Assembly (NCBI GenBank): GCA_947179485.1
Contig: OX359250.1
Coordinates: 2,687,661 to 2,751,660, forward strand
Origin: Allacma fusca
Taxonomy: Eukaryota; Arthropoda; Collembola; Symphypleona; Sminthuridae
Direction of reading: 5' to 3'
DNA: 64,000 bases
Shown piece by piece: positions 1 through 64,000 of the stretch (positions are counted from its first letter, which is position 1; the number at the start of each line of letters is the position of its first letter). The notes under the pieces are model-generated. The model saw nothing but the letters and a program-made list of their open reading frames with translations, had not been told where the DNA came from and searched no databases. Both the position numbers and the translations under genes were made by a program.

Positions 1-1300
1 TTTCAAGTTATACTATTGTACATATACTTTAAAATAGAAAAACCCGAAATTTTATTTTGATTTATTTTTGATGGCTCGGAGAATTAGAGGACTGGATGAG
101 TAGTAAATGACAATGAGAAAAACAATGAGTTTGTGCTTGCACTGTCGTTAGTTCAAAAGGAAATTATTTTTTTTTAAATTTATTTACTAGATACGTTCAA
201 TTCAAGGTTCTGTGAGTGATGCTTTTTAAGGTTTCCTTCATACAAGAAGAAAATATCAGGGCACAAAGAGAACCGCGTAAAATAAAAGGTTGGCCTTATT
301 TCTGGAACTTCTAAAAAATATAATTTACATTTGCGTCACGAATATAAGTAATATTAATGTCAACCTTAGCTGCAAAAACCACATCAAGTTACAACTGAGC
401 TAAGGTTGAAGGCCTACTTAGAATAACCGATAACATTATCCTGTATGGTTGTCCTAAACTTATATCTTTCGAGAAACTACATGAATTGTACTGACTGCAC
501 TATGCAAACAAGAAGTTGCTGGAAACTGCATGTACATTACAGTTACAATTGGTGCTATTATATTGACATGGGACGTCGACGATTTTCTACAATTAAATAT
601 CAACATCTAGAATAATTTATGAATGATAAAACAGTGTTTGCAGCCGTATGTTGTTGTAGATTCACAAAATGTGAAATGCTTTGATCCTTCGACCATTTTT
701 TCTGTCTACTTGATGGGTTTTGACTTCCAGGATCAGCATATTCTTCGTAATGTTGGGATTCTTCAGGTGTGCTCATTTTCCAGTTGTTTAAAAAATATTA
801 ATATTTAAAGCAAAAATTAATCAAAGAAAAACACCAGCAAAGATTGTGCACGCAACACGTTGCTCGTTAAAACCCCGCAATACCCGCTTCGCCCTTTCAC
901 AAAAACGTTAGATTTAAATTAGCGGATAAATAGGAACTTGGCACTTGACCATGAAAGGTCGAGTTCATGGCTTTGCAGTTGTATGATCCGAACTTGATCA
1001 TGGTAGTAATGTCAAGTCTGGATAAAACCAAGACTTGATTCAAGCAGTAATTTCATGTTTACATGAACGCGAGATTTCAATGGTAAGTTCAAATTAAGTT
1101 GTAACCCGAACCCGTTCATTCCACATCTGGACAAGCACCAGGCAGGTTCTAAAGAGAACCTATCCCCAAACCCCTTGTTCAGTGCAGTGTCTCTCTCCTA
1201 TATACGTTCCTTAAAAACCTCTGACTAGAAGCTTGTTTATAATTACTTATATATACTTGTGTTGCTTTCACTTGACATTTAGCGTGATGGCTTCTATTGC
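1..1300. other. No recognisable gene
   Basis: No convincing coding frame. A 12-bp inverted pair (CAACCTTAGC at 361 and GCTAAGGTTG at 399) is the only structure noted and could be the end of an old inverted-repeat element. Confidence 0.4.
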
Positions 1301-1315
1301 TACAACAGTCTAACT

Positions 1316-1496
1316 ATGCGATTAAATAATTGTAAATTGTGCTCAGATAAACTAAGGCGCAAAGTGTTGTTTTTAGCTTGCAATAAGTGTAAAAGCTTTT
1401 ACCACTGCAAGTGCTTAAACATGGTTTATAGGTGTACACAGCTATTGAAATTGATCTTTGGTGCTGTACTGACTGTGAATTAATCTCTAGATGTTA
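1316..1496 (+). pseudogene. PHD-finger relic (retroelement ORF1-like)
   Basis: A short frame from the ATG at 1316 contains NCKLCSDKLRRK, then LACNKCKSFYHCKCLNM: Cys-x2-Cys, Cys-x2-Cys and His/Cys spacing of a C4HC3 PHD finger. The last pair, WCCTDCEL, follows in another frame near 1462-1480, so one frameshift splits it. A similar fragment (CKNFYR) lies near 1525. PHD fingers of this kind are common in ORF1 proteins of non-LTR retrotransposons, but no reverse transcriptase follows in this orientation. Best read as a decayed fragment. Confidence 0.4.
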
Positions 1497-1799
1497 AAGT
1501 GGATCTGCATACTGTAAGTAATGTAAAAACTTCTATCGTTGACTGTACTGAATTTAGGGCACATAACTTAAACAATTAATTAACTAAGTTTCTACATCTA
1601 AATATTCAAATTTTTGGACTGTACAAGCTAGAGGAAATTAAATTTTTGCTCGGTAATGCTCGGTAAACAGTGATATTGCATTGTTTGTTGAAACATGATC
1701 TTGTAAAGTTTTACTTGAACTTGAATTCCAGGTCTGTTGTATACAATATATTTTACAAACAGTTGCAAGAGCAACTTTTCACAAACAAAATTGGTTTGA

Positions 1800-2703
1800 T
1801 TACTTAGCTCTCCTGATACACCCGTCAATCGTAAACTCATTTATTTTAAAACCTAATTTAGGACGATTGTAGACATTCGGGAAAACTGACGAGGAGGGTG
1901 ACCATACCGCCTTCAGTCGAATCTGATCCAGTGATAAACCACCTGCAGCTGCTACAGAAATTGAAGCGTGACGAACGCTGTTAACCCAAGTAGGTCGTAA
2001 TATATATTCCGCTAAGCTTGAAAATACGTTTATCCAGCAAGAAATGTTCTGAGAACACACAAGTACATGTGGCTTTTAAAAAACCAAGAAAAGATGGTTG
2101 GAATGATGCGAATGAAATTGGTTTCTTTTGAAGGTAAGTAGATAAAATCCTAGAGACGCAAACGTGTGGATGATCTGCGAAGCGAGGCAAGAGCAAGACC
2201 GGTTGTGTTTACCCAGGTTTGGAGGTCTTAATTGGAGAGTGAATCTTGAATTCAGTACCACTTTCTTTCTCGACAATGTCACGTACATTAATCAGGGAGA
2301 ACGTTTGTGCCCTGTGGGCAGTAGCTAGACTAATAAGACCGATAGTCTTCATAGTGATATATCCAAGGAATACATCTTGAAGTGGTTGTTTCCCAGGTAG
2401 TCCAGGTGGATGTGTGCCAATGCCGTCTGATTCTATGCAAGATACTAATGTCAGAAAAGATCTAGCAGCATTCATGCTACTGTATCAGGGGTCCAGGTCA
2501 TATAGATGTTGAAGAAATGACAGAACTTCATTTAATTCAACCACCGAAGGGTCCCAATTAGAAGTCACACAGAAATTGGTCAAGCATTTACAGTATACAG
2601 GGTATTGTCGTAAGGATGAAAAGGTCATAGATGTGGTGATGATGTCTATAGTATTTGAGTTGATTTGTTGTCTGGTTAGCACCGGGCGGACAAGATCCAA
2701 CAA
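1800..2703 (-). pseudogene. DIRS-like tyrosine recombinase, broken
   Basis: Minus-strand frames 2703-2485, 2475-2209 and 2060-1800 together resemble the tyrosine recombinase of DIRS-type retrotransposons. SLATAHRAQTFSLINV contains the first catalytic Arg region, SPIKTSKPG follows it, and SVRHASISVAAAGG is the second Arg box. VYNRP near 1865 holds the nucleophilic Tyr. The usual His of the His-x-x-Arg box is replaced by Asn (NSVRHAS). The domain is split over three frames, so it is inactive. It lies downstream of RNase H and RT pieces in the order expected for DIRS. Confidence 0.72.
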
Positions 2704-2966
2704 GTAGAGGTAGTGTTATTGAGTGAATGTTGCTTGCTGGAAACAGAAGTAAATCAGGCATTGCAATGACTTACTGTTTCCATTTCGGTAGATTCATGAA
2801 AGGGGGAACCAGGGTTTGCTAGGCCAGTACAGTACTACTACCACCCTCTCTTATCGCTCGCCTCGCTTTATCAGAAATAATTTTCTGGAGAATCTTAAAG
2901 AGTAAATGCATCTACATCCCATGAAAAAGTGTCAATTTTCCAGGAAATATCTCAACAGGAACAAGT

Positions 2967-3675
2967 CTATATTGACAGGAAACCCTCCGGCATGTGGCAG
3001 GATTTGTTCAAAACGGATACACGGAGTTCCAACTCGGTCTCGAACCTGTGAGAGCGTGATTCACGATCGGTGTAGTTATCGGAAGTGATATAGGAGGCAA
3101 ACCTATAAAGGTGTCTGTGTTCGCGAAAATTCCAGATCTGGGAGGCTGGACTATTTAGTTCGGGATATTGGAATCTCTCAAATATATTTATGTAAGAAAT
3201 AGCTGTGCTGTTAACTATTCTAAATATAAATGCACAGCTTCGACTTTTGGAAGCAAAAGCTCTCAACCCGTAGAGAGCATCAACAATTTCGACAAAATTA
3301 ATGCTTGTATCATGATAGGTTGTACCCCAGAAACATTTGATTGTGCCTCGATTACTAGATAGGGAAGCGTCCAAAAATTACATGTTGAAATTAGAAGATA
3401 ATAAGGGACTGTATATTGTGGACGGCAGTGTTCTTAGCCATCAGGAAATATCCTCCTTACATTCTGAAAACAAAGTTTCTTTGGTAGTGCTGGTGAATAG
3501 CAAGAAACTTTAGTCTTTCAAAATTCTTCGTATATAGAAGACCGCAAGGGACACATGAAATGAGAGTGCCAATTAGTTCAGCCAATGACGTAAGGGTCCA
3601 GTGAGTAAGTAAACAGTTTTTGGTGAGGACAGGATATAAAAGGATTTTTAGACCATTAACTGCCTCTAATACCAT
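2967..3675 (-). pseudogene. DIRS-like reverse transcriptase C-terminus and RNase H, broken
   Basis: Frame 3675-3457 reads LAELIGTLISCVPCGLLYTKNFERLKF, typical of the connection between RT and RNase H in DIRS elements. Frame 3374-2967 starts MDASLSSN and continues with VEIVDALYGLRAFAS, STAISYINIFERFQYPELNS and LYRFASYITSDNYTDRESR, the RNase H pattern of this class. Most of the RT domain (fingers and palm) is missing because the next upstream frame at 3683-3934 is already Ser/Arg-rich, gag-like material. This indicates an internal deletion near 3680. Confidence 0.7.
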
Positions 3676-3682
3676 TTTATAT

Positions 3683-4780
3683 TTAGTAATGGATTCCTAA
3701 CTGCGGGTAAAAAACCTTAGAATTTCCATTGGTCGATGTTTGACGAGAACGCCAGCTGCGGTGGCTTGACTTGGATTGACGGAGCGGGCCCTGGAAGTTT
3801 AAACGATCCTCCCGAATTGATTTCCTTTTGTGACCTTGTAGTTTACTTGAGACGACGGGTTTATTGGTTTTGAGGGAATGGCGAACTTTGGACATTTCCG
3901 CCAAGACCTTGACTTTACTGTGAGTCTTCGCCAAATTCCAAGAGGAAATCGAACTTGGAATCTGTCACAATTTTCTTGACCTTTTCCTTGAAATTGGATG
4001 TGACCACTTGTGTTCTAAGTGTGCTGATAGTGTTGAAGATGTAGGATTTGGGTTCCTGTCGATTGTGAAAACCTCTTCCTTCTTCTTAAGCCGGGCACCT
4101 GTTATAGCTCGACAAAATACTATAAGAGCAGCCACTATAAACTTTTTCCAAGTAGAGAACTGACGATTTCTTGAGCCCAAAAACTCAGCGATAATCTCCG
4201 TTTGAAGTTTTGGCTTCAGCTTAGGTGGAGATATACGTGAACAGTTAGACGAAACTGACATGGTGGCTTGAATTTCCGTTCTCTTGATATCATGAACACC
4301 ATCGGTAGCAATTAGATTCCAATTTTTGACTAGACCAGCATTTATTTTTTCAGAGTAAATATTTGGTTTCCTTGGCATGATTCCTGTGCATCGTCATCCA
4401 CACCCATTTAAAGTAAGAGTACGTCATTATCAGCGTCAACACGAACATTGGTCAATGTGATCTTGTTCTAGTTAGAATTCTGACCATGGTTAAACCTGGA
4501 TGAATGAGAACGTTGTGAAGTCTGCTACAACTGCGGGTAGAAAACTTACGAAGAATTTTCTGCATTGCATTAATTTGCAGTTGTGAATAGGAACCGTGAC
4601 TGGATGAACTCCACGTTGGAGTGCAACTTCTGTTTTCACAGCTATGAGAACGGTAGGGCTAAAGACCTCTTTCTGGTGGGTTAGAATCGGAGATAGAATC
4701 CCTGGAACGAGGGTGTCTAGACCTAGAACGGCTAATATCCATACTGCTGGTGGTACCAGGAGAAGAGAGTGATGATTCTT
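3683..4780 (-). pseudogene. Gag-like and N-terminal DIRS fragments, partly duplicated
   Basis: Frames at 3683-3934 and 3965-4378 (minus) sit upstream of the DIRS RNase H. The first is Ser/Arg/Lys-rich and ends with NGNSKVFYPQL. The second, starting MPRKPNIYSEK, is basic. A related Ser/Arg-rich stretch ending in VFYPQL reappears in another frame at about 4490-4780 (plus-strand landmark ACTGCGGGTA at both 3700 and 4530). There are thus two partial copies or a local duplication. I cannot assign a precise function. Confidence 0.35.
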
Positions 4781-5570
4781 GTTTGGGGCCTTCATTGACA
4801 AACCGAAACTAAAGAGAAAACGCCTGGAATAGTAAGCTGTATCAATAATATAGTTAAAACCGTTACTGTATGAAAGTCGTTGAAAATTAATGGGAAATTT
4901 TCTGGACAGGAAAATTCGGTTTTGAAGAAAACGGATTTTCACCGGAGCTAAAAACGATTGTCTGCTGTAGTAGACACCGAAGTGCGTGGAGTAATAGGGT
5001 AGCAAAGTAATCAAATTTTGTGTATAAAAAGTTATTGTCGTAACTATTTTTAAAATGTGTGGAATGCAAGAAGGCATACAAGTCGTAATTATGATGGACG
5101 CGTCAAATGAAGTATAATTATCCATATAACATGTTGTCGTTGAATGAAAATATAGCAAGACAAGAAAATCCTACTTTCATCTTTGTATACTAACCTAGCG
5201 TCCTGTGTTTAGGTCCTGCCCACAGTTTTCCACGTCAGAACCTACAAAGAAACTTCCTGAAAAGTCTCTTGAATTTTCTGAGAAACTTTTGCTAATAGAT
5301 TTTTTGTGAAAGATATTTAGCCAAGAACGTTTTTTCAGATGTTCTCGAAGTCTAAAAATAAGTTTTGGTTATGGAGATTTTGATATTAAAGAATTCGTCC
5401 CAACTAGTTATTGTTACACGATACAACAATTGTTCAGTAACCAATTCACGAAAACTAATTTCATTTCATTCATCTGGTTATTATTTTGGCGTAGTAGAAT
5501 TCGAAAACCTGTATTGTTTAATAAATATAAACCATAAATGATTTCAAATGATTTTTTAAACCGTTTGAAA

Positions 5571-5875
5571 TAGGATACCCTTAAATCATAGTGAAAATGA
5601 CCAAAACCGCAGACATTTGAAAAATTGGGCATTTGTGTCATTCAAATTCCACTGGGTAGGCAACTACCGTTGTGCATTTTTAATCAGCGAACCATACAGT
5701 ACCCGAGTATATCCGTTTTAAGCCATTTGTAATAGGATACCCTTAAATCCTAGGGAAAATGACCAAAATCCCAGATGTTTTTCAATGGTGGGAAGACATT
5801 TTTGGCATTCACATTCAACTAGGTAGTAGGCAAGTACCGTCGAGCACTTTTCATCAGCGAACCATGCAGTACACT
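5571..5875. repeat. Two-copy tandem repeat of about 150 bp
   Basis: The block starting AATAGGATACCCTTAAATC at 5571 and ending AGCGAACCATACAGTAC at 5702 is repeated, diverged, at 5731-5875. The same sequence family occurs at 13190-13290 and 24740-24830 directly before the right ends of the GGGTAC hATs, so it belongs to that element's interior. Confidence 0.7.
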
Positions 5876-6038
5876 ACAATTACCCTAGTACAAACAACAG
5901 ATACTCGGGTACAGGTTTTGGGTACATTATGAGTACATTACGGTAAATTGTGGGTGCAGGTACATTTTAGTTTCGAGTATGGGTACAGGTACTATAGAAA
6001 CGGTACTGTCCCGGCTTCTGTACCCAGTAAGAGCACTG
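5876..6038. mobile_element. Right end of a GGGTAC-family hAT element
   Basis: The segment ends GTACCCAGTAAGAGCACTG at 6038 and is followed by GTTTAGCATGG, exactly as at 13447 and 25003. It carries spaced GGGTAC motifs. Its left end was not found. It probably extends back to about 5.5 kb, where it meets unrelated DIRS debris. Confidence 0.6.
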
Positions 6039-6117
6039 GTTTAGCATGGCGCATTATGGATTTAGTATAATGCCGGGTTCAAAGTGTATAAAATCATCCA
6101 TGTAAAATGTAAATTAC

Positions 6118-7136
6118 CTAGTTCAGGGTATAAATCCTTAAGAAACTCGTCCTTCATTAGCAAATCCGACTGATTCTTAGCCTTAGCAAAATTTCGATTT
6201 GAATGTTCGGTAACGGTATTTGCATAGCAGGGAAAACTCTCTGAAGGGAAGTCATCTGCAACATTCAACTTAACAACTTGCTTGAATTCTGTTACTGAAG
6301 ATCTCACAATCCAGTACTTATACCGGTCTCTGTCCGTTGTTTGATGAACAATGGTCACAGTAAACTGAATTTTGTGTGGACGAGAGCCATCTTTTGGGTT
6401 CCACGTCCAAAAGAAAGATTCCTTCTCTAAGGAAGAAGTTCCGAGTCTTGGGATCGTGTAAGCATACCGCGTGGTCTGCACAAATGAAATAAATGGAGTA
6501 TATCAATGATCAAATGTAAATTGTATACTGTACATAATTACATGGTTCATGCAAACAGAATCTACTGAACGAACGGCCATCTTACCCCGTACTTCTCTTT
6601 GAGCATTGGATCATGTGTACAATCGTGACGTAACTGTCTTTCGCCTTGCATTTTAGCAATGGGATCGGGACAAGCTTTGTTTCCAAAATGACCAACGGGG
6701 ATGCCTTCTTCGTTTAAGGCGATTATTGCCAAAAATTGATACTGTTCAGCATCAACCTCATGCTCAGCCACTACTGATAAAGTGTTTTCGTCCCCTTTAC
6801 CAAACATTTCGTATATTTTGAGGGAAATCGGTGGCAGTGAATCTTGCGGATCGCCTTGAACTTCAAAATGCTTAGTTGCACCACACAACACTTTCTGTCT
6901 GGCAAGTGTTGGAACTCCATGAACTGAAGCGATGGTGGGCCATGGAGTCGGAGCGGATTCCTTTGTTGTGGTTGGTTCTGTAGGAGGTTCTGTTGTGGTT
7001 GGTTCTGTAGGAGGTTCTGTTGTGGTTGGTTCCGTAAAAGGTTCTGTAGATGATTCTATTGTGGAAGGTTCTGTGGAAGTTTCTATTGCAGGAGGTTCCG
7101 TGGACGTTTCTGTAGAAGATTCTATTGTGGAAGATC
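6118..7136 (-). CDS. Module A: mucin-like linker plus Reeler-like domain, exons 6586-7136 and 6118-6475
   Basis: Last module visible in transcription order. The first exon (551 nt, starting in phase 1 at the acceptor before 7136) encodes about 70 residues of Thr/Ser/Glu/Pro repeats, then the segment [20 protein letters not shown], then the first half of the domain with Cys in [15 protein letters not shown] and RHDCTHDP. A 110-nt phase-0 intron (6476-6585, donor GG|GTAAGA, acceptor TTTGTGCAG) leads to the second exon (358 nt) with [16 protein letters not shown] and the fourth Cys in SFPCYANT, ending at CTAG|GTAATT in phase 1. A phase-0 acceptor 16 nt further upstream (TGTAG before 7152) also exists but would not match the phase of the preceding module. 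The exon that should follow 6118 was not found in the first 6.1 kb. Confidence 0.7.
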
Positions 7137-10100
7137 CTGTAGAATGTTTAAACTACATGTATTACTTTCAAATTTAATGATTTTCCTTTACTGGCTTAAT
7201 TCAGGAAATAAACTAATCATGAATGCTTTGTTAAGGTTAACGACAATATTGTCCAAATACATAATTTTTCGCGGATTGTATCGTATGTTTTGATTGGAGA
7301 CGTACATAGTTTAGTTTACGAATAGAAGAGTCAGTTATAAATTACATATAAGTGTAGATTTTTCGGTTACTCGTAGGGGAAACATTATTGGTTTGGGATG
7401 GGAATCTAATTGACAAAATGCTTTACGGATCCCAGAGATATTCTTCCAACTGAAGGGTAGCTATGAAAGAGTTTTGATAGCAACAACGCTAATAATATGC
7501 TGATACTGACATATTTGGATACGTGTTGGGGGCTGAAAAATATCGAGTAGCATTGCCTAGCTGACTTCAGGCTTTAGAGTACTCCAATTGGTTCAGGGGT
7601 TCAAAAGTTTTCCATTCCATATCTTTCTTCATTGAAGGGTCCCGAAAGTAGTGTTTTAGCGATTTTTACACTTAAGGCACTTTTGAAAGGAGTTACAAAA
7701 ACTTGCTAGTCAAAGTAAAACCATCTTCATAAAAACAAAACCAAGTGCACACAGAACCTTCATAGACCCCCGGTAAACTTTAATCGTTCATTTCTCCTAA
7801 GGTGGGCAAACTTTTATTGCATTTACCTACGTCAGTTTATAATATGTTAGTTATCTTGAGGTATCTAATTTTCAACAATGGTGCAAAAATTTGTGTGCAG
7901 TAAAAGTTAACTCAACTGTCGGAATGATTTTGAATACTCTGTTATTTTGGCTCACGTTTTGGGACTCTCGTCCCGAAACGAAGAATTTCATTTTGACTGA
8001 CGCTTATTTTCTTAGTTTGGTACTATTGACTTTACCGATTTTTTACCAAATTAACTATTGCAGTTATGGTCATTTCGATCATTTGCATCCGAATGGAATG
8101 AAATTATAAAATACGAAAATGCCTCACCCATGAAGTAGGGTTCGGAGTTTGTAAGGATGACAGGACGATTCTTTTTATGTGAAATAATATCCAGCTGGTA
8201 ATTCCGAGGTTGTTTTTCAGCAACGATTTTTAAATGGCTTGTTGAATTCTTTCAGGAGCTATTCGTTTTCATCAGGGATGTTTTAAATTATTATAATTTT
8301 TTGCTACCGGAAGGAGTATATGAATGTTAATGTTTTTCTTGTAAGAATTAAAGATGCAACAGGGAAAACAAAACTCGTCTTCCAGGGAGATTTACAACAA
8401 TCCTAATCGTGCCTGGAAGATGCATACGTGTGTAGTACTTAATAATTATTGCTTTTGATGAAAGTATTACAACAAGGTTTCATGTAGCTTGAAGCGTTAT
8501 CTGGGGAAGTCTGGGGTTGAAGTGTAATATTGTGTGTGTTAAGAATGAGTTGTTTTTTCTACACAAGGTCTTAAATTTTCTACCCTGACCCGGGACAGTG
8601 CGGTAGAGCTTCTGTTGGGGACAAAATTCCGGTCCCGTCCCGATATTTTTTCAAAACCTTTGTCCACAGTCCCGTCCCGACAATCGGGACACTGTGACAA
8701 AAACCTTGTCCCCGGTACCGTCCCGATAGTCGGGACATGGGGACAAAAACGTTGGCCCCGTCCCGTCCCCAGAATTTTTAAAAAACGTTGTCCCCGATCA
8801 CGGAAATCGGGGCATGTGAACAAAATTCCTGTCCCGTCTCGATAATTACTAAAAACAGTAGTCGACATTATCATACCGAAAATCGGAACATAAGGAAAAA
8901 TTCGTACAAGAAATATTTGTACCAAAAACATAAAAAACTTTAATAGAATCGTATTTCCAAGATTTCTCCTTAAGACAGCTTAAATCACGGTTATATTTCA
9001 ACAGTAGGAAAGTACGAGTAGTATTAACTATAACTGTTCTATTTCAGTCACCAAAATTATTCTGGCACTCAAGTTTCGAATGCGTTTTCAAATAATGTGT
9101 ATGATTACTTACTTTTATTATGATTATAAATATATATAACTTGTCTTTATTCGCTCTAATGCCAAAATCTAATAATCCTAATCATAAAACCATGATGAAG
9201 TACCAGTCATTTTTTGAGCAATACGCTTCATTTTCAACTGAAATACAGATAGAACTCACAGAATAGTTTACTCACGAGCATTAAAAGCTGAAACGTTATC
9301 CTTGTTCTGCTTTGCTTGATCGTCCCGTCCCGTTATACACACGGCCAAAAAGCATATCCCGTTCCGAATACAATGGGGACGATTGTTTTGTCCCCGTCCC
9401 GCCCCAAAAATAATGGGGACAATTTTTTCTGTCCCCATCCCGTCCCGATTATAATAGGGAATATTTTTGTCCCCGTCCTGTCCCGAAAATAATGGGGACA
9501 ATTTTTTTGTCCTCGACCTGTCCCGAATACGACATGGGGACAATTATTTTGTCCCCGGGGACGCCCCGTCCCGGTCCATCCAGTGTCCCGACGTCCCGTC
9601 CCCGGCAGAAGCTCTGCTGAGTGCGGCCTACCCTAGATTGCAATCCTGATGTATTTGGGCGATTATTCGTTTAGATACCTTATATGCATTTGAACGACTA
9701 ATTTAGATACTTTATGCACCTTTTGACAACTATCCATTCAGCTACATGGATTGAGCCAATTATGTATTTAACTACGTTGTACGTATAGCCAGGGTTGCAA
9801 AAATGAAAATGCCCTCAAAATGCCAAAAACGCGGAAAATGCCATACGTAGAAAATGCCCGGCATTTTGGCAAAAACATGAACATGAACATTGAAAAACAT
9901 ATGATGCACTATGACCATTATTGATCCTGTAGCGTAAACATGGGAGTTCGTGATATTCAAGCCCATCCAATCTGAAGAAAGTTTTACTTTCGATTTTCCA
10001 AAAAGAAATCCAATATTCCTAATTCATTATTTATGATCAGTAGTTTACAAAATGGATTAAGAAAATATTTCCAAAATCCTTAAACATTTTGCAATATTCA

Positions 10101-13100
10101 TTTGCTTTTAAAAGTTGCAAACACTCACCTCTATTATGTAAGAAGACTTTACGGGGTTTAAAAGAAAGATTTGACCACTGCCTGTGAATGTTTCAAATTT
10201 TGATAATAGTAAAAAAACAATACAAAAATGTCTATAAAAATTAGGTTTCATTAATAAAGAATTTTGGATTTTATAATTGTATTACTTGTAAAATATTTCA
10301 AAACTTGGTGCTTGTAGGGTAAATGTTTATTACTCCGAGTTACACTAATTTTAGGAGTTCAATATTTTGCAATGCAAAAACTTACTTTTTACTGTTGTCC
10401 AGTGTATAAACTATGGAATTCCTGTCAGTTTTAGATATTTTTGTGTTGCATATTAATGTTTGCCCGCGGAGTCTTATAAACATACATCATCATGCATGCG
10501 AACGAGATAATAATATAAAATAATTATTTGTTTTTCATAAAACTGTCTATTTAAAGATACAGTTTTAGGATATAGTATGCAAAATTGGTGGATAGCTAAA
10601 GTTTACATCGAAAAAATCGGGGCGAAAATGCCAAAAATGCCTCCCATAGGCTGAATACCCAAAGTGCCAAAAATGTCATAAAATGAAAATGCCATGGCAT
10701 TTTCAATTTTGCAACCCTGCGTATAACTTGATGCGTGTAGCAGTGCTTGGACTGGGTACGGGTAATACTCGGGTAAATGTGTACTGGTATGGGTACTACC
10801 CGGGTTCAGAAGTTGCATACTCGCAAATAAGCGGGTACTACCCGGATACTCTAGATTTTAGACAATAAAGTGGGTACGGGCAACAGGGTAGTACCCAATA
10901 GATACGGGTATAATTATGTAAAATACCTGTACCCGTGCACGCTGTACCTGGTAATGCAATGTGGTTCGCGTTTTGTTTGTTCATTTGTGCAGTTACTGTT
11001 CTTTGAGTAAAACAAATCTGTTTTCGAAAAAACAAAACCGCGATAAGATAAAACGAAACTAGAACAAACAAAGCACCACGATAGGGGTAATAACTTTCTC
11101 AAATTGTGAGTTTGAAAAAGTGACAAAAAATAACATGACCCCAAATTGACCTCAATGAATCACAACTAGCAACGTGACCTCTAATTGACCTGAGTGAGTC
11201 GCAATAGTAATATGATCTCAAATTGACTTTTTTGATGGGTCACAATCATTTTCACGACCTTAATTTGACCTTGGTGGGTTACAAGTAGACACATGACCTT
11301 ACATACACTTTCCCAGTCGGAAGAATATAAGCACCCCAGTGTTTTATTCGAAGCGCCTGTCATTTGAGTGTTCGCCGTAGCCATTGAAGTAGCCCAACAT
11401 TAGGTTCTGGTGGTATCGCAGCAGCATGCTGGGCCACATTGCCAATACAGCGTGCATACAAGAATGAAACAGGGATGCCGCAACGTTCGAGAAGCAGTGA
11501 AAATATGATAGTGCCCAGAAGTATGCTTGAAATAATCGAACATAGCGTGTTTCAAAATGACTGCTGAACGATGTTTGCTAGTCATGCTCTGAAATGGTCA
11601 TTTCATACCATTCCGTTTTATATTGCACCTGCTGTTGGAGAGTAAGCATGGCTGGAATAAATATTCAAAGTTCATGGATTACCTCTGATAACAAAAACTG
11701 TTATTGGCCTGATGTTAACGGAGCTGGATTGAAAAAGCTGTTGACAAATTCCAACTCCTGGTCGAATACTTCCACATGGACTCTGTACCCATTTCGGGTA
11801 AAAGGAACGTACAGTAAGTACCCTTTAACATATATTTACAGTTCAATGTATGTACACATTTGCATTAGGTATCAACATTAATGCAGCCCATTTTACTAAA
11901 CCTATTAACAATTCGCGTAGAATAAAGTTTGAATATTTTTGAAATAGAAAATTGTTATGTAACTACAACATGTTTAAATTTTGTGACGCTTTAGGGGGAA
12001 ATAGTTAAAGTGCATTCTACAATTTAAACATTAAAATCAGCGCGTGAGGCCACTAGGAAGGAAAAACAGCACCTGGTTGCTCGAGTGGTAGCTCGAATTT
12101 AGAATATCTCTGTTCTCCTCTGCTCTGCACTTTATAAAGCAAGCAAGTTTATCATTACAATGTTGCTTACTGTACTCTATGGAAACCCATCCTCATCAAA
12201 CCATCATCTCTCACAGTCGTGCACGTGTACTTGACTATTTCTAGCCTTAAATACTAACTGAAGGACTGAGCTAACCCTTTAGTATAATCTAAATATTCTA
12301 TGAAATGTAGCATAGACTCAAAGAATGACAATAATCTCAGCAGACATTTAATCAAAGTCCATCCATAAATTTGTGCTTTGATTATTTTTGTAATTCCTTT
12401 CTATTTACTTGTAATTTACGTTTGCTTAATAATTTATAGCTTCTATTTAGGAATATTTAGATTGTACTATAAGGAAACTCTGAGGGTTAGCTCAGTCCTT
12501 GAATTAGTACTAGGTATTAGCATATCGGTCATTTTATAAATATCGTTAATATCGTTATCGTTCTTCCTAAAAATGACGATAACGATATCGAATGACGATA
12601 TAACGATGTTTGTTTCAATTTGAAACGCATCGGTTAAGAATATAAAATATAAAAATAATCAACCAACACTGCCGAAGTATTAATGATTAATTAAATACTC
12701 ACCTTACTACTACTGTTTATAACAAAAAGTGCCACACAAATGCATTGTTCATAAAATTATCACAGCACTATTCTTTTTACTGATCCCATTCGGAACACCG
12801 AGACTATAGTTGGTATTAGTTGAATTAAAACTGGTACTGACAATGAGGATTTACGTAAGGCAAACCAACTATATTTTAACCCCATTGACAGCATTGGTAT
12901 TAATTGTTCTGAAACTGGTGAGAACATTAAGGAATAGCGCAGGTTCCACCAAGTACGCTTTGATCCCAGCAGAAACAAACATGGTATTAATTACAGAAAA
13001 ACTAGTTCTACACCTATGTATTAATGTATGTTTTTACACGTATAATTTTACACACGTATGGTTTGAGGAATCCAGGAATTTACATGGTATTATTATGAGC

Positions 13101-16100
13101 TGACTGATGTGATGTTTTGAATTAGTTAACGTGGGTAATTTGAAAAATGTGGGTGAAAAATTATTTGCGGAATTGAACCACGTATTTAACGATCAAAACC
13201 CCAGACATTTGACAAATTGGGCATTTGTGACATTCACATTCCACTGGTTAGGCAAGTACCGACGAGCACTTTTAATCAGCGAACCATGCAGTACACTACA
13301 AGTACCCTAGTACAAACAACAGATACTCGGGTACATTATGAGTACATTACGGTAAATTGTGGGTGCAGGTACATTTTAGTTTCGAGTATGGGTACAGGTA
13401 CTATAGAAACGGTACTGTCCCGGCTTCTGTACCCAGTAAGAGCACTGGTTTAGCATGGCGCATTATGGATTTAGTATAATGCCGGGTTCAAAGTGTATAA
13501 AATCATCCATGTAAAATGTAAATTACCTAGTTCAGGGTATAAATCCTTAAGAAACTCGTCCTTCATTAGCAAATCCGACTGATTCTTAGCCTTAGCAAAA
13601 TTTCGATTTGAATGTTCGGTAACGGTATTTGCATAGCAGGGAAAACTCTCTGAAGGGAAGTCATCTGCAACATTCAACTTAACAACTTGCTTGAATTCTG
13701 TTACTGAAGATCTCACAATCCAGTACTTATACCGGTCTCTGTCCGTTGTTTGATGAACAATGGTCACAGTAAACTGAATTTTGTGTGGACGAGAGCCATC
13801 TTTTGGGTTCCACGTCCAAAAGAAAGATTCCTTCTCTAAGGAAGAAGTTCCGAGTCTTGGGATCGTGTAAGCATACCGCGTGGTCTGCACAAATGAAATA
13901 AATGGAGTATATCAATGATCAAATGTAAATTGTATACTGTACATAATTACATGGTTCATGCAAACAGAATCTACTGAACGAACGGCCATCTTACCCCGTA
14001 CTTCTCTTTGAGCATTGGATCATGTGTACAATCGTGACGTAACTGTCTTTCGCCTTGCATTTTAGCAATGGGATCGGGACAAGCTTTGTTTCCAAAATGA
14101 CCAACGGGGATGCCTTCTTCGTTTAAGGCGATTATTGCCAAAAATTGATACTGTTCAGCATCAACCTCATGCTCAGCCACTACTGATAAAGTGTTTTCGT
14201 CCCCTTTACCAAACATTTCGTATATTTTGAGGGAAATCGGTGGCAGTGAATCTTGCGGATCGCCTTGAACTTCAAAATGCTTAGTTGCACCACACAACAC
14301 TTTCTGTCTGGCAAGTGTTGGAACTCCATGAACTGAAGCGATGGTGGGCCATGGAGTCGGAGCGGATTCCTTTGTTGTGGTTGGTTCTGTAGGAGGTTCT
14401 GTTGTGGTTGGTTCTGTAGGAGGTTCTGTTGTGGTTGGTTCCGTAAAAGGTTCTGTAGATGATTCTATTGTGGAAGGTTCTGTGGAAGTTTCTATTGCAG
14501 GAGGTTCCGTGGACGTTTCTGTAGAAGATTCTATTGTGGAAGATCCTGTAGAATGTTTAAACTACATGTATTACTTTCAAATTTAATGATTTTCCTTTAC
14601 TGGCTTAATTCAGGAAATAAACTAATCATGAATGCTTTGTTAAGGTTAACGACAATATTGTCCAAATACATAATTTTTCGCGGATTGTATCGTATGTTTT
14701 GATTGGAGACGTACATAGTTTAGTTTACGAATAGAAGAGTCAGTTATAAATTACATATAAGTGTAGATTTTTCGGTTACTCGTAGGGGAAACATTATTGG
14801 TTTGGGATGGGAATCTAATTGACAAAATGCTTTACGGATCCCAGAGATATTCTTCCAACTGAAGGGTAGCTATGAAAGAGTTTTGATAGCAACAACGCTA
14901 ATAATATGCTGATACTGACATATTTGGATACGTGTTGGGGGCTGAAAAATATCGAGTAGCATTGCCTAGCTGACTTCAGGCTTTAGAGTACTCCAATTGG
15001 TTCAGGGGTTCAAAAGTTTTCCATTCCATATCTTTCTTCATTGAAGGGTCCCGAAAGTAGTGTTTTAGCGATTTTTACACTTAAGGCACTTTTGAAAGGA
15101 GTTACAAAAACTTGCTAGTCAAAGTAAAACCATCTTCATAAAAACAAAACCAAGTGCACACAGAACCTTCATAGACCCCCGGTAAACTTTAATCGTTCAT
15201 TTCTCCTAAGGTGGGCAAACTTTTATTGCATTTACCTACGTCAGTTTATAATATGTTAGTTATCTTGAGGTATCTAATTTTCAACAATGGTGCAAAAATT
15301 TGTGTGCAGTAAAAGTTAACTCAACTGTCGGAATGATTTTGAATACTCTGTTATTTTGGCTCACGTTTTGGGACTCTCGTCCCGAAACGAAGAATTTCAT
15401 TTTGACTGACGCTTATTTTCTTAGTTTGGTACTATTGACTTTACCGATTTTTTACCAAATTAACTATTGCAGTTATGGTCATTTCGATCATTTGCATCCG
15501 AATGGAATGAAATTATAAAATACGAAAATGCCTCACCCATGAAGTAGGGTTCGGAGTTTGTAAGGATGACAGGACGATTCTTTTTATGTGAAATAATATC
15601 CAGCTGGTAATTCCGAGGTTGTTTTTCAGCAACGATTTTTAAATGGCTTGTTGAATTCTTTCAGGAGCTATTCGTTTTCATCAGGGATGTTTTAAATTAT
15701 TATAATTTTTTGCTACCGGAAGGAGTATATGAATGTTAATGTTTTTCTTGTAAGAATTAAAGATGCAACAGGGAAAACAAAACTCGTCTTCCAGGGAGAT
15801 TTACAACAATCCTAATCGTGCCTGGAAGATGCATACGTGTGTAGTACTTAATAATTATTGCTTTTGATGAAAGTATTACAACAAGGTTTCATGTAGCTTG
15901 AAGCGTTATCTGGGGAAGTCTGGGGTTGAAGTGTAATATTGTGTGTGTTAAGAATGAGTTGTTTTTTCTACACAAGGTCTTAAATTTTCTACCCTGACCC
16001 GGGACAGTGCGGTAGAGCTTCTGTTGGGGACAAAATTCCGGTCCCGTCCCGATATTTTTTCAAAACCTTTGTCCACAGTCCCGTCCCGACAATCGGGACA

Positions 16101-19100
16101 CTGTGACAAAAACCTTGTCCCCGGTACCGTCCCGATAGTCGGGACATGGGGACAAAAACGTTGGCCCCGTCCCGTCCCCAGAATTTTTAAAAAACGTTGT
16201 CCCCGATCACGGAAATCGGGGCATGTGAACAAAATTCCTGTCCCGTCTCGATAATTACTAAAAACAGTAGTCGACATTATCATACCGAAAATCGGAACAT
16301 AAGGAAAAATTCGTACAAGAAATATTTGTACCAAAAACATAAAAAACTTTAATAGAATCGTATTTCCAAGATTTCTCCTTAAGACAGCTTAAATCACGGT
16401 TATATTTCAACAGTAGGAAAGTACGAGTAGTATTAACTATAACTGTTCTATTTCAGTCACCAAAATTATTCTGGCACTCAAGTTTCGAATGCGTTTTCAA
16501 ATAATGTGTATGATTACTTACTTTTATTATGATTATAAATATATATAACTTGTCTTTATTCGCTCTAATGCCAAAATCTAATAATCCTAATCATAAAACC
16601 ATGATGAAGTACCAGTCATTTTTTGAGCAATACGCTTCATTTTCAACTGAAATACAGATAGAACTCACAGAATAGTTTACTCACGAGCATTAAAAGCTGA
16701 AACGTTATCCTTGTTCTGCTTTGCTTGATCGTCCCGTCCCGTTATACACACGGCCAAAAAGCATATCCCGTTCCGAATACAATGGGGACGATTGTTTTGT
16801 CCCCGTCCCGCCCCAAAAATAATGGGGACAATTTTTTCTGTCCCCATCCCGTCCCGATTATAATAGGGAATATTTTTGTCCCCGTCCTGTCCCGAAAATA
16901 ATGGGGACAATTTTTTTGTCCTCGACCTGTCCCGAATACGACATGGGGACAATTATTTTGTCCCCGGGGACGCCCCGTCCCGGTCCATCCAGTGTCCCGA
17001 CGTCCCGTCCCCGGCAGAAGCTCTGCTGAGTGCGGCCTACCCTAGATTGCAATCCTGATGTATTTGGGCGATTATTCGTTTAGATACCTTATATGCATTT
17101 GAACGACTAATTTAGATACTTTATGCACCTTTTGACAACTATCCATTCAGCTACATGGATTGAGCCAATTATGTATTTAACTACGTTGTACGTATAGCCA
17201 GGGTTGCAAAAATGAAAATGCCCTCAAAATGCCAAAAACGCGGAAAATGCCATACGTAGAAAATGCCCGGCATTTTGGCAAAAACATGAACATGAACATT
17301 GAAAAACATATGATGCACTATGACCATTATTGATCCTGTAGCGTAAACATGGGAGTTCGTGATATTCAAGCCCATCCAATCTGAAGAAAGTTTTACTTTC
17401 GATTTTCCAAAAAGAAATCCAATATTCCTAATTCATTATTTATGATCAGTAGTTTACAAAATGGATTAAGAAAATATTTCCAAAATCCTTAAACATTTTG
17501 CAATATTCATTTGCTTTTAAAAGTTGCAAACACTCACCTCTATTATGTAAGAAGACTTTACGGGGTTTAAAAGAAAGATTTGACCACTGCCTGTGAATGT
17601 TTCAAATTTTGATAATAGTAAAAAAACAATACAAAAATGTCTATAAAAATTAGGTTTCATTAATAAAGAATTTTGGATTTTATAATTGTATTACTTGTAA
17701 AATATTTCAAAACTTGGTGCTTGTAGGGTAAATGTTTATTACTCCGAGTTACACTAATTTTAGGAGTTCAATATTTTGCAATGCAAAAACTTACTTTTTA
17801 CTGTTGTCCAGTGTATAAACTATGGAATTCCTGTCAGTTTTAGATATTTTTGTGTTGCATATTAATGTTTGCCCGCGGAGTCTTATAAACATACATCATC
17901 ATGCATGCGAACGAGATAATAATATAAAATAATTATTTGTTTTTCATAAAACTGTCTATTTAAAGATACAGTTTTAGGATATAGTATGCAAAATTGGTGG
18001 ATAGCTAAAGTTTACATCGAAAAAATCGGGGCGAAAATGCCAAAAATGCCTCCCATAGGCTGAATACCCAAAGTGCCAAAAATGTCATAAAATGAAAATG
18101 CCATGGCATTTTCAATTTTGCAACCCTGCGTATAACTTGATGCGTGTAGCAGTGCTTGGACTGGGTACGGGTAATACTCGGGTAAATGTGTACTGGTATG
18201 GGTACTACCCGGGTTCAGAAGTTGCATACTCGCAAATAAGCGGGTACTACCCGGATACTCTAGATTTTAGACAATAAAGTGGGTACGGTTAATGGAGCTG
18301 GATTGAAAAAGTTGTTGACAAATTCCAACTCCTGGCCGAATGCTTCCGTTTACAAGAGCATTTTCGAAGTAATAGCTGGCATTTTACTCCCTCGCGTTAA
18401 AAAACCCTTTATAAGAGCATATGAGCAGACATAGAAACAATTATGTGTATTATTAAGTTCTTGTGTCGTTCAAGAAGAACAGACGTATCTGACCTGAGGT
18501 CCCTTATCACCAAGTAGTGTATTTCCAAATCTTTAGCGAATCTTCTATAGTGCAACTTCTATAGATATTGGCAACATGGAGATGAGCTCTACGGGTGAAG
18601 ACACTGGAGGAGGAACCCAAGGAAAGAAGGCCCGTATCGATTATGTATTTGTAATCAAATCAGTAGAAGGAGCGTCAATTGTGGATTACTATAAAGCAAT
18701 TGGAGCTATTGTTGGCAACAAATTTTAGCAAGCGGCGGTAGAGTGAAAAATAACTATGGCGTTTGGTTGACATCAATTGAAGCTGCAGAGAAACTACAAC
18801 AAGAATTTATTGAAATAACAACAAGAGTGCATCAATATGACCATATGTAAGCCCTCTAAAGAAAGTAAAGCTAATAAATGTGCCACCGTTGATCAGTGAT
18901 GGCTGTATAACAGAAGAACTTAAAAACCATGGATCTGTAAAAGGTGAGATTAAAAACGAACCATATTATAACCTTGGAGAAGAGTGGGCTCATGTTAATA
19001 GCTGGACGAGAACCGTTTACATGTCCTTCACTTCAGCACAAAGACTCAAAGAACAAATTATTGTAAATGAAGGAGATAAGAAGTTTGTGATAACGGCACA

Positions 19101-22100
19101 AGTTGGGAGAAGAAAATGTTTCAAATGCAGTGACTATAACCACGTAGGAAAAGACTGTCCATATGCCTGGAACAAAACATATGCATCTGTAACCAGGCAA
19201 ACAGATCTAGATGCAATTGATCAAAATCAACGAAACGGCATTGACCTAATACCATTGGTTCCTCGACGTAGAATAAACTCTTTGGAAGGATATACAAGTG
19301 AGGAGTCTAGTGCAACAGTGGAAAGTGTTCCAGGAAATAAACCCTCTAAGAAACGAAAGACTATGATAGTCAGAAACTATCTTCTTCGTAACAGAACCAC
19401 GCAAAAACTCGGAAACGGAATATCCTAAATAATGAAATGCCCTGCAATAACAAAACATTATTGAAATTCTTACAGAGCATTCCGCGAAATGGTCAAAACA
19501 ATTTCTACAGTATATCTGATGCAGTTAAATTATCGAAGCTAGACCCAGAAGAACTAAAGTCACAACTAATTGATCTACAACAAATGATGTCATCAACACA
19601 TATGTTGGAGAAACAATGGCTTGGCAGCATTGCAAAAAATCTTCTGTGATCAATGTCTTGAAAAATAATTACACTTAATACACAACGGCTAAGAAACCCT
19701 GCAAAAATTAAAAATATTCAGCAGATAATCAAAACACTTCATCCTAACATATTTTGCACACAAGAAACAAATATTGACATACATATACACAACAGTATCA
19801 ACACTACAGTATACACTCAGTCCTATAACTCACACTCCAACAACTTTAGTGGTACATTCTTGTAAGTAAACATTATACATCACAGTGCATAACCTTAATC
19901 CCAGGGAAAATGCAAGCAGCTATAAATGAAATAAACGGCAAAAAGATCCATATTATTAACTTACATGTGCCGCACAATGACACTGAAGCATTGAGACTGT
20001 AAAATTTTAAAATCATATACTGCCAAACTAAGCAACAATGATGAAATTATCATAAGTGGAGACTTCAACTATGTAGACTGCGAGATTCTAGATAGATTAA
20101 ATTCTAAAGAGAGAAGAGCTAACCTTCAGAAAACCATGCAGCACATCCTCAGTTCAGCTAATCTAATTGACACATATAGGTATATGTATCCAAATGGTAA
20201 TGTAATGACGCATGTAGGAACGCACACGCATAATCCTCAAGCCCGTCTTGACAGAATTTATGCTAATGCAAGCCTTGTCAGCAAAATCAGTTCAACACAT
20301 ACTCTTCCTTCCTTCAGTGACCATGCAATGTATGTAAATATTAACTTAAATACCGGCAAACAAAATTCCATGTGGAGGCTGAACAATAATCTACTTTAAA
20401 ATGATATCTTTAACTACCAAGTTCTGCAATTATTAAATGAGTTTATAAAAAGTGAGCGTAATTCTGTAGAACAATATGAGATACAAAAGCACAAAATTCG
20501 TGGAGCAGCTATTAGTGTACAAAATCTAATTATTAGCGAGCATAAAAATACAAAAAGACAACTGAAACATACATAACAATACCAAATGATACATGGCCCG
20601 AAATCAAGCTTTGCTGAGATGATCATGCAATTACAACCCCAAGTGAAAATTCAGATTATCTTCGTAAAATTCCTGATATAAAAACCTCAATTCGAATTGA
20701 GGATGCTCTATCAGATAAAACTGACAATGAAAAAGTCCAATCTATCCATGAATTTTTCTTACAAAGTATACACAACTAAATAACTCATTATTAGACTATG
20801 ACATGTACCTACAAGAATTTCCAAAACTGTCCATAGGTGAAAATACACTCATAGATCATCCACTTAATCAAATGGAAGTTCACGATGATATTTTATCACT
20901 ACAACACAACAGGTCTCCTGGGTCAGATGGTTTAACATCGGAATTTTATCAAAAATTTCTTCCTCAAATGCAAATAATATCACTCTGGCTATATGAATTG
21001 TGCTACACCGCTGAAGAACTACCTCGGTCTCTTAGAACTGGCGTAGTCACTCTAGTGCACAAAAACGGAGACCCAACTGACCTTAAAAACTATCGTCCGA
21101 TAACCCTGACCAATAGTGACTATAAAGTGCTTGCAATTATTATTAAAAACAGAATTACTCCTGTGCTTAACAAAATAATACGGCCGTATCTGTCGTGTAA
21201 TGTTCCCAGACGGTCTATATTTGACAACTTACATTTCTAAAGGTATGCAACAAAGGAAATAAATGAAGGTGCAATAATATCTCTAGACCAGGAGAGTGCC
21301 TTTGACAATGTTAATAGAACATTTTTAAGTGCCACACTAAAAGCTTTCAATTTTGGACCTAATTTAGTTAACCTCATCAGTCTACTATACAAAAATAATA
21401 TCATAATTAAAATTGGCTACTTGCTTACCAAATATATTCCAATAGAGAAAGGAATAAAACAAGGTGGCCTAGTGGCGAGCAGTTTATTATTGTACACGAG
21501 ATTCTCCTTGTTAAATTGTCAAAAGTGCTGGCAGAAAAAGGCCCTGCTCCATATAATCTTATGCCACAAAATTACTTGTCAGCGTATGCTGATGAAACAA
21601 ATATTCTAATAAGCTGTTATGATCACTTGAACATTATTGAAAAAGAACTAAATTTGTACTTTTACTATTCAGATGGAAAGCTAAACAGGTCTAAATGCAG
21701 TTGTCTTCTGTTAGGAAAATGGAAACAAAGAAACTTTCTAATAAACTCGGATGGGGTGAAAATACTTGGTATATATGTTGGTGCACAAAGCTATTGTGAA
21801 AGAAACTGGTCAGAGCTCAAAGACAAATTACAAGTGAAGATTGCATTTTATGAGCGGAAATATCCTACAGCAAGTCTAATGCTACGTGCAGAAATATTAA
21901 GTATCTTTATCCTACCAATAATTTGGTACAGACTTAAAGTAATTGATCCGCCTGAAACATTCCTAAACAAAATTATGAAAATCTGTGAAAAGTACTTATG
22001 GATAATTGGAAAACGATGGGTAAAGAGGCTATTTGTGTATAATAATTACTACGGCGGTTTACATGTGAAACATCCGGCAAGTCAAATATGCGTTTTTCGA

Positions 22101-25100
22101 ATCAGGCATGCAATTCACTTATTATTCAACAAATTTAATAGCTACTTTCTTCAAGTTAACTATGATAGAATCTACAATTCTATTATAAAGAACCATACAA
22201 CTCAAATATTCTACTATGATAAGATTAAACAGAATTTCCAAGCAATCGAACTCCGCCTGAAAAAAATTCCTAATAACATTTATGAAGACATGTCAATTGA
22301 TCTCTACGTTAAAACTCCTCACAAAAGTTTCCTCCTTAACGCAGGCTTCTATCTTGTGAAACATCGGGACAATACACATGAGTTTGATATAATTGTAGAA
22401 ACCGCAGCATAAAAACGTACATCGATAATTATCCGTAAACAATATCTCCATATTATAGAAGACCTCAAAACATCACCAGATGACACTCTTATGTATGAAG
22501 CTTTTCATGCTACAACAAATGAGCACACCATTATAACAGAAGATAATCTTTACCTGTTCTGCTTTTGGAAAACTCAGAAATCTCTAGTAAAATCAGATCT
22601 TGAGACAATGAAAATTTACAACTGGAAATCCTTGAGGTTCAAAAGTTTGAAAGAAAAGGAAGTGGTCTGGAAAATGTGGCATAATGGTATTTGCTCACCA
22701 TCTATGGCATATCAAATGGGCCTCCTGAACATAAACAGATGCCCATTTTGTTGTAAACAGGCAACCAGCACTCACTATAAATACTGACATTTTTACACAC
22801 ATGTGGAGTTACTGCTAACAACACATAATAAAATCTCAAAATAAATGGTCCGACGCCTGAATCAAGACTGGAATGTTTAATTTAACTGAGATTGACGCAT
22901 GTCTCAGTCACTTAATTAATATAACATACGTTTTAATCTATGAATATGTATACTTTGAGCTGAACAATCATATTTATGACTGTAACCCTGTCAAATATTA
23001 TCAAACACGAGCTTTTTGAATTAATCTACGTAGACTATCAGCAAGCAAAACAGCGTGGATGCATGGCAGTTATATCCTTCGAGAATTATTGGAGGGCCGC
23101 TAACTCTTTTTTCAAAAATGACTTTAGTTCAATTGATATTAGACTCCCAAATTATAGATATTAAGATAACTTGTGTATATGTAAAAGAATGATGATAAAA
23201 TAGTAAAACTAAATCTAATATTATTACGTAAGTTACTAGCTTACATAATCGTAATGCAATGATCTGATAAATAAAACCTACTACTGACATCCCAGAAAAA
23301 AAAGAAACGATTATGAAATGTTTGCACAAAAACACCAACAGCGCCAATGTCTACATTGTAGTGGAATTGGTGATGACGAAGTATTATACACAATCTCTTA
23401 TATGTAGCAAAAGCAAAAGAGGCTAATTCGTAATAAAGATTCATATGAACATACATTAATCGATTATTTGGATGTAAATAAAAATATTGTTGGCAAAAAT
23501 CTTGCAATGATTTCTGTAGACACAAATTACTACTTCATTCCAACCAAAAATGAATAGTATAATAACAGATTATTTATAAATAAAAATTGGTGTACCCTGG
23601 AATCTTATGTATTGTTTAGTGATGTCTTATTTAACGCACTTCTTAATGTATTAGTTAGCGCAATTCTTAATAAGGTATAGCCAGTATTTTAATGTATTTA
23701 GACACATGTTCCTTATAAGAGCATACAGTTATAAGAGCGCTTTTGGAGTGTTTTAGGGGTGCTCTTATAGAGAGAGTGCACTGTACTTGACTATTTCTAG
23801 CCTTAAATACTAACTGAAGGACTGAGCTAACCCTTTAGTATAATCTAAATATTCTATGAAATGTAGCATAGACTCAAGGAATGACAATAATCTTAGCAGA
23901 CATATTTAATCAAAGTTCATCCATTTTGTGCTTTGATTATTTTTGTAATACTTTCTGCTTACTTGTAATTTACGTTTGCTTAATAATTTATAACTTCTAT
24001 TTAGGAATATTTAGATTGTACTATAAGGCAACTCTGAGGGTTAGCTCAGTCCTTGAATTAGTACTAGATATTAGCATATCGGTCATTTTTTAAATATCGT
24101 TAATATCGTTATCGTTCTTCCTAAAATGGCGATAACGATATCGAATGACGATATAACTGTTTCAATTTGAAACGCATCGGTTAAGAATATAAAATATAAA
24201 AATAATCGACCGACACTGCCGAAGTATTAATGATTAATTAAATACTCACCTTACTACTACTGTTTATAACAAAACGTGCCACACAAATGCATTGTTCAGA
24301 AAATTATCAAAGCACTATTCTTTTTACTGATCCCATTCGGAACACCGAGACTATAGTTGGTATTAGTTGAATGATAACTGGTACTGACAATGAGGATTTA
24401 CGTAAGGCAAATCAACTATATTTTAACCCCATTGACAGCATTGGTATTAATTGTTCTGAAACTGGTGAGAACATTAAGGAATGGCGCAGGTTCCACCAAG
24501 TACGCTTTGATTCCAGCAGAAACAAACATGGTATTAATTACAGAAAAACTAGTTCTACACGTACGTATTAATGTTTGTTTTTACACACGTATAATTTTAC
24601 ACACGTATGTTTTGAGGAATCCAGGAATTTACATGGTATTATTATGAGCTGACTGACGTGATGTTTTGAATTAGTTAATGTGGATAATTTGAAAAATGTG
24701 GGTGAAAAATTATTTACGGAATTGAACCACGTATTTAACGATCAAAACCCCAGACATTTGACAAATTGGGCATTTGTGACATTCACATTCCACTGGTTAG
24801 GCAATTTCCGTCGAGCACTTTTAGCACCATGCAGTACGCAACAAGTACCCTAGTACAAACAACAGATACTCGGGTACAGGTTTTGGGTACATTATGAGTA
24901 CATTACGGTAAATTGTGGGTGCAGGTACATTTTAGTTTCGAGTATGGGTACAGGTACTATAGAAACGGTACTGTCCCAGCTTCTGTACCCAGTATGAGCA
25001 TTGGTTTAGCATGGCGCATTATGGATTTAGTATGATGCCGTGTTCAAAGTGTATAAAATCATCCATGTGAAAAATCCATGTGTAAATGTACATTACCTAG

Positions 25101-28100
25101 TTCAGGATATAAATCCTTAAGAAACTCGTCCTTCATCAGTAAATCCGGCTGATTCTTAGCCTTAGCGAAATTTCGATTTGAATGGTCGGTAACGGTATTT
25201 GCATAGCAGGGAAAACTCTCTGAAGGGAAGTCATCTGCAACATTCAACTTAACAACTTGCTTGAATTCTATCACTGAAGATCTCACAATCCAGTACTTAT
25301 ACCGGTCTCTGTCCGTTGTTTGATGAACAATGGTCACAGTAAACTGAATTTTGTGTGGACGAGAGCCATCTTTTGGGTTCCACGTCCAAAAGAAAGATTC
25401 CTTTTCTAAGGAAGAAGTTCCGACTCTTGGGATCGTGTAAGCAAACCGCGTGGACTGCACAAATGAAATAAATAGAGTATATCAGTGATCAAATGTAAAT
25501 TGTATACTGTATATAATTACATGGTTCATGCAAGCAGAATCTACTGAACGAACGGCCATCTTACCCCGTACTTCTCTTTGAGCAGTGGATCATGTGTACA
25601 ATCGTGACGTAACTGTCTTTCGCCTTGCATTTTAGCAATGGGATCGGGACAAGCTTTGTTTCCAAAATGACCAACGGGGATGCCTTCTTCGTTTAAGGCG
25701 ATTATTGCCAAAAATTGATACTGTTCAGCATCAGCCTCATGCTCAGCCACTACTGATAAAGTGTTTTCGTCCCCTTTACCATGCATTTCGTATATTTTGA
25801 GGGAAATCGGTGGCAGTGAATCTTGCGGATCGCCTTGAACTTCAAAGTGCTTAGTTGCACCACACAACACTTTCTGTCTGGCAAGTGTTGGAACTCCATG
25901 AACTGAAGCCATGGTGGGCCATGGAGTAAAAGCGGATTCCTTTGTTGCACTCATTGTATCTAATATCGTACTTTTTATACTTTCACTGGAAGTGGCCTCT
26001 GATTCCGTCGTGGATGAAATTTCCGTAGCTGGAGTTATAGTTTCTTCCATTGATTCAGTAGTTCCATTTGTTGTTATTTCAGTGGATGATGCTACCGTTT
26101 CTCCTATTGATACTGTAGTCAATTAATTTCAGTTATTATTTTGGTATTGAGTTTTGACGTTTGGGTGTATTTTAACCAGTGCTCGGCACGGGTATGGGTA
26201 ATACTCGGGTAAACGGGTATGGGTACGGGTATGGGTACTACCCGGGTACGGATTTTGTGTACCCGAACAATTCCGGGTACTACCCGGGTACACTTTGGTC
26301 GGCTCAAAATTTCGGGTACGGATACGGGTATGGGTACGGGTACAAGGATTTCAAAATGGGTATATACCCACCGGGTACGGGTATAATGGTGTCATTTACC
26401 CGTACCCGCGACCATTGTACCCGAGTATTTGGATATGTTGAGATTTGAGACATTTTGATGAATTTTATGAAAATAATGGAACTTCCGTTGGAAAATTCTG
26501 TCGGTATTTTTAGTAATTCTGAATACATATAGCTTATTGTTAATACCCTTTTAACCTTACAACATGCAGTAACTGTATTTCAGACTGTGTTGCTAAAATA
26601 TATATTTATATCTATAATATATATATTTATGGAAACAGGTTTTAGGAAGAATAATTAATAAACAGACGAGGAATAATATCAAAATAGAAGTAGAGAATAG
26701 GTTTCAACGAAATTTTATACAAAACGTCTTCATAATGTAGTAATTTGTTACTAATTGCATAAATAGTCTGATTGACACGTATGCACATGATACTTCATTA
26801 GCCACAATTAATCCCATTAATTTGTAAAAATTTTATAAATACTACATCAAACAAGGATAACATAGTTAGTCATAATTAAGCCCTGAAGATGAACACTGTT
26901 TGAGTTCGAAAGCTTGGCAAATAAATTGATTCTAAGCAATATCCACGTATTCCAATTATTTCAACATGGTTGATATTAGCCACAATTAATTTAAAAATTA
27001 GAGTTCCGATGAGTTGGATGGCAAGATATTTTTTGTAATTAGTAGTTGATTAGGAAAAGGCGGATATTTGTAACAAGATATTAATGATTAACATGTACAC
27101 AGAGCTACTGAGATGAGAAAATTAATGTAAAAGGCCGAATAAATCAAGAAGTGAAAAATCGAGTCGCCAAGTCCCAAGCCAAAAATGCATGTACATATGG
27201 ACTGGGTGGTATAAAATACTTCGCCCATCAGCCCATAAACAATCAAATGGGGATAATTTTACTTCTAATCAAAAACGCTCTACTCTTCAATAAAGTATAT
27301 AATGTCAAATACCTCTCTAGCTAGTCAAAATTACCCACTCAGGTGTCATACATTATTACATATAACGTACTATGTATTACATTAAAACAAATCTGGATAA
27401 AGTACCCGGGTACGAGTACGGGTACGACACTGAGATACCCGAGTATGGGTACAATTTTCGAGTATTTTCGGGTACGGGTACAATGCGGGTACAGGTACAT
27501 GGATTGAGATAACATTGCGGGTACGGGTACGAAAAATTTGTACCCGGATATTCGGGTATGGGTACGGGTATAGATACCAGTTATTGAAATACCCGCACTT
27601 CGGGTACGGATACGGGTACGGGTACCGATTTTTCGTACCCGTGCCGAGCACTGATTTTAACACTCAAATTGTTGTAACATTTTACTATAAATCTAAGTAA
27701 ATTAAGGAATACCGCCCCAATATCGGCATTTGTAAAATATTCGACACTTTCCCGGTTTGACGCGGGGAATATTTTTCACTTTAAAGTGGTCCGTATACCT
27801 GCCAAAAATGTTGTTCGGTGGAAACTCAGAGATACTCTTCCAATTATAGCTCCTTATCGAGTTCGAGTATACCGGCGAGTATCGAGTACGAGTTCGAGTC
27901 GAGTACGGTCAAATTTTTGTGAATACTCGATACTTGAAATGGGTTTCGAGTACGGGTAACGATTTTTCACATACTTACGAGTACGAGTATCAAACGAGTA
28001 CGAGTCCAATAAAAATACTCATAAGGATTATCGAGTTCGAGTACCACATGCTCAATATACGAGTAAGCGTACACGTGCACACAAGTGTTGCAAACTTTTG

Positions 28101-31100
28101 AATTTCCAGTAAAGAGACGAAGGCGCGCATGAAATTATCACAAAAAATCGTTGTATCCACCAGACACGGCTCTCTCAGGTTTCTAAAATCTAAAAAAAAT
28201 CACTGTTCAATTGTGGTCTTGTTATTATTAAATACTCGAGTATGAAGACTCGAGTCACGGCACGAGTACGAGTACGGGATTTCGGTATTTACAGTTCCGT
28301 ACTCGCGAGTATGAAACAAGTTCGGGTTCTGAACTGGAACTCGGTCGCTTATTTCAAGTATTTTCCTGAGTACTCGTATATGTGGCGAGTACGAGTACCT
28401 TGGATTGGAGTCCATACTCGATGCTTCGATTTCGAGTACGAGTTCGAGTACGGTTCCGCAAGGTAATCACTCAATAAGGAGCTATACTTCCAATGTATTC
28501 TGAAGCGTAGCTATGATTTTGATAGAAACAACGCTAAAAATATGCTTATACTGACTTATTTTGATACTTGTTGGCGGCTTAAAAATATCGAGTAGCATTG
28601 TCTAGCTGACTTCAGGCTTTAGAGTACTCCAATTGGTTCAGGGGTTCAAAAGTTTTCCATTCTATATGTTTAAACTTTGAAGGGTCCGGAAAGTAGTGTT
28701 TTTTAATGCCTAAGGCACTTTACAAAAGAATTATAAAAACTTGCTAGTCAAAGCAAAACCATCTTGGTAAAAACATAACTAAATGAACACAGAACCTTCA
28801 TAGACCTCCTGTAAACTTTAATCGGGGAAACTATTAAGTTGGGGGAACTTTTATTGTATTTAACTACGTCAGTTTATCAAATGTTAGTTATCTTGAGGCA
28901 CTGGTCGAATTTTTGTAAGAGGATAAGATTCTTCTCAGGGAAAATCTCAAGGAGCAGAGGTCCTTTTTTGCGAACAGGGATTTTAAAATTCGTTGACCTT
29001 TTTTCAGGGATTTTCAAATTTCTTGGCGTATTTCAGGGTAATTTGTTACGCAAACAAGGATTTTCAGATATTATTATATTATTATTATTATTATATTATC
29101 TTATTTGGCAGGGATTTGACGTCTTGTAGCGAAATTATTTAACAGGGAATTTGGAAATCGTTGACTTTCTTTTAAGCATGGATTTTTTAAATCGTTGAGG
29201 GTTTTTTTTGCAGGGACATAAGTAGTAGATATAAAGAATACCACCTCGCATTTTCTATCGATTTTTTCCGGGCACGGCCGACCAATCCCGAGCCTTACCG
29301 AGTGTGAGTATGTTGCATATTCTGAGCACGCTTGTTGGAGTTTGGGAGCTTTCCCGATCGCTCCCGACGACTCCTGGGAGTATGGGGTATTGGTGTACTT
29401 ATTTGAATTTCTATTGATTATTTCCTATTATTATTGATCAGCTGTTCATGCCTGTTGCATCTCCAGCTGCTACTAGTGCTTTTGTTACTCGACAGATGTA
29501 CGCACATGTTCAAATAATTTTCTCGTACCTAAAGGATGTTATAAATACCGCATTGTCAAACTGTATGCGACAGTCTTAGTTTACATATTCCTGTGTAAAT
29601 AATCTGATTGTTAATTCATCATGTTGTCGTCAGTGCGAAATAGTTATTTAAATCAACGATTGGCAGGATCCTATACAGGGATGAGTGCATTACTTAAGAA
29701 TCAACCACACTGGATAGATAAATAGGTAGTAGAAAAAGAGTTGCTAAAATTAAATTCTTACTCTCTACATAAACCAGTGCGTCACAAGTTTCGTAGAAGA
29801 AAAATAATGTTAAACTTTATCAACGAAGTTTGGTCTACAGATCTGAAAGACATTTCGAATATTTCAAAATGGAACAAAAGAAATAACTTTATTGTAATTG
29901 TTGTAGGCAGTTTTAGTAAAATGGTATATGTCATATTGATTAAAAGAACAGATGCAGAATCAATGATTTCCGCATTTCAGTCCATCTTTCAGCAAGAACA
30001 GGCAAAGCTTTGTTTCTGTTCAGCGACCGAGGCAAGGAGTATGTATCGGGAAAATTTCGTGCCTTCCCAAAGGAGAACAAAATCAACCCATACCATATTC
30101 ATAGCCGTAATAAAGCAGCAATCTCGGAGCGTTATATTCCCGGATTATTCGAAAAACTCCAAAGATTCATGACGGAAAATAATACAAGGAGAATCGATAA
30201 TGTTTTACAACAATTTGTAGCGACTTATAATAATACATATCACCGTGCAATAGGTAGACTTCCGAGAGCAGTCACAATTGAAAATCAACATGATGTTTGG
30301 GAGCGAATGTTTGGTAAATATTTAAAGGAAAAAAATGACATGCTTCGGAAACCCTCAAAATATCATGTCAATGATCTTGCTCGAATTTCACGTGCAAAAT
30401 TAATTTTTGAAAAGGGTAAGCGGACAATTCTTATAATTATTATATAATTCCACAAAAATAAAATTAATCAGTCATTTACAATTTAGATTTTGGTTTAATA
30501 GGTTACTCGGAGAATTATTTTCGTGAAGTTTTTCGAGTGACAGAAGTGCAAGATACATTGCTCTGGACGTACTTGTTGGAAGATCTTTCAGTACCACTTG
30601 AAGGAATAAGCGGACAATTTAACGAAGCCGAATTGACTTTAGCAAGCTATCCGGAAAAAGAAGAGGAAGAAGGAGGAGAAAAAAGTCAAAAGCAACCGGT
30701 TTTATCGTAAAAAGAATTAGAGATAGAAAAAAGACTACTTCAACATGTCTCTATCTACAAACTACACACCCCAAAACGGTCATATTGAACCGACAGCCTT
30801 ACGGAGCTTTTTTGCAAACTTATCCAGTGCTAACAACACGAGAGGAATAGGATTCATAGGAAATATTGTACATACATTTCCATCTCCACTCAGACTTGAA
30901 CAGGGTATGTACGATGTTGGTCTACTGAAACTCCGTTATACACGAAAAGAGAAAAAAGACGAAAGGTTACGCGCACAAGGCAAGTTGTACAACCAAGAAC
31001 TACTCGTCGTTTGTTAACCGTAGAAGAGACTATTCCCGATGGTCCCATGTTTCCAGACTTACTTCGTCCAAGCAAAATAACATTAGTATGTAACAACGCA

Positions 31101-34100
31101 GCTGACACTTATGCAGAATTTATTTCTTATGTAAACTTGGAATTAAAAAGAGCTGGCAAAGAAGTTTCATTTAGCACACGAAATGTACAGAATGAAAAAT
31201 ATGTAGTTACAGTAAATCAAAATAATGGCGAAGCAAATGAATTATATTGTTATCTGAAAACTTGTCTACAATGCTTGGCTTCCGTAGAAAATGTTTTTCC
31301 CCTGGAAATTACACTGCAGAAAGTTTGATGACAAGCAGAATATAAAAGTTTACCAAAGCCTACACAATTTGAAATTGAATTTGAAAAATTCCCTTACAAA
31401 AATAATTTGATCACACTGGAACAACAATTTCAAAGTTTGACATACTTTAGAAAACAATAAGTGACTGAGTTTAAAGAATTTTTTAACGCACTTTTCTACA
31501 TGTTGTTGGAATCTGGATTTATTGTTAATTTTAACTTTGATAGTAACAATAAGTGTGTGATGAAAGTACAAACTTCAGCAAAGCACGCTGAAGATTATCT
31601 TATATTACCACTGCCTATCATCTGTAGCTTAGGATTTAATGTTGAAAGATTTAAGATGGGAAAGCATGAGGCTCTTACTCCGTTCAATGCATTGGAATTT
31701 AATAAAATTAAAGCTGAAGACAATTTGCCATTCCGTGTAGGCTGCCTAAGCTACATTTTTCTTCCTATGCAAGAACCAAAAACTATTGGAGTGAAAGATG
31801 TGCTCAATGCTGTGAACGATGTCTTGAAAAATGAAACATACCCCGAATTTCAAGTGAGATTCTCAAATGACAATGGATCGCTTATCGTAAATAAAGTGCC
31901 AAAATATTTTTCTGTTGAATTACCGTATGCAGTAAAGAGCTACTTTGAGCTGCCTTTTGACACTACTTTTAAAAATGTTAGTAGAATTCCCGTAGGACAT
32001 GAAGTTGTTGAACAAGAAGAAGTTCGGGAACATGAAGCCGGGGAAGACGAGATTATTCCAGTTGCTGGAACAGCAAAGAGAATTCTTATAATTTTGAACA
32101 TTATTGAAAATCAATTTTATAACAGTCAACCTATACAATTGTTGGCTGAAACAACCATGACGACTAATTTAAATGAGGAGACAGAAGTTTCATTCCACCC
32201 AGTCACATATGTCCAAGTGAGCGGTAAAGAACTCCGCTCGCTAAGAGTTGACTTTATGAACGAGAAGTTTCAACCCTGGGATTTTTCTGACACACCGACA
32301 TTTGTGACACTACATTTCAGATCTCGTGATTAATTTGTTTAATAATGCGTCACGTTGAGTACAACGATAAAGCTTGTTTCATTCAGCGTCCTCATTCGCA
32401 GTCAAACAACAGCTCTGGATCTGTTGACAACCAGTTAATTGGAGGTGGAAGTGCAGGATTAACTGGTGAAGCTTCAAATTATCTAATTCCATTGAAATCA
32501 GCTTTGTCTACAGACAAGTCTGGGAGTAGGAAACGTAAACGTACAGTACAGCAAGTTGGCGGTTCTGTTAAAAGAAGGAGGAAAAATTCCTCAACGAGGA
32601 AGAAGGCGAAACGTGTATCAACCACGAAAAGAAAAACAAAGGGCAAGGGAAAGAAAAATTAAATAAAACATGTTCAGATCGGAGCAGGCCGACGACGACG
32701 AGGTGGAGAGAGGAAAGGAGGAAACGTAAATCGACGACGGTGTGTAAAATAAATAAAAGAACCAATCGTCGCCATGGATACAAGTTCGGTGTTCCAGGAA
32801 AAACTTGGTGCTTATGCAGGTTCCACTCAATCTTTACGGTCCCAACTAAATCTTTTATCTCTCCCTGAAACGGATGTTAGTGTACAATTCAGTTCTGCCT
32901 ACAGTCCTTGCTATCCTTTGGTTTCCGTTAAGGACGCGTATAACCCTGTGGAATTTTGTACTTGTCAGAATCTGCTGGATAATTGGATTTATCTCAAAGC
33001 TTTATGGCAATGACTCTTAGAATTCTTCGTGCAGATGGCACCAACTGTGACGCTACAGACATTGTAGCTCCTTGCTCTAATTTCTTTCACGGATTTTTTC
33101 AAACTTGGAGCTTTATTTAAATGAAACCCGAATTTGGTAATATGTATGCTACTACAGCATATATTCAACGACTTTTGCCTACAACAGAAATTTCGAAGAA
33201 AAATCGACTTCAGAATGAGTTCTGGTTTCCAAACAACAAGAAGGGAGTTTTTGATGTAACAGACGAAGGATTTAAGGAGCGATACGACAGAGCAAAAATA
33301 TCAAAAGAATTTACATTACTTGGACACTTGAGCTGTAATTTGTTCAACCATAATAACTATCTACCTACAGGAAGGAATTAAGAATCGTTTTACGACGAAG
33401 TATTCCTGACATTTGTATTGATTCAAAAGTAGATACATTGCCAGTGATTTCAGGATGTCCTTATAAAATTCAACTGGTCAAAGCAGTCTTTTATGCCTCA
33501 AAGAAAACAGTTTCACAGCAAATCATGGATATGCACAAATATTAGCTTTCGTTGTGAAAGAAGTTCACATAGTCAATGTGGATTTAAAAACATTTTCCAT
33601 CGCTCAGGGTCTCACTTCAGCATCTAATGAAAACATTGTGTTGGGTACGTATCATCAATGTATGTAGTTTTCTTGAATGCTAATTAGTGACTTGCACATG
33701 ACTAAATCTTTTAAAACCTACAGAAAGGATTCCAAGGCTTTTAATAATTGGTCTGGTCTCATCAGAAGTGTTTCTCGGGAAAGTAACCAAGGATCCGTTC
33801 AACTTTGTCGATAAAAATCTATCACAAGTTGATGTTTCTTGGAATGAAGAGCTGCTACAACACCGAGTGATCCCATTCAGCTTTGCTACAGCCAACGGGG
33901 CAGGCACGGACGATTCTCTGTACGCTTTACAATCCCTCAAGCACACTGCAAATTCAGAATTATTGGGAAACGGAATCAATCGTTCAAACTATAAGAACGG
34001 CAATGTACTGCCGGCTGCTCTCAGTCTTCAACATATATTCTACATCTGTGTTTGTAGAATGGAGATCTATCTTTCTCCATAAACTGTCGCCCCAAGTATT

Positions 34101-37100
34101 CCCTTGTGAATTTGTTCCAGCAGCCTGTAGCACTTTGAAGCCATAACAGTTGCATTTTCTGAGAAGATAGAGTTGTACATTGTTGTTATAATGCTTTTCG
34201 CAATTATTGCTCGCATTAATTTACTTCCAGTCTCCAGACGCAGGACGTATCCAGGAGTGAGATTGCAGGCTCCAGTAATTCTTCGTAAAAATTTAGTCTG
34301 TATCTTTTCCATTTCATCTACAAACTCCATTCCCCAAATTGGGAATCCGTAGAGTGGGATTGTTGTTACTAAAGAGTTGAAAAGTCTCATGATGATTTCT
34401 ATACCGTTCAGTTTGGTTGACCTAGTAGTGTTTAAAAGTAACTCGACTGCAGCGTTGGTCTTCAAAAGGGTTTGTTTGAGGTGGTAGAGGAATTTTCCGT
34501 TTCGATGAAACTCCACTCCTAAATATTTGCTACTTAATATTTCCATTGTAGTAGAATTCCATTCGCATAACTTTGTTTTTCTTTGTTGGTACTGGTCCTT
34601 TTCCAAAAATTACCACCTTAGTTTTTTCCAGGTTTATGTTGAGATCGTTTCTGCTGAAGAATCTGTTGAGAATTCCGATCTGGGTTTGGAGGTCTGCGGG
34701 GGAGTCTGCTGTTAATACGATGTCGTCCGCGTAAAGTAGGATGGTAACTTCAGTGGTAAGCAGTTTCGCACCTCGTACTTTGGATTTGACAGGATCAATA
34801 TATATAGAGAATAACGTCGGACTCAGTGTTTCCCCCTGCAGTACTCCATTAAGTACGTCCATGAAATTTGTATATCCCCCTGATGTTTGGATTTTTGCCT
34901 TTACTTGACTGTATATTTTTTGTATCTTCAGAAGAATGTAGGCAGGTACTCCCAGCGTTTCTAACCTATCCCATAGACGTTTCTTCTTAATGGAATCAAA
35001 TGCCTTTGGCAGATCTACGAATAAGCAGTACAACTTCTTCTGGTTTGCCAGCGCGTTCTGTATTAGAGTGTTTAATACAAACAAGTGGTCTGAACAGCTT
35101 CTATGCTTTCTGTATGCTGCTTGGGATTCTGCTAACGCCTTATGTTTTTCGATCCATGTGTGCAGTCGCTTTGACAGGAGCATCGTAAATAGCTTTACTA
35201 TTGTGTTGACTAAAGAAATTGGTCTGTAGTTACAAGGTGAGTTTTTGTCACCCTTCTTATATATTGGAGCTATGATTATTTCCCCCCACGTATCAGGGAT
35301 GGGATTTGCAAGGCACTTATTCATGCATTCTAATAGACATGGCCGAAATTCCAGTGGTAAGTATTTCCAGATTTCGTTAGGAATGCCGTCTGTACCTGAG
35401 CTCTTATTGTTTGATAATTTCCTGAGTGTCTGATTCAGTTCATCAAGATGAAATGGTTGGTGTGCCGTCTGTATCTGTCGGTGAGGCGTACTGTCCACTC
35501 CGTCGAATAGGTTTCTGTAGTGATTTTCCCAGGCTTCATTAGAAATTAAATTTGTAGTTTCGCCTCTTCTTTTATTGCATCTGAAAATGTTCAGACTTTT
35601 CCAGAAGTCTGTCGAGTTCTTTGAGGATATGATGGTATTCCTTAAAGACGTGTAGTATTCTAGCTTGGAGTTAGAGGTGTGTTACTTGTATTGGTTTCTT
35701 GCGTTTTTGTATTCTGTTGTCTGTTGTTGGTTTCCTGGGTTTTGCCGTAATACTTTTAGTCTTTCGTTGCATTTTTTCTTTAGCTTTCGACATCCTTTGG
35801 TTGAACCATTTGGGTGCATTATGTCGAATTTCTCCTATCCTTCTGGTTGTTTTCATTCCAGACAATCTTGTAAGCAGACAAATGCATACCATTTAAAAAT
35901 CAATGTAAAATTGCGTGATAAGTGAAAAATGTTAAATAAAAACTATTGCATTTCTAGCTATACAAACAGTCTATTCCATTTTATTGAGTAGTCAACATCA
36001 GTATGTTGAGTGAGTCAACAAGTGAAGGTAAAGGCAGTATCAATTTTCAAGTGTCACATCCAGCAACTATTTTAGTAGCAGGGAGCACTGGTACTGGAAA
36101 AACCTACGCTATCCTGGAATTAATTAAAAGACGAAAGGAATTTTTCGACGTTGAGAAACATTGAGAAAGTTGTATACGTTTATAGTGTATTCCAACCTGT
36201 ATTTTTCCAATTGCATGAAGAGGATCTCAACGTAATATTTACAAATAATTGAAAAGACATTGAATCTATAGCATCCTCGCCTTGTCTGGTGTGTATAGAT
36301 GATCATCAAGAGGAAATTACACGAGGCGAAAATCTTGAACTTGTAACCAGATATTTTACCAAGTATTCGCATCATCTAGGAATAAGCCTTATATTAATTA
36401 CACAGAATATTTTTCAAAAGAATTTGAGAACTATTAGTTTGAATTCTCAAATTTTAATTTTGTTAGACTCTCCGAGAGATAGAAGTACTATTAAAAACAT
36501 TGACAGACAAGTTTGTCCAGGACAAGTTAAGATGTTAACTGAAGCGTATATAAAGGCTATGACTGCAAATCAATTTGGCTTATTATTTCTTGACATGAGT
36601 CCTAAAAATAAAATGTATCAATATTGGGTTCGCAATTCAATATTTCCAAATGCTGATACTGAAGTTTATTCAGCCTCATAAAATGGAATATACTCTATTA
36701 GAGAAGCATATTTTTAAACTCTACAAGTTGGCGCAAATAGAAGACCGATCCAAGTTTATCTCTGTCTTAAATAAATTAAGTAAAGTCCAAGTTAAAGCAG
36801 TGGTGGAGACAATAATTAATACAAATAAGTTTTGCAAATCGTTACCCCAAAAAGTAATTACTATTATTAAAAAACTTAAAATTTGCGTGGAAGCAAAAAA
36901 AGATTGTAGACCTACGCTCATTAGGAACGCAGTTTTAATACGGAGTATCTTGACAGTTGTGCTGTTGAAAGTCATTACCTGTGAACTAATTGCAGTGTTA
37001 ACTATCAGCTTACAGTGAAATGGCTAAAGTGTATCGTGTACTTGAACCTCGTCTTTTCGGTTCGCTTATGAAAATATTCCAACAGCAGTTTAAGCATACC

Positions 37101-40100
37101 GATGTGGAAAAAGCACTAGAAGCTGAAACAGCCGATGTTTCTAATACACAAGGTACGAGTCATATCAAGAATAATCCGAGCCATGTAGCCAACGAATCAT
37201 CAACGACACAACTATCCGACGTTGAAAATAAAGTTGAAGTTGCAAACGTCGACGAGGGGTCAGAAAGTGTTGAAAATAAGAAGAGGAAAATTATCCGTGT
37301 ATGTTGTTGTCAGTTACCACAGGTAAAGCATAGAATAAAAACTACTGATTCTGAACAATTTGATAGCGTTGAAGGAAATCTTCAAATCAACAATCAGTAT
37401 TTTTTTCTATACTTTACCTGTGGTAACTGACAACATACACGGATAATTTTCCTGTTGTTATTTTCAACACTTTCTAACCCCTCGTCGACGTTTGCAACTT
37501 TAACTTTTTTCAACGTCGGATGGTTCAAACGTTGAGGGAATTGATAAAAATGACGAAGAAGCTCTAAAAAACAACAACGACAACGTTAATGCTGCTAATG
37601 ATAAATTATCTGCAGAGCTCAATGAGCGAAAAAAGAATTTAAGACCGCGAAAAAATCAGCGAGGTTATGGAAAAGGAAAATCAATTTTGAATAAAAAAAT
37701 TAGGGACAATAAGAAACGTCAGAATAAAACCAAGCGACGGGTTAGGCAAAAACGTATTAACGTTGTAAAAGTGAGACGGTGAGAAAAATGTTACGTGCGA
37801 GAAAACTACTTGTTTGTTTCATTTTTTCCTTTGGATGCTGTTTTTTCTCTGGCAACGAGTGAAGCAGATATTTTATATGAGCAGGAACATATGGATACGT
37901 GCACAGAAAGGGTGTGCTCTGCCGGTTTGACTCAACAAGTTAGAATCCTCAACGAAAAATTCATATTCTGTCAGCAACGTACTGCTTAGCAACATATACG
38001 TTTTACTTCGAAAGGTTCTATACGATGGAATAGATCACAACAACTCGAACAGCTCTAGTGGAGTGGCGAGCAATGTTGATTTGCTCTCCCATGCAGAGAA
38101 CCAAAAACCAGCGTATTCTACAGTATTTCTGCGTTCCATTCTCGTAATAATTACACTGTACAAACTATGTGCTGCTGCATATAACGTCTGGAAAAGTACT
38201 TCATCCTCAGCTTCTATATCTGGTTAGTCAGCTTAACATTTCAATAATGGATTCGTTTTCATCGTCGTCGTGAGGATGCAACACATTGTGAACATTGTCG
38301 TCGTGAATTTACTAAGAGTGACGACCATATGACTGGCGCTAGCAGATTGGGGCATGTTATGACATTGACGATCAGGGGAATGTTATACCTATTGAGGAGT
38401 CAGATTCAGAAGAGGAAGAAGAAGAACAGGCACCATCCTCATTGGCGTCAGCCGAGACTGATTTTGGTCCACGTGCTAAAAAAGCTAAAGTGACGAATGA
38501 CTCAAGCACGCTACAAAAGCGCGTAGTTAAAGTACATAACCATAATCATGACACAGGCTTGTATGAATCAAGTCTGTGCCAAGGATGCAACCTTCGTATT
38601 AGATATAAATATGAATTGCCATGCATATGTCATAACAGTAGCAAGTACGACCATCATTTGTTACTTAAGTACATGAACACGTCTTTATTTGATTTTGAGG
38701 ATATAATGGAAGTATAGCCCGGTGGTGGTAAGGGCAGTAGAACCGTAATAGACAATAGTTCGTGGAAATGTCGAAATTAAGTATGAGTATGTGCTGAGCA
38801 ATAATGTTAAAAATGATGGCTTTAGAAACAGATGTGTGATAAATTGACAAATTAAAGTTTATTTTTCAATACTAATTCTGGCTTGCTTTCAGGTGTACTT
38901 ATGGAGAGAGATTGGTTTCTTGTTCGAGTCATAAAATACATTAGTAATATTAGCACAAAGAACTTGAGCGGTTTTTGCGTCAATGCGAAGGTACATCATA
39001 GCAGGGAATCTGTCCAGAACTTAAGATAAGATAAAATAAGGGTCATCGCTCGGTCACTTGTTAACAAGCTAAGATTAAATATACCTGAACTTTTCTGGAA
39101 TATTTTCCACTGACTTGTTCTAAATAATATGTGTAGAGAAACAATGTAATCGCAAAATCTGGAGAACAATTTGTTCCAGTTGAAATATTAGCTAGATATA
39201 TGTATATACCTCCACTTTTTACAAATTACGGAGGCGACAGAAAAAACTCGAAAAAAGCATGGTGCGGAAATGGGAAAGCAAAGTTGCGACTGCTCGACAG
39301 CTATCAGTTTTTGCCTCGCTCTTTGTCAAATCTAGTTGAAAGTTTGAAAAAAGAGGATTCTCTACATTATGATATATTAAATCAAGCAGTGCGTTCGGTA
39401 TTGATACCTCAAGGTTTTATTAAACTCGATTCTGATTTCTCCACTCGTCGCCTAAATATGTAAAATATTAACAAGCATTCACTTTCATTAATGGTCATGT
39501 CTACTTATGCAAATAGCTAAGGAAATGATGGAAATTAAATGATCACTCCGTGGGCTGGATAAAAATAGACTGAAAATCGAATTCAACCTCTTCTGTAGCA
39601 AATTCGTCCACATCCCAGCCTTCCAAAGCCTCATTTATATCCTGCATGTAAGTCCACACCACATCTTCTTCTTCTGCTTCATCATGACCGTCAACATTGT
39701 CATTCCTTTCATCCTGAGCTAACGACCTATAATTTTCAATTCCTTTGGAGCATATTGGCAGTGCTGGCGATGGTGCGACATCCTCCTGCTTGTTATTACA
39801 GTTGTCATCCTTACTGTTAGCTACTATCGATGTTTCGACTGAAGTTGTTTCACCCACATTGCTGCTGCTGCTTTCTGGCTCTTCTTCTTCCAAATATTTC
39901 TCTTCTTCCTGCTCGGCACCAACAACAACAACAGCAAGAGCTTTCTCATTTCCTATGCTACCAGAGTCCTCTGCAGCGTTCTGTGATAAATGAGATGTAA
40001 ATTGATTCTGGTCTGCATTAGAATCAGCTGAAAGTTCAGCGAGAAGACCAGCCAAATACTTTCCACCTGGACCTTACAATGTCAAACTGTTTGTTGCTGG

Positions 40101-43100
40101 TGCTTCTTCAGTTGAGGTTACTATAATAAAACAACGATTAAATTAAATTAAAAACAAATTATTTAAAACAACAAAACTTAAATCAACTACAACTATATCC
40201 TAGAGGGAAAATGAAAAGAAAAAACTACCTTTCAACTTTTTTTGGAGACCTTCCTACTTCAATGTTATCTAACACTTCGTTTGGAATTATCCATGGAACC
40301 TCGAGAAAAGGAATTTATTTTTTATTTACTTTGACGAAGTGCAGGGTTTCTCCAGTAGACAATACAACTTGCTTGGACAGTGCATTTTTGTGTGCTTTCC
40401 CCATTTTGGCATCTGTCTTCAATGCTTCAACGATTTGTTTACGTTCGTTCATTATGGAATTTATTTCTTGGGTTTTGTTTTGCTCAACTTGTCGTTTTGC
40501 AGAACTAGAGACCGTCAACCAGCCATCACTGCTGTCGAGATTTGCATTGGTGCTAGTTAAACAGCTTGACGACGTACTTGCTTCACTTCTTGCTTTGGAA
40601 CGTGATGAGCTAGGTAACTTTTGTGTGTGCAACGAAAAACATTTGATGTGTGTAATGTGTTCACACCTGGGCTGGTCTTTTGCTCGGATTCTCACTAACG
40701 ATTCAATAGGCCAGTTGAGCCATCCCACTGCTGCATAAAATCTTGAACAAAATTCCCTTCATGGTCGTGAAGTTTGTTTTGTTCAAAAAAATGAAGTAGT
40801 TTAAAATCATTTTTGCCTTCTATAAATATATTAGTGTGACACTTTGCACAAATCCACATGTTGACTGAGTTGTTTAAAATACTTACTTTATTCAAAATAA
40901 TGGAATTATAGGATCCACACATTATAGTTACACGGATTCAGTATTTTTATCATAAGTAAAAATTGTAAAATAAGAACATATTCGAACGTTTTATATTGAA
41001 TGTTGAGCATATATAAGAGTTAATACATTATTTTATCATTTCACCGTAAAGCTGTCTTAGTTCAACATTCACAAATATACATCATTCTATGTCGGTATAA
41101 TTATACTATAACATGAAAAGAGTATTTGAAGTTTACATTGGAAAATACTTGCACCGAGTCTGTAACAATTTATATTTTTGCACTTCTCATATGCATATTA
41201 TTGCATAATAGATTCACGCACTGGACGAGAGTTATCTCTTACGTAGGAAAGAGAATAGTTTTCAACTGTAGCAGAGACTCGGGAAGGTAGTGCAGGAGAA
41301 AGAATGATTTCATCCATTTCAATTTCACCTTGAAAGCACGGTACCAGATTTTCCATCCCGCCCGTCATTGACGATGGGGAACCGCGAGTAAGCTCACCAT
41401 ACGGATTTTCCTCACTATCCTCATTTCTTATTCCTACTTGTGCCATTGTAAATTTCCTTCTCCTACGTTTCCAATATGCGATAAACCCACACGCAATGAA
41501 TGCCGTCAGAAGAAATACGAGCAAGACACACAATGTAACTGTGAGAAAGAGAGAGAGAAAGCCAAAAACCAATATTTTTAATATTAGTAATTGAATGAAA
41601 TGTTTCTTCTCAAATGAAGCCTGAATCATGTAATTAAACACGCGTACCTATCACTGTGTGGGCAGAAGCTTGGGGCGGGATGTCCGAGCAGCTTTTCATC
41701 TTTGAAATTACAGTGATCCACTCCGCGTCTAAACTCTTAATATTGAGAATGCAGCAAACCGTCTGATTTACGAGCGTAACGTAGGAAAATCCTTTGGATA
41801 CGCAGTCATAGCAACCAAAGTGAATACCACAACCTGAACAAAAAAAGTTTGTGAACTGTATTACTTACTAAATATGTAATGACGTTAAGCATAACTACTA
41901 AAATGTAAACTGAAATCAATAATTATTAGATAAATCTACACGAGCTGTAAAATATATATGTAGTTGTAGCTTACCGTCAAAAGCCATCGTAATTTGTATG
42001 AATATTCCAAATTATCAGAATCTTTAATTTACATGAACACCTAATTATATTCAGTGGAGATGCCCATGTAAAATGAAAATGTCAACCTGATGATGAGAAA
42101 TCATAATGCAAGAAACTTACATTAAACGTTCAGACTTGTAATACAATATTGCAAGCCAAGAATCATTTGTTTAAAAAGAAGTCAACGTTCAGACATGTAA
42201 TACAATATTGCAAGTCAAGAATCATTTGTTTATAAAGAAGACGATATCGCATACATGTATCAATTTAAATAACATGTAAAATCTCATTGCGTCAAATGTG
42301 ATGTAAAAAGAGAGCAATGGAACAGTGCTTGGATGGTACTACATATACAGAAATAGAAGTGCAGCTGGAGGTGCAGCTGAAGTAGGTGCAGCTGGAGGTG
42401 CAGCGGGAGTATGCGCAGCTGAGGGTGCAGCCTGAGGTGCAGCGGGAGTATGTGCAGCTGAGTGTGCAGCGGGAGTAGGTATAGCTGGGGGTGCAGCGGG
42501 AGTAAGTGCAGCTGAGGGTGCAGCGGGAGTAAGTGCAGCTGGAGGTGCAGCGGGAGTATGTGCAGCTGGGGTGCAGCGGGAGTAAGTGCAGCTGGGGGTG
42601 CAGCGGGAGTATGTTCAGCTGGGGTGCCGCGGGAGGTGCAACTAAATATATCATCCTAGCCTAAAGCATGTATTTTGCTTGCAACTTCCGACAATGTGGT
42701 GTCTTAGTGATTTCATGCGACCTGCTTGTAGCCTATAATGAGGTCATTTTAGAGTAAACACTTGTTAAGGTGTTATGAATAAATCAAAAGTTATGAAAAG
42801 CTAAAGTTGTTACTTGTCTCAAAAAATTACATATTATACCTAACAACTTCAGAGACAATGTGGTATCTTAATGATTTCATGTGACCAGCTTGTTTTAGAG
42901 TAAACATTTGTTGCGGTGACCTGAATAGAACGATCCTTAAGGTATGAGGAAATTATTTGAACATGTGCGTACATCTGTCGAGTAACAAAAGCACTAGTAG
43001 CAGCTGGAGATGCAACAGGCATGAACAGCTGATCAACAACAATAATAATATTCGGAAATAATCAATAGAAATTCAAATAAGTACACAGATACCCCATACT

Positions 43101-46100
43101 CCCCGGAGTCGTCGGGAGCGATCGGGAATGCTCCCAACTCCAACAAATTCTACTGAGCATGCTCAGAATATGCAACATACTCAAACTAGGCAAGGCTCGG
43201 GATTGGTCGGCCGTGCTCGGAAAAAATCGATAGAAAATGCGAGGTGGTATTCTTAATATCTACTACTGACATAAAATTCAGCACGGAAATTCAGAAATGG
43301 AGTTTTCAAAGGAGATTTACAAAAATCCAATCCCTGTCTTGAGGTATCTGACTTTCAACAGGGGTGCAAAAATTCTACTCTGAACCTCAGCTCGTAAATC
43401 CCTGTGTGGGCTTCACCGGTTCAATTGATACTAGAATTTCCAATTTAAGGCTTCAAATAAATGCCAAATCTTTTCATGTCTTAACGGAGTTTTCAGAGAG
43501 CTTCTAAATGCTCTTGCTGGGAGTCCGTTGCCCCAGTGTATTTTATTAATACCAGGTATTTTACATATTTTAAAGTCTCAGGTTTGCATACAAGAAGGTT
43601 CACCAAACCAAACAATCGTAACAGCAACATAATGAAGACTATTGTGGTTATCAATGTGCTTTGAATGTCAAAGATATTTGGATTGTTTTCAAAAATCATT
43701 TTTGTTTATACTAAATTTTTTAGAAGAATGTGTATGTAGTAAAAGTTAGCTTAACTGTCGGGAGCATTTTGCATCTTCTGTTAATTTTGGCCCACTTTTC
43801 AGAACTTTTAAAATATTTCTTTTATTAAATGCTTATTTTCTTAATGGAATTTGATACTATTGACTTTTTACCGAATTTTTATCCAATTAATTATTGCAGT
43901 TATGATCGTTTAGGTAACTTGCATGCAAATGGAATAAAATATTAAAATACGATCATTTACAAATGCCTCTCCCTTGAAGTAGGGCTCGGAGTTTGTAAGG
44001 ATGACAGGAAGATTGTTTTTACGTAAAATAATATCCAGATGGTAATGTCTTTCTTACAAGAATTTAAAGATGCAGTAGGAAAAACAAAAATCGTCTTCCA
44101 GGGAGGTTTACAAAAATCCTACTAATTAATTACTAATTAATAATAACTAAATAAAAGTATTACAAATTACAACAAGGTTTCATGTAGCTTGAAGCGTTAC
44201 CTGGGGAAGTCTGGGGTTGAAGTGTAGTATTGTGTGTGTTACGAATGAGAGTTGCTTTTCTACAGAAGGTCTTAAATTTTCTACCCTGACCCAGGACAGT
44301 GCGGCCTACCCTAGATTGCAATCCTGATGTATTTCGGCGATTATTCGTTTAGATAATTTATATGCATTTGAACGACTAATTTAGTTACTTTGTATCAGGG
44401 TTGGTTTGGTTTAAACGAAATCATTTAAACCGCGCCGTGATTTCTCGTTGGAAAATTTTAGTTGGACACGGGAGACGGGGAGACCACTTATTAACGAGTT
44501 AGAATTTAAAAATTCTGCACGATTTCCCACTCAAGCTAGGGCGAGATGGCCCGAACTTTTGTTCTTGCTGGGACATTGGGCCAGGTTACACAAAATTTAA
44601 TTTGGATCCCGAGTGGGCGTATGGCGAGGATTATTTGTTAGCATATTATTTAATTAAAAAAATTCAGGAAGAAAACAGGACATTGTGTGGTTAAACTTTA
44701 GTGAAGTGAATTAAATAATGGTAGCCTCTGGTCTTGTACGTTTAGAAATTCGGAATCGCTTGTAGAATAAAAAAGCTGCCAAACTTGTGTTTATACTGCA
44801 AACTTATCGGCTGAGTTCTACTTTCCCGGCCACAAAATTATGTTCCACCTTCCACTCACTCATATATTAACACTATAATACATAAGTAACTTCCACCAGA
44901 CTGCCACCTTCCATCAACCTTCCCCTTGATCATTCCACCTGACCTTCCAAGTGACTGCCCACATTACCCATACTGACCACTCTGTAGTCTGGCTTTGACA
45001 ATATTTAGAAAGAGCTAACTAAAAAAATACTATATTGCCCCCTACATGAATTACTGCATGGCCGAAGCTCATTTCTTTGGTGCCCATTCATCTGAAAATG
45101 ACAGTCTTGGATCAATTTCGATGTGTTAACTTATGTTTCGCATTTTTTATTCGTAAAATTAACACGGAGGTTAAAGCACTTGATTGTTTTAAGTTAAAAC
45201 TAACTCGTGTAGTTAACTATAAAAATGCAGGGTACCTTTGAGGAAACAAGTTACTGTTACAAAATCATTATATGATATGTACAAGTATGATGGTGGGATT
45301 TCGATGGTGTTGTGTAGAATTATGTCGAAGGACTGATAAAAATCAACCACTGGAAAACCACATGATTCGAAAGAGCTCAGTTGCCGTACTTCCCGGTGAA
45401 CTGATTTTTAACAAAATTTTTAAAACGTTTCTGCAAAGGTGGGCACATATCCTATATTTATGCATAAATATACGCAGTTTTTTATGTATGTTCGCACGTT
45501 TCCCGAATATTTGTATGCAATATTTGTAGGCTCCAAGTTTCTACTAAAACACTGTATGATACATGTATGTATGCTGTGAATAATGCATGTACTAGTATGT
45601 ATGTATAAAAGACCGGGAGATTTAGGTATGTATGTACCGTGTATGTTCAGCGAGCTCCATCTGTATTTTCTTGGCACGGTATGTGTCTATTGGTGTATTC
45701 GCATTAGTTTTTATAAAGGTTCATAACGTTTAACATACACTTTTTTAGACACGTGTACATACATACACTTATTACTTAAATTTATTTATATGCTGCATAT
45801 ATGTATGATTAAATTTCTGGAGAAATTTATGTATGCAAAATGTATGCTCTTTGTTAACTATAAAATGTATGTATGATTTAGGACAGGAACTGTTTTTGCC
45901 CACCTTTGGTTTCTAGCAAATTCCGTAACAACTAACAACTAACGACTAATGGTAAGACTCAAACTTAGAGTTGCGACTTACTTTTTCCAATAAATAAAAA
46001 CGCTGATTCACGGTTTGAATAGTCGCACACAGGGGCAACGCATTAACTATCTCCAGTTCGCACTTTGTGTTTCACCCACCAGAACACAGAGGGTTAGTTA

Positions 46101-49100
46101 ACACAGGGAAACCAGGTAGAAGGACCTTCCATCTGGCCTCTAATTGAAAGATCTGGAAGGTAAAAATCTGTAAAATTTTGGTTGAAGGTCAAGTGAAAGG
46201 TCTAGTGGAAGGTCTAGTGGAAGGTGGAAATCCTGGTGGAAGGTAATTTTCTGGCCGGGAAAGTAGAACTCAGCCAACTTATCGTAAAAATTATATCGAA
46301 ATTATTAAATATTTAATGCTTTATGATTACTATTTCCCAAACTCAATAAGTATCAATTTGTTCAAATTTACATGTTTTTGCAAATTAATGAATGTTTTGG
46401 ATTGAAAATTTGTTTAAACCAAAAAAAAAACCGGTTTAAACCAAAAAAACCTGGTTATTTAGTTTAAACAAAAATCCAAAACATTCATTAATATGCAAAA
46501 ACATGTAAAGAACAAATTTACTATTTCCCAAACTCAATAAGTATCATACTGTAAAGCATTAAATATTTAATAATTTCGATATAATTTTGACGATAAGTTT
46601 GCAGTATAAACACAAGTTTGGCAGCTTTTTCATTCTACAAGCGATTCCGAATTTCTAAACGTACAAGACCAGAAGCTACAATTATTTACTTCACTTCACT
46701 AAAGTTTAACCAAAAAAACCCCCAACCCTGCTTTATATACACTGGGGCAACTATCCATTTAGCTACGTGGATTGAGCCAATTATGTATTTAACTACCTTT
46801 TACGTAAAGCTTGATGCGTTTAGCATGGTGCATTATGGATTTAGTATGATGCCGTGTTCAAAGTGTATAAAATCATCCACGAAAATGTACATTACCTAGT
46901 TCAGGATATAAATCCTTAAGAAACTCGTCCTTCATTAGTAAATCCGACTGATTCTTAGCCTTAGCAAAATTTCGATTTGAATGGTCGGTAACGGTATTTG
47001 CATAGCAGGGAAATCTCTCTGAAGGGAAGTCATCTGCAACATTCAACTTCACAACTTGCTTGAATTCTATCACTGGAGATCTCACAATCCAGTACTTATA
47101 ACGGTCTCTGTCAGTTGTTTGACGAACAATTGTCAAAGTAAACTGAATTCTGTGTGGACGAGAGCCATCTTTTGGGTTCCACGTCCAAAAGAAAGACTCC
47201 TTCTCTAAGGAAGAAGTTCCGAGTCTTGGGATCGTGTAAGCATACCGCGTGGACTGAACAAATGAAATAAATGGAGAATATTAATGATCAAATGTATCGT
47301 TTGCTAAATTCTAAAAAAATGCTTTTTAAATGGGTTCGCAAGTGAAAACGGTACTTTTTAGAATTTAGCCAACCATATATTATATCGTCGCTGAAGAGGC
47401 AAAACGGACTAAGTGCAATTTCGACTAGAAGCAAAATGGTCTACACGCCTTTTCTCTTAAAGGCAAAACGGAATAGTTGCAAGCTTTCCTGAAAGCAAAA
47501 TGAACTACATGCAGTTTTCTCTAAAAGCAAAATGGTCTACATGCTTGTATACATTCATAATGGCCATTCTTAAAGCCAAATTGTATGTAGACCATTTTGC
47601 TTTTAGACGAAATTGTAAGTAGACCATATTGCTTTTAAAACTTAATGCATCTATTCCATTTTGCATTTAGTAAAACTGCATGTAGACCTTTTTGATTTTA
47701 ATCGAAAATGCATGTATTCCATTTTGCCTCTTCAGCGACGATATATTGCATATACATGGTTCATGCAAATTGAATCTACTGAACGAACGGCCATCTTACC
47801 CCGTACTTCTCTTTGAGCATTGGATCATGTGTACAATCGTGACGTAACTGTCTTTCGCCTTGCATTTTAGCAATGGGATCGGGACAAGCTTTGTTTCCAA
47901 AATGACCAACGGGGATGCCTTCTTCGTTTAAGGCGATTATTGTTAAAAATTGATACTGTTCAGCATCAGCCTCATGCTCAGCCACTACTGATAAAGTGTT
48001 TTCGTCCCCTTTACCAAGCATTTCGTATATTTTGAGGGAAATCGGTGGCAGCGAATCTTGCGGATCGCCTTGAACTTCAAAATGCTTAGTTGCACCACAC
48101 AACACTTTCTGTCTGACAAGTGTTGGAACTCCCTGAACTGACGCGATGGTGGGCCATGGAGTAAGAGCGGATTCCTTTGTTGGGGTTCGTTCTGTTCTGG
48201 CAGATTCTGTAGTAGTAGGTTCTGTTCTGGCAGATTCTGTAGTAGTAGGTTCTGTTGTGGTTGGTTCTGTAGAAGGTTCTGTTGTGGTTGGTTCTGTAGA
48301 AGGTTCTGTTGTGGTTGGTTCTGTAGAAGGTTCTGTTGTGGTTGGTTCTGTAGAAGGTTCTGTTATGGTAGGTTCTGTAGAAGGTTCTGTTGTGGTTGGT
48401 TCTGTAGAAAGTTCTGTTGTAGTTGGTTCTGTAGAGGATTCTGTTGTGGTTGGTTCTGTAGAAGGTTCTGTAGAAGGTTCTGTAGAAGGTTCTGTAGAAG
48501 GTTCTGTAGAAGGTTCTGTAGAAGGTTCTGTTATGGTTGGTTCTGTAAAAGGTTCTGTTGTGGTAGGTTCTGTAGAAGGTTCTGTAGAAGGTTCTGTTGT
48601 GGTTGGTTCTGTAGAAAGTTCTGTTGTGGTTGGTTCTGTAGAGGATTCTGTTGTGGTTGGTTCTGCAGAAGGTTCTGTTGTGGTAGGTTCTGTAGAAGGT
48701 TCTGTTATGGTTGGTTCTGTAGAAGGTTCTGTTGTGGTAGGTTCTGTAGAAGGTTCTGTTGTGGTTGGTTCTGTAGAAGGTTCTGTTATGGTTGGTTCTG
48801 TAGAAGGTTCTGTTATGGTTGGTTCTGTAGAAGGTTCTGTTGTGGTAGGTTCTGTAGAAGGTTCTGTTGTGGTTGGTTCTGTAGAAGGTTCTGTTATGGT
48901 TGGTTCTGTAGAAGGTTCTGTTGTGGTAGGTTCTGTAGAAGGTTCTGTTATGGTTGGTTCTGTAGAAGGTTCTGTTGTGGTTGGTTCTGTAGAAAGTTCT
49001 GTTGTGGTTGGTTCTGTAGAGGATTCTGTTGTGGTTGGTTCTGCAGAAGGTTCTGTTATGGTTGGTTCTGTAGAAGGTTCTGTTGTGGTTGGTTCTGTAG

Positions 49101-52100
49101 AAAGTTCTGTTATGGTTGGTTCTGTAGAAGGTTCTGTTGTGGTTGGTTCTGTAGAAAGTTCTGTTGTGGTTGGTTCTGTAGAGGATTCTGTTGTGGTTGG
49201 TTCTGCAGAAGGTTCTGTTATGGTAGGTTCTGTGGAAGGTTCTGTTGTGGTAGGTTCTGTAGAAGGTTCTGTTGTGGTTGGTTCTGTAGAAGGTTCTGTT
49301 GTGGTAGGTTCTGTAGAAGGTTCTGTAGAAGGTTCTGTTGTGGAAGGTTCCGTGGAAGTTTCTGTAGATTCTATTGTGGAGGACCCTGTAGAAGGTTTAA
49401 ACTACATGTATTACTTGCAAAAATGATTTTCCGTTACTGGCTTAATTCAGGAAATAAACAAATCCTGAATGCTTTGTTAAGGTTAACGACAATATTGTCC
49501 AGATACATAATTTTTCGCGGATTGTATCGTCTTTCGTCTGTCTTGATTGAAGTATTGGAGACGTAGTTTAGTTTACGAATAGAAGAGTCAGTTTTAAATT
49601 ACATGTAGATAAGTGTAGATTTTTCGGTTACTCGTAGGGGAAACGTTATAGATTGGGGATTGGAATCTAATCGACAAAATGCTTTACGGATAGGTGGAAC
49701 TTTCATATTAGGGGTACAGGGAAATTTAGGTTAAGAGAATCTAATTTGTGTGACGTTTCCCTGTCTCGTTTGGAGACGTCGTTTAGAACAGTGCCGTGCA
49801 CACAACAGCTTTAACAACGCAACAATCTCAAATAATCATAATTCATAAGCTTGATTTTAGTTTATCTCACTACCGTGGGGCTGGAATTCACTAACTAGAA
49901 TGAGCTCTTTCCATATTATTCCAATAAGTTCTGCTGCATCTAAAAGACGTTTTTCAAGACTAAGTGATTTGAGTTTAGTTATGTCTCAAGAAGATTTATA
50001 CTTCATTGTAATCAGGAATAGTTCAGAAATTGGTGTTCAGGGTATTTTGAAATTGAAACAGTTCATTAAAAAACGGTTAGAGCGGACATGTGTTTAGAAA
50101 ACATTCACTGTAAAATCGGATCTTCACTAAATAAATTGCGCTTAAACACAAAATATGTGTTATGCATGAAGTTATACATGCACAGGTACATACTAGAAAA
50201 CTCGAGCTTAGATTTACGTGGAATGAAGATACTTTAAATGCATTTGGACAACTGTCCATTTAGCTACGTGGATTGAGCCAATTATGTATTTAACTACCTT
50301 TTACGTAAAGCTTGATGCGTTTAGCATGGTGCATTATGGATTTAGTATGATGCCGTGTTCAAAGTGTATAAAATCATCCACGAAAATGTACATTACCTAG
50401 TTCAGGATATAAATCCTTAAGAAACTCGTCCTTCATTAGTAAATCCGACTGATTCTTAGCCTTAGCAAAATTTCGATTTGAATGGTCGGTAACGGTATTT
50501 GCATAGCAGGGAAATCTCTCTGAAGGGAAGTCATCTGCAACATTCAACTTCACAACTTGCTTGAATTCTATCACTGGAGATCTCACAATCCAGTACTTAT
50601 AACGGTCTCTGTCAGTTGTTTGACGAACAATTGTCAAAGTAAACTGAATTCTGTGTGGACGAGAGCCATCTTTTGGGTTCCACGTCCAAAAGAAAGACTC
50701 CTTCTCTAAGGAAGAAGTTCCGAGTCTTGGGATCGTGTAAGCATACCGCGTGGACTGCACAAATGAAATAAATGGAGTATATCAATGATCAAATTTATAT
50801 TATATACTGTATATAATTACATGGTTCGTGCAAACAGAATCTACTGAACGAACGGCCATCTTACCCCGTACTTCTCTTTGAGCATTGGATCATGTGTACA
50901 ATCGTGACGTAACTGTCTTTCGCCTTGCATTTTAGCAATGGGATCGGGACAAGCTTTGTTTCCAAAATGACCAACGGGGATGCCTTCTTCGTTTAAGGCG
51001 ATTATTGCCAAAAATTGATACTGTTCAGCATCAGCCTCATGCTCAGCCACTACTGATAAAGTGTTTTCGTCCCCTTTACCAAGCATTTCGTATATTTTGA
51101 GGGAAATCGGTGGCAGTGAATCTTGCGGATCGCCTTGAACTTCAAAGTGCTTAGTTGCACCACACAACACTTTCTGTCTGACAAGCGTAGGAACTCCATG
51201 AACTGAAGCGATGGTGGGCCATGGAGTAAAAGCGGATTCCTCTGCTGCACTCATTGTACCTAATATCGTACTTTTTACACTTTCACTGGAAGTGGCCTCT
51301 GATCCCGTAGTAGATGAAATTTCCGTAGCTGGAGTTATAGTTTTTTCCATTGATTCAGTAGTTCCATTTGTTGTTATTTCAGTGGATGATGCTTCCGTTT
51401 CTCCTGTTAATGCAGTAGTCAAAGATAGGGTAAATAATATTATTTTGGTATTGGGTTTTTGTATTTGGGGTATTTTATTGAACCGTTGCCTCATGTAGGA
51501 ATTAAGCTGTGTTAAGTTTTTTACACAAGGCGGGATAGAAATATATGGCGTGGTTTGGAATACATGTATATTGTCGGGAGAAAACCGGGTTTTATAGTTT
51601 ATGTTACGAGTTATTTCTGGGTTATCTGTTGGCATGTACAAGAAATCACTTATGTAATATTAAGGGAATAAATGGAATGTTTGTTAATTTTCCGAAGAGA
51701 CCCCGGGATTTCGCCATTGTAACTCGCCAAAATCCATCATTTGTTTGGTGCCCGTACACCTGATCCAACAATTGTATAGATTATATTCGATACAGCAGCA
51801 TAGATTATAATTATTTAAAAAATAATGAAAGCTGTTGCGTCGGCCCTAAAAAATAATTAAACCTGATTTCAGCTTTCAATATGTGCGTGCAATATAGTCG
51901 ATAGCTGAGTGAGTGATGCGACGAGGACTTTCCGCTCTTAGTGGAGGGATGCGTGTGGGGTAATTTTCAAAATTTCGAAAAAGCTTTCACCTTAGTCGTC
52001 AGGTATTCACCCAAACTAGTCGCATGTTTTGAAAATTTTCGAAATTTTGAAAATTGGCGTTAGTCTGCAACTCCTTGCACCAGAATCTCCTGTGGTGTTA

Positions 52101-55100
52101 TTTTTTATTCCTGTGTTGCCCCCTGGGATGCCTTTGCAGTGAGAAGCCACAACTCGATAAATCAACTAATCCCGTCATGTCGTGTCCCAAATTTTTTTGA
52201 TTAAAATTTCGACAACAGGCGTTAGTACCCATGCATTGACACCACAAAATTCCAGATTTCATGTTTTTGGAAATTGAAACGAAAGTTTTAATTTCGAGAA
52301 AATTAGCCTCAGCCTGCAAGTATTTACGTCGCGAGTTCCCGGAATTTATCTTTACCTTCCCTGTGGGAAGCCACCGCGGGGAAAAGACGCCACTTTAACG
52401 AATCGACCCAACCCATAATATCATAAAAAGTAACACGGCTACAACTCAACGTAGTTACAATCAGTGCTAAGGCCCTGTTACATGCAAGACAAACGGTGAG
52501 CGTTGACGATGTATGTACATAATAGAGACCTCAGCACATATGTATCGCCAGCAGTATTATTCACTGTAATACACCCGTTTAGCTTTCCTTAAGTTAAGGG
52601 ACCTAAAAATAAACTTTTCATTATTCAAAGAATGGAAAATATTGGCACTGAATACGAATCAATGCCAAATGCCATGTGTACGACTGGAATTAGTACATAC
52701 AAACGAATTACTGACGTAATATACTAATGGTAAGCTCACTGGCAATGAGAGCTTGGAATTAGTAGTCATAAGCACACGTACTTAATAACACGAGTAATAC
52801 ATTTGGATTGCCTCATTGTGAAAAATAATTCAATTAATAATTTGGTATGTAATTATCCCTTAAGGATATTTAGATCTAGCAAAACTCACGTAATTCTGGA
52901 TAAAGTTCTTCTAGAAAATGCTTGTTTATAATGAGCTCAGTTTGATTGTCAGATATCACAAAATGTTTTCCATTTTTGGCAACAACCGAATTTTTGTAGC
53001 ATGGATGCAACTCGTGTAACATATCTTCGGGTGGCTTGTATACATTATCTCGTAATTCCAACACCGGCGACAGAATATTTGACCAGTAAAGTTCCGATTC
53101 TTGAATGATTGTCAATCGAAATTGAATTTTTGAAGGTCGGTAACCATCTTTGGGATTCCAGTTCCAAAAAAATGATTCATCGCCAAGTGAATGATAGCCT
53201 CTTTTAAAATTCGGTATTATATAAGAAAATCTTCTATCCTGAATACAAAAAACGTTTGCATGATCACTTACAACATTTAGGATTCATGAGTAAAAACGAT
53301 ACAATTGAAGGTTGTTTCAAAACCCTCATAGAGCTGTCCAAAATACAACTACATAGTACAATATGAGTATCCATTTCTTTGGTTTACATGAAAAATATTC
53401 AAGTAGATTTTATTTATAACTTTCGGTAATAAACTGAAGACCATCATCAGGCTACAAAGCGTAAGTGAGAGGTTATACATACAAAATATTTTCGGTGTGG
53501 ATTTTCTAATGCTTGATTTTATGCAAAACATAGCGTTACGAAAATAATGATTGTTCAAGTGACACAATGGATATATCAGGAAAGTTTGAATTGAAAGATT
53601 GTAAATTATTGTCATTGTCAGCTGAAATACAAAATGTTGCTTTAAAAGCTTTGCAAGGCTTAGAGAATACAAACTACAAAATACCTTCATCCTCTGAAAA
53701 AAACAAACAAAAACTTCAACGCATTTAAAATGAATATATTTTGGACAGCTCTGAGCTCTCGTAAAAAATGAAGGTTCTACCCCATATCTATTAATGATTT
53801 TTGGGTCGCTGCTACAATGCTCCTCATTCTGGCGATGACCCTGTACTTTAGAATTTGGATCTGGACAAGCTTTGTTGCTGAAATGTCCAACAGGAATTCC
53901 ATCTTCATTCAATGCTATCATGACCATATACTTGCACGGGGTTGCTGATTGCTCCCTTCCAATCAAAATGGTAAGACTGTTTGAATTTTCTTCCCCCATT
54001 ATCTCGAAAACGGCAATTTTAAAACCAGGCGGTGTTATTTGAGGGTCTCCATAAACTTCAAAATGTTTAATTGCATTACACACTGCGCCTTGTCGGACAA
54101 GATTTGGAACTCCTTTTACTGGAGGAATTGTTGGCAGTTCATCCATAGAACTGTCAATAGTAGATAATTTATTCAATCTGGATACACCTGTTGAGTCGGA
54201 AAACATTGCGATAGGCGACGATTCCTCTGCTAAAGATGAAGTAGCAACGGTAGTACTGGTAAACTGCGTAGAGATTCCTTCTGGCGTTTGTTGCTCAACT
54301 GTATTATTATAATTAATATTTTATTGTCATTCCGGTAAGATCAAAGTTTAACAATGTTGATACTTGTTATTTTGTTTTTTTGCTTACAAAAATTCAAAAT
54401 GTAAAATTATTGTTTATCTGTTTTTATTCCTACATTCGTATGTTGTTATAAAATTCGGGTGTGTGTATGCACCCGCCACACCATTTTTAGGGCATTCGGA
54501 TGTCCTACAAATTTTTTTCGTGCCTGCTGTCCTTGCGCCTTCGTGTCTGTGTACATGATAACGGGAGAATGGGTTCGTTTGTTCGAATTTTTCCCATTTA
54601 TGTTTTATGTCATAAGCACGAATCCAGTCGATTTTGGGAAAAATAGGTTGACAAGTGTAACCCTTTAAAAATAAATTCAAACACTCGGCTTGCCTTTCGC
54701 CTACATCTATATTGTCTTTTGGATCAATTCGTAGGTGTCACACGAACTCGTACATGCGTATCGAATTAAAACGTTCGAGTGAAGAACTAGTAAGTGCTTC
54801 ACAGGGGCAATTACTTCGAAGTGTTGTGTGAGACTTACGAATCAAAACCTGTTGAGAAGGCTTATTGTATATGAAATCCAAAATATCATGCGCTAGTTTT
54901 AAAAGATTAGCTAGCGGAGATACAACCCAACGGACGGGTAGAGCTTAATAATAATAGGGGTTTGTTAGAAATTGTCTTATAACTACACGAATCTGTTCCG
55001 TACTGTATGTATTTCGACACGTAACTTCAGAATGTTCAGAATAACATAATTTGACGATGGTGAAAGGATTTTTAAAACTTGCTCTTCCTCTCATTGGTTT

Positions 55101-58100
55101 GCGAGTGCCAATTACTCAAAGGCTCACAGGCGTACATGCGGTATGTACTAGAGGTGGGATTCGGGCTTGACTTCAGGCCCGAACCCGGAAGAAACCTGAA
55201 CAAATACTGTATTAGCCCGACCCGGCCCGCCAACGGGCAAAATATTTGATATTCAACCCGGCCCGTTTTATGAACCTTAAATTTTGTGAAGCCCGAACCC
55301 GTTAAAAACCCGGTTTCCAAAATTTTTTACAGCCCGAACCCGCTAAAAACACGATCTTTAATTGGTTTTAAAACCCGATGAAAACCCGGCTTTTTAGTAA
55401 CAATTGAATCCGATGTGAAACCTTCGTTTACACATTCTATTATATTTACATATACTATCCATCCTTATTCATCACATTCAATAAGCGTGCACTAAAGGAG
55501 CAAAACTTCTTTTTGTCTCTGAAAATTTTTGAACATAAACTATCAAGCGGAAGGGATCGTTTCAAAATACTTAAGCATGTGTACGTTTTAAATACAATGA
55601 ACTATTATTTATCATGAATATACATACGTGAGAGCAATGATTGAACTCTGCGCAACGTCAAATATGCATGCCACCTCTCTGCCCTAAATTCTATTCTAGT
55701 AGGAATGTCGGGTCATTTGTAATTTCTGGCCCGCCCGAAACCCGAATTGAAAAATAAATGCAAACCCAAGCCCAATCTTAACCCGGTTTCATTGTTTTAG
55801 TGCAGCCCGAACCCGGTCGGAGCCCGACGTAAGTTCGTACGAGCAGCATAGCCACCGCCTGCGTCGGTGGAAGCATGCTATGTAATGGAATGGGAGAGGA
55901 CGCGGAGCGGCAATTGTTGCTAAAGCCAAAGCGTTCTGCGTTGCGTGGCTTGTGCTTGTACATTGCATTACTTATAGCAAAAGCGCTTTATGGCATTGTG
56001 TACTCGCAAGCCTAAAAGGCGCGTTGAGGAGGGAGCGAAGATTTAAAAATGCCCCTCTTCCACTTCCTCTGTCATCATCTTCAAATTATAGTATTTAGAT
56101 TTGCAGCCCGAATCAAAAAGCCCGCTTCCGGGTCCCACCTCTAGTATGTACTGCCCTGTAACAGTCGAACTATATTGAAGTTTTGAGTGGCAACATCCAC
56201 AATTACGTCCCGCATTCGTTAGGCTAACAATAATAGGGAGAACTTATGTGTTTATAAAGAAGGACCCATGGAGGATGAAAGACGTGATGTTAGTGAGTTC
56301 TCTGGGATTTTCCAAGCGCTAAAACGACATATTTCCTCCGAAACCACCCAGATTAAGTGACCTCACTGTCAGGGGTCAAAGAAGCTAATTGTAAGTTGGA
56401 AATCGAGAACTGCAGTAGCTACATACAATTGCATGACACACTGCAAGATACTGTATGACTGCTGCTCTGCATACGCAGGTTGTATGCAGGCAGCTCTATT
56501 GTAGTATTGTTATGCAGTTATGTAGCTTCCTTTTCTCGACCAAACAGACCTCGCCAAAGATGGGCACCTCGCCTGAAACTAGGCCTTGTAAAAAGGCAAC
56601 TAGGAAGGAAGGAAAGCAAAACGGATAGGTTTTTAGGAAAGGAACTAGGAAGGTTGTAGAATTTATGTCAAAACTAGGAAATAGAATAGGAAGGCTAAGA
56701 ATATGTAAAATAATAGGCAAGTTCATAGGAAGGGTGAGGGAATTGGAAGGATCCTAGGAAGGACTACCGGGAAGACATATTTGATGCCAACCAGCGGCAA
56801 GAGATGAAACTGGTTTGTATGATTTCTGCTAGTTATTTGTATTGGGCCGTATAACGTTGAAGAAACGACATAGGCAAAAATAAACTGAAGAAATTCCACC
56901 CATATGGACCCCACTAATAGTTAGACTTCTAGATTCGGTGTTTCCGTAGATTTCATGGTGTGCTGTGAACAGGGTTTATTTTTAGTACATTAATATTCTG
57001 AATACTGCTAACGTTAAAATATATCTTCCAGAAAATCAATCCAAACTTGGAACTTATCATGTGTTCGTCTATGTACAATATACATTTTAAATGATGACAA
57101 TTATCATATTTACCCGCTTATGTTAATGTATATTGTTTCTCAACGCTATTCGTAAAGAAATGTACAATTTTGACCAAAGTAGCAAAGGCATACCCAACCA
57201 ACTAAGGCTGAACAAAGGCAGTTCAGACTAAACTAGGCATTTTAGGCCCTACTAGGCAATTTAATAATCTGACAAGGAAATAGGAAGGGCAATTATATGA
57301 CCATTTTTAGGAAAAAGGAAATCAGCAAAAGTCCGGTTTAGAAAGGGTATTAGGAAGAAAAATCGAGATTACATTGTAGAGGTAAGGTTTCAGGCGAGGA
57401 AAACCAGTTGCCCATCTTTGGACCTCGCCGTATAGCTCGAGCCTGATCTACATGAAGCTAATTCGACAGTTCTAGGCAGACATGGCCAAACGAAATGGCC
57501 TTCCTTCAAAGCTTCGAAGGTCATTTTTTTGAAAAAGCGCATTCCTTCATCCTTCTTTTAAGTGAAGCCTTAAAATATAATGCTCTCCCTCAGCCTTGTT
57601 TCGTTTATTAATTTAATGCCTCCTGCCTTCAGCCTTCAAAAGAAATCAGCCTTCCTTCCCACTTAGCCTTCATAACAGGAAATACCATAGCAATGCATTT
57701 AAACAACCCTTTTGCAGGTCAAACACCTTAAAATCAGCATTACAATTCAAAATTGCATGATTTCTAGGTATTTTTCATTAAACAAACATACTCAAGTTCG
57801 TCCAAACCATAAATTCCATGAGTATATCAATAAGCGGTTACGGTTTCTTATTGTGTATATAATTGCATTTGCAGTGTTTTCAGTAGCACTCTCATCGTTT
57901 TATTTGTGACGATCTATTGTAATTGTACGCGCGAAGCCTTTTAAATAGCAGAGGGCTACTTTACAGACGCCCTTCCTTCGTCTACCGTTTTCTGTTAATA
58001 TTAGGAAGCCTTTATTCAGCCTTCCCAAATTAATTCAGCTAACCTGCCTTCCATTCCCAACTCTTTGTAAAATTTATCTTCCGTCTTCAATGAAGCCTTC

Positions 58101-61100
58101 ATTGAAGGATAGCCTTCAAAGGCTGGACATGTCTGGTTCTAGGTATAATGGTTATGCAGTTAAATATAGAAATATATTTTTAGATTATGGAAAATGAGCA
58201 TCTTTGTAGATTGACGTCTTATATCTCTAGTGTTAATGTGCTTCTATGAGCACCCGTAACATTAAGCTAAAATAAATAATTTTCATTTATTTGCAACAGT
58301 GGTGAGAGGATTCCACTAATTGGTTAGTTAACCTACCAATGCTTGAATGTAAATATGCTACTTATTTAAGCATTGCCACCATTAGCCAGGCCACCACCAA
58401 CTAGTGAAAACCAAGCGTGTGACTAATTTACAGGTCTAATCTACACATTATAGAGCCGTTTTTGAAGGTTTGTACATTGTACATCCGTTTTGTATATTTT
58501 GGGGGTAACAAACACTAGAAAAATTCTTTTAATGTAATAGTTTTTATTCTGCTCGACCTTTCTGGAAGCATTTTTTGACAGATTTCATGAATTTCAGATA
58601 GAATATTTTAGAGTCATAAAGGTGTCAAGGAAATTAGCCCATTTTCATAGATGTTGTGAGATACCTTATATAATTACTCTTCTGAAGTTGCATTATATCT
58701 ATACAAAACAATACCTCCAGAAACAATATCTCGAAAAACAACGTGGCTCCATAATGTTGATTGGACCTTGTAGTCTACTGTGATGGCTATTCGCAGAACG
58801 TATGGGCTAAACTTATTTATAATAACTAATTTAGTAAATGTATAAATTTACCAAAGGCAGGAAGTAAGTCTTGCAAAAATCTTTTATTCAAAGAAATGTC
58901 ATCTTGGCTGCTTGATAAGACGAAATTTCTGTTGGAAGTTTTTGCCAATTCAGTTTCGTAGCACTTTACGGCTTTTTTGACAAAATCTTCTGGCTTCGCC
59001 AATTTAATTACATCTCTAACATCAATGACAGGTGATTTGATATCCACCCAAAACAAATAAGGGTCGTTCTTGACTTTGTGAATTGCAGCCACTTTAAATT
59101 GAATTTTTTTAGGTTGGTTCCCATCATTCATAGACCAGCTCCAAAAAATTGACTCAGTAGCTAGAGACTCGTAGCCTGCAGTCTCGTTAGGTATAATGTA
59201 AGCCATTCTGGTGTTCTGTAGATATTATTGAAAAAAATTGTATCAAGTAAAATGTATACACGCGGAAATATTTTTTAAGAATCCACATGCTTTTATCTGG
59301 GAACAGATGGCTGGCTACTCACTCCCCATTTTGAATTGATCAGTGGATTCTGGCTGCACATCTCACGTATATACCGTAACCCATATGATTTTTTGTTTGG
59401 ATCCACACATGCCTTGTTGTGAAAAAATCCGACAGGTATCCCATCTTCATTCAATGCCATGATTACCAAAAATTGAATTCTAGTGGTCACGTTTGTTTCC
59501 AGAACAACTGCCAAAGTGTTAGCGCTGGCTTCTTCCATGATTTCGTATAGCTTGATATTTACTGGCGGATTTGAGGATTCAGGAATACCCTCGACTTGGA
59601 ATTGTTCAATATGTTTGCAGCTTCCATGATACTTAACAAGTGTTGGCATTCCTGTTGATGATTTCGTCACAAGGGAAGTGGACGTTTTTGTTGCCTCTTT
59701 AAATGTAGACGGAGTAGCTACAACAAAATGAATTTTTAATTATCATGGTTCCCTATTACTACAAAAGGTACAAAGCAGTATTTAAGTTTATGTTCAACAG
59801 AGCTTCTCATGGGGACGGGACAATTTCAAAATATCTTGTTAAATTTTCGGGACGGTATAGTATTTAGGTGCAGAAAAAAAATTGCACACTTGGATATCTT
59901 TCCGTACTAGAGCATAATTTTATAAGAGCCTTACATAATTCTTATATATAGTATTTTTATAAGGGGTATTAATATCCATTCTACTGGAGAATGAATTGGC
60001 TGGATTCTTTCTGCCCAGAGCGGGTTTCCGGTCGGGACGGAAGGGGGTCATTTCGTGATATAAATATTGTCCCCGTGTTATTTCTGGACGGAATAGCAAC
60101 CTTTTTTCCGAAGGTTTTAGGCCGAGACAGAATCTTTTGCGGGACAACAAAACTGCCCTTGGTAGAAGCCCTAATGTTGATTACTCACTCCGCAGGCACC
60201 AAGAAAGTTTTAGCTATTGTAATATTCGATGATAAGGCGCATTTAGATCAATTTGATTTTGAATCATTTTTTCATTTGTTGAACTATATTTTATTGTAGT
60301 GCAAATTAGTGTATGTCGATTGAAAATGTCCTGCAGTATTTGCCCGCTCAGCTGAAAATGTCCAAAATGCCTACCCGCATGCCCAATTTTGGGGCACGTG
60401 GGCAGCTTTTGAAAATACCCTGATTTTGGGCAGGGCAAGTTGGGCATTTTGGAAATTTTCACGGCACCAAAATTGGATCATTAGTTGAAACACCAAATTT
60501 CAAAGTATCCAAATGTATAAGAGCGCAGCGAAGGAAAAATCACAAAAGCGAATGTCTGGTTATTCCCTTGTTCGTTAATATTAATTGCAGAAACATTTAT
60601 AGCAAAATCAATAATTTCAATAACATGGCGTGATATAATTTAACTCTCCTATGAAAATCAACAGCATGATTGATTAAAATATAGTCGACCCTAACTCCTG
60701 TAAAAATGGCTCGAGTAAAACAATGTACATCCTCCACGCAGGTACCCCAAATATTGTATTTTTAGTTTACCTGTGTAGACAAAAAATTACTGTATGTGTT
60801 CAATTTGAACAGTAAACATATCTCTGATCGCCCATCAGCAATATAAATACATGTATAGAGGTGTATACTGTATAGGTATTTCCAGGTAGAGGAAGTTCGT
60901 TTTACGTGTTTACATAAGCCAAAACCACAACAATGAAAATACCTGGCAAAGCATTTTTGAACTCTTTACCTCCAAAATTGCTGACATTTTCAAATCAACT
61001 GTCAAATTGTATAAATTCGGGTATTTTATTCCCAGATTCTGCCCAAAATGCCCAAGTGTTCTCGAATGAAAATGCCCAAAATGGCCTTGCCCAATATTCT

Positions 61101-62618
61101 GCCGTCCTCGCCCTGAAATGAAAATGCCCAAAATGCCGGGCATTTTCAAATCCACATACCCTAAGTACAATGACTCGTACACGATTTGATCTTTTTCGAA
61201 TCGTGTTTTCAGCTAAAATGATTTGTAAACGCAGGATATTTTAAGCTCATATTGTAAGTACACTTACTACGAGTAAAATCAGAACTAACAAGACAGTCTT
61301 AAGAATTATACGCCACAACTCTGATCCGCCTCAAACCAAACCTAATTCGGCCAATTGTACTTTTAAACTAGTATCAATTTCCTCTTTTGTTATGAAATCT
61401 TGGATTTCATACGAACGTGGAACGTTACGATAGTTAGTTATTAACTCACTCTCATCCTTATTCTTACCGTTTGCACAAGTACATTATTACAGTATTTATT
61501 TAGTTAGTAGACAGTAGAACTTTAATAGCGGAACTACATATATATTAGCTTGAAGTGTGAATCAAACGTTATATGTACATATGTAATAATTGAATTACCT
61601 GGAAAAGTCACAACTTCTTCGAGGAAAATGTTATTTACAATTATTTCCGCATTGTCCTTCGTAAGAGCAAAGTTACTGTCACTTGAATCAGATAACTTAT
61701 TGGTGTAACATTGTATTTGTAAACTTTTAATGATTCCCAAATCGTCTGGTTCTACGTAGATATCCTTTTCTTGAAAGTTTATAATTGGAGAATGCATTAC
61801 CCAGTACATATCCTCTTCCCCTTCTACCTCCTTCACAGCTGCGTAACGAAATTGTATTTTACGTGGAGGTGGCTTTCCTAAATGTTTCTGCCAGCTCCAA
61901 AACACCATCGCGTCTTCCAGGTGACCTTCTTCAGGCCGGTACATTGTGTACATTAAGTTGGTATTCTATAAAATACAAATATATCTAGGCATTTCATTCA
62001 GAACCCCAGCATGTCTTGCTGATTGTGACAACATACAAGTAGTTATTAGAAATGATGTTTTTAATTCCCAACCAAAACAAACTGTATCCCTACCCCATAT
62101 TTTTTATTCACAGGGTCTTGGGAATACTTTTGCATTGTACAAAAATTCATTATCCGATTGATTCCTGTAGGATGGAACTTGGTTTGATTGACTGCATTTG
62201 TACACGGATAGTGATGGAACATTCCAATTGGTATTCCATCTTCATTTACCGCTTGCATCACCATGTAATGGTAAGTAATGCCTTTCGGACGGAGTATTAA
62301 CTGCAGAGTGTTTACATTGGATGCTCCACGCAATGTAAATATTTCCAGGTCAAACGGTGAGGGAGTGTTTTGGGGCTTGCCATCCACATCAAATTCTGGA
62401 GGCTGCATACAGAATTTACCATACTTTACTAAACTTGGCAATTCATCAGTTATTCTTGAGTCACTGTCGTCTGGTTTAACACTGGTTTTTTCGGCTTTGA
62501 TACTAATAAACCCAAGCACATTTACAAGAGCACATACAAACACAAACCAGTCTTTTCTCTTTGGATTATTCCTTAACATTCTAGGTTTTACTGGCTTAAT
62601 TTTCTTAAGGTAGCTCAT
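6118..62618 (-). CDS. Giant multi-module secreted protein gene (8 Reeler-like modules), 3' end missing
   Basis: Sixteen exons on the minus strand can be joined in one frame: 62094-62618, 61599-61965, 59323-59717, 58852-59215, 53781-54298, 52890-53238, 50865-51403, 50397-50754, 47800-49385, 46896-47253, 25565-26103, 25097-25454, 13995-14545, 13527-13884, 6586-7136 and 6118-6475. Seen directly: every junction is GT-AG, each module begins in phase 1, has a phase-0 internal intron and ends in phase 1, and exon lengths fit these phases. Only the first exon has a Met and a hydrophobic leader. The sum is 8,074 nt, about 2,690 codons. Each module is a Thr/Ser/Glu/Pro linker plus a domain with four conserved cysteines and the motifs [29 protein letters not shown] and SPVI, which recalls the Reeler fold of secreted matrix and insect-immunity proteins. 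Inference: one extracellular mucin-like modular protein. Alternative: eight tandem genes whose signal and tail exons I failed to see. The exon after 6118 was not found. Confidence 0.6.
7137..8596. other. Intron 5' of module A, no gene
   Basis: No coding exon is evident between the first exon of module A and the hAT at 8604. Related but diverged sequence occurs at 28495-28890 plus 43345-44300 (unit of module C) and in part at 49430-49690 (unit of module D). It therefore belongs to the ancestral duplicated unit. The same content is repeated at 14546-16005. Confidence 0.6.
8604..9619. mobile_element. Non-autonomous hAT, GTCCCG family, copy 1
   Basis: Ends are TAGAGCTTCTGTTGGGGAC on the left and, reversed, CAGAGCTTCTGCCGGGGAC on the right. 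The target duplication AGTGCGG (8597-8603 and 9620-9626) is 7 of a nominal 8 bp. The uninterrupted paralogous site is present at 44304 (GGACAGTGCGGCCTACCC), which proves insertion. Both ends carry dense GTCCCGTCCC / GGGGAC arrays of about 250-300 bp. No transposase is visible inside. Confidence 0.88.
9790..10719. mobile_element. Non-autonomous hAT, AAAATGCC family, copy 1
   Basis: Starts CAGGGTTGCAAAAATGAAAA and ends with the inverse TTTTGCAACCCTG. The 8-bp target duplication CGTATAGC / CGTATAAC has one mismatch. The empty site occurs in the units of modules D and E (TTTTACGTAAAGCTTGATGCG at 46798 and 50289). Both ends hold repeated AAAATGCC motifs in alternating orientation. The interior is AT-rich and non-coding. 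Confidence 0.9.
11648..11815 (+). CDS. Possible first exon of an unknown transposon-encoded protein
   Basis: From the ATG at 11648 the frame reads [10 protein letters not shown], then [20 protein letters not shown] and [13 protein letters not shown], and meets a good donor (ACA|GTAAGTA) near 11815. A diverged copy of the middle part ([15 protein letters not shown]) lies at 18289-18348. The Trp-Pro and LYPFRV spacing recalls N-termini of transposon-linked proteins of unknown function in invertebrates, but this is from memory of the pattern only. No second exon was found. Confidence 0.3.
12226..13210. repeat. 1-kb dispersed segment, paired with 23787-24785
   Basis: The two segments align throughout with scattered differences, from TGTACTTGACTATTTCTAGCC to the CAGACATTTGACAAATTGGG block. 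Both contain a short inverted array of ATATCGTTATCG / CGATAACGAT near 12535-12610 and 24090-24150. It is the interior right half of the GGGTAC hAT. No gene was seen in it. Confidence 0.8.
13527..14545 (-). CDS. Module B: identical duplicate of module A, exons 13995-14545 and 13527-13884
   Basis: Every exon position is that of module A plus 7,409, and both translations are the same wherever I compared them, including the short linker with three TTTEPPTEP-type units. The phase pattern is 1-0-1. It lies in the right copy of a 4.96-kb tandem duplication. Either the duplication is very recent and so unmutated, or the assembly holds both alleles of one locus. If real, the protein carries two identical consecutive modules. 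Confidence 0.68.
16013..17028. mobile_element. Non-autonomous hAT, GTCCCG family, copy 2
   Basis: Identical position-for-position to 8604-9619 within the right copy of the segmental duplication, so it is not an independent insertion. Confidence 0.88.
17199..18128. mobile_element. Non-autonomous hAT, AAAATGCC family, copy 2
   Basis: Copy of 9790-10719 carried along by the segmental duplication, with the same ends and target duplication. Confidence 0.9.
18576..19428 (+). pseudogene. Tx1/L1-like LINE ORF1 (RNA-binding, zinc knuckle), frameshifted
   Basis: From the ATG at 18576 about 50 codons read [13 protein letters not shown] and then [11 protein letters not shown] before a stop at about 18726. 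The protein continues in other frames, and the main frame ends at 19428. It contains [18 protein letters not shown], an RRM-like stretch [14 protein letters not shown], and a CCHC knuckle [18 protein letters not shown] at residues about 87-105 of the 182-residue frame. This matches ORF1 of Tx1-type LINEs, where it coats the RNA. At least two frame disruptions make it inactive. Confidence 0.7.
19670..20400 (+). pseudogene. LINE ORF2 endonuclease domain, broken
   Basis: Fragments in several frames give the apurinic-type endonuclease signature: [12 protein letters not shown] near 19740, then GDFNYVD near 20060, and in frame 20136-20399 [20 protein letters not shown] with [12 protein letters not shown] (the SDH box). 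Stops and shifts interrupt it. It lies between ORF1 and the RT in the correct order. Confidence 0.7.
20803..22787 (+). pseudogene. LINE ORF2 reverse transcriptase (Tx1/L1 group), broken
   Basis: Frame 20803-21240 has [39 protein letters not shown] and [14 protein letters not shown], motifs typical of the Tx1/L1 group. [14 protein letters not shown] follows at about 21279 and GIKQGG at 21450. Frame 21516-22412 carries the catalytic box as SAYADETN instead of the usual YADD. Frame 22491-22787 is the C-terminal part ending in a zinc-like CPFCC…H. A tail frame lies at 22976-23164. At least three frameshifts separate these pieces. Confidence 0.82.
23600..23786. repeat. LINE 3' flank and possible inverted end of a TA-target element
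   Basis: Contains TATAAGAGC motifs and ends GGGGTGCTCTTATAGAGAGAGTGCACTGTA. The reverse, TACAGTGCACTCTCTCTATAAG, looks like the terminus of a pogo-type element with a TA target. The partner near 18343 (TTTACAAGAGCATTTTCG) is a poor match, so this is tentative. Confidence 0.25.
25097..26103 (-). CDS. Module C: exons 25565-26103 and 25097-25454
   Basis: Same architecture as module A but with a different linker, rich in Ser, Thr and Glu (for example [20 protein letters not shown]) and lacking the TTTEP minisatellite. The first exon starts at CAATAG|GAGAAACGG in phase 1 and ends at the same GG|GTAAGA donor. The intron is 110 nt. The second exon starts after TTTGTGCAG and ends at CTAG|GTAATG in phase 1. 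Domain motifs are conserved ([42 protein letters not shown]). Linker and exon lengths equal those of module E, so C and E are the closest pair in this respect, whereas A, B and D share the TTTEP type. The intron joining D to C is about 20.8 kb because of transposon insertions. Confidence 0.7.
26177..27653. mobile_element. Non-autonomous hAT with GGGTAC subterminal arrays
   Basis: Perfect 8-bp target duplication ATTTTAAC at 26169-26176 and 27654-27661. Terminal inverted repeat CAGTGCTCGGCACGGGTA. Inside each end, about 250 bp are packed with GGGTACGGGTAC variants facing each other. The middle (26450-27390) is AT-rich without a coding frame. It sits in the intron just 5' of module C. Confidence 0.95.
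27845..28486. mobile_element. Non-autonomous element with 8-bp target duplication and CGAGTACGAGT arrays
   Basis: Perfect direct repeat CTTCCAAT at 27837-27844 and 28487-28494. Ends TATAGCTCCTTATCGAG and, reversed, TATAGCTCCTTATTGAG. The paralogous unoccupied site is CTTCCAACTGAAGG at 7447. Both halves are filled with CGAGTACGAGT / ACTCGTACTCG motifs. It is 642 bp with no coding capacity. The target length fits hAT, although the terminus is not the usual CA. Confidence 0.9.
29221..29536. repeat. Polinton left terminal inverted repeat
   Basis: About 316 bp matching the reverse complement of 42933-43267 with small indels and substitutions. Similarity fades at AAGGAT near 29536. It includes the CCGATCGCTCCCGACGACTCC segment shared by both ends. 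Confidence 0.93.
29621..30710 (+). pseudogene. Polinton integrase (retroviral-type DDE), with a 71-nt intron
   Basis: Retroviral-like integrase that would insert the element's DNA. From the ATG at 29621 the frame has a stop (TAG at 29723). The core follows: [17 protein letters not shown], then WSTDLKDI with the first catalytic Asp. A frameshift occurs near 30003, then LFSDRGKEY with the second Asp, [19 protein letters not shown] with the Glu, and [12 protein letters not shown]. The C-terminal half is reached by splicing: donor AAG|GGTAAG with GT at 30416, acceptor TTTAG at 30486, phase 1. It continues [16 protein letters not shown] and [15 protein letters not shown], ending at the TAA at 30708. 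Family comparison supports the joined C-terminus. Defective as it stands. Confidence 0.85.
30745..32333 (+). pseudogene. Polinton minor capsid (penton-like) protein, frameshifted
   Basis: Pieces in order: 30745-30960 (start [20 protein letters not shown] and [20 protein letters not shown]), 31011-31328, then a long frame 31461-32333. The N-terminal pattern (a region where a polymer anchors, followed by PLRL…GMYDVGL) and the C-terminal [15 protein letters not shown] with [10 protein letters not shown] match the vertex protein of Polintons. In related viruses this is a single-jelly-roll pentamer. At least two frameshifts (near 30965 and between 31328 and 31461) disrupt it. Confidence 0.78.
32345..32662 (+). 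CDS. Polinton small basic protein
   Basis: 105 residues starting [16 protein letters not shown]. The C-terminal third is Lys/Arg-rich ([27 protein letters not shown]), suggesting nucleic-acid binding inside a particle. The frame is intact. It sits between the two capsid genes, 12 nt after the penton-like gene. Role inferred from composition and place. Confidence 0.6.
   Translation: MRHVEYNDKACFIQRPHSQSNNSSGSVDNQLIGGGSAGLTGEASNYLIPLKSALSTDKSGSRKRKRTVQQVGGSVKRRRKNSSTRKKAKRVSTTKRKTKGKGKKN
32774..34010 (+). pseudogene. Polinton major capsid protein, frameshifted and interrupted
   Basis: Starts [20 protein letters not shown]. Successive frames include [15 protein letters not shown], then [20 protein letters not shown], then [21 protein letters not shown] and finally [26 protein letters not shown] with SNYKNGN near 33995. 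This is the order seen in the double-jelly-roll major capsid protein of Polintons and in the worm protein family F54H12.2. Stops near 33012, 33118, 33380 and 33543 break it. A LINE sits in the gene from about 34010. A possible C-terminal remnant lies at 35870-35990. Confidence 0.8.
34067..35892 (-). pseudogene. I/jockey-like LINE reverse transcriptase inserted in the Polinton capsid gene
   Basis: Minus-strand ORF2 remnant without its endonuclease. The 5' piece 35892-35671 has [19 protein letters not shown], the linker before RT. Frame 35498-34530 contains [62 protein letters not shown] and an intact LLYADDIVL box. A frameshift near 34600 leads to the thumb ([28 protein letters not shown]) in frame 34606-34067. 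It is 5' truncated. The RT core itself is open, so the insertion is younger than the decay of the Polinton. Confidence 0.82.
36003..36681 (+). pseudogene. Polinton genome-packaging ATPase (FtsK/HerA-type), frameshifted
   Basis: From the ATG at 36003 comes the P-loop in [19 protein letters not shown] (residues about 24-42), then a stop at about 36162 and a frameshift. The sequence continues [13 protein letters not shown], a second stop near 36250, then the Walker B box [10 protein letters not shown] with [11 protein letters not shown] in frame 36289-36681. This is the DNA-packaging ATPase conserved in Polintons. Two disruptions make it inactive. Confidence 0.85.
36683..37018 (+). CDS. Polinton small conserved ORF
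   Basis: 111 residues from the ATG at 36683, 2 nt after the ATPase stop. Lys/Ile/Leu-rich with a C-terminal hydrophobic stretch ([19 protein letters not shown]). Small proteins of this size and place, ending in a hydrophobic or basic tail, are common between ATPase and late genes in Polintons. Function unknown. The frame is intact. Confidence 0.5.
   Translation: MEYTLLEKHIFKLYKLAQIEDRSKFISVLNKLSKVQVKAVVETIINTNKFCKSLPQKVITIIKKLKICVEAKKDCRPTLIRNAVLIRSILTVVLLKVITCELIAVLTISLQ
37020..37782 (+). pseudogene. Polinton acidic/basic protein interrupted by an inverted repeat
   Basis: The first frame 37020-37430 starts [20 protein letters not shown], a Polinton-like N-terminus, followed by an acidic Ser/Asn/Glu region. 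An inverted repeat then forces a stop. Beyond it a second open stretch, about 37521-37782, encodes an acidic start ([19 protein letters not shown]) and a strongly basic end ([31 protein letters not shown]). The basic tail has no start codon of its own. I infer one original gene split by the inverted repeat, coding for a DNA-binding virion-type protein. Confidence 0.5.
37216..37519. repeat. Imperfect 115-bp inverted repeat (hairpin) within a Polinton gene
   Basis: The left arm 37216-37333 and right arm 37407-37519 are inverse copies with few differences, separated by 73 nt. Both contain the landmarks GTCGACGAGGGG and TTACCACAGGTAAAG. The right arm looks like a locally templated inverted copy of coding sequence. 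Confidence 0.92.
37789..38226 (+). pseudogene. Possible Polinton membrane protein, broken
   Basis: From the ATG at 37789, [21 protein letters not shown] resembles a signal sequence. After a frameshift the text continues [20 protein letters not shown] to the stop at 37989. An overlapping frame to 38226 has a hydrophobic segment ([20 protein letters not shown]). Not recognised. It sits between late genes and polB. Confidence 0.3.
38275..39463 (+). pseudogene. Polinton DNA polymerase B, N-terminal fragment only
   Basis: [16 protein letters not shown] near 38285 plus [27 protein letters not shown] in frame 38442-38717 form the zinc/His cluster seen before the exonuclease of Polinton protein-primed PolB. 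An acidic insert ([12 protein letters not shown]) separates them. Frame 39200-39463 adds [25 protein letters not shown], an exonuclease motif region. The catalytic palm (DTDS-type boxes) is absent downstream. The gene is truncated near 39463 and also frameshifted. Confidence 0.75.
39543..40922 (-). CDS. Unrecognised minus-strand ORFs inside the Polinton
   Basis: Three frames read leftward. 40922-40695 contains [17 protein letters not shown] (one Cys-x2-Cys) and a Phe-rich part. 40728-40315 contains EHITHIKCF and a Ser-rich stretch, then a charged segment ending [10 protein letters not shown]. 40055-39543 is very acidic, Glu/Asp/Ser-rich, ending [13 protein letters not shown] splice from about 40207 (GAAAG|GTAGTT) to 40131 (TTATTATAG) could join a further short exon ([17 protein letters not shown]), but one stop remains. 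Base composition is higher in GC than the Polinton genes. I do not recognise it. It may be cargo or a captured host fragment. Confidence 0.3.
41198..41987 (-). CDS. Spliced single-pass transmembrane protein inside the Polinton
   Basis: Three exons fit one frame of 179 codons: 41975-41987 (ATG to GACG|GTAAGC), 41648-41833 and 41198-41538. Introns are phase 1 with good sites; the last acceptor follows a long pyrimidine tract (TTTCTCTCTCTCTTTCTCACAG). Exon 2 is Cys-rich and extracellular-like ([25 protein letters not shown]). Exon 3 begins with a membrane segment ([20 protein letters not shown]), then KRRRRK and a tail with NPYGEL and ENYSLSYV, possible Tyr signalling motifs. Exon 1 encodes only five residues and no signal peptide, so a further 5' exon may be missing. 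Not a known Polinton gene; possible cargo. Confidence 0.5.
42126..42245. repeat. Two-copy 58-bp tandem repeat
   Basis: AACGTTCAGACTTGTAATAC at 42126 and AACGTTCAGACATGTAATAC at 42184 start two nearly identical tandem copies, each ending TTTAAAAAGAAG or TTTATAAAGAAG. Confidence 0.85.
42358..42640. repeat. GCAGCTGGAGGT-type minisatellite
   Basis: About a dozen units built from GTGCAGCTGGAGGTGCAGCG with GGAGTA spacers. GC-rich against its surroundings and close to the right end of the Polinton. Frames through it are repeat artefacts. Confidence 0.85.
42680..42932. repeat. Diverged direct repeat next to the Polinton right end
   Basis: ACAATGTGGTGTCTTAGTGA at 42692 and ACAATGTGGTATCTTAATGA at 42857 start two related blocks that include TTTTAGAGTAAACA. 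No gene seen. Confidence 0.6.
42933..43267. repeat. Polinton right terminal inverted repeat
   Basis: About 335 bp, inverse of the left end and slightly longer because of small insertions. It ends ATATCTACTACT, followed by the target duplication GACATA. Confidence 0.93.
43345..44395. other. Remainder of the C-module unit, no gene
   Basis: Diverged counterpart of 7860-8600 plus the site after the hAT at 9626. It contains the empty target GACAGTGCGGCCTACCC at 44300. No coding exon seen. Confidence 0.6.
44809..46275. mobile_element. Middle hAT of the nest
   Basis: Perfect 8-bp target duplication AACTTATC (44801-44808 and 46276-46283). Terminal repeat GGCTGAGTTCTACTTTCCCGG is perfect at both ends. 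Subterminal motif is CTTCCACC / GGTGGAAGG. The inverse arm of the outer element keeps the empty site (AAACTTATCGTCAAAATTAT, reversed, near 46570-46595), which proves insertion. Confidence 0.93.
45434..45908. mobile_element. Inner hAT-like element of the nest
   Basis: Ends CAAAGGTGGGCA and the inverse TGCCCACCTTTG. Flanks CGTTTCTG and GTTTCTAG suggest an imperfect target duplication. The interior is rich in ATGTATGT / ACATACAT. 475 bp, no coding frame. Confidence 0.7.
46896..49385 (-). CDS. Module D: Reeler-like domain with hugely expanded mucin linker, exons 47800-49385 and 46896-47253
   Basis: The first exon is 1,586 nt (2 + 528 codons), against 539-551 nt in neighbours. About 400 codons at its start are a tandem array reading TTTEPSTEP on the minus strand: Thr-rich with regular Glu-Pro, typical of a heavily O-glycosylated spacer. 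The domain then follows with the usual cysteines and motifs. It has the same phases as the other modules: start GG TCC after CTACAG, donor GG|GTAAGA, second exon 358 nt, end CTAG|GTAATG. The internal intron is 546 nt instead of about 110 because a small inverted-repeat element and a hairpin sit inside it. The frame stays open through the whole array, which argues that the linker is translated. Confidence 0.72.
47295..47374. repeat. Short hairpin inside the module D intron
   Basis: TTTGCTAAATTCTAAAAA near 47298 pairs with TTTTTAGAATTTAGCCAA near 47356, loop about 40 nt. Absent from the 110-nt homologous introns of modules A, C and E, so it is an insertion. Confidence 0.8.
47382..47744. mobile_element. 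Short inverted-repeat element in the module D intron
   Basis: Terminal repeat ATATCGTCGCTGAAGAGGCAAAA and its inverse. About 360 bp. The inside alternates AGCAAAATGGTCTACATGC with its inverse. The AT-rich flank hides the target duplication, so the superfamily is unclear. The paralogous introns lack it. Confidence 0.85.
48178..49385 (-). repeat. Coding minisatellite in module D linker (27-bp and 12-bp units)
   Basis: On the plus strand the array alternates GGTTCTGTAGAA (12 bp) with GGTTCTGTTGTGGTT (15 bp), giving a 27-bp compound unit. Stretches where only the 12-bp unit repeats occur near 48460-48530. Variants such as ATGGTT, AAAGTT and GAGGAT recur as higher-order blocks, so amplification happened in multi-unit steps. 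All units are multiples of three and keep both strands open. Modules A and B carry only three such units, so this array expanded specifically in D and is probably length-polymorphic. Confidence 0.9.
49900..50097 (+). pseudogene. hAT transposase C-terminal fragment (dimerisation region)
   Basis: 65-residue frame: [36 protein letters not shown] and KLKQFIKKR. The IPISSAAS…FS…MSQE arrangement recalls the dimerisation domain at the end of hAT transposases. The rest of the transposase is absent. It lies in the intron between modules E and D on the opposite strand. Confidence 0.4.
50397..51403 (-). CDS. Module E: exons 50865-51403 and 50397-50754
   Basis: The first exon starts after a good pyrimidine-rich acceptor (…CTACTGCATTAACAG|GAGAAACGG) in phase 1. 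Although the frame remains open further upstream to about 51641, that part reads as intron. The linker is Ser/Thr/Glu-rich like module C, followed by [19 protein letters not shown] and the standard domain. The donor GG|GTAAGA, a 110-nt intron and a 358-nt second exon ending in phase 1 repeat the family pattern. Flanking DNA on both sides of the second exon closely matches module D, showing that the unit copied included intron sequence. Confidence 0.72.
51404..52889. other. Intron between modules F and E, no gene
   Basis: No exon recognised. It contains AT-rich direct and inverted pieces of the type TTTTCGAAATTTTGAAAATT around 51970-52060 and GGGAAGCCACCGCGG near 52370, probably old repeat debris. 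Confidence 0.5.
52890..54298 (-). CDS. Module F: diverged module, exons 53781-54298 and 52890-53238
   Basis: More diverged but clearly the same family. The first exon begins after AATAATACAG in phase 1 with a Gln/Ser/Thr-rich linker, then [42 protein letters not shown] and HCSSDP, and ends TATGGG|GTAGAA in phase 0. The second exon starts after TATTCAG with [11 protein letters not shown], then [25 protein letters not shown] and the fourth Cys in HPCYKN, ending TTAC|GTGAGT in phase 1. The internal intron is 542 nt and contains an inverted-repeat element (53330-53752). All four cysteines are kept. Confidence 0.7.
53330..53752. mobile_element. Inverted-repeat element in the module F intron
   Basis: Perfect 16-bp inverted ends AGAGCTGTCCAAAATA at 53330-53345 and 53737-53752. 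It accounts for the 542-nt length of this intron against about 110 nt in most modules. Target duplication not clear. Confidence 0.75.
54299..55140. other. Part of the intron between modules G and F, no gene
   Basis: No coding exon was recognised on the minus strand and no repeat structure stands out. Open frames here are short and on mixed strands. Confidence 0.45.
55149..56143. mobile_element. Non-autonomous hAT, CCCGAACCCG family
   Basis: Perfect 8-bp target duplication GTATGTAC (55141-55148 and 56144-56151). Ends TAGAGGTGGGATTCGGG and, reversed, TAGAGGTGGGACCCGG. The subterminal 200 bp at the left are packed with GCCCGAACCCG and AAAACCCG; a shorter set is at the right (55720-55830). 995 bp without transposase. 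Confidence 0.95.
56555..57420. mobile_element. Non-autonomous hAT, TAGGAAGG family
   Basis: Perfect 8-bp target duplication GACCTCGC (56547-56554 and 57421-57428). Terminal repeat CAAAGATGGGCA is perfect, followed by CTCGCCTGAAAC on both sides. Subterminal motif ACTAGGAAGG / TAGGAA repeated in the same orientation at both ends. 866 bp, no coding capacity. Confidence 0.95.
57477..58135. mobile_element. Non-autonomous hAT, GCCTTCCTTC family
   Basis: Perfect 8-bp target duplication GTTCTAGG (57469-57476 and 58136-58143). Ends CAGACATGGCC and, reversed, CAGACATGTCC. The interior repeats GCCTTC / CCTTCAAA. It lies only 56 bp right of the previous element. Confidence 0.93.
58144..58851. other. Intron 3' of module G, no gene
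   Basis: AT-rich. A loosely inverted stretch around 58320-58440 (AACCTACCAATGC / AAGCATTGCCACC, CCACCACC) may be an old small element. No exon recognised. Confidence 0.4.
58852..59717 (-). CDS. Module G: diverged module, exons 59323-59717 and 58852-59215
   Basis: The first exon (395 nt) starts after TTTGTTGTAG in phase 1 with a short Thr/Ser/Lys linker, then [38 protein letters not shown] and EMCSQNP, ending GGA|GTGAGT in phase 0. A 107-nt intron follows. The second exon (364 nt) starts after ATCTACAG with [11 protein letters not shown], then [32 protein letters not shown] and the fourth Cys in AVKCYETE, ending TTTG|GTAAAT in phase 1. The linker is the shortest of the series. Confidence 0.7.
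59798..60173. mobile_element. Degraded GTCCCG-family hAT
   Basis: The left end CAGAGCTTCTCATGGGGACGGGAC matches the 8604-9619 family. The right end, reversed, is TAGGGCTTCTACCAAGG. Flanks ATGTTCAA / ATGTTGAT are a weak target duplication. Short and mutated, so an older copy. It lies in the intron between modules H and G. Confidence 0.6.
60307..61163. mobile_element. Old hAT-like element with AAAATGCCC motifs
   Basis: The left TTAGTGTATGTCGATTGAAAATG pairs with the reversed right end TAGGGTATGTGGATTTGAAAATG. Flanks AGTGCAAA / AGTACAAT agree at 6 of 8. Both ends carry AAAATGCCC / GGGCATTTT arrays, the same motif as the 9790 element although the termini differ. Confidence 0.65.
61164..61598. 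other. Rest of the intron between modules H and G, no gene
   Basis: AT-rich and without repeats or exons that I can recognise. Confidence 0.45.
61599..62618 (-). CDS. Module H: first module with signal sequence, exons 62094-62618 and 61599-61965
   Basis: This is the only module whose first exon has an initiator Met in frame. The chosen Met at 62618 is followed by a basic stretch and a hydrophobic segment ([19 protein letters not shown], residues about 24-42). A second Met at residue 14 would give a more usual signal-peptide length. Residues after about 43 form a short acidic linker, then [35 protein letters not shown] and NFCTMQ. The donor TATGGG|GTAGGG is phase 0, the intron is 128 nt, and the second exon (367 nt) starts after TTTTATAG with [12 protein letters not shown] and ends CCAG|GTAATT in phase 1. 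It therefore looks like the 5' end of the modular gene: a secreted, or possibly signal-anchored, protein. Confidence 0.68.
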
Positions 62619-62645
62619 TTACATGTACATTAACTTTTTAAATCT

Positions 62646-62660
62646 ACTTATAGACATTTT
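62646..62660 (-). promoter_or_regulatory. Possible TATA-like box upstream of module H
   Basis: On the minus strand the sequence TCTATAAGTAG lies roughly 30-40 nt before the Met at 62618. It is the only TATA-like string close to the start. The spacing would leave almost no 5' UTR if it were used for the outer Met, but fits better with the inner Met. This is a weak call based on motif and position only. Confidence 0.2.
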
Positions 62661-64000
62661 CCACGGGTTTAGTACAGACATGAGAATAGGGAATACATGA
62701 TGAATATACATGCAGACATGGACGGATTATAGATTAGGGGAGGGACGGGACGACGGGAGGGGCCAGGTTTACTGCACTGCAGTCAAAGAGAAAAACCCTG
62801 TCGATTTCACAATCCACAGTCACAAGTCACAATTCACAAAATTCACAACACTTAAACTTCAAATATTGTTCTTTGGTTGGAGGTTGGAGTAAGCTCATTT
62901 GTTGAATTTTATTTTGACGAAGCTGCTTTACTGTTTCATAACTTTTTAGAATTTTCATCTTTCTGAAAGATTCGTTCTGCAAAAAGCACGTGTATTTGCT
63001 TTTACCGATAAACTAAAAACGAATAATTGTTGAACAACATCCGAACCACTGATCCTATTACAATGATCAAAGACTTAAAGTTAATGCAAGACAAAAATAG
63101 GCACTCGTGAATTTTCTTATTAGTGTAACTCTGAAAAGTCGAAAGATATCCACCAAAATCAACAACTTTTATAGTTTGGTAGCTACGTAGCCACCATTTA
63201 AAAAGCATTAGGGAGAAGTTCAGGGTGTTAGGCCAAATAACTGATAAAATTGTGCACAGAGGTATATCAATTCCACACAATACCAGTTGCAAAGTTTAGT
63301 GATATACGATAAGTGTTTTAAATTTAATAATGATCAAATCAACAAATAATATAAATGACAAAACATGAGGAATGAAAGCAACTACCAGTTTAAGCTAACA
63401 ATCGAAAAATTACTTAGGGAAGTATACAGGAATGACTTATTCATACAGGTATTTACTATTTGGGTAATTTTTAATGATAAAATAACCAAGTAATTATCTC
63501 TCCCTAATTTTTTTCTTTGAGTTTGAATCCAAGCCGAAAATGTGTAAAGATTTTCCAGAAAACGATTCTCCTCTCCGAAATCAGCAATTGCTCGGCATGT
63601 TTACAACAGAAAACATTCCATCGGCAGGAATAATGCCAAATCAATTATAAAAGAACCAAATCAGCTATTGAGAAAAATCAATGAAGGTTTAATAATCCAA
63701 CAATCTGATAAGAGTTTGATGAACGTCAACGACGGTTTTTTATTAGACGCTGCATAAAAGCCATGATGCCACAGTAAATGATTGTTGCTTTTGTAATTAT
63801 ATAATGGTTACCACGTTAAAGTTTGTTCAACCATTACGCTTTTTTATCTTCAACTAGCAATCAAGCCATCCGCCGTGGCGGATGGGATGTCTGGCAGCAA
63901 TGAATTTTAATTGTAACAATAATTTGATTGCAACAATAATATTTTAGATACAGATACCCTAGAAGTTCTATTTTTACAGTAATTACACAGAATTATTACA
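62661..64000. other. Upstream of the modular gene, no gene recognised
   Basis: No convincing exon on either strand. A short palindrome ATCCGCCGTGGCGGAT lies near 63867-63883. The region probably contains the promoter of the minus-strand gene. Confidence 0.45.

Follow-up and report, generated by a model that had tools for sequence, protein, structure and literature searches.

Very probably one giant gene: a fifteen-module array joined to DOMON and cytochrome b561 exons in Allacma fusca

The minus strand of a 64,000-nucleotide window of the genome of the globular springtail Allacma fusca (C9:2687661-2751660) carries a row of similar two-exon modules, which raises the question of whether they belong to one gene and, if so, what sort of protein it encodes. 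A first-pass annotation had described eight such modules as a single secreted, mucin-like gene of at least 2,690 codons, with Reeler-like domains in an architecture unfamiliar for Reeler proteins. The question is addressed here with exon models, profile searches around the window and searches of the genome (392.7 Mb, 91 contigs) and of protein databases.

The module array and the extent of the gene

All eight two-exon modules were recovered on the minus strand with the coordinates, splice sites and phases first given to them, and the junction coordinates proposed for the array (58852/54298, 50397/49385 and 46896/26103) are exact exon ends of the present model. The inner intron is in phase 0 in 8/8 window modules and the modules end in phase 1; first-exon donors were chosen by a conserved K-Y-G motif, and for M1-M8 alternative sites were listed in all phases. 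The exons of M1-M8 sum to 2,691 codons plus one base and are stop-free. As proposed, only the rightmost module, M1, has a Met and a hydrophobic, signal-type stretch, while M2-M8 are open behind acceptors.

The number eight was set by the edge of the window and not by biology. Exon profiles were built from six window modules, with the seven modules outside the window excluded, and were searched against the window and 80 kb on each side (224 kb in total, with zero N). Among 5,295 ORFs of at least 25 aa, each exon profile found 15 matches at E <= 5e-27, the next-best ORF having an E-value of 0.83, and the module series is thus beyond chance. The real count is 15: seven of the modules continue the series on the same strand to the left of the window, whereas on the right-hand side of M1 the two-exon profile search found no further modules within 80 kb. 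Across all 15, inner introns are in phase 0 and junctions in phase 1, an agreement that is partly by construction for M9-M15, where splice sites were listed in those phases only. Four cysteines are kept in 15/15 modules, in keeping with the four-Cys domains originally described. A genome search with the single module M4, in which only the best candidates were scored so that more distant copies are possible, gave 38 matches: all 30 module exons of the giant gene, six at C9:42.46 Mb and two at C9:4.95 Mb. The last two loci are paralogues with three modules and one module, respectively, and further DOMON/b561 relatives may exist in the genome. The features are as follows, in window coordinates unless C9 is named, with negative values to the left of the window.

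ATG 62618 to stop -55863 (C9:2631797-2750278), (-): full gene model, 39 exons, 118,482 bp, 5,380 aa
1..62618, (-): window part of the gene (exon model)
62094..62618, (-): M1 exon 1, with Met, signal-type hydrophobic stretch and first half of the putative Reeler-fold module; signal in the same exon in both paralogues
61599..61965, (-): M1 exon 2, phase-1 donor after 61599; M1-M2 junction in public model P0004
59323..59717, (-): M2 exon 1 (exon model, as for all following exons to M8)
58852..59215, (-): M2 exon 2
53781..54298, (-): M3 exon 1
52890..53238, (-): M3 exon 2
50865..51403, (-): M4 exon 1
50397..50754, (-): M4 exon 2
47800..49385, (-): M5 exon 1, with a 417-aa Thr/Ser/Pro/Glu linker
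46896..47253, (-): M5 exon 2
26104..46895, (-): M5-M6 intron, 20.8 kb, with virus-like ORFs (by eye) and a LINE reverse transcriptase
25565..26103, (-): M6 exon 1
25097..25454, (-): M6 exon 2
13995..14545, (-): M7 exon 1
13527..13884, (-): M7 exon 2
6586..7136, (-): M8 exon 1, identical to M7
6118..6475, (-): M8 exon 2, identical to M7
-9165..-10711, (-): M9 (outside the window; profile search and exon model, as for M10-M15)
-10797..-21373, (-): M10 (outside)
-25750..-26770, (-): M11 (outside)
-26993..-27920, (-): M12 (outside)
-28993..-29993, (-): M13 (outside)
-32231..-33103, (-): M14 (outside)
-34790..-41225, (-): M15 (outside)
-41317..-42456, (-): DOMON exons (outside), after M15
-47644..-55863, (-): cytochrome b561 exons (outside), after the DOMON exons
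C9:42.46 Mb: three-module paralogue L035, same plan by eye
C9:4.95 Mb: one-module paralogue L036; public protein P0002, 807 aa, UniRef name Ferric-chelate reductase 1

The 39 exons comprise 15 two-exon modules, four DOMON exons and five cytochrome b561 exons, and the 5,380 codons of the joined model contain zero internal stops, which extends the single gene first proposed well beyond its minimum length. Its last exon could be located because P0002 has it: a model ending at C4 (5,337 aa) was replaced when P0002 revealed one further exon. The segment -42305..-42597 was rejected as the last exon, being DOMON exon 4 with a read-through that public model P0001 shares. No polyadenylation hexamer was found within 700 nt downstream of the stop.

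In order from M1, the first seven junction introns measure 1881, 4553, 1486, 1011, 20792, 10551 and 6390 nt, and those from M8-M9 onward 15282, 85, 4376, 222, 1072, 2237 and 1686 nt. The junctions of 85 nt (M9-M10), 222 nt (M11-M12) and 91 nt (M15-DOMON) are too small for a gene end and a new start, which argues for one gene at these points. DOMON/b561 exons occur once in the 224 kb, after M15 (tblastn, E <= 0.01). A scan for signal exons (ATG, hydrophobic core, phase-1 donor) found none in 5/8 intervals, from upstream of M1 through M4-M5, and four candidate rows across M5-M6, M6-M7 and M7-M8; a looser scan that dispensed with the donor score found none in 3/11 intervals (M9-M10, M11-M12, M15-DOMON) and 1 to 24 ATG ORFs in each of the other eight. 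The short gaps thus favour one gene, and the long gaps may still hold a start. Taken together, these observations make it very probable (roughly 0.86) that a single giant gene spans all fifteen modules and the DOMON and cytochrome b561 exons; it would be transcribed as one mRNA, with predicted junctions across the long introns. X2 is the most likely chromosome of the gene, as the 48,059,808 bases of C9 match the 48.07 Mb given for X2 in the available text on the published assembly (PMC10427803), which also mentions existing RNA-Seq data that will serve for annotation.

In the searched protein database the giant gene appears as just two short pieces labelled unnamed and partial. P0004 (448 aa) covers M1 and M2: its exact blocks of 310 and 130 match residues 40-349 and 421-550. 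It has no Met, and at the M2 donor it reads on to a stop rather than splicing to M3. P0001 (441 aa) shares with the model an exact 396-residue block that spans M15 exon 2 and the four DOMON exons, and then continues into the intron. The small contigs of P0001 and P0004 (3,814 and 6,876 bp) may explain why the gene was left in pieces there. A search with the DOMON-b561 part at the end of the gene led to A. fusca (3/6,872 candidates), one protein ('unnamed protein product, partial [Allacma fusca]') having 100% identity across 57% of the query, and the module region of P0002 found P0002 and P0004 (2/364 candidates). Module A1 alone found none at E <= 1 among 983 candidates, probably because full-length relatives fall outside the length limits of the search. 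Giant genes of this kind can thus be missed in protein databases.

P0004 also omits 71 residues within M2 exon 1 (59323-59717), which touches on the possibility that one locus yields many isoforms: phase 1-1 modules would be spliced in variable subsets, the 5,380-aa product would be rare and the array would serve as a source of length or ligand variants. The modules are indeed 1-1 symmetric in the exon model and P0004 does skip part of M2, but the skip falls inside an exon and may be either an alternative intron or an annotation error. We consider such variable splicing somewhat unlikely.

The DOMON and cytochrome b561 end and the nature of the modules

Since DOMON and cytochrome b561 exons form the end of the gene model, the predicted protein as a whole is not the plain secreted mucin first suggested but a membrane-anchored one that belongs with the Reeler-DOMON-b561 (CYBDOM/FRRS1) proteins. 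The DOMON profile PF03351 scores 35.6 and 34.7 bits, above its cut-off of 32.7. PF03188 scores 20.0 and 19.8 bits against a cut-off of 23, with queries that lacked the last three exons and had one imprecise join; one of the two scans covers positions 1-122 of the 137 in the profile. The DOMON-b561 query is 48% identical to P0002 over 99% and 51% identical to P0003 over 69%, and both of these proteins have a precomputed PF03188. A PDB sequence search with the DOMON-b561 part found no match. As in CYBDOM proteins (Drosophila CG8399 and mammalian SDR2, FRRS1), the predicted order is Reeler, DOMON, cytochrome b561 and there are four b561 histidines (5140, 5181, 5219 and 5254). The shared DOMON motif SXDXXMGXD, which contains the heme Met according to the available text of PMC10691727, is fitted by SSDSNMGDD at 4970. 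The same text places the DOMON heme ligands of CG8399 at Met286 and His379, 93 residues apart; histidines follow the DOMON Met of the giant at +83, +88, +133 and +134, and the one at +134 aligns with a His in P0002 and P0003.

A furin-type site, R-V-K-R (residues 5077-5080), falls between the DOMON Met and this candidate heme ligand; it is preceded by 5,076 residues including the signal, of which 1,069 are Ser/Thr. P0002 and P0003 have R-x-K-R at the matching position, as does the three-module paralogue by eye; judging from the motif, cleavage at a site common to the three paralogues might set the ectodomain free. A furin cut there could release the whole Reeler array as a secreted mucin whose main role is in matrix or immunity rather than in electron transfer. 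The conserved placement of the site speaks for this, but its position between Met and His means that cleavage may leave the array attached, and we regard such a role as unlikely. The same position gives rise to the idea that heme holds the cleaved halves together: furin would clip between the DOMON heme ligands, heme or redox state would control release of the ectodomain, and module skipping would vary the length of the array. This is a long shot.

The linkers are mucin-like, as described for the window before. They are Ser/Thr/Pro-rich and include tandem repeats, as expected of mucins: linkers of M5, M7, M8 and M9 contain 46-52% Ser+Thr and 19-20% Pro and reach 417 aa, and the remaining M2-M15 linkers contain 32-57% Ser+Thr with just 4-10% Pro. 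The M5 linker is coded by a 27-bp minisatellite of 41.5 copies (48212-49326). The M9 linker is a TTTEP repeat. Both are likely to be length-polymorphic. The Reeler array is probably O-glycosylated.

The Reeler-like label of the modules holds by the predicted fold of a paralogue's module and not by profile. None of the 12 joined modules scanned (of 15) reached the curated 21-bit cut-off of Pfam Reeler PF02014, so the proposed profile search did not bear the label out; the best, M3, scored 19.3 bits (E 0.0017, below the cut-off), and at E <= 10 there were matches in 4/6 of the modules scanned first and 0/6 of the others. Aligned by hhalign with the Pfam-positive Reelers of the same genome, the module profile gave P 0.036 (probability 1.4%), and an alignment of more rows gave P 0.0027 (probability 11%, score 25.8); 1/60 column shuffles reached 25.8 (an outlier at 136.6), and the rest scored at most 19.1. 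Structure prediction was informative for the one-module paralogue. In a Foldseek search of the PDB with a moderate-quality model of its module, the best seven chains were F-spondin Reeler, from three entries (2ZOT, 2ZOU, 3COO) at E 3.3e-5 to 1.2e-3; identity is 11-14%, and the aligned stretch of the model (residues 22-205) is longer than the 135-143-residue chains. For window module M5, modelled with its in-frame 546-nt intron retained and each stop replaced by Ser, the prediction failed (mean pLDDT 39.0). A Reeler fold N-terminal of DOMON is thus predicted for the one-module paralogue, and the modules of the giant are putative Reeler-like domains by this comparison.

Other matches were set aside. 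Further Foldseek sandwich matches (adhesins, pilins, complement, integrins) were read as a common arrangement, Pfam matches to Herpes_glycop, Rhv_5, Alpha_GJ, HRM and others were rejected as below cut-off, the sole match of module A1 in a PDB sequence search (E 2.3) was taken as chance, and NCBIfam gave no match. Separate Pfam-positive Reelers lie on C10, C8, C12, C5 and C1; four of the 18 genomic Pfam Reeler matches form a cluster of single Reeler genes, a separate family, at C10:3568366-3595024. In the available text of PMC3616906, insect Reeler immune proteins are described as having a single Reeler domain of 124-137 aa that makes up nearly the whole protein. They resemble the giant in having a Reeler domain behind a signal peptide and differ in having one domain per protein against fifteen modules here.

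Growth of the array

At both paralogue loci the signal lies in the exon of the first module and DOMON and b561 exons follow (by eye in the three-module paralogue). P0002 shares signal, module, DOMON, b561 and furin-type site with the giant, its exons correspond, and its module is 62% identical to M1; it differs in its single module, its 807 aa and in that a long Thr-rich linker is not seen. The three-module paralogue follows the plan of the giant with Thr-rich linkers (by eye), and differs in having three modules, of which the last two look almost identical by eye. In a tree of 17 modules, from which M8 (identical to M7) and the third L035 module were left out, M1 pairs with the one-module paralogue (support 100/99), the first two L035 modules group together (99/96), M1 and the three paralogue modules split from M2-M15 (100/99), and M4, M5, M6, M7 and M9 form a tight group (100/100). 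This topology suggests that the array grew within the giant gene, behind an ancestral module; the original proposal of growth by duplication of symmetric 1-1 exon pairs is supported.

Among eight old module pairs, dN/dS is 0.19-0.29 at dS 2.0-2.8 in five, and dS was not computable in three; seven of eight recent pairs have dS 0.026-0.074 and dN/dS 0.06-0.65, and M7-M8 are identical. By these ratios the modules are maintained as proteins. M4-M9 have equal phases because they were recently duplicated (dS at most 0.074). M7 and M8 lie within an exact 4,960-bp duplicate (5920-10879 = 13329-18288, spacing 7,409), a very recent duplication or gene conversion, and M8 is thus not independent evidence.

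LINE-type reverse transcriptases lie in introns of the gene at 34533-35681 (-) and 20752-21606 (+), with RVT_1 E-values of 1.2e-34 and of 2.7e-6 and 3.1e-7. Polinton/Maverick-type virus-like ORFs, integrase- and ATPase-like by eye, occupy 29726-40738 in the M5-M6 intron, where the ORFs at 29944, 31461 and 36253 had no Pfam match at E <= 0.01. An inverted-repeat element at 47381-47745 accounts for the 546 nt of the M5 inner intron, against 110 nt in M4 and M6-M9. In the left flank, about 5 kb past the gene end, a second virus-like mobile element extends from about -60780 to -75562 (L019 and L020; by eye, from ORF listings).

The locus might also be read as two or more genes, for example with M9-M15, DOMON and b561 starting in the 15-kb M8-M9 gap and the upstream M1-M8 array truncated or degenerating through mobile elements. 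Gaps of 6-21 kb with mobile elements do part M5, M6, M7, M8 and M9, the M8-M9 gap contains 14 hydrophobic ATG ORFs and P0004 ends at M2. However, DOMON/b561 end exons are missing from the gaps, M2-M15 have acceptors rather than starts, the signal of the paralogues sits in the exon of the first module, and the domain exons of M4-M9 are intact, with the dN/dS values of the recent pairs given above. Division into several genes is improbable. An assembly artefact, with tandem copies arising from haplotype duplication or misassembly, has the identical 4,960 bases around M7 and M8 in its favour but can be dismissed as very improbable, as all other modules differ, the 224 kb are free of N, C9 matches X2 in length (48.06 vs 48.07 Mb), the animal sequenced was male and males are haploid for X (available text of PMC10427803 and PMC9630974), and M1, M2, M15 and the DOMON exons recur in separate public contigs (P0004, P0001).

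A probable enlarged member of a known family

The single giant gene very probably encodes an iron-reductase-type protein of known kind that has become much larger, its mucin-linked ectodomain having been amplified internally. Its architecture was rightly called unfamiliar as regards module number, and the parent Reeler-DOMON-b561 architecture is known (PMC10691727). In the available text of that paper, CYBDOM proteins are described with reeler, DOMON(s) and cytb561, against a predicted fifteen Reeler-fold modules on mucin-like linkers in some 5,380 aa here; 19 of its 888 insect CYBDOM matches have two DOMONs, and no mention of more than one reeler per CYBDOM was found there. Titles and opening parts of abstracts in the literature, largely outside subscription papers, yielded nothing about a CYBDOM with many Reeler modules. 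We know of no larger member of the CYBDOM family.

For CG8399/SDR2 it has been proposed that b561 passes electrons from cytosolic ascorbate to the extracellular DOMON heme, where ferric iron may be reduced (PMC10691727, available text). By analogy, the giant is probably a plasma-membrane electron donor. Its chain of about 5,380 residues would run from a signal peptide through fifteen four-cysteine Reeler-fold modules on Ser/Thr-rich linkers to a DOMON heme domain and a b561 core. Cytosolic ascorbate would reduce the b561 hemes; the extracellular DOMON heme would receive an electron from them and hand it to an acceptor outside the cell, such as ferric iron. The long Reeler array may stand out from the cell as an extended brush, which would hold the redox head in position or bind ligands such as microbial surfaces or matrix. 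It would have grown inside an ancestral one-module gene through duplicated symmetric 1-1 exon pairs, with M1 as the ancestral module, M2-M15 as the internal expansion and M4-M9 as its youngest burst.

The one-module paralogue is a ready control for the giant, and the role of the Reeler modules can be tested by comparing copies that differ in module number. Ultimately, the series of one, three and fifteen modules on a single chromosome would represent a redox protein in which duplication of exon pairs turned the ectodomain into a mucin-like array.
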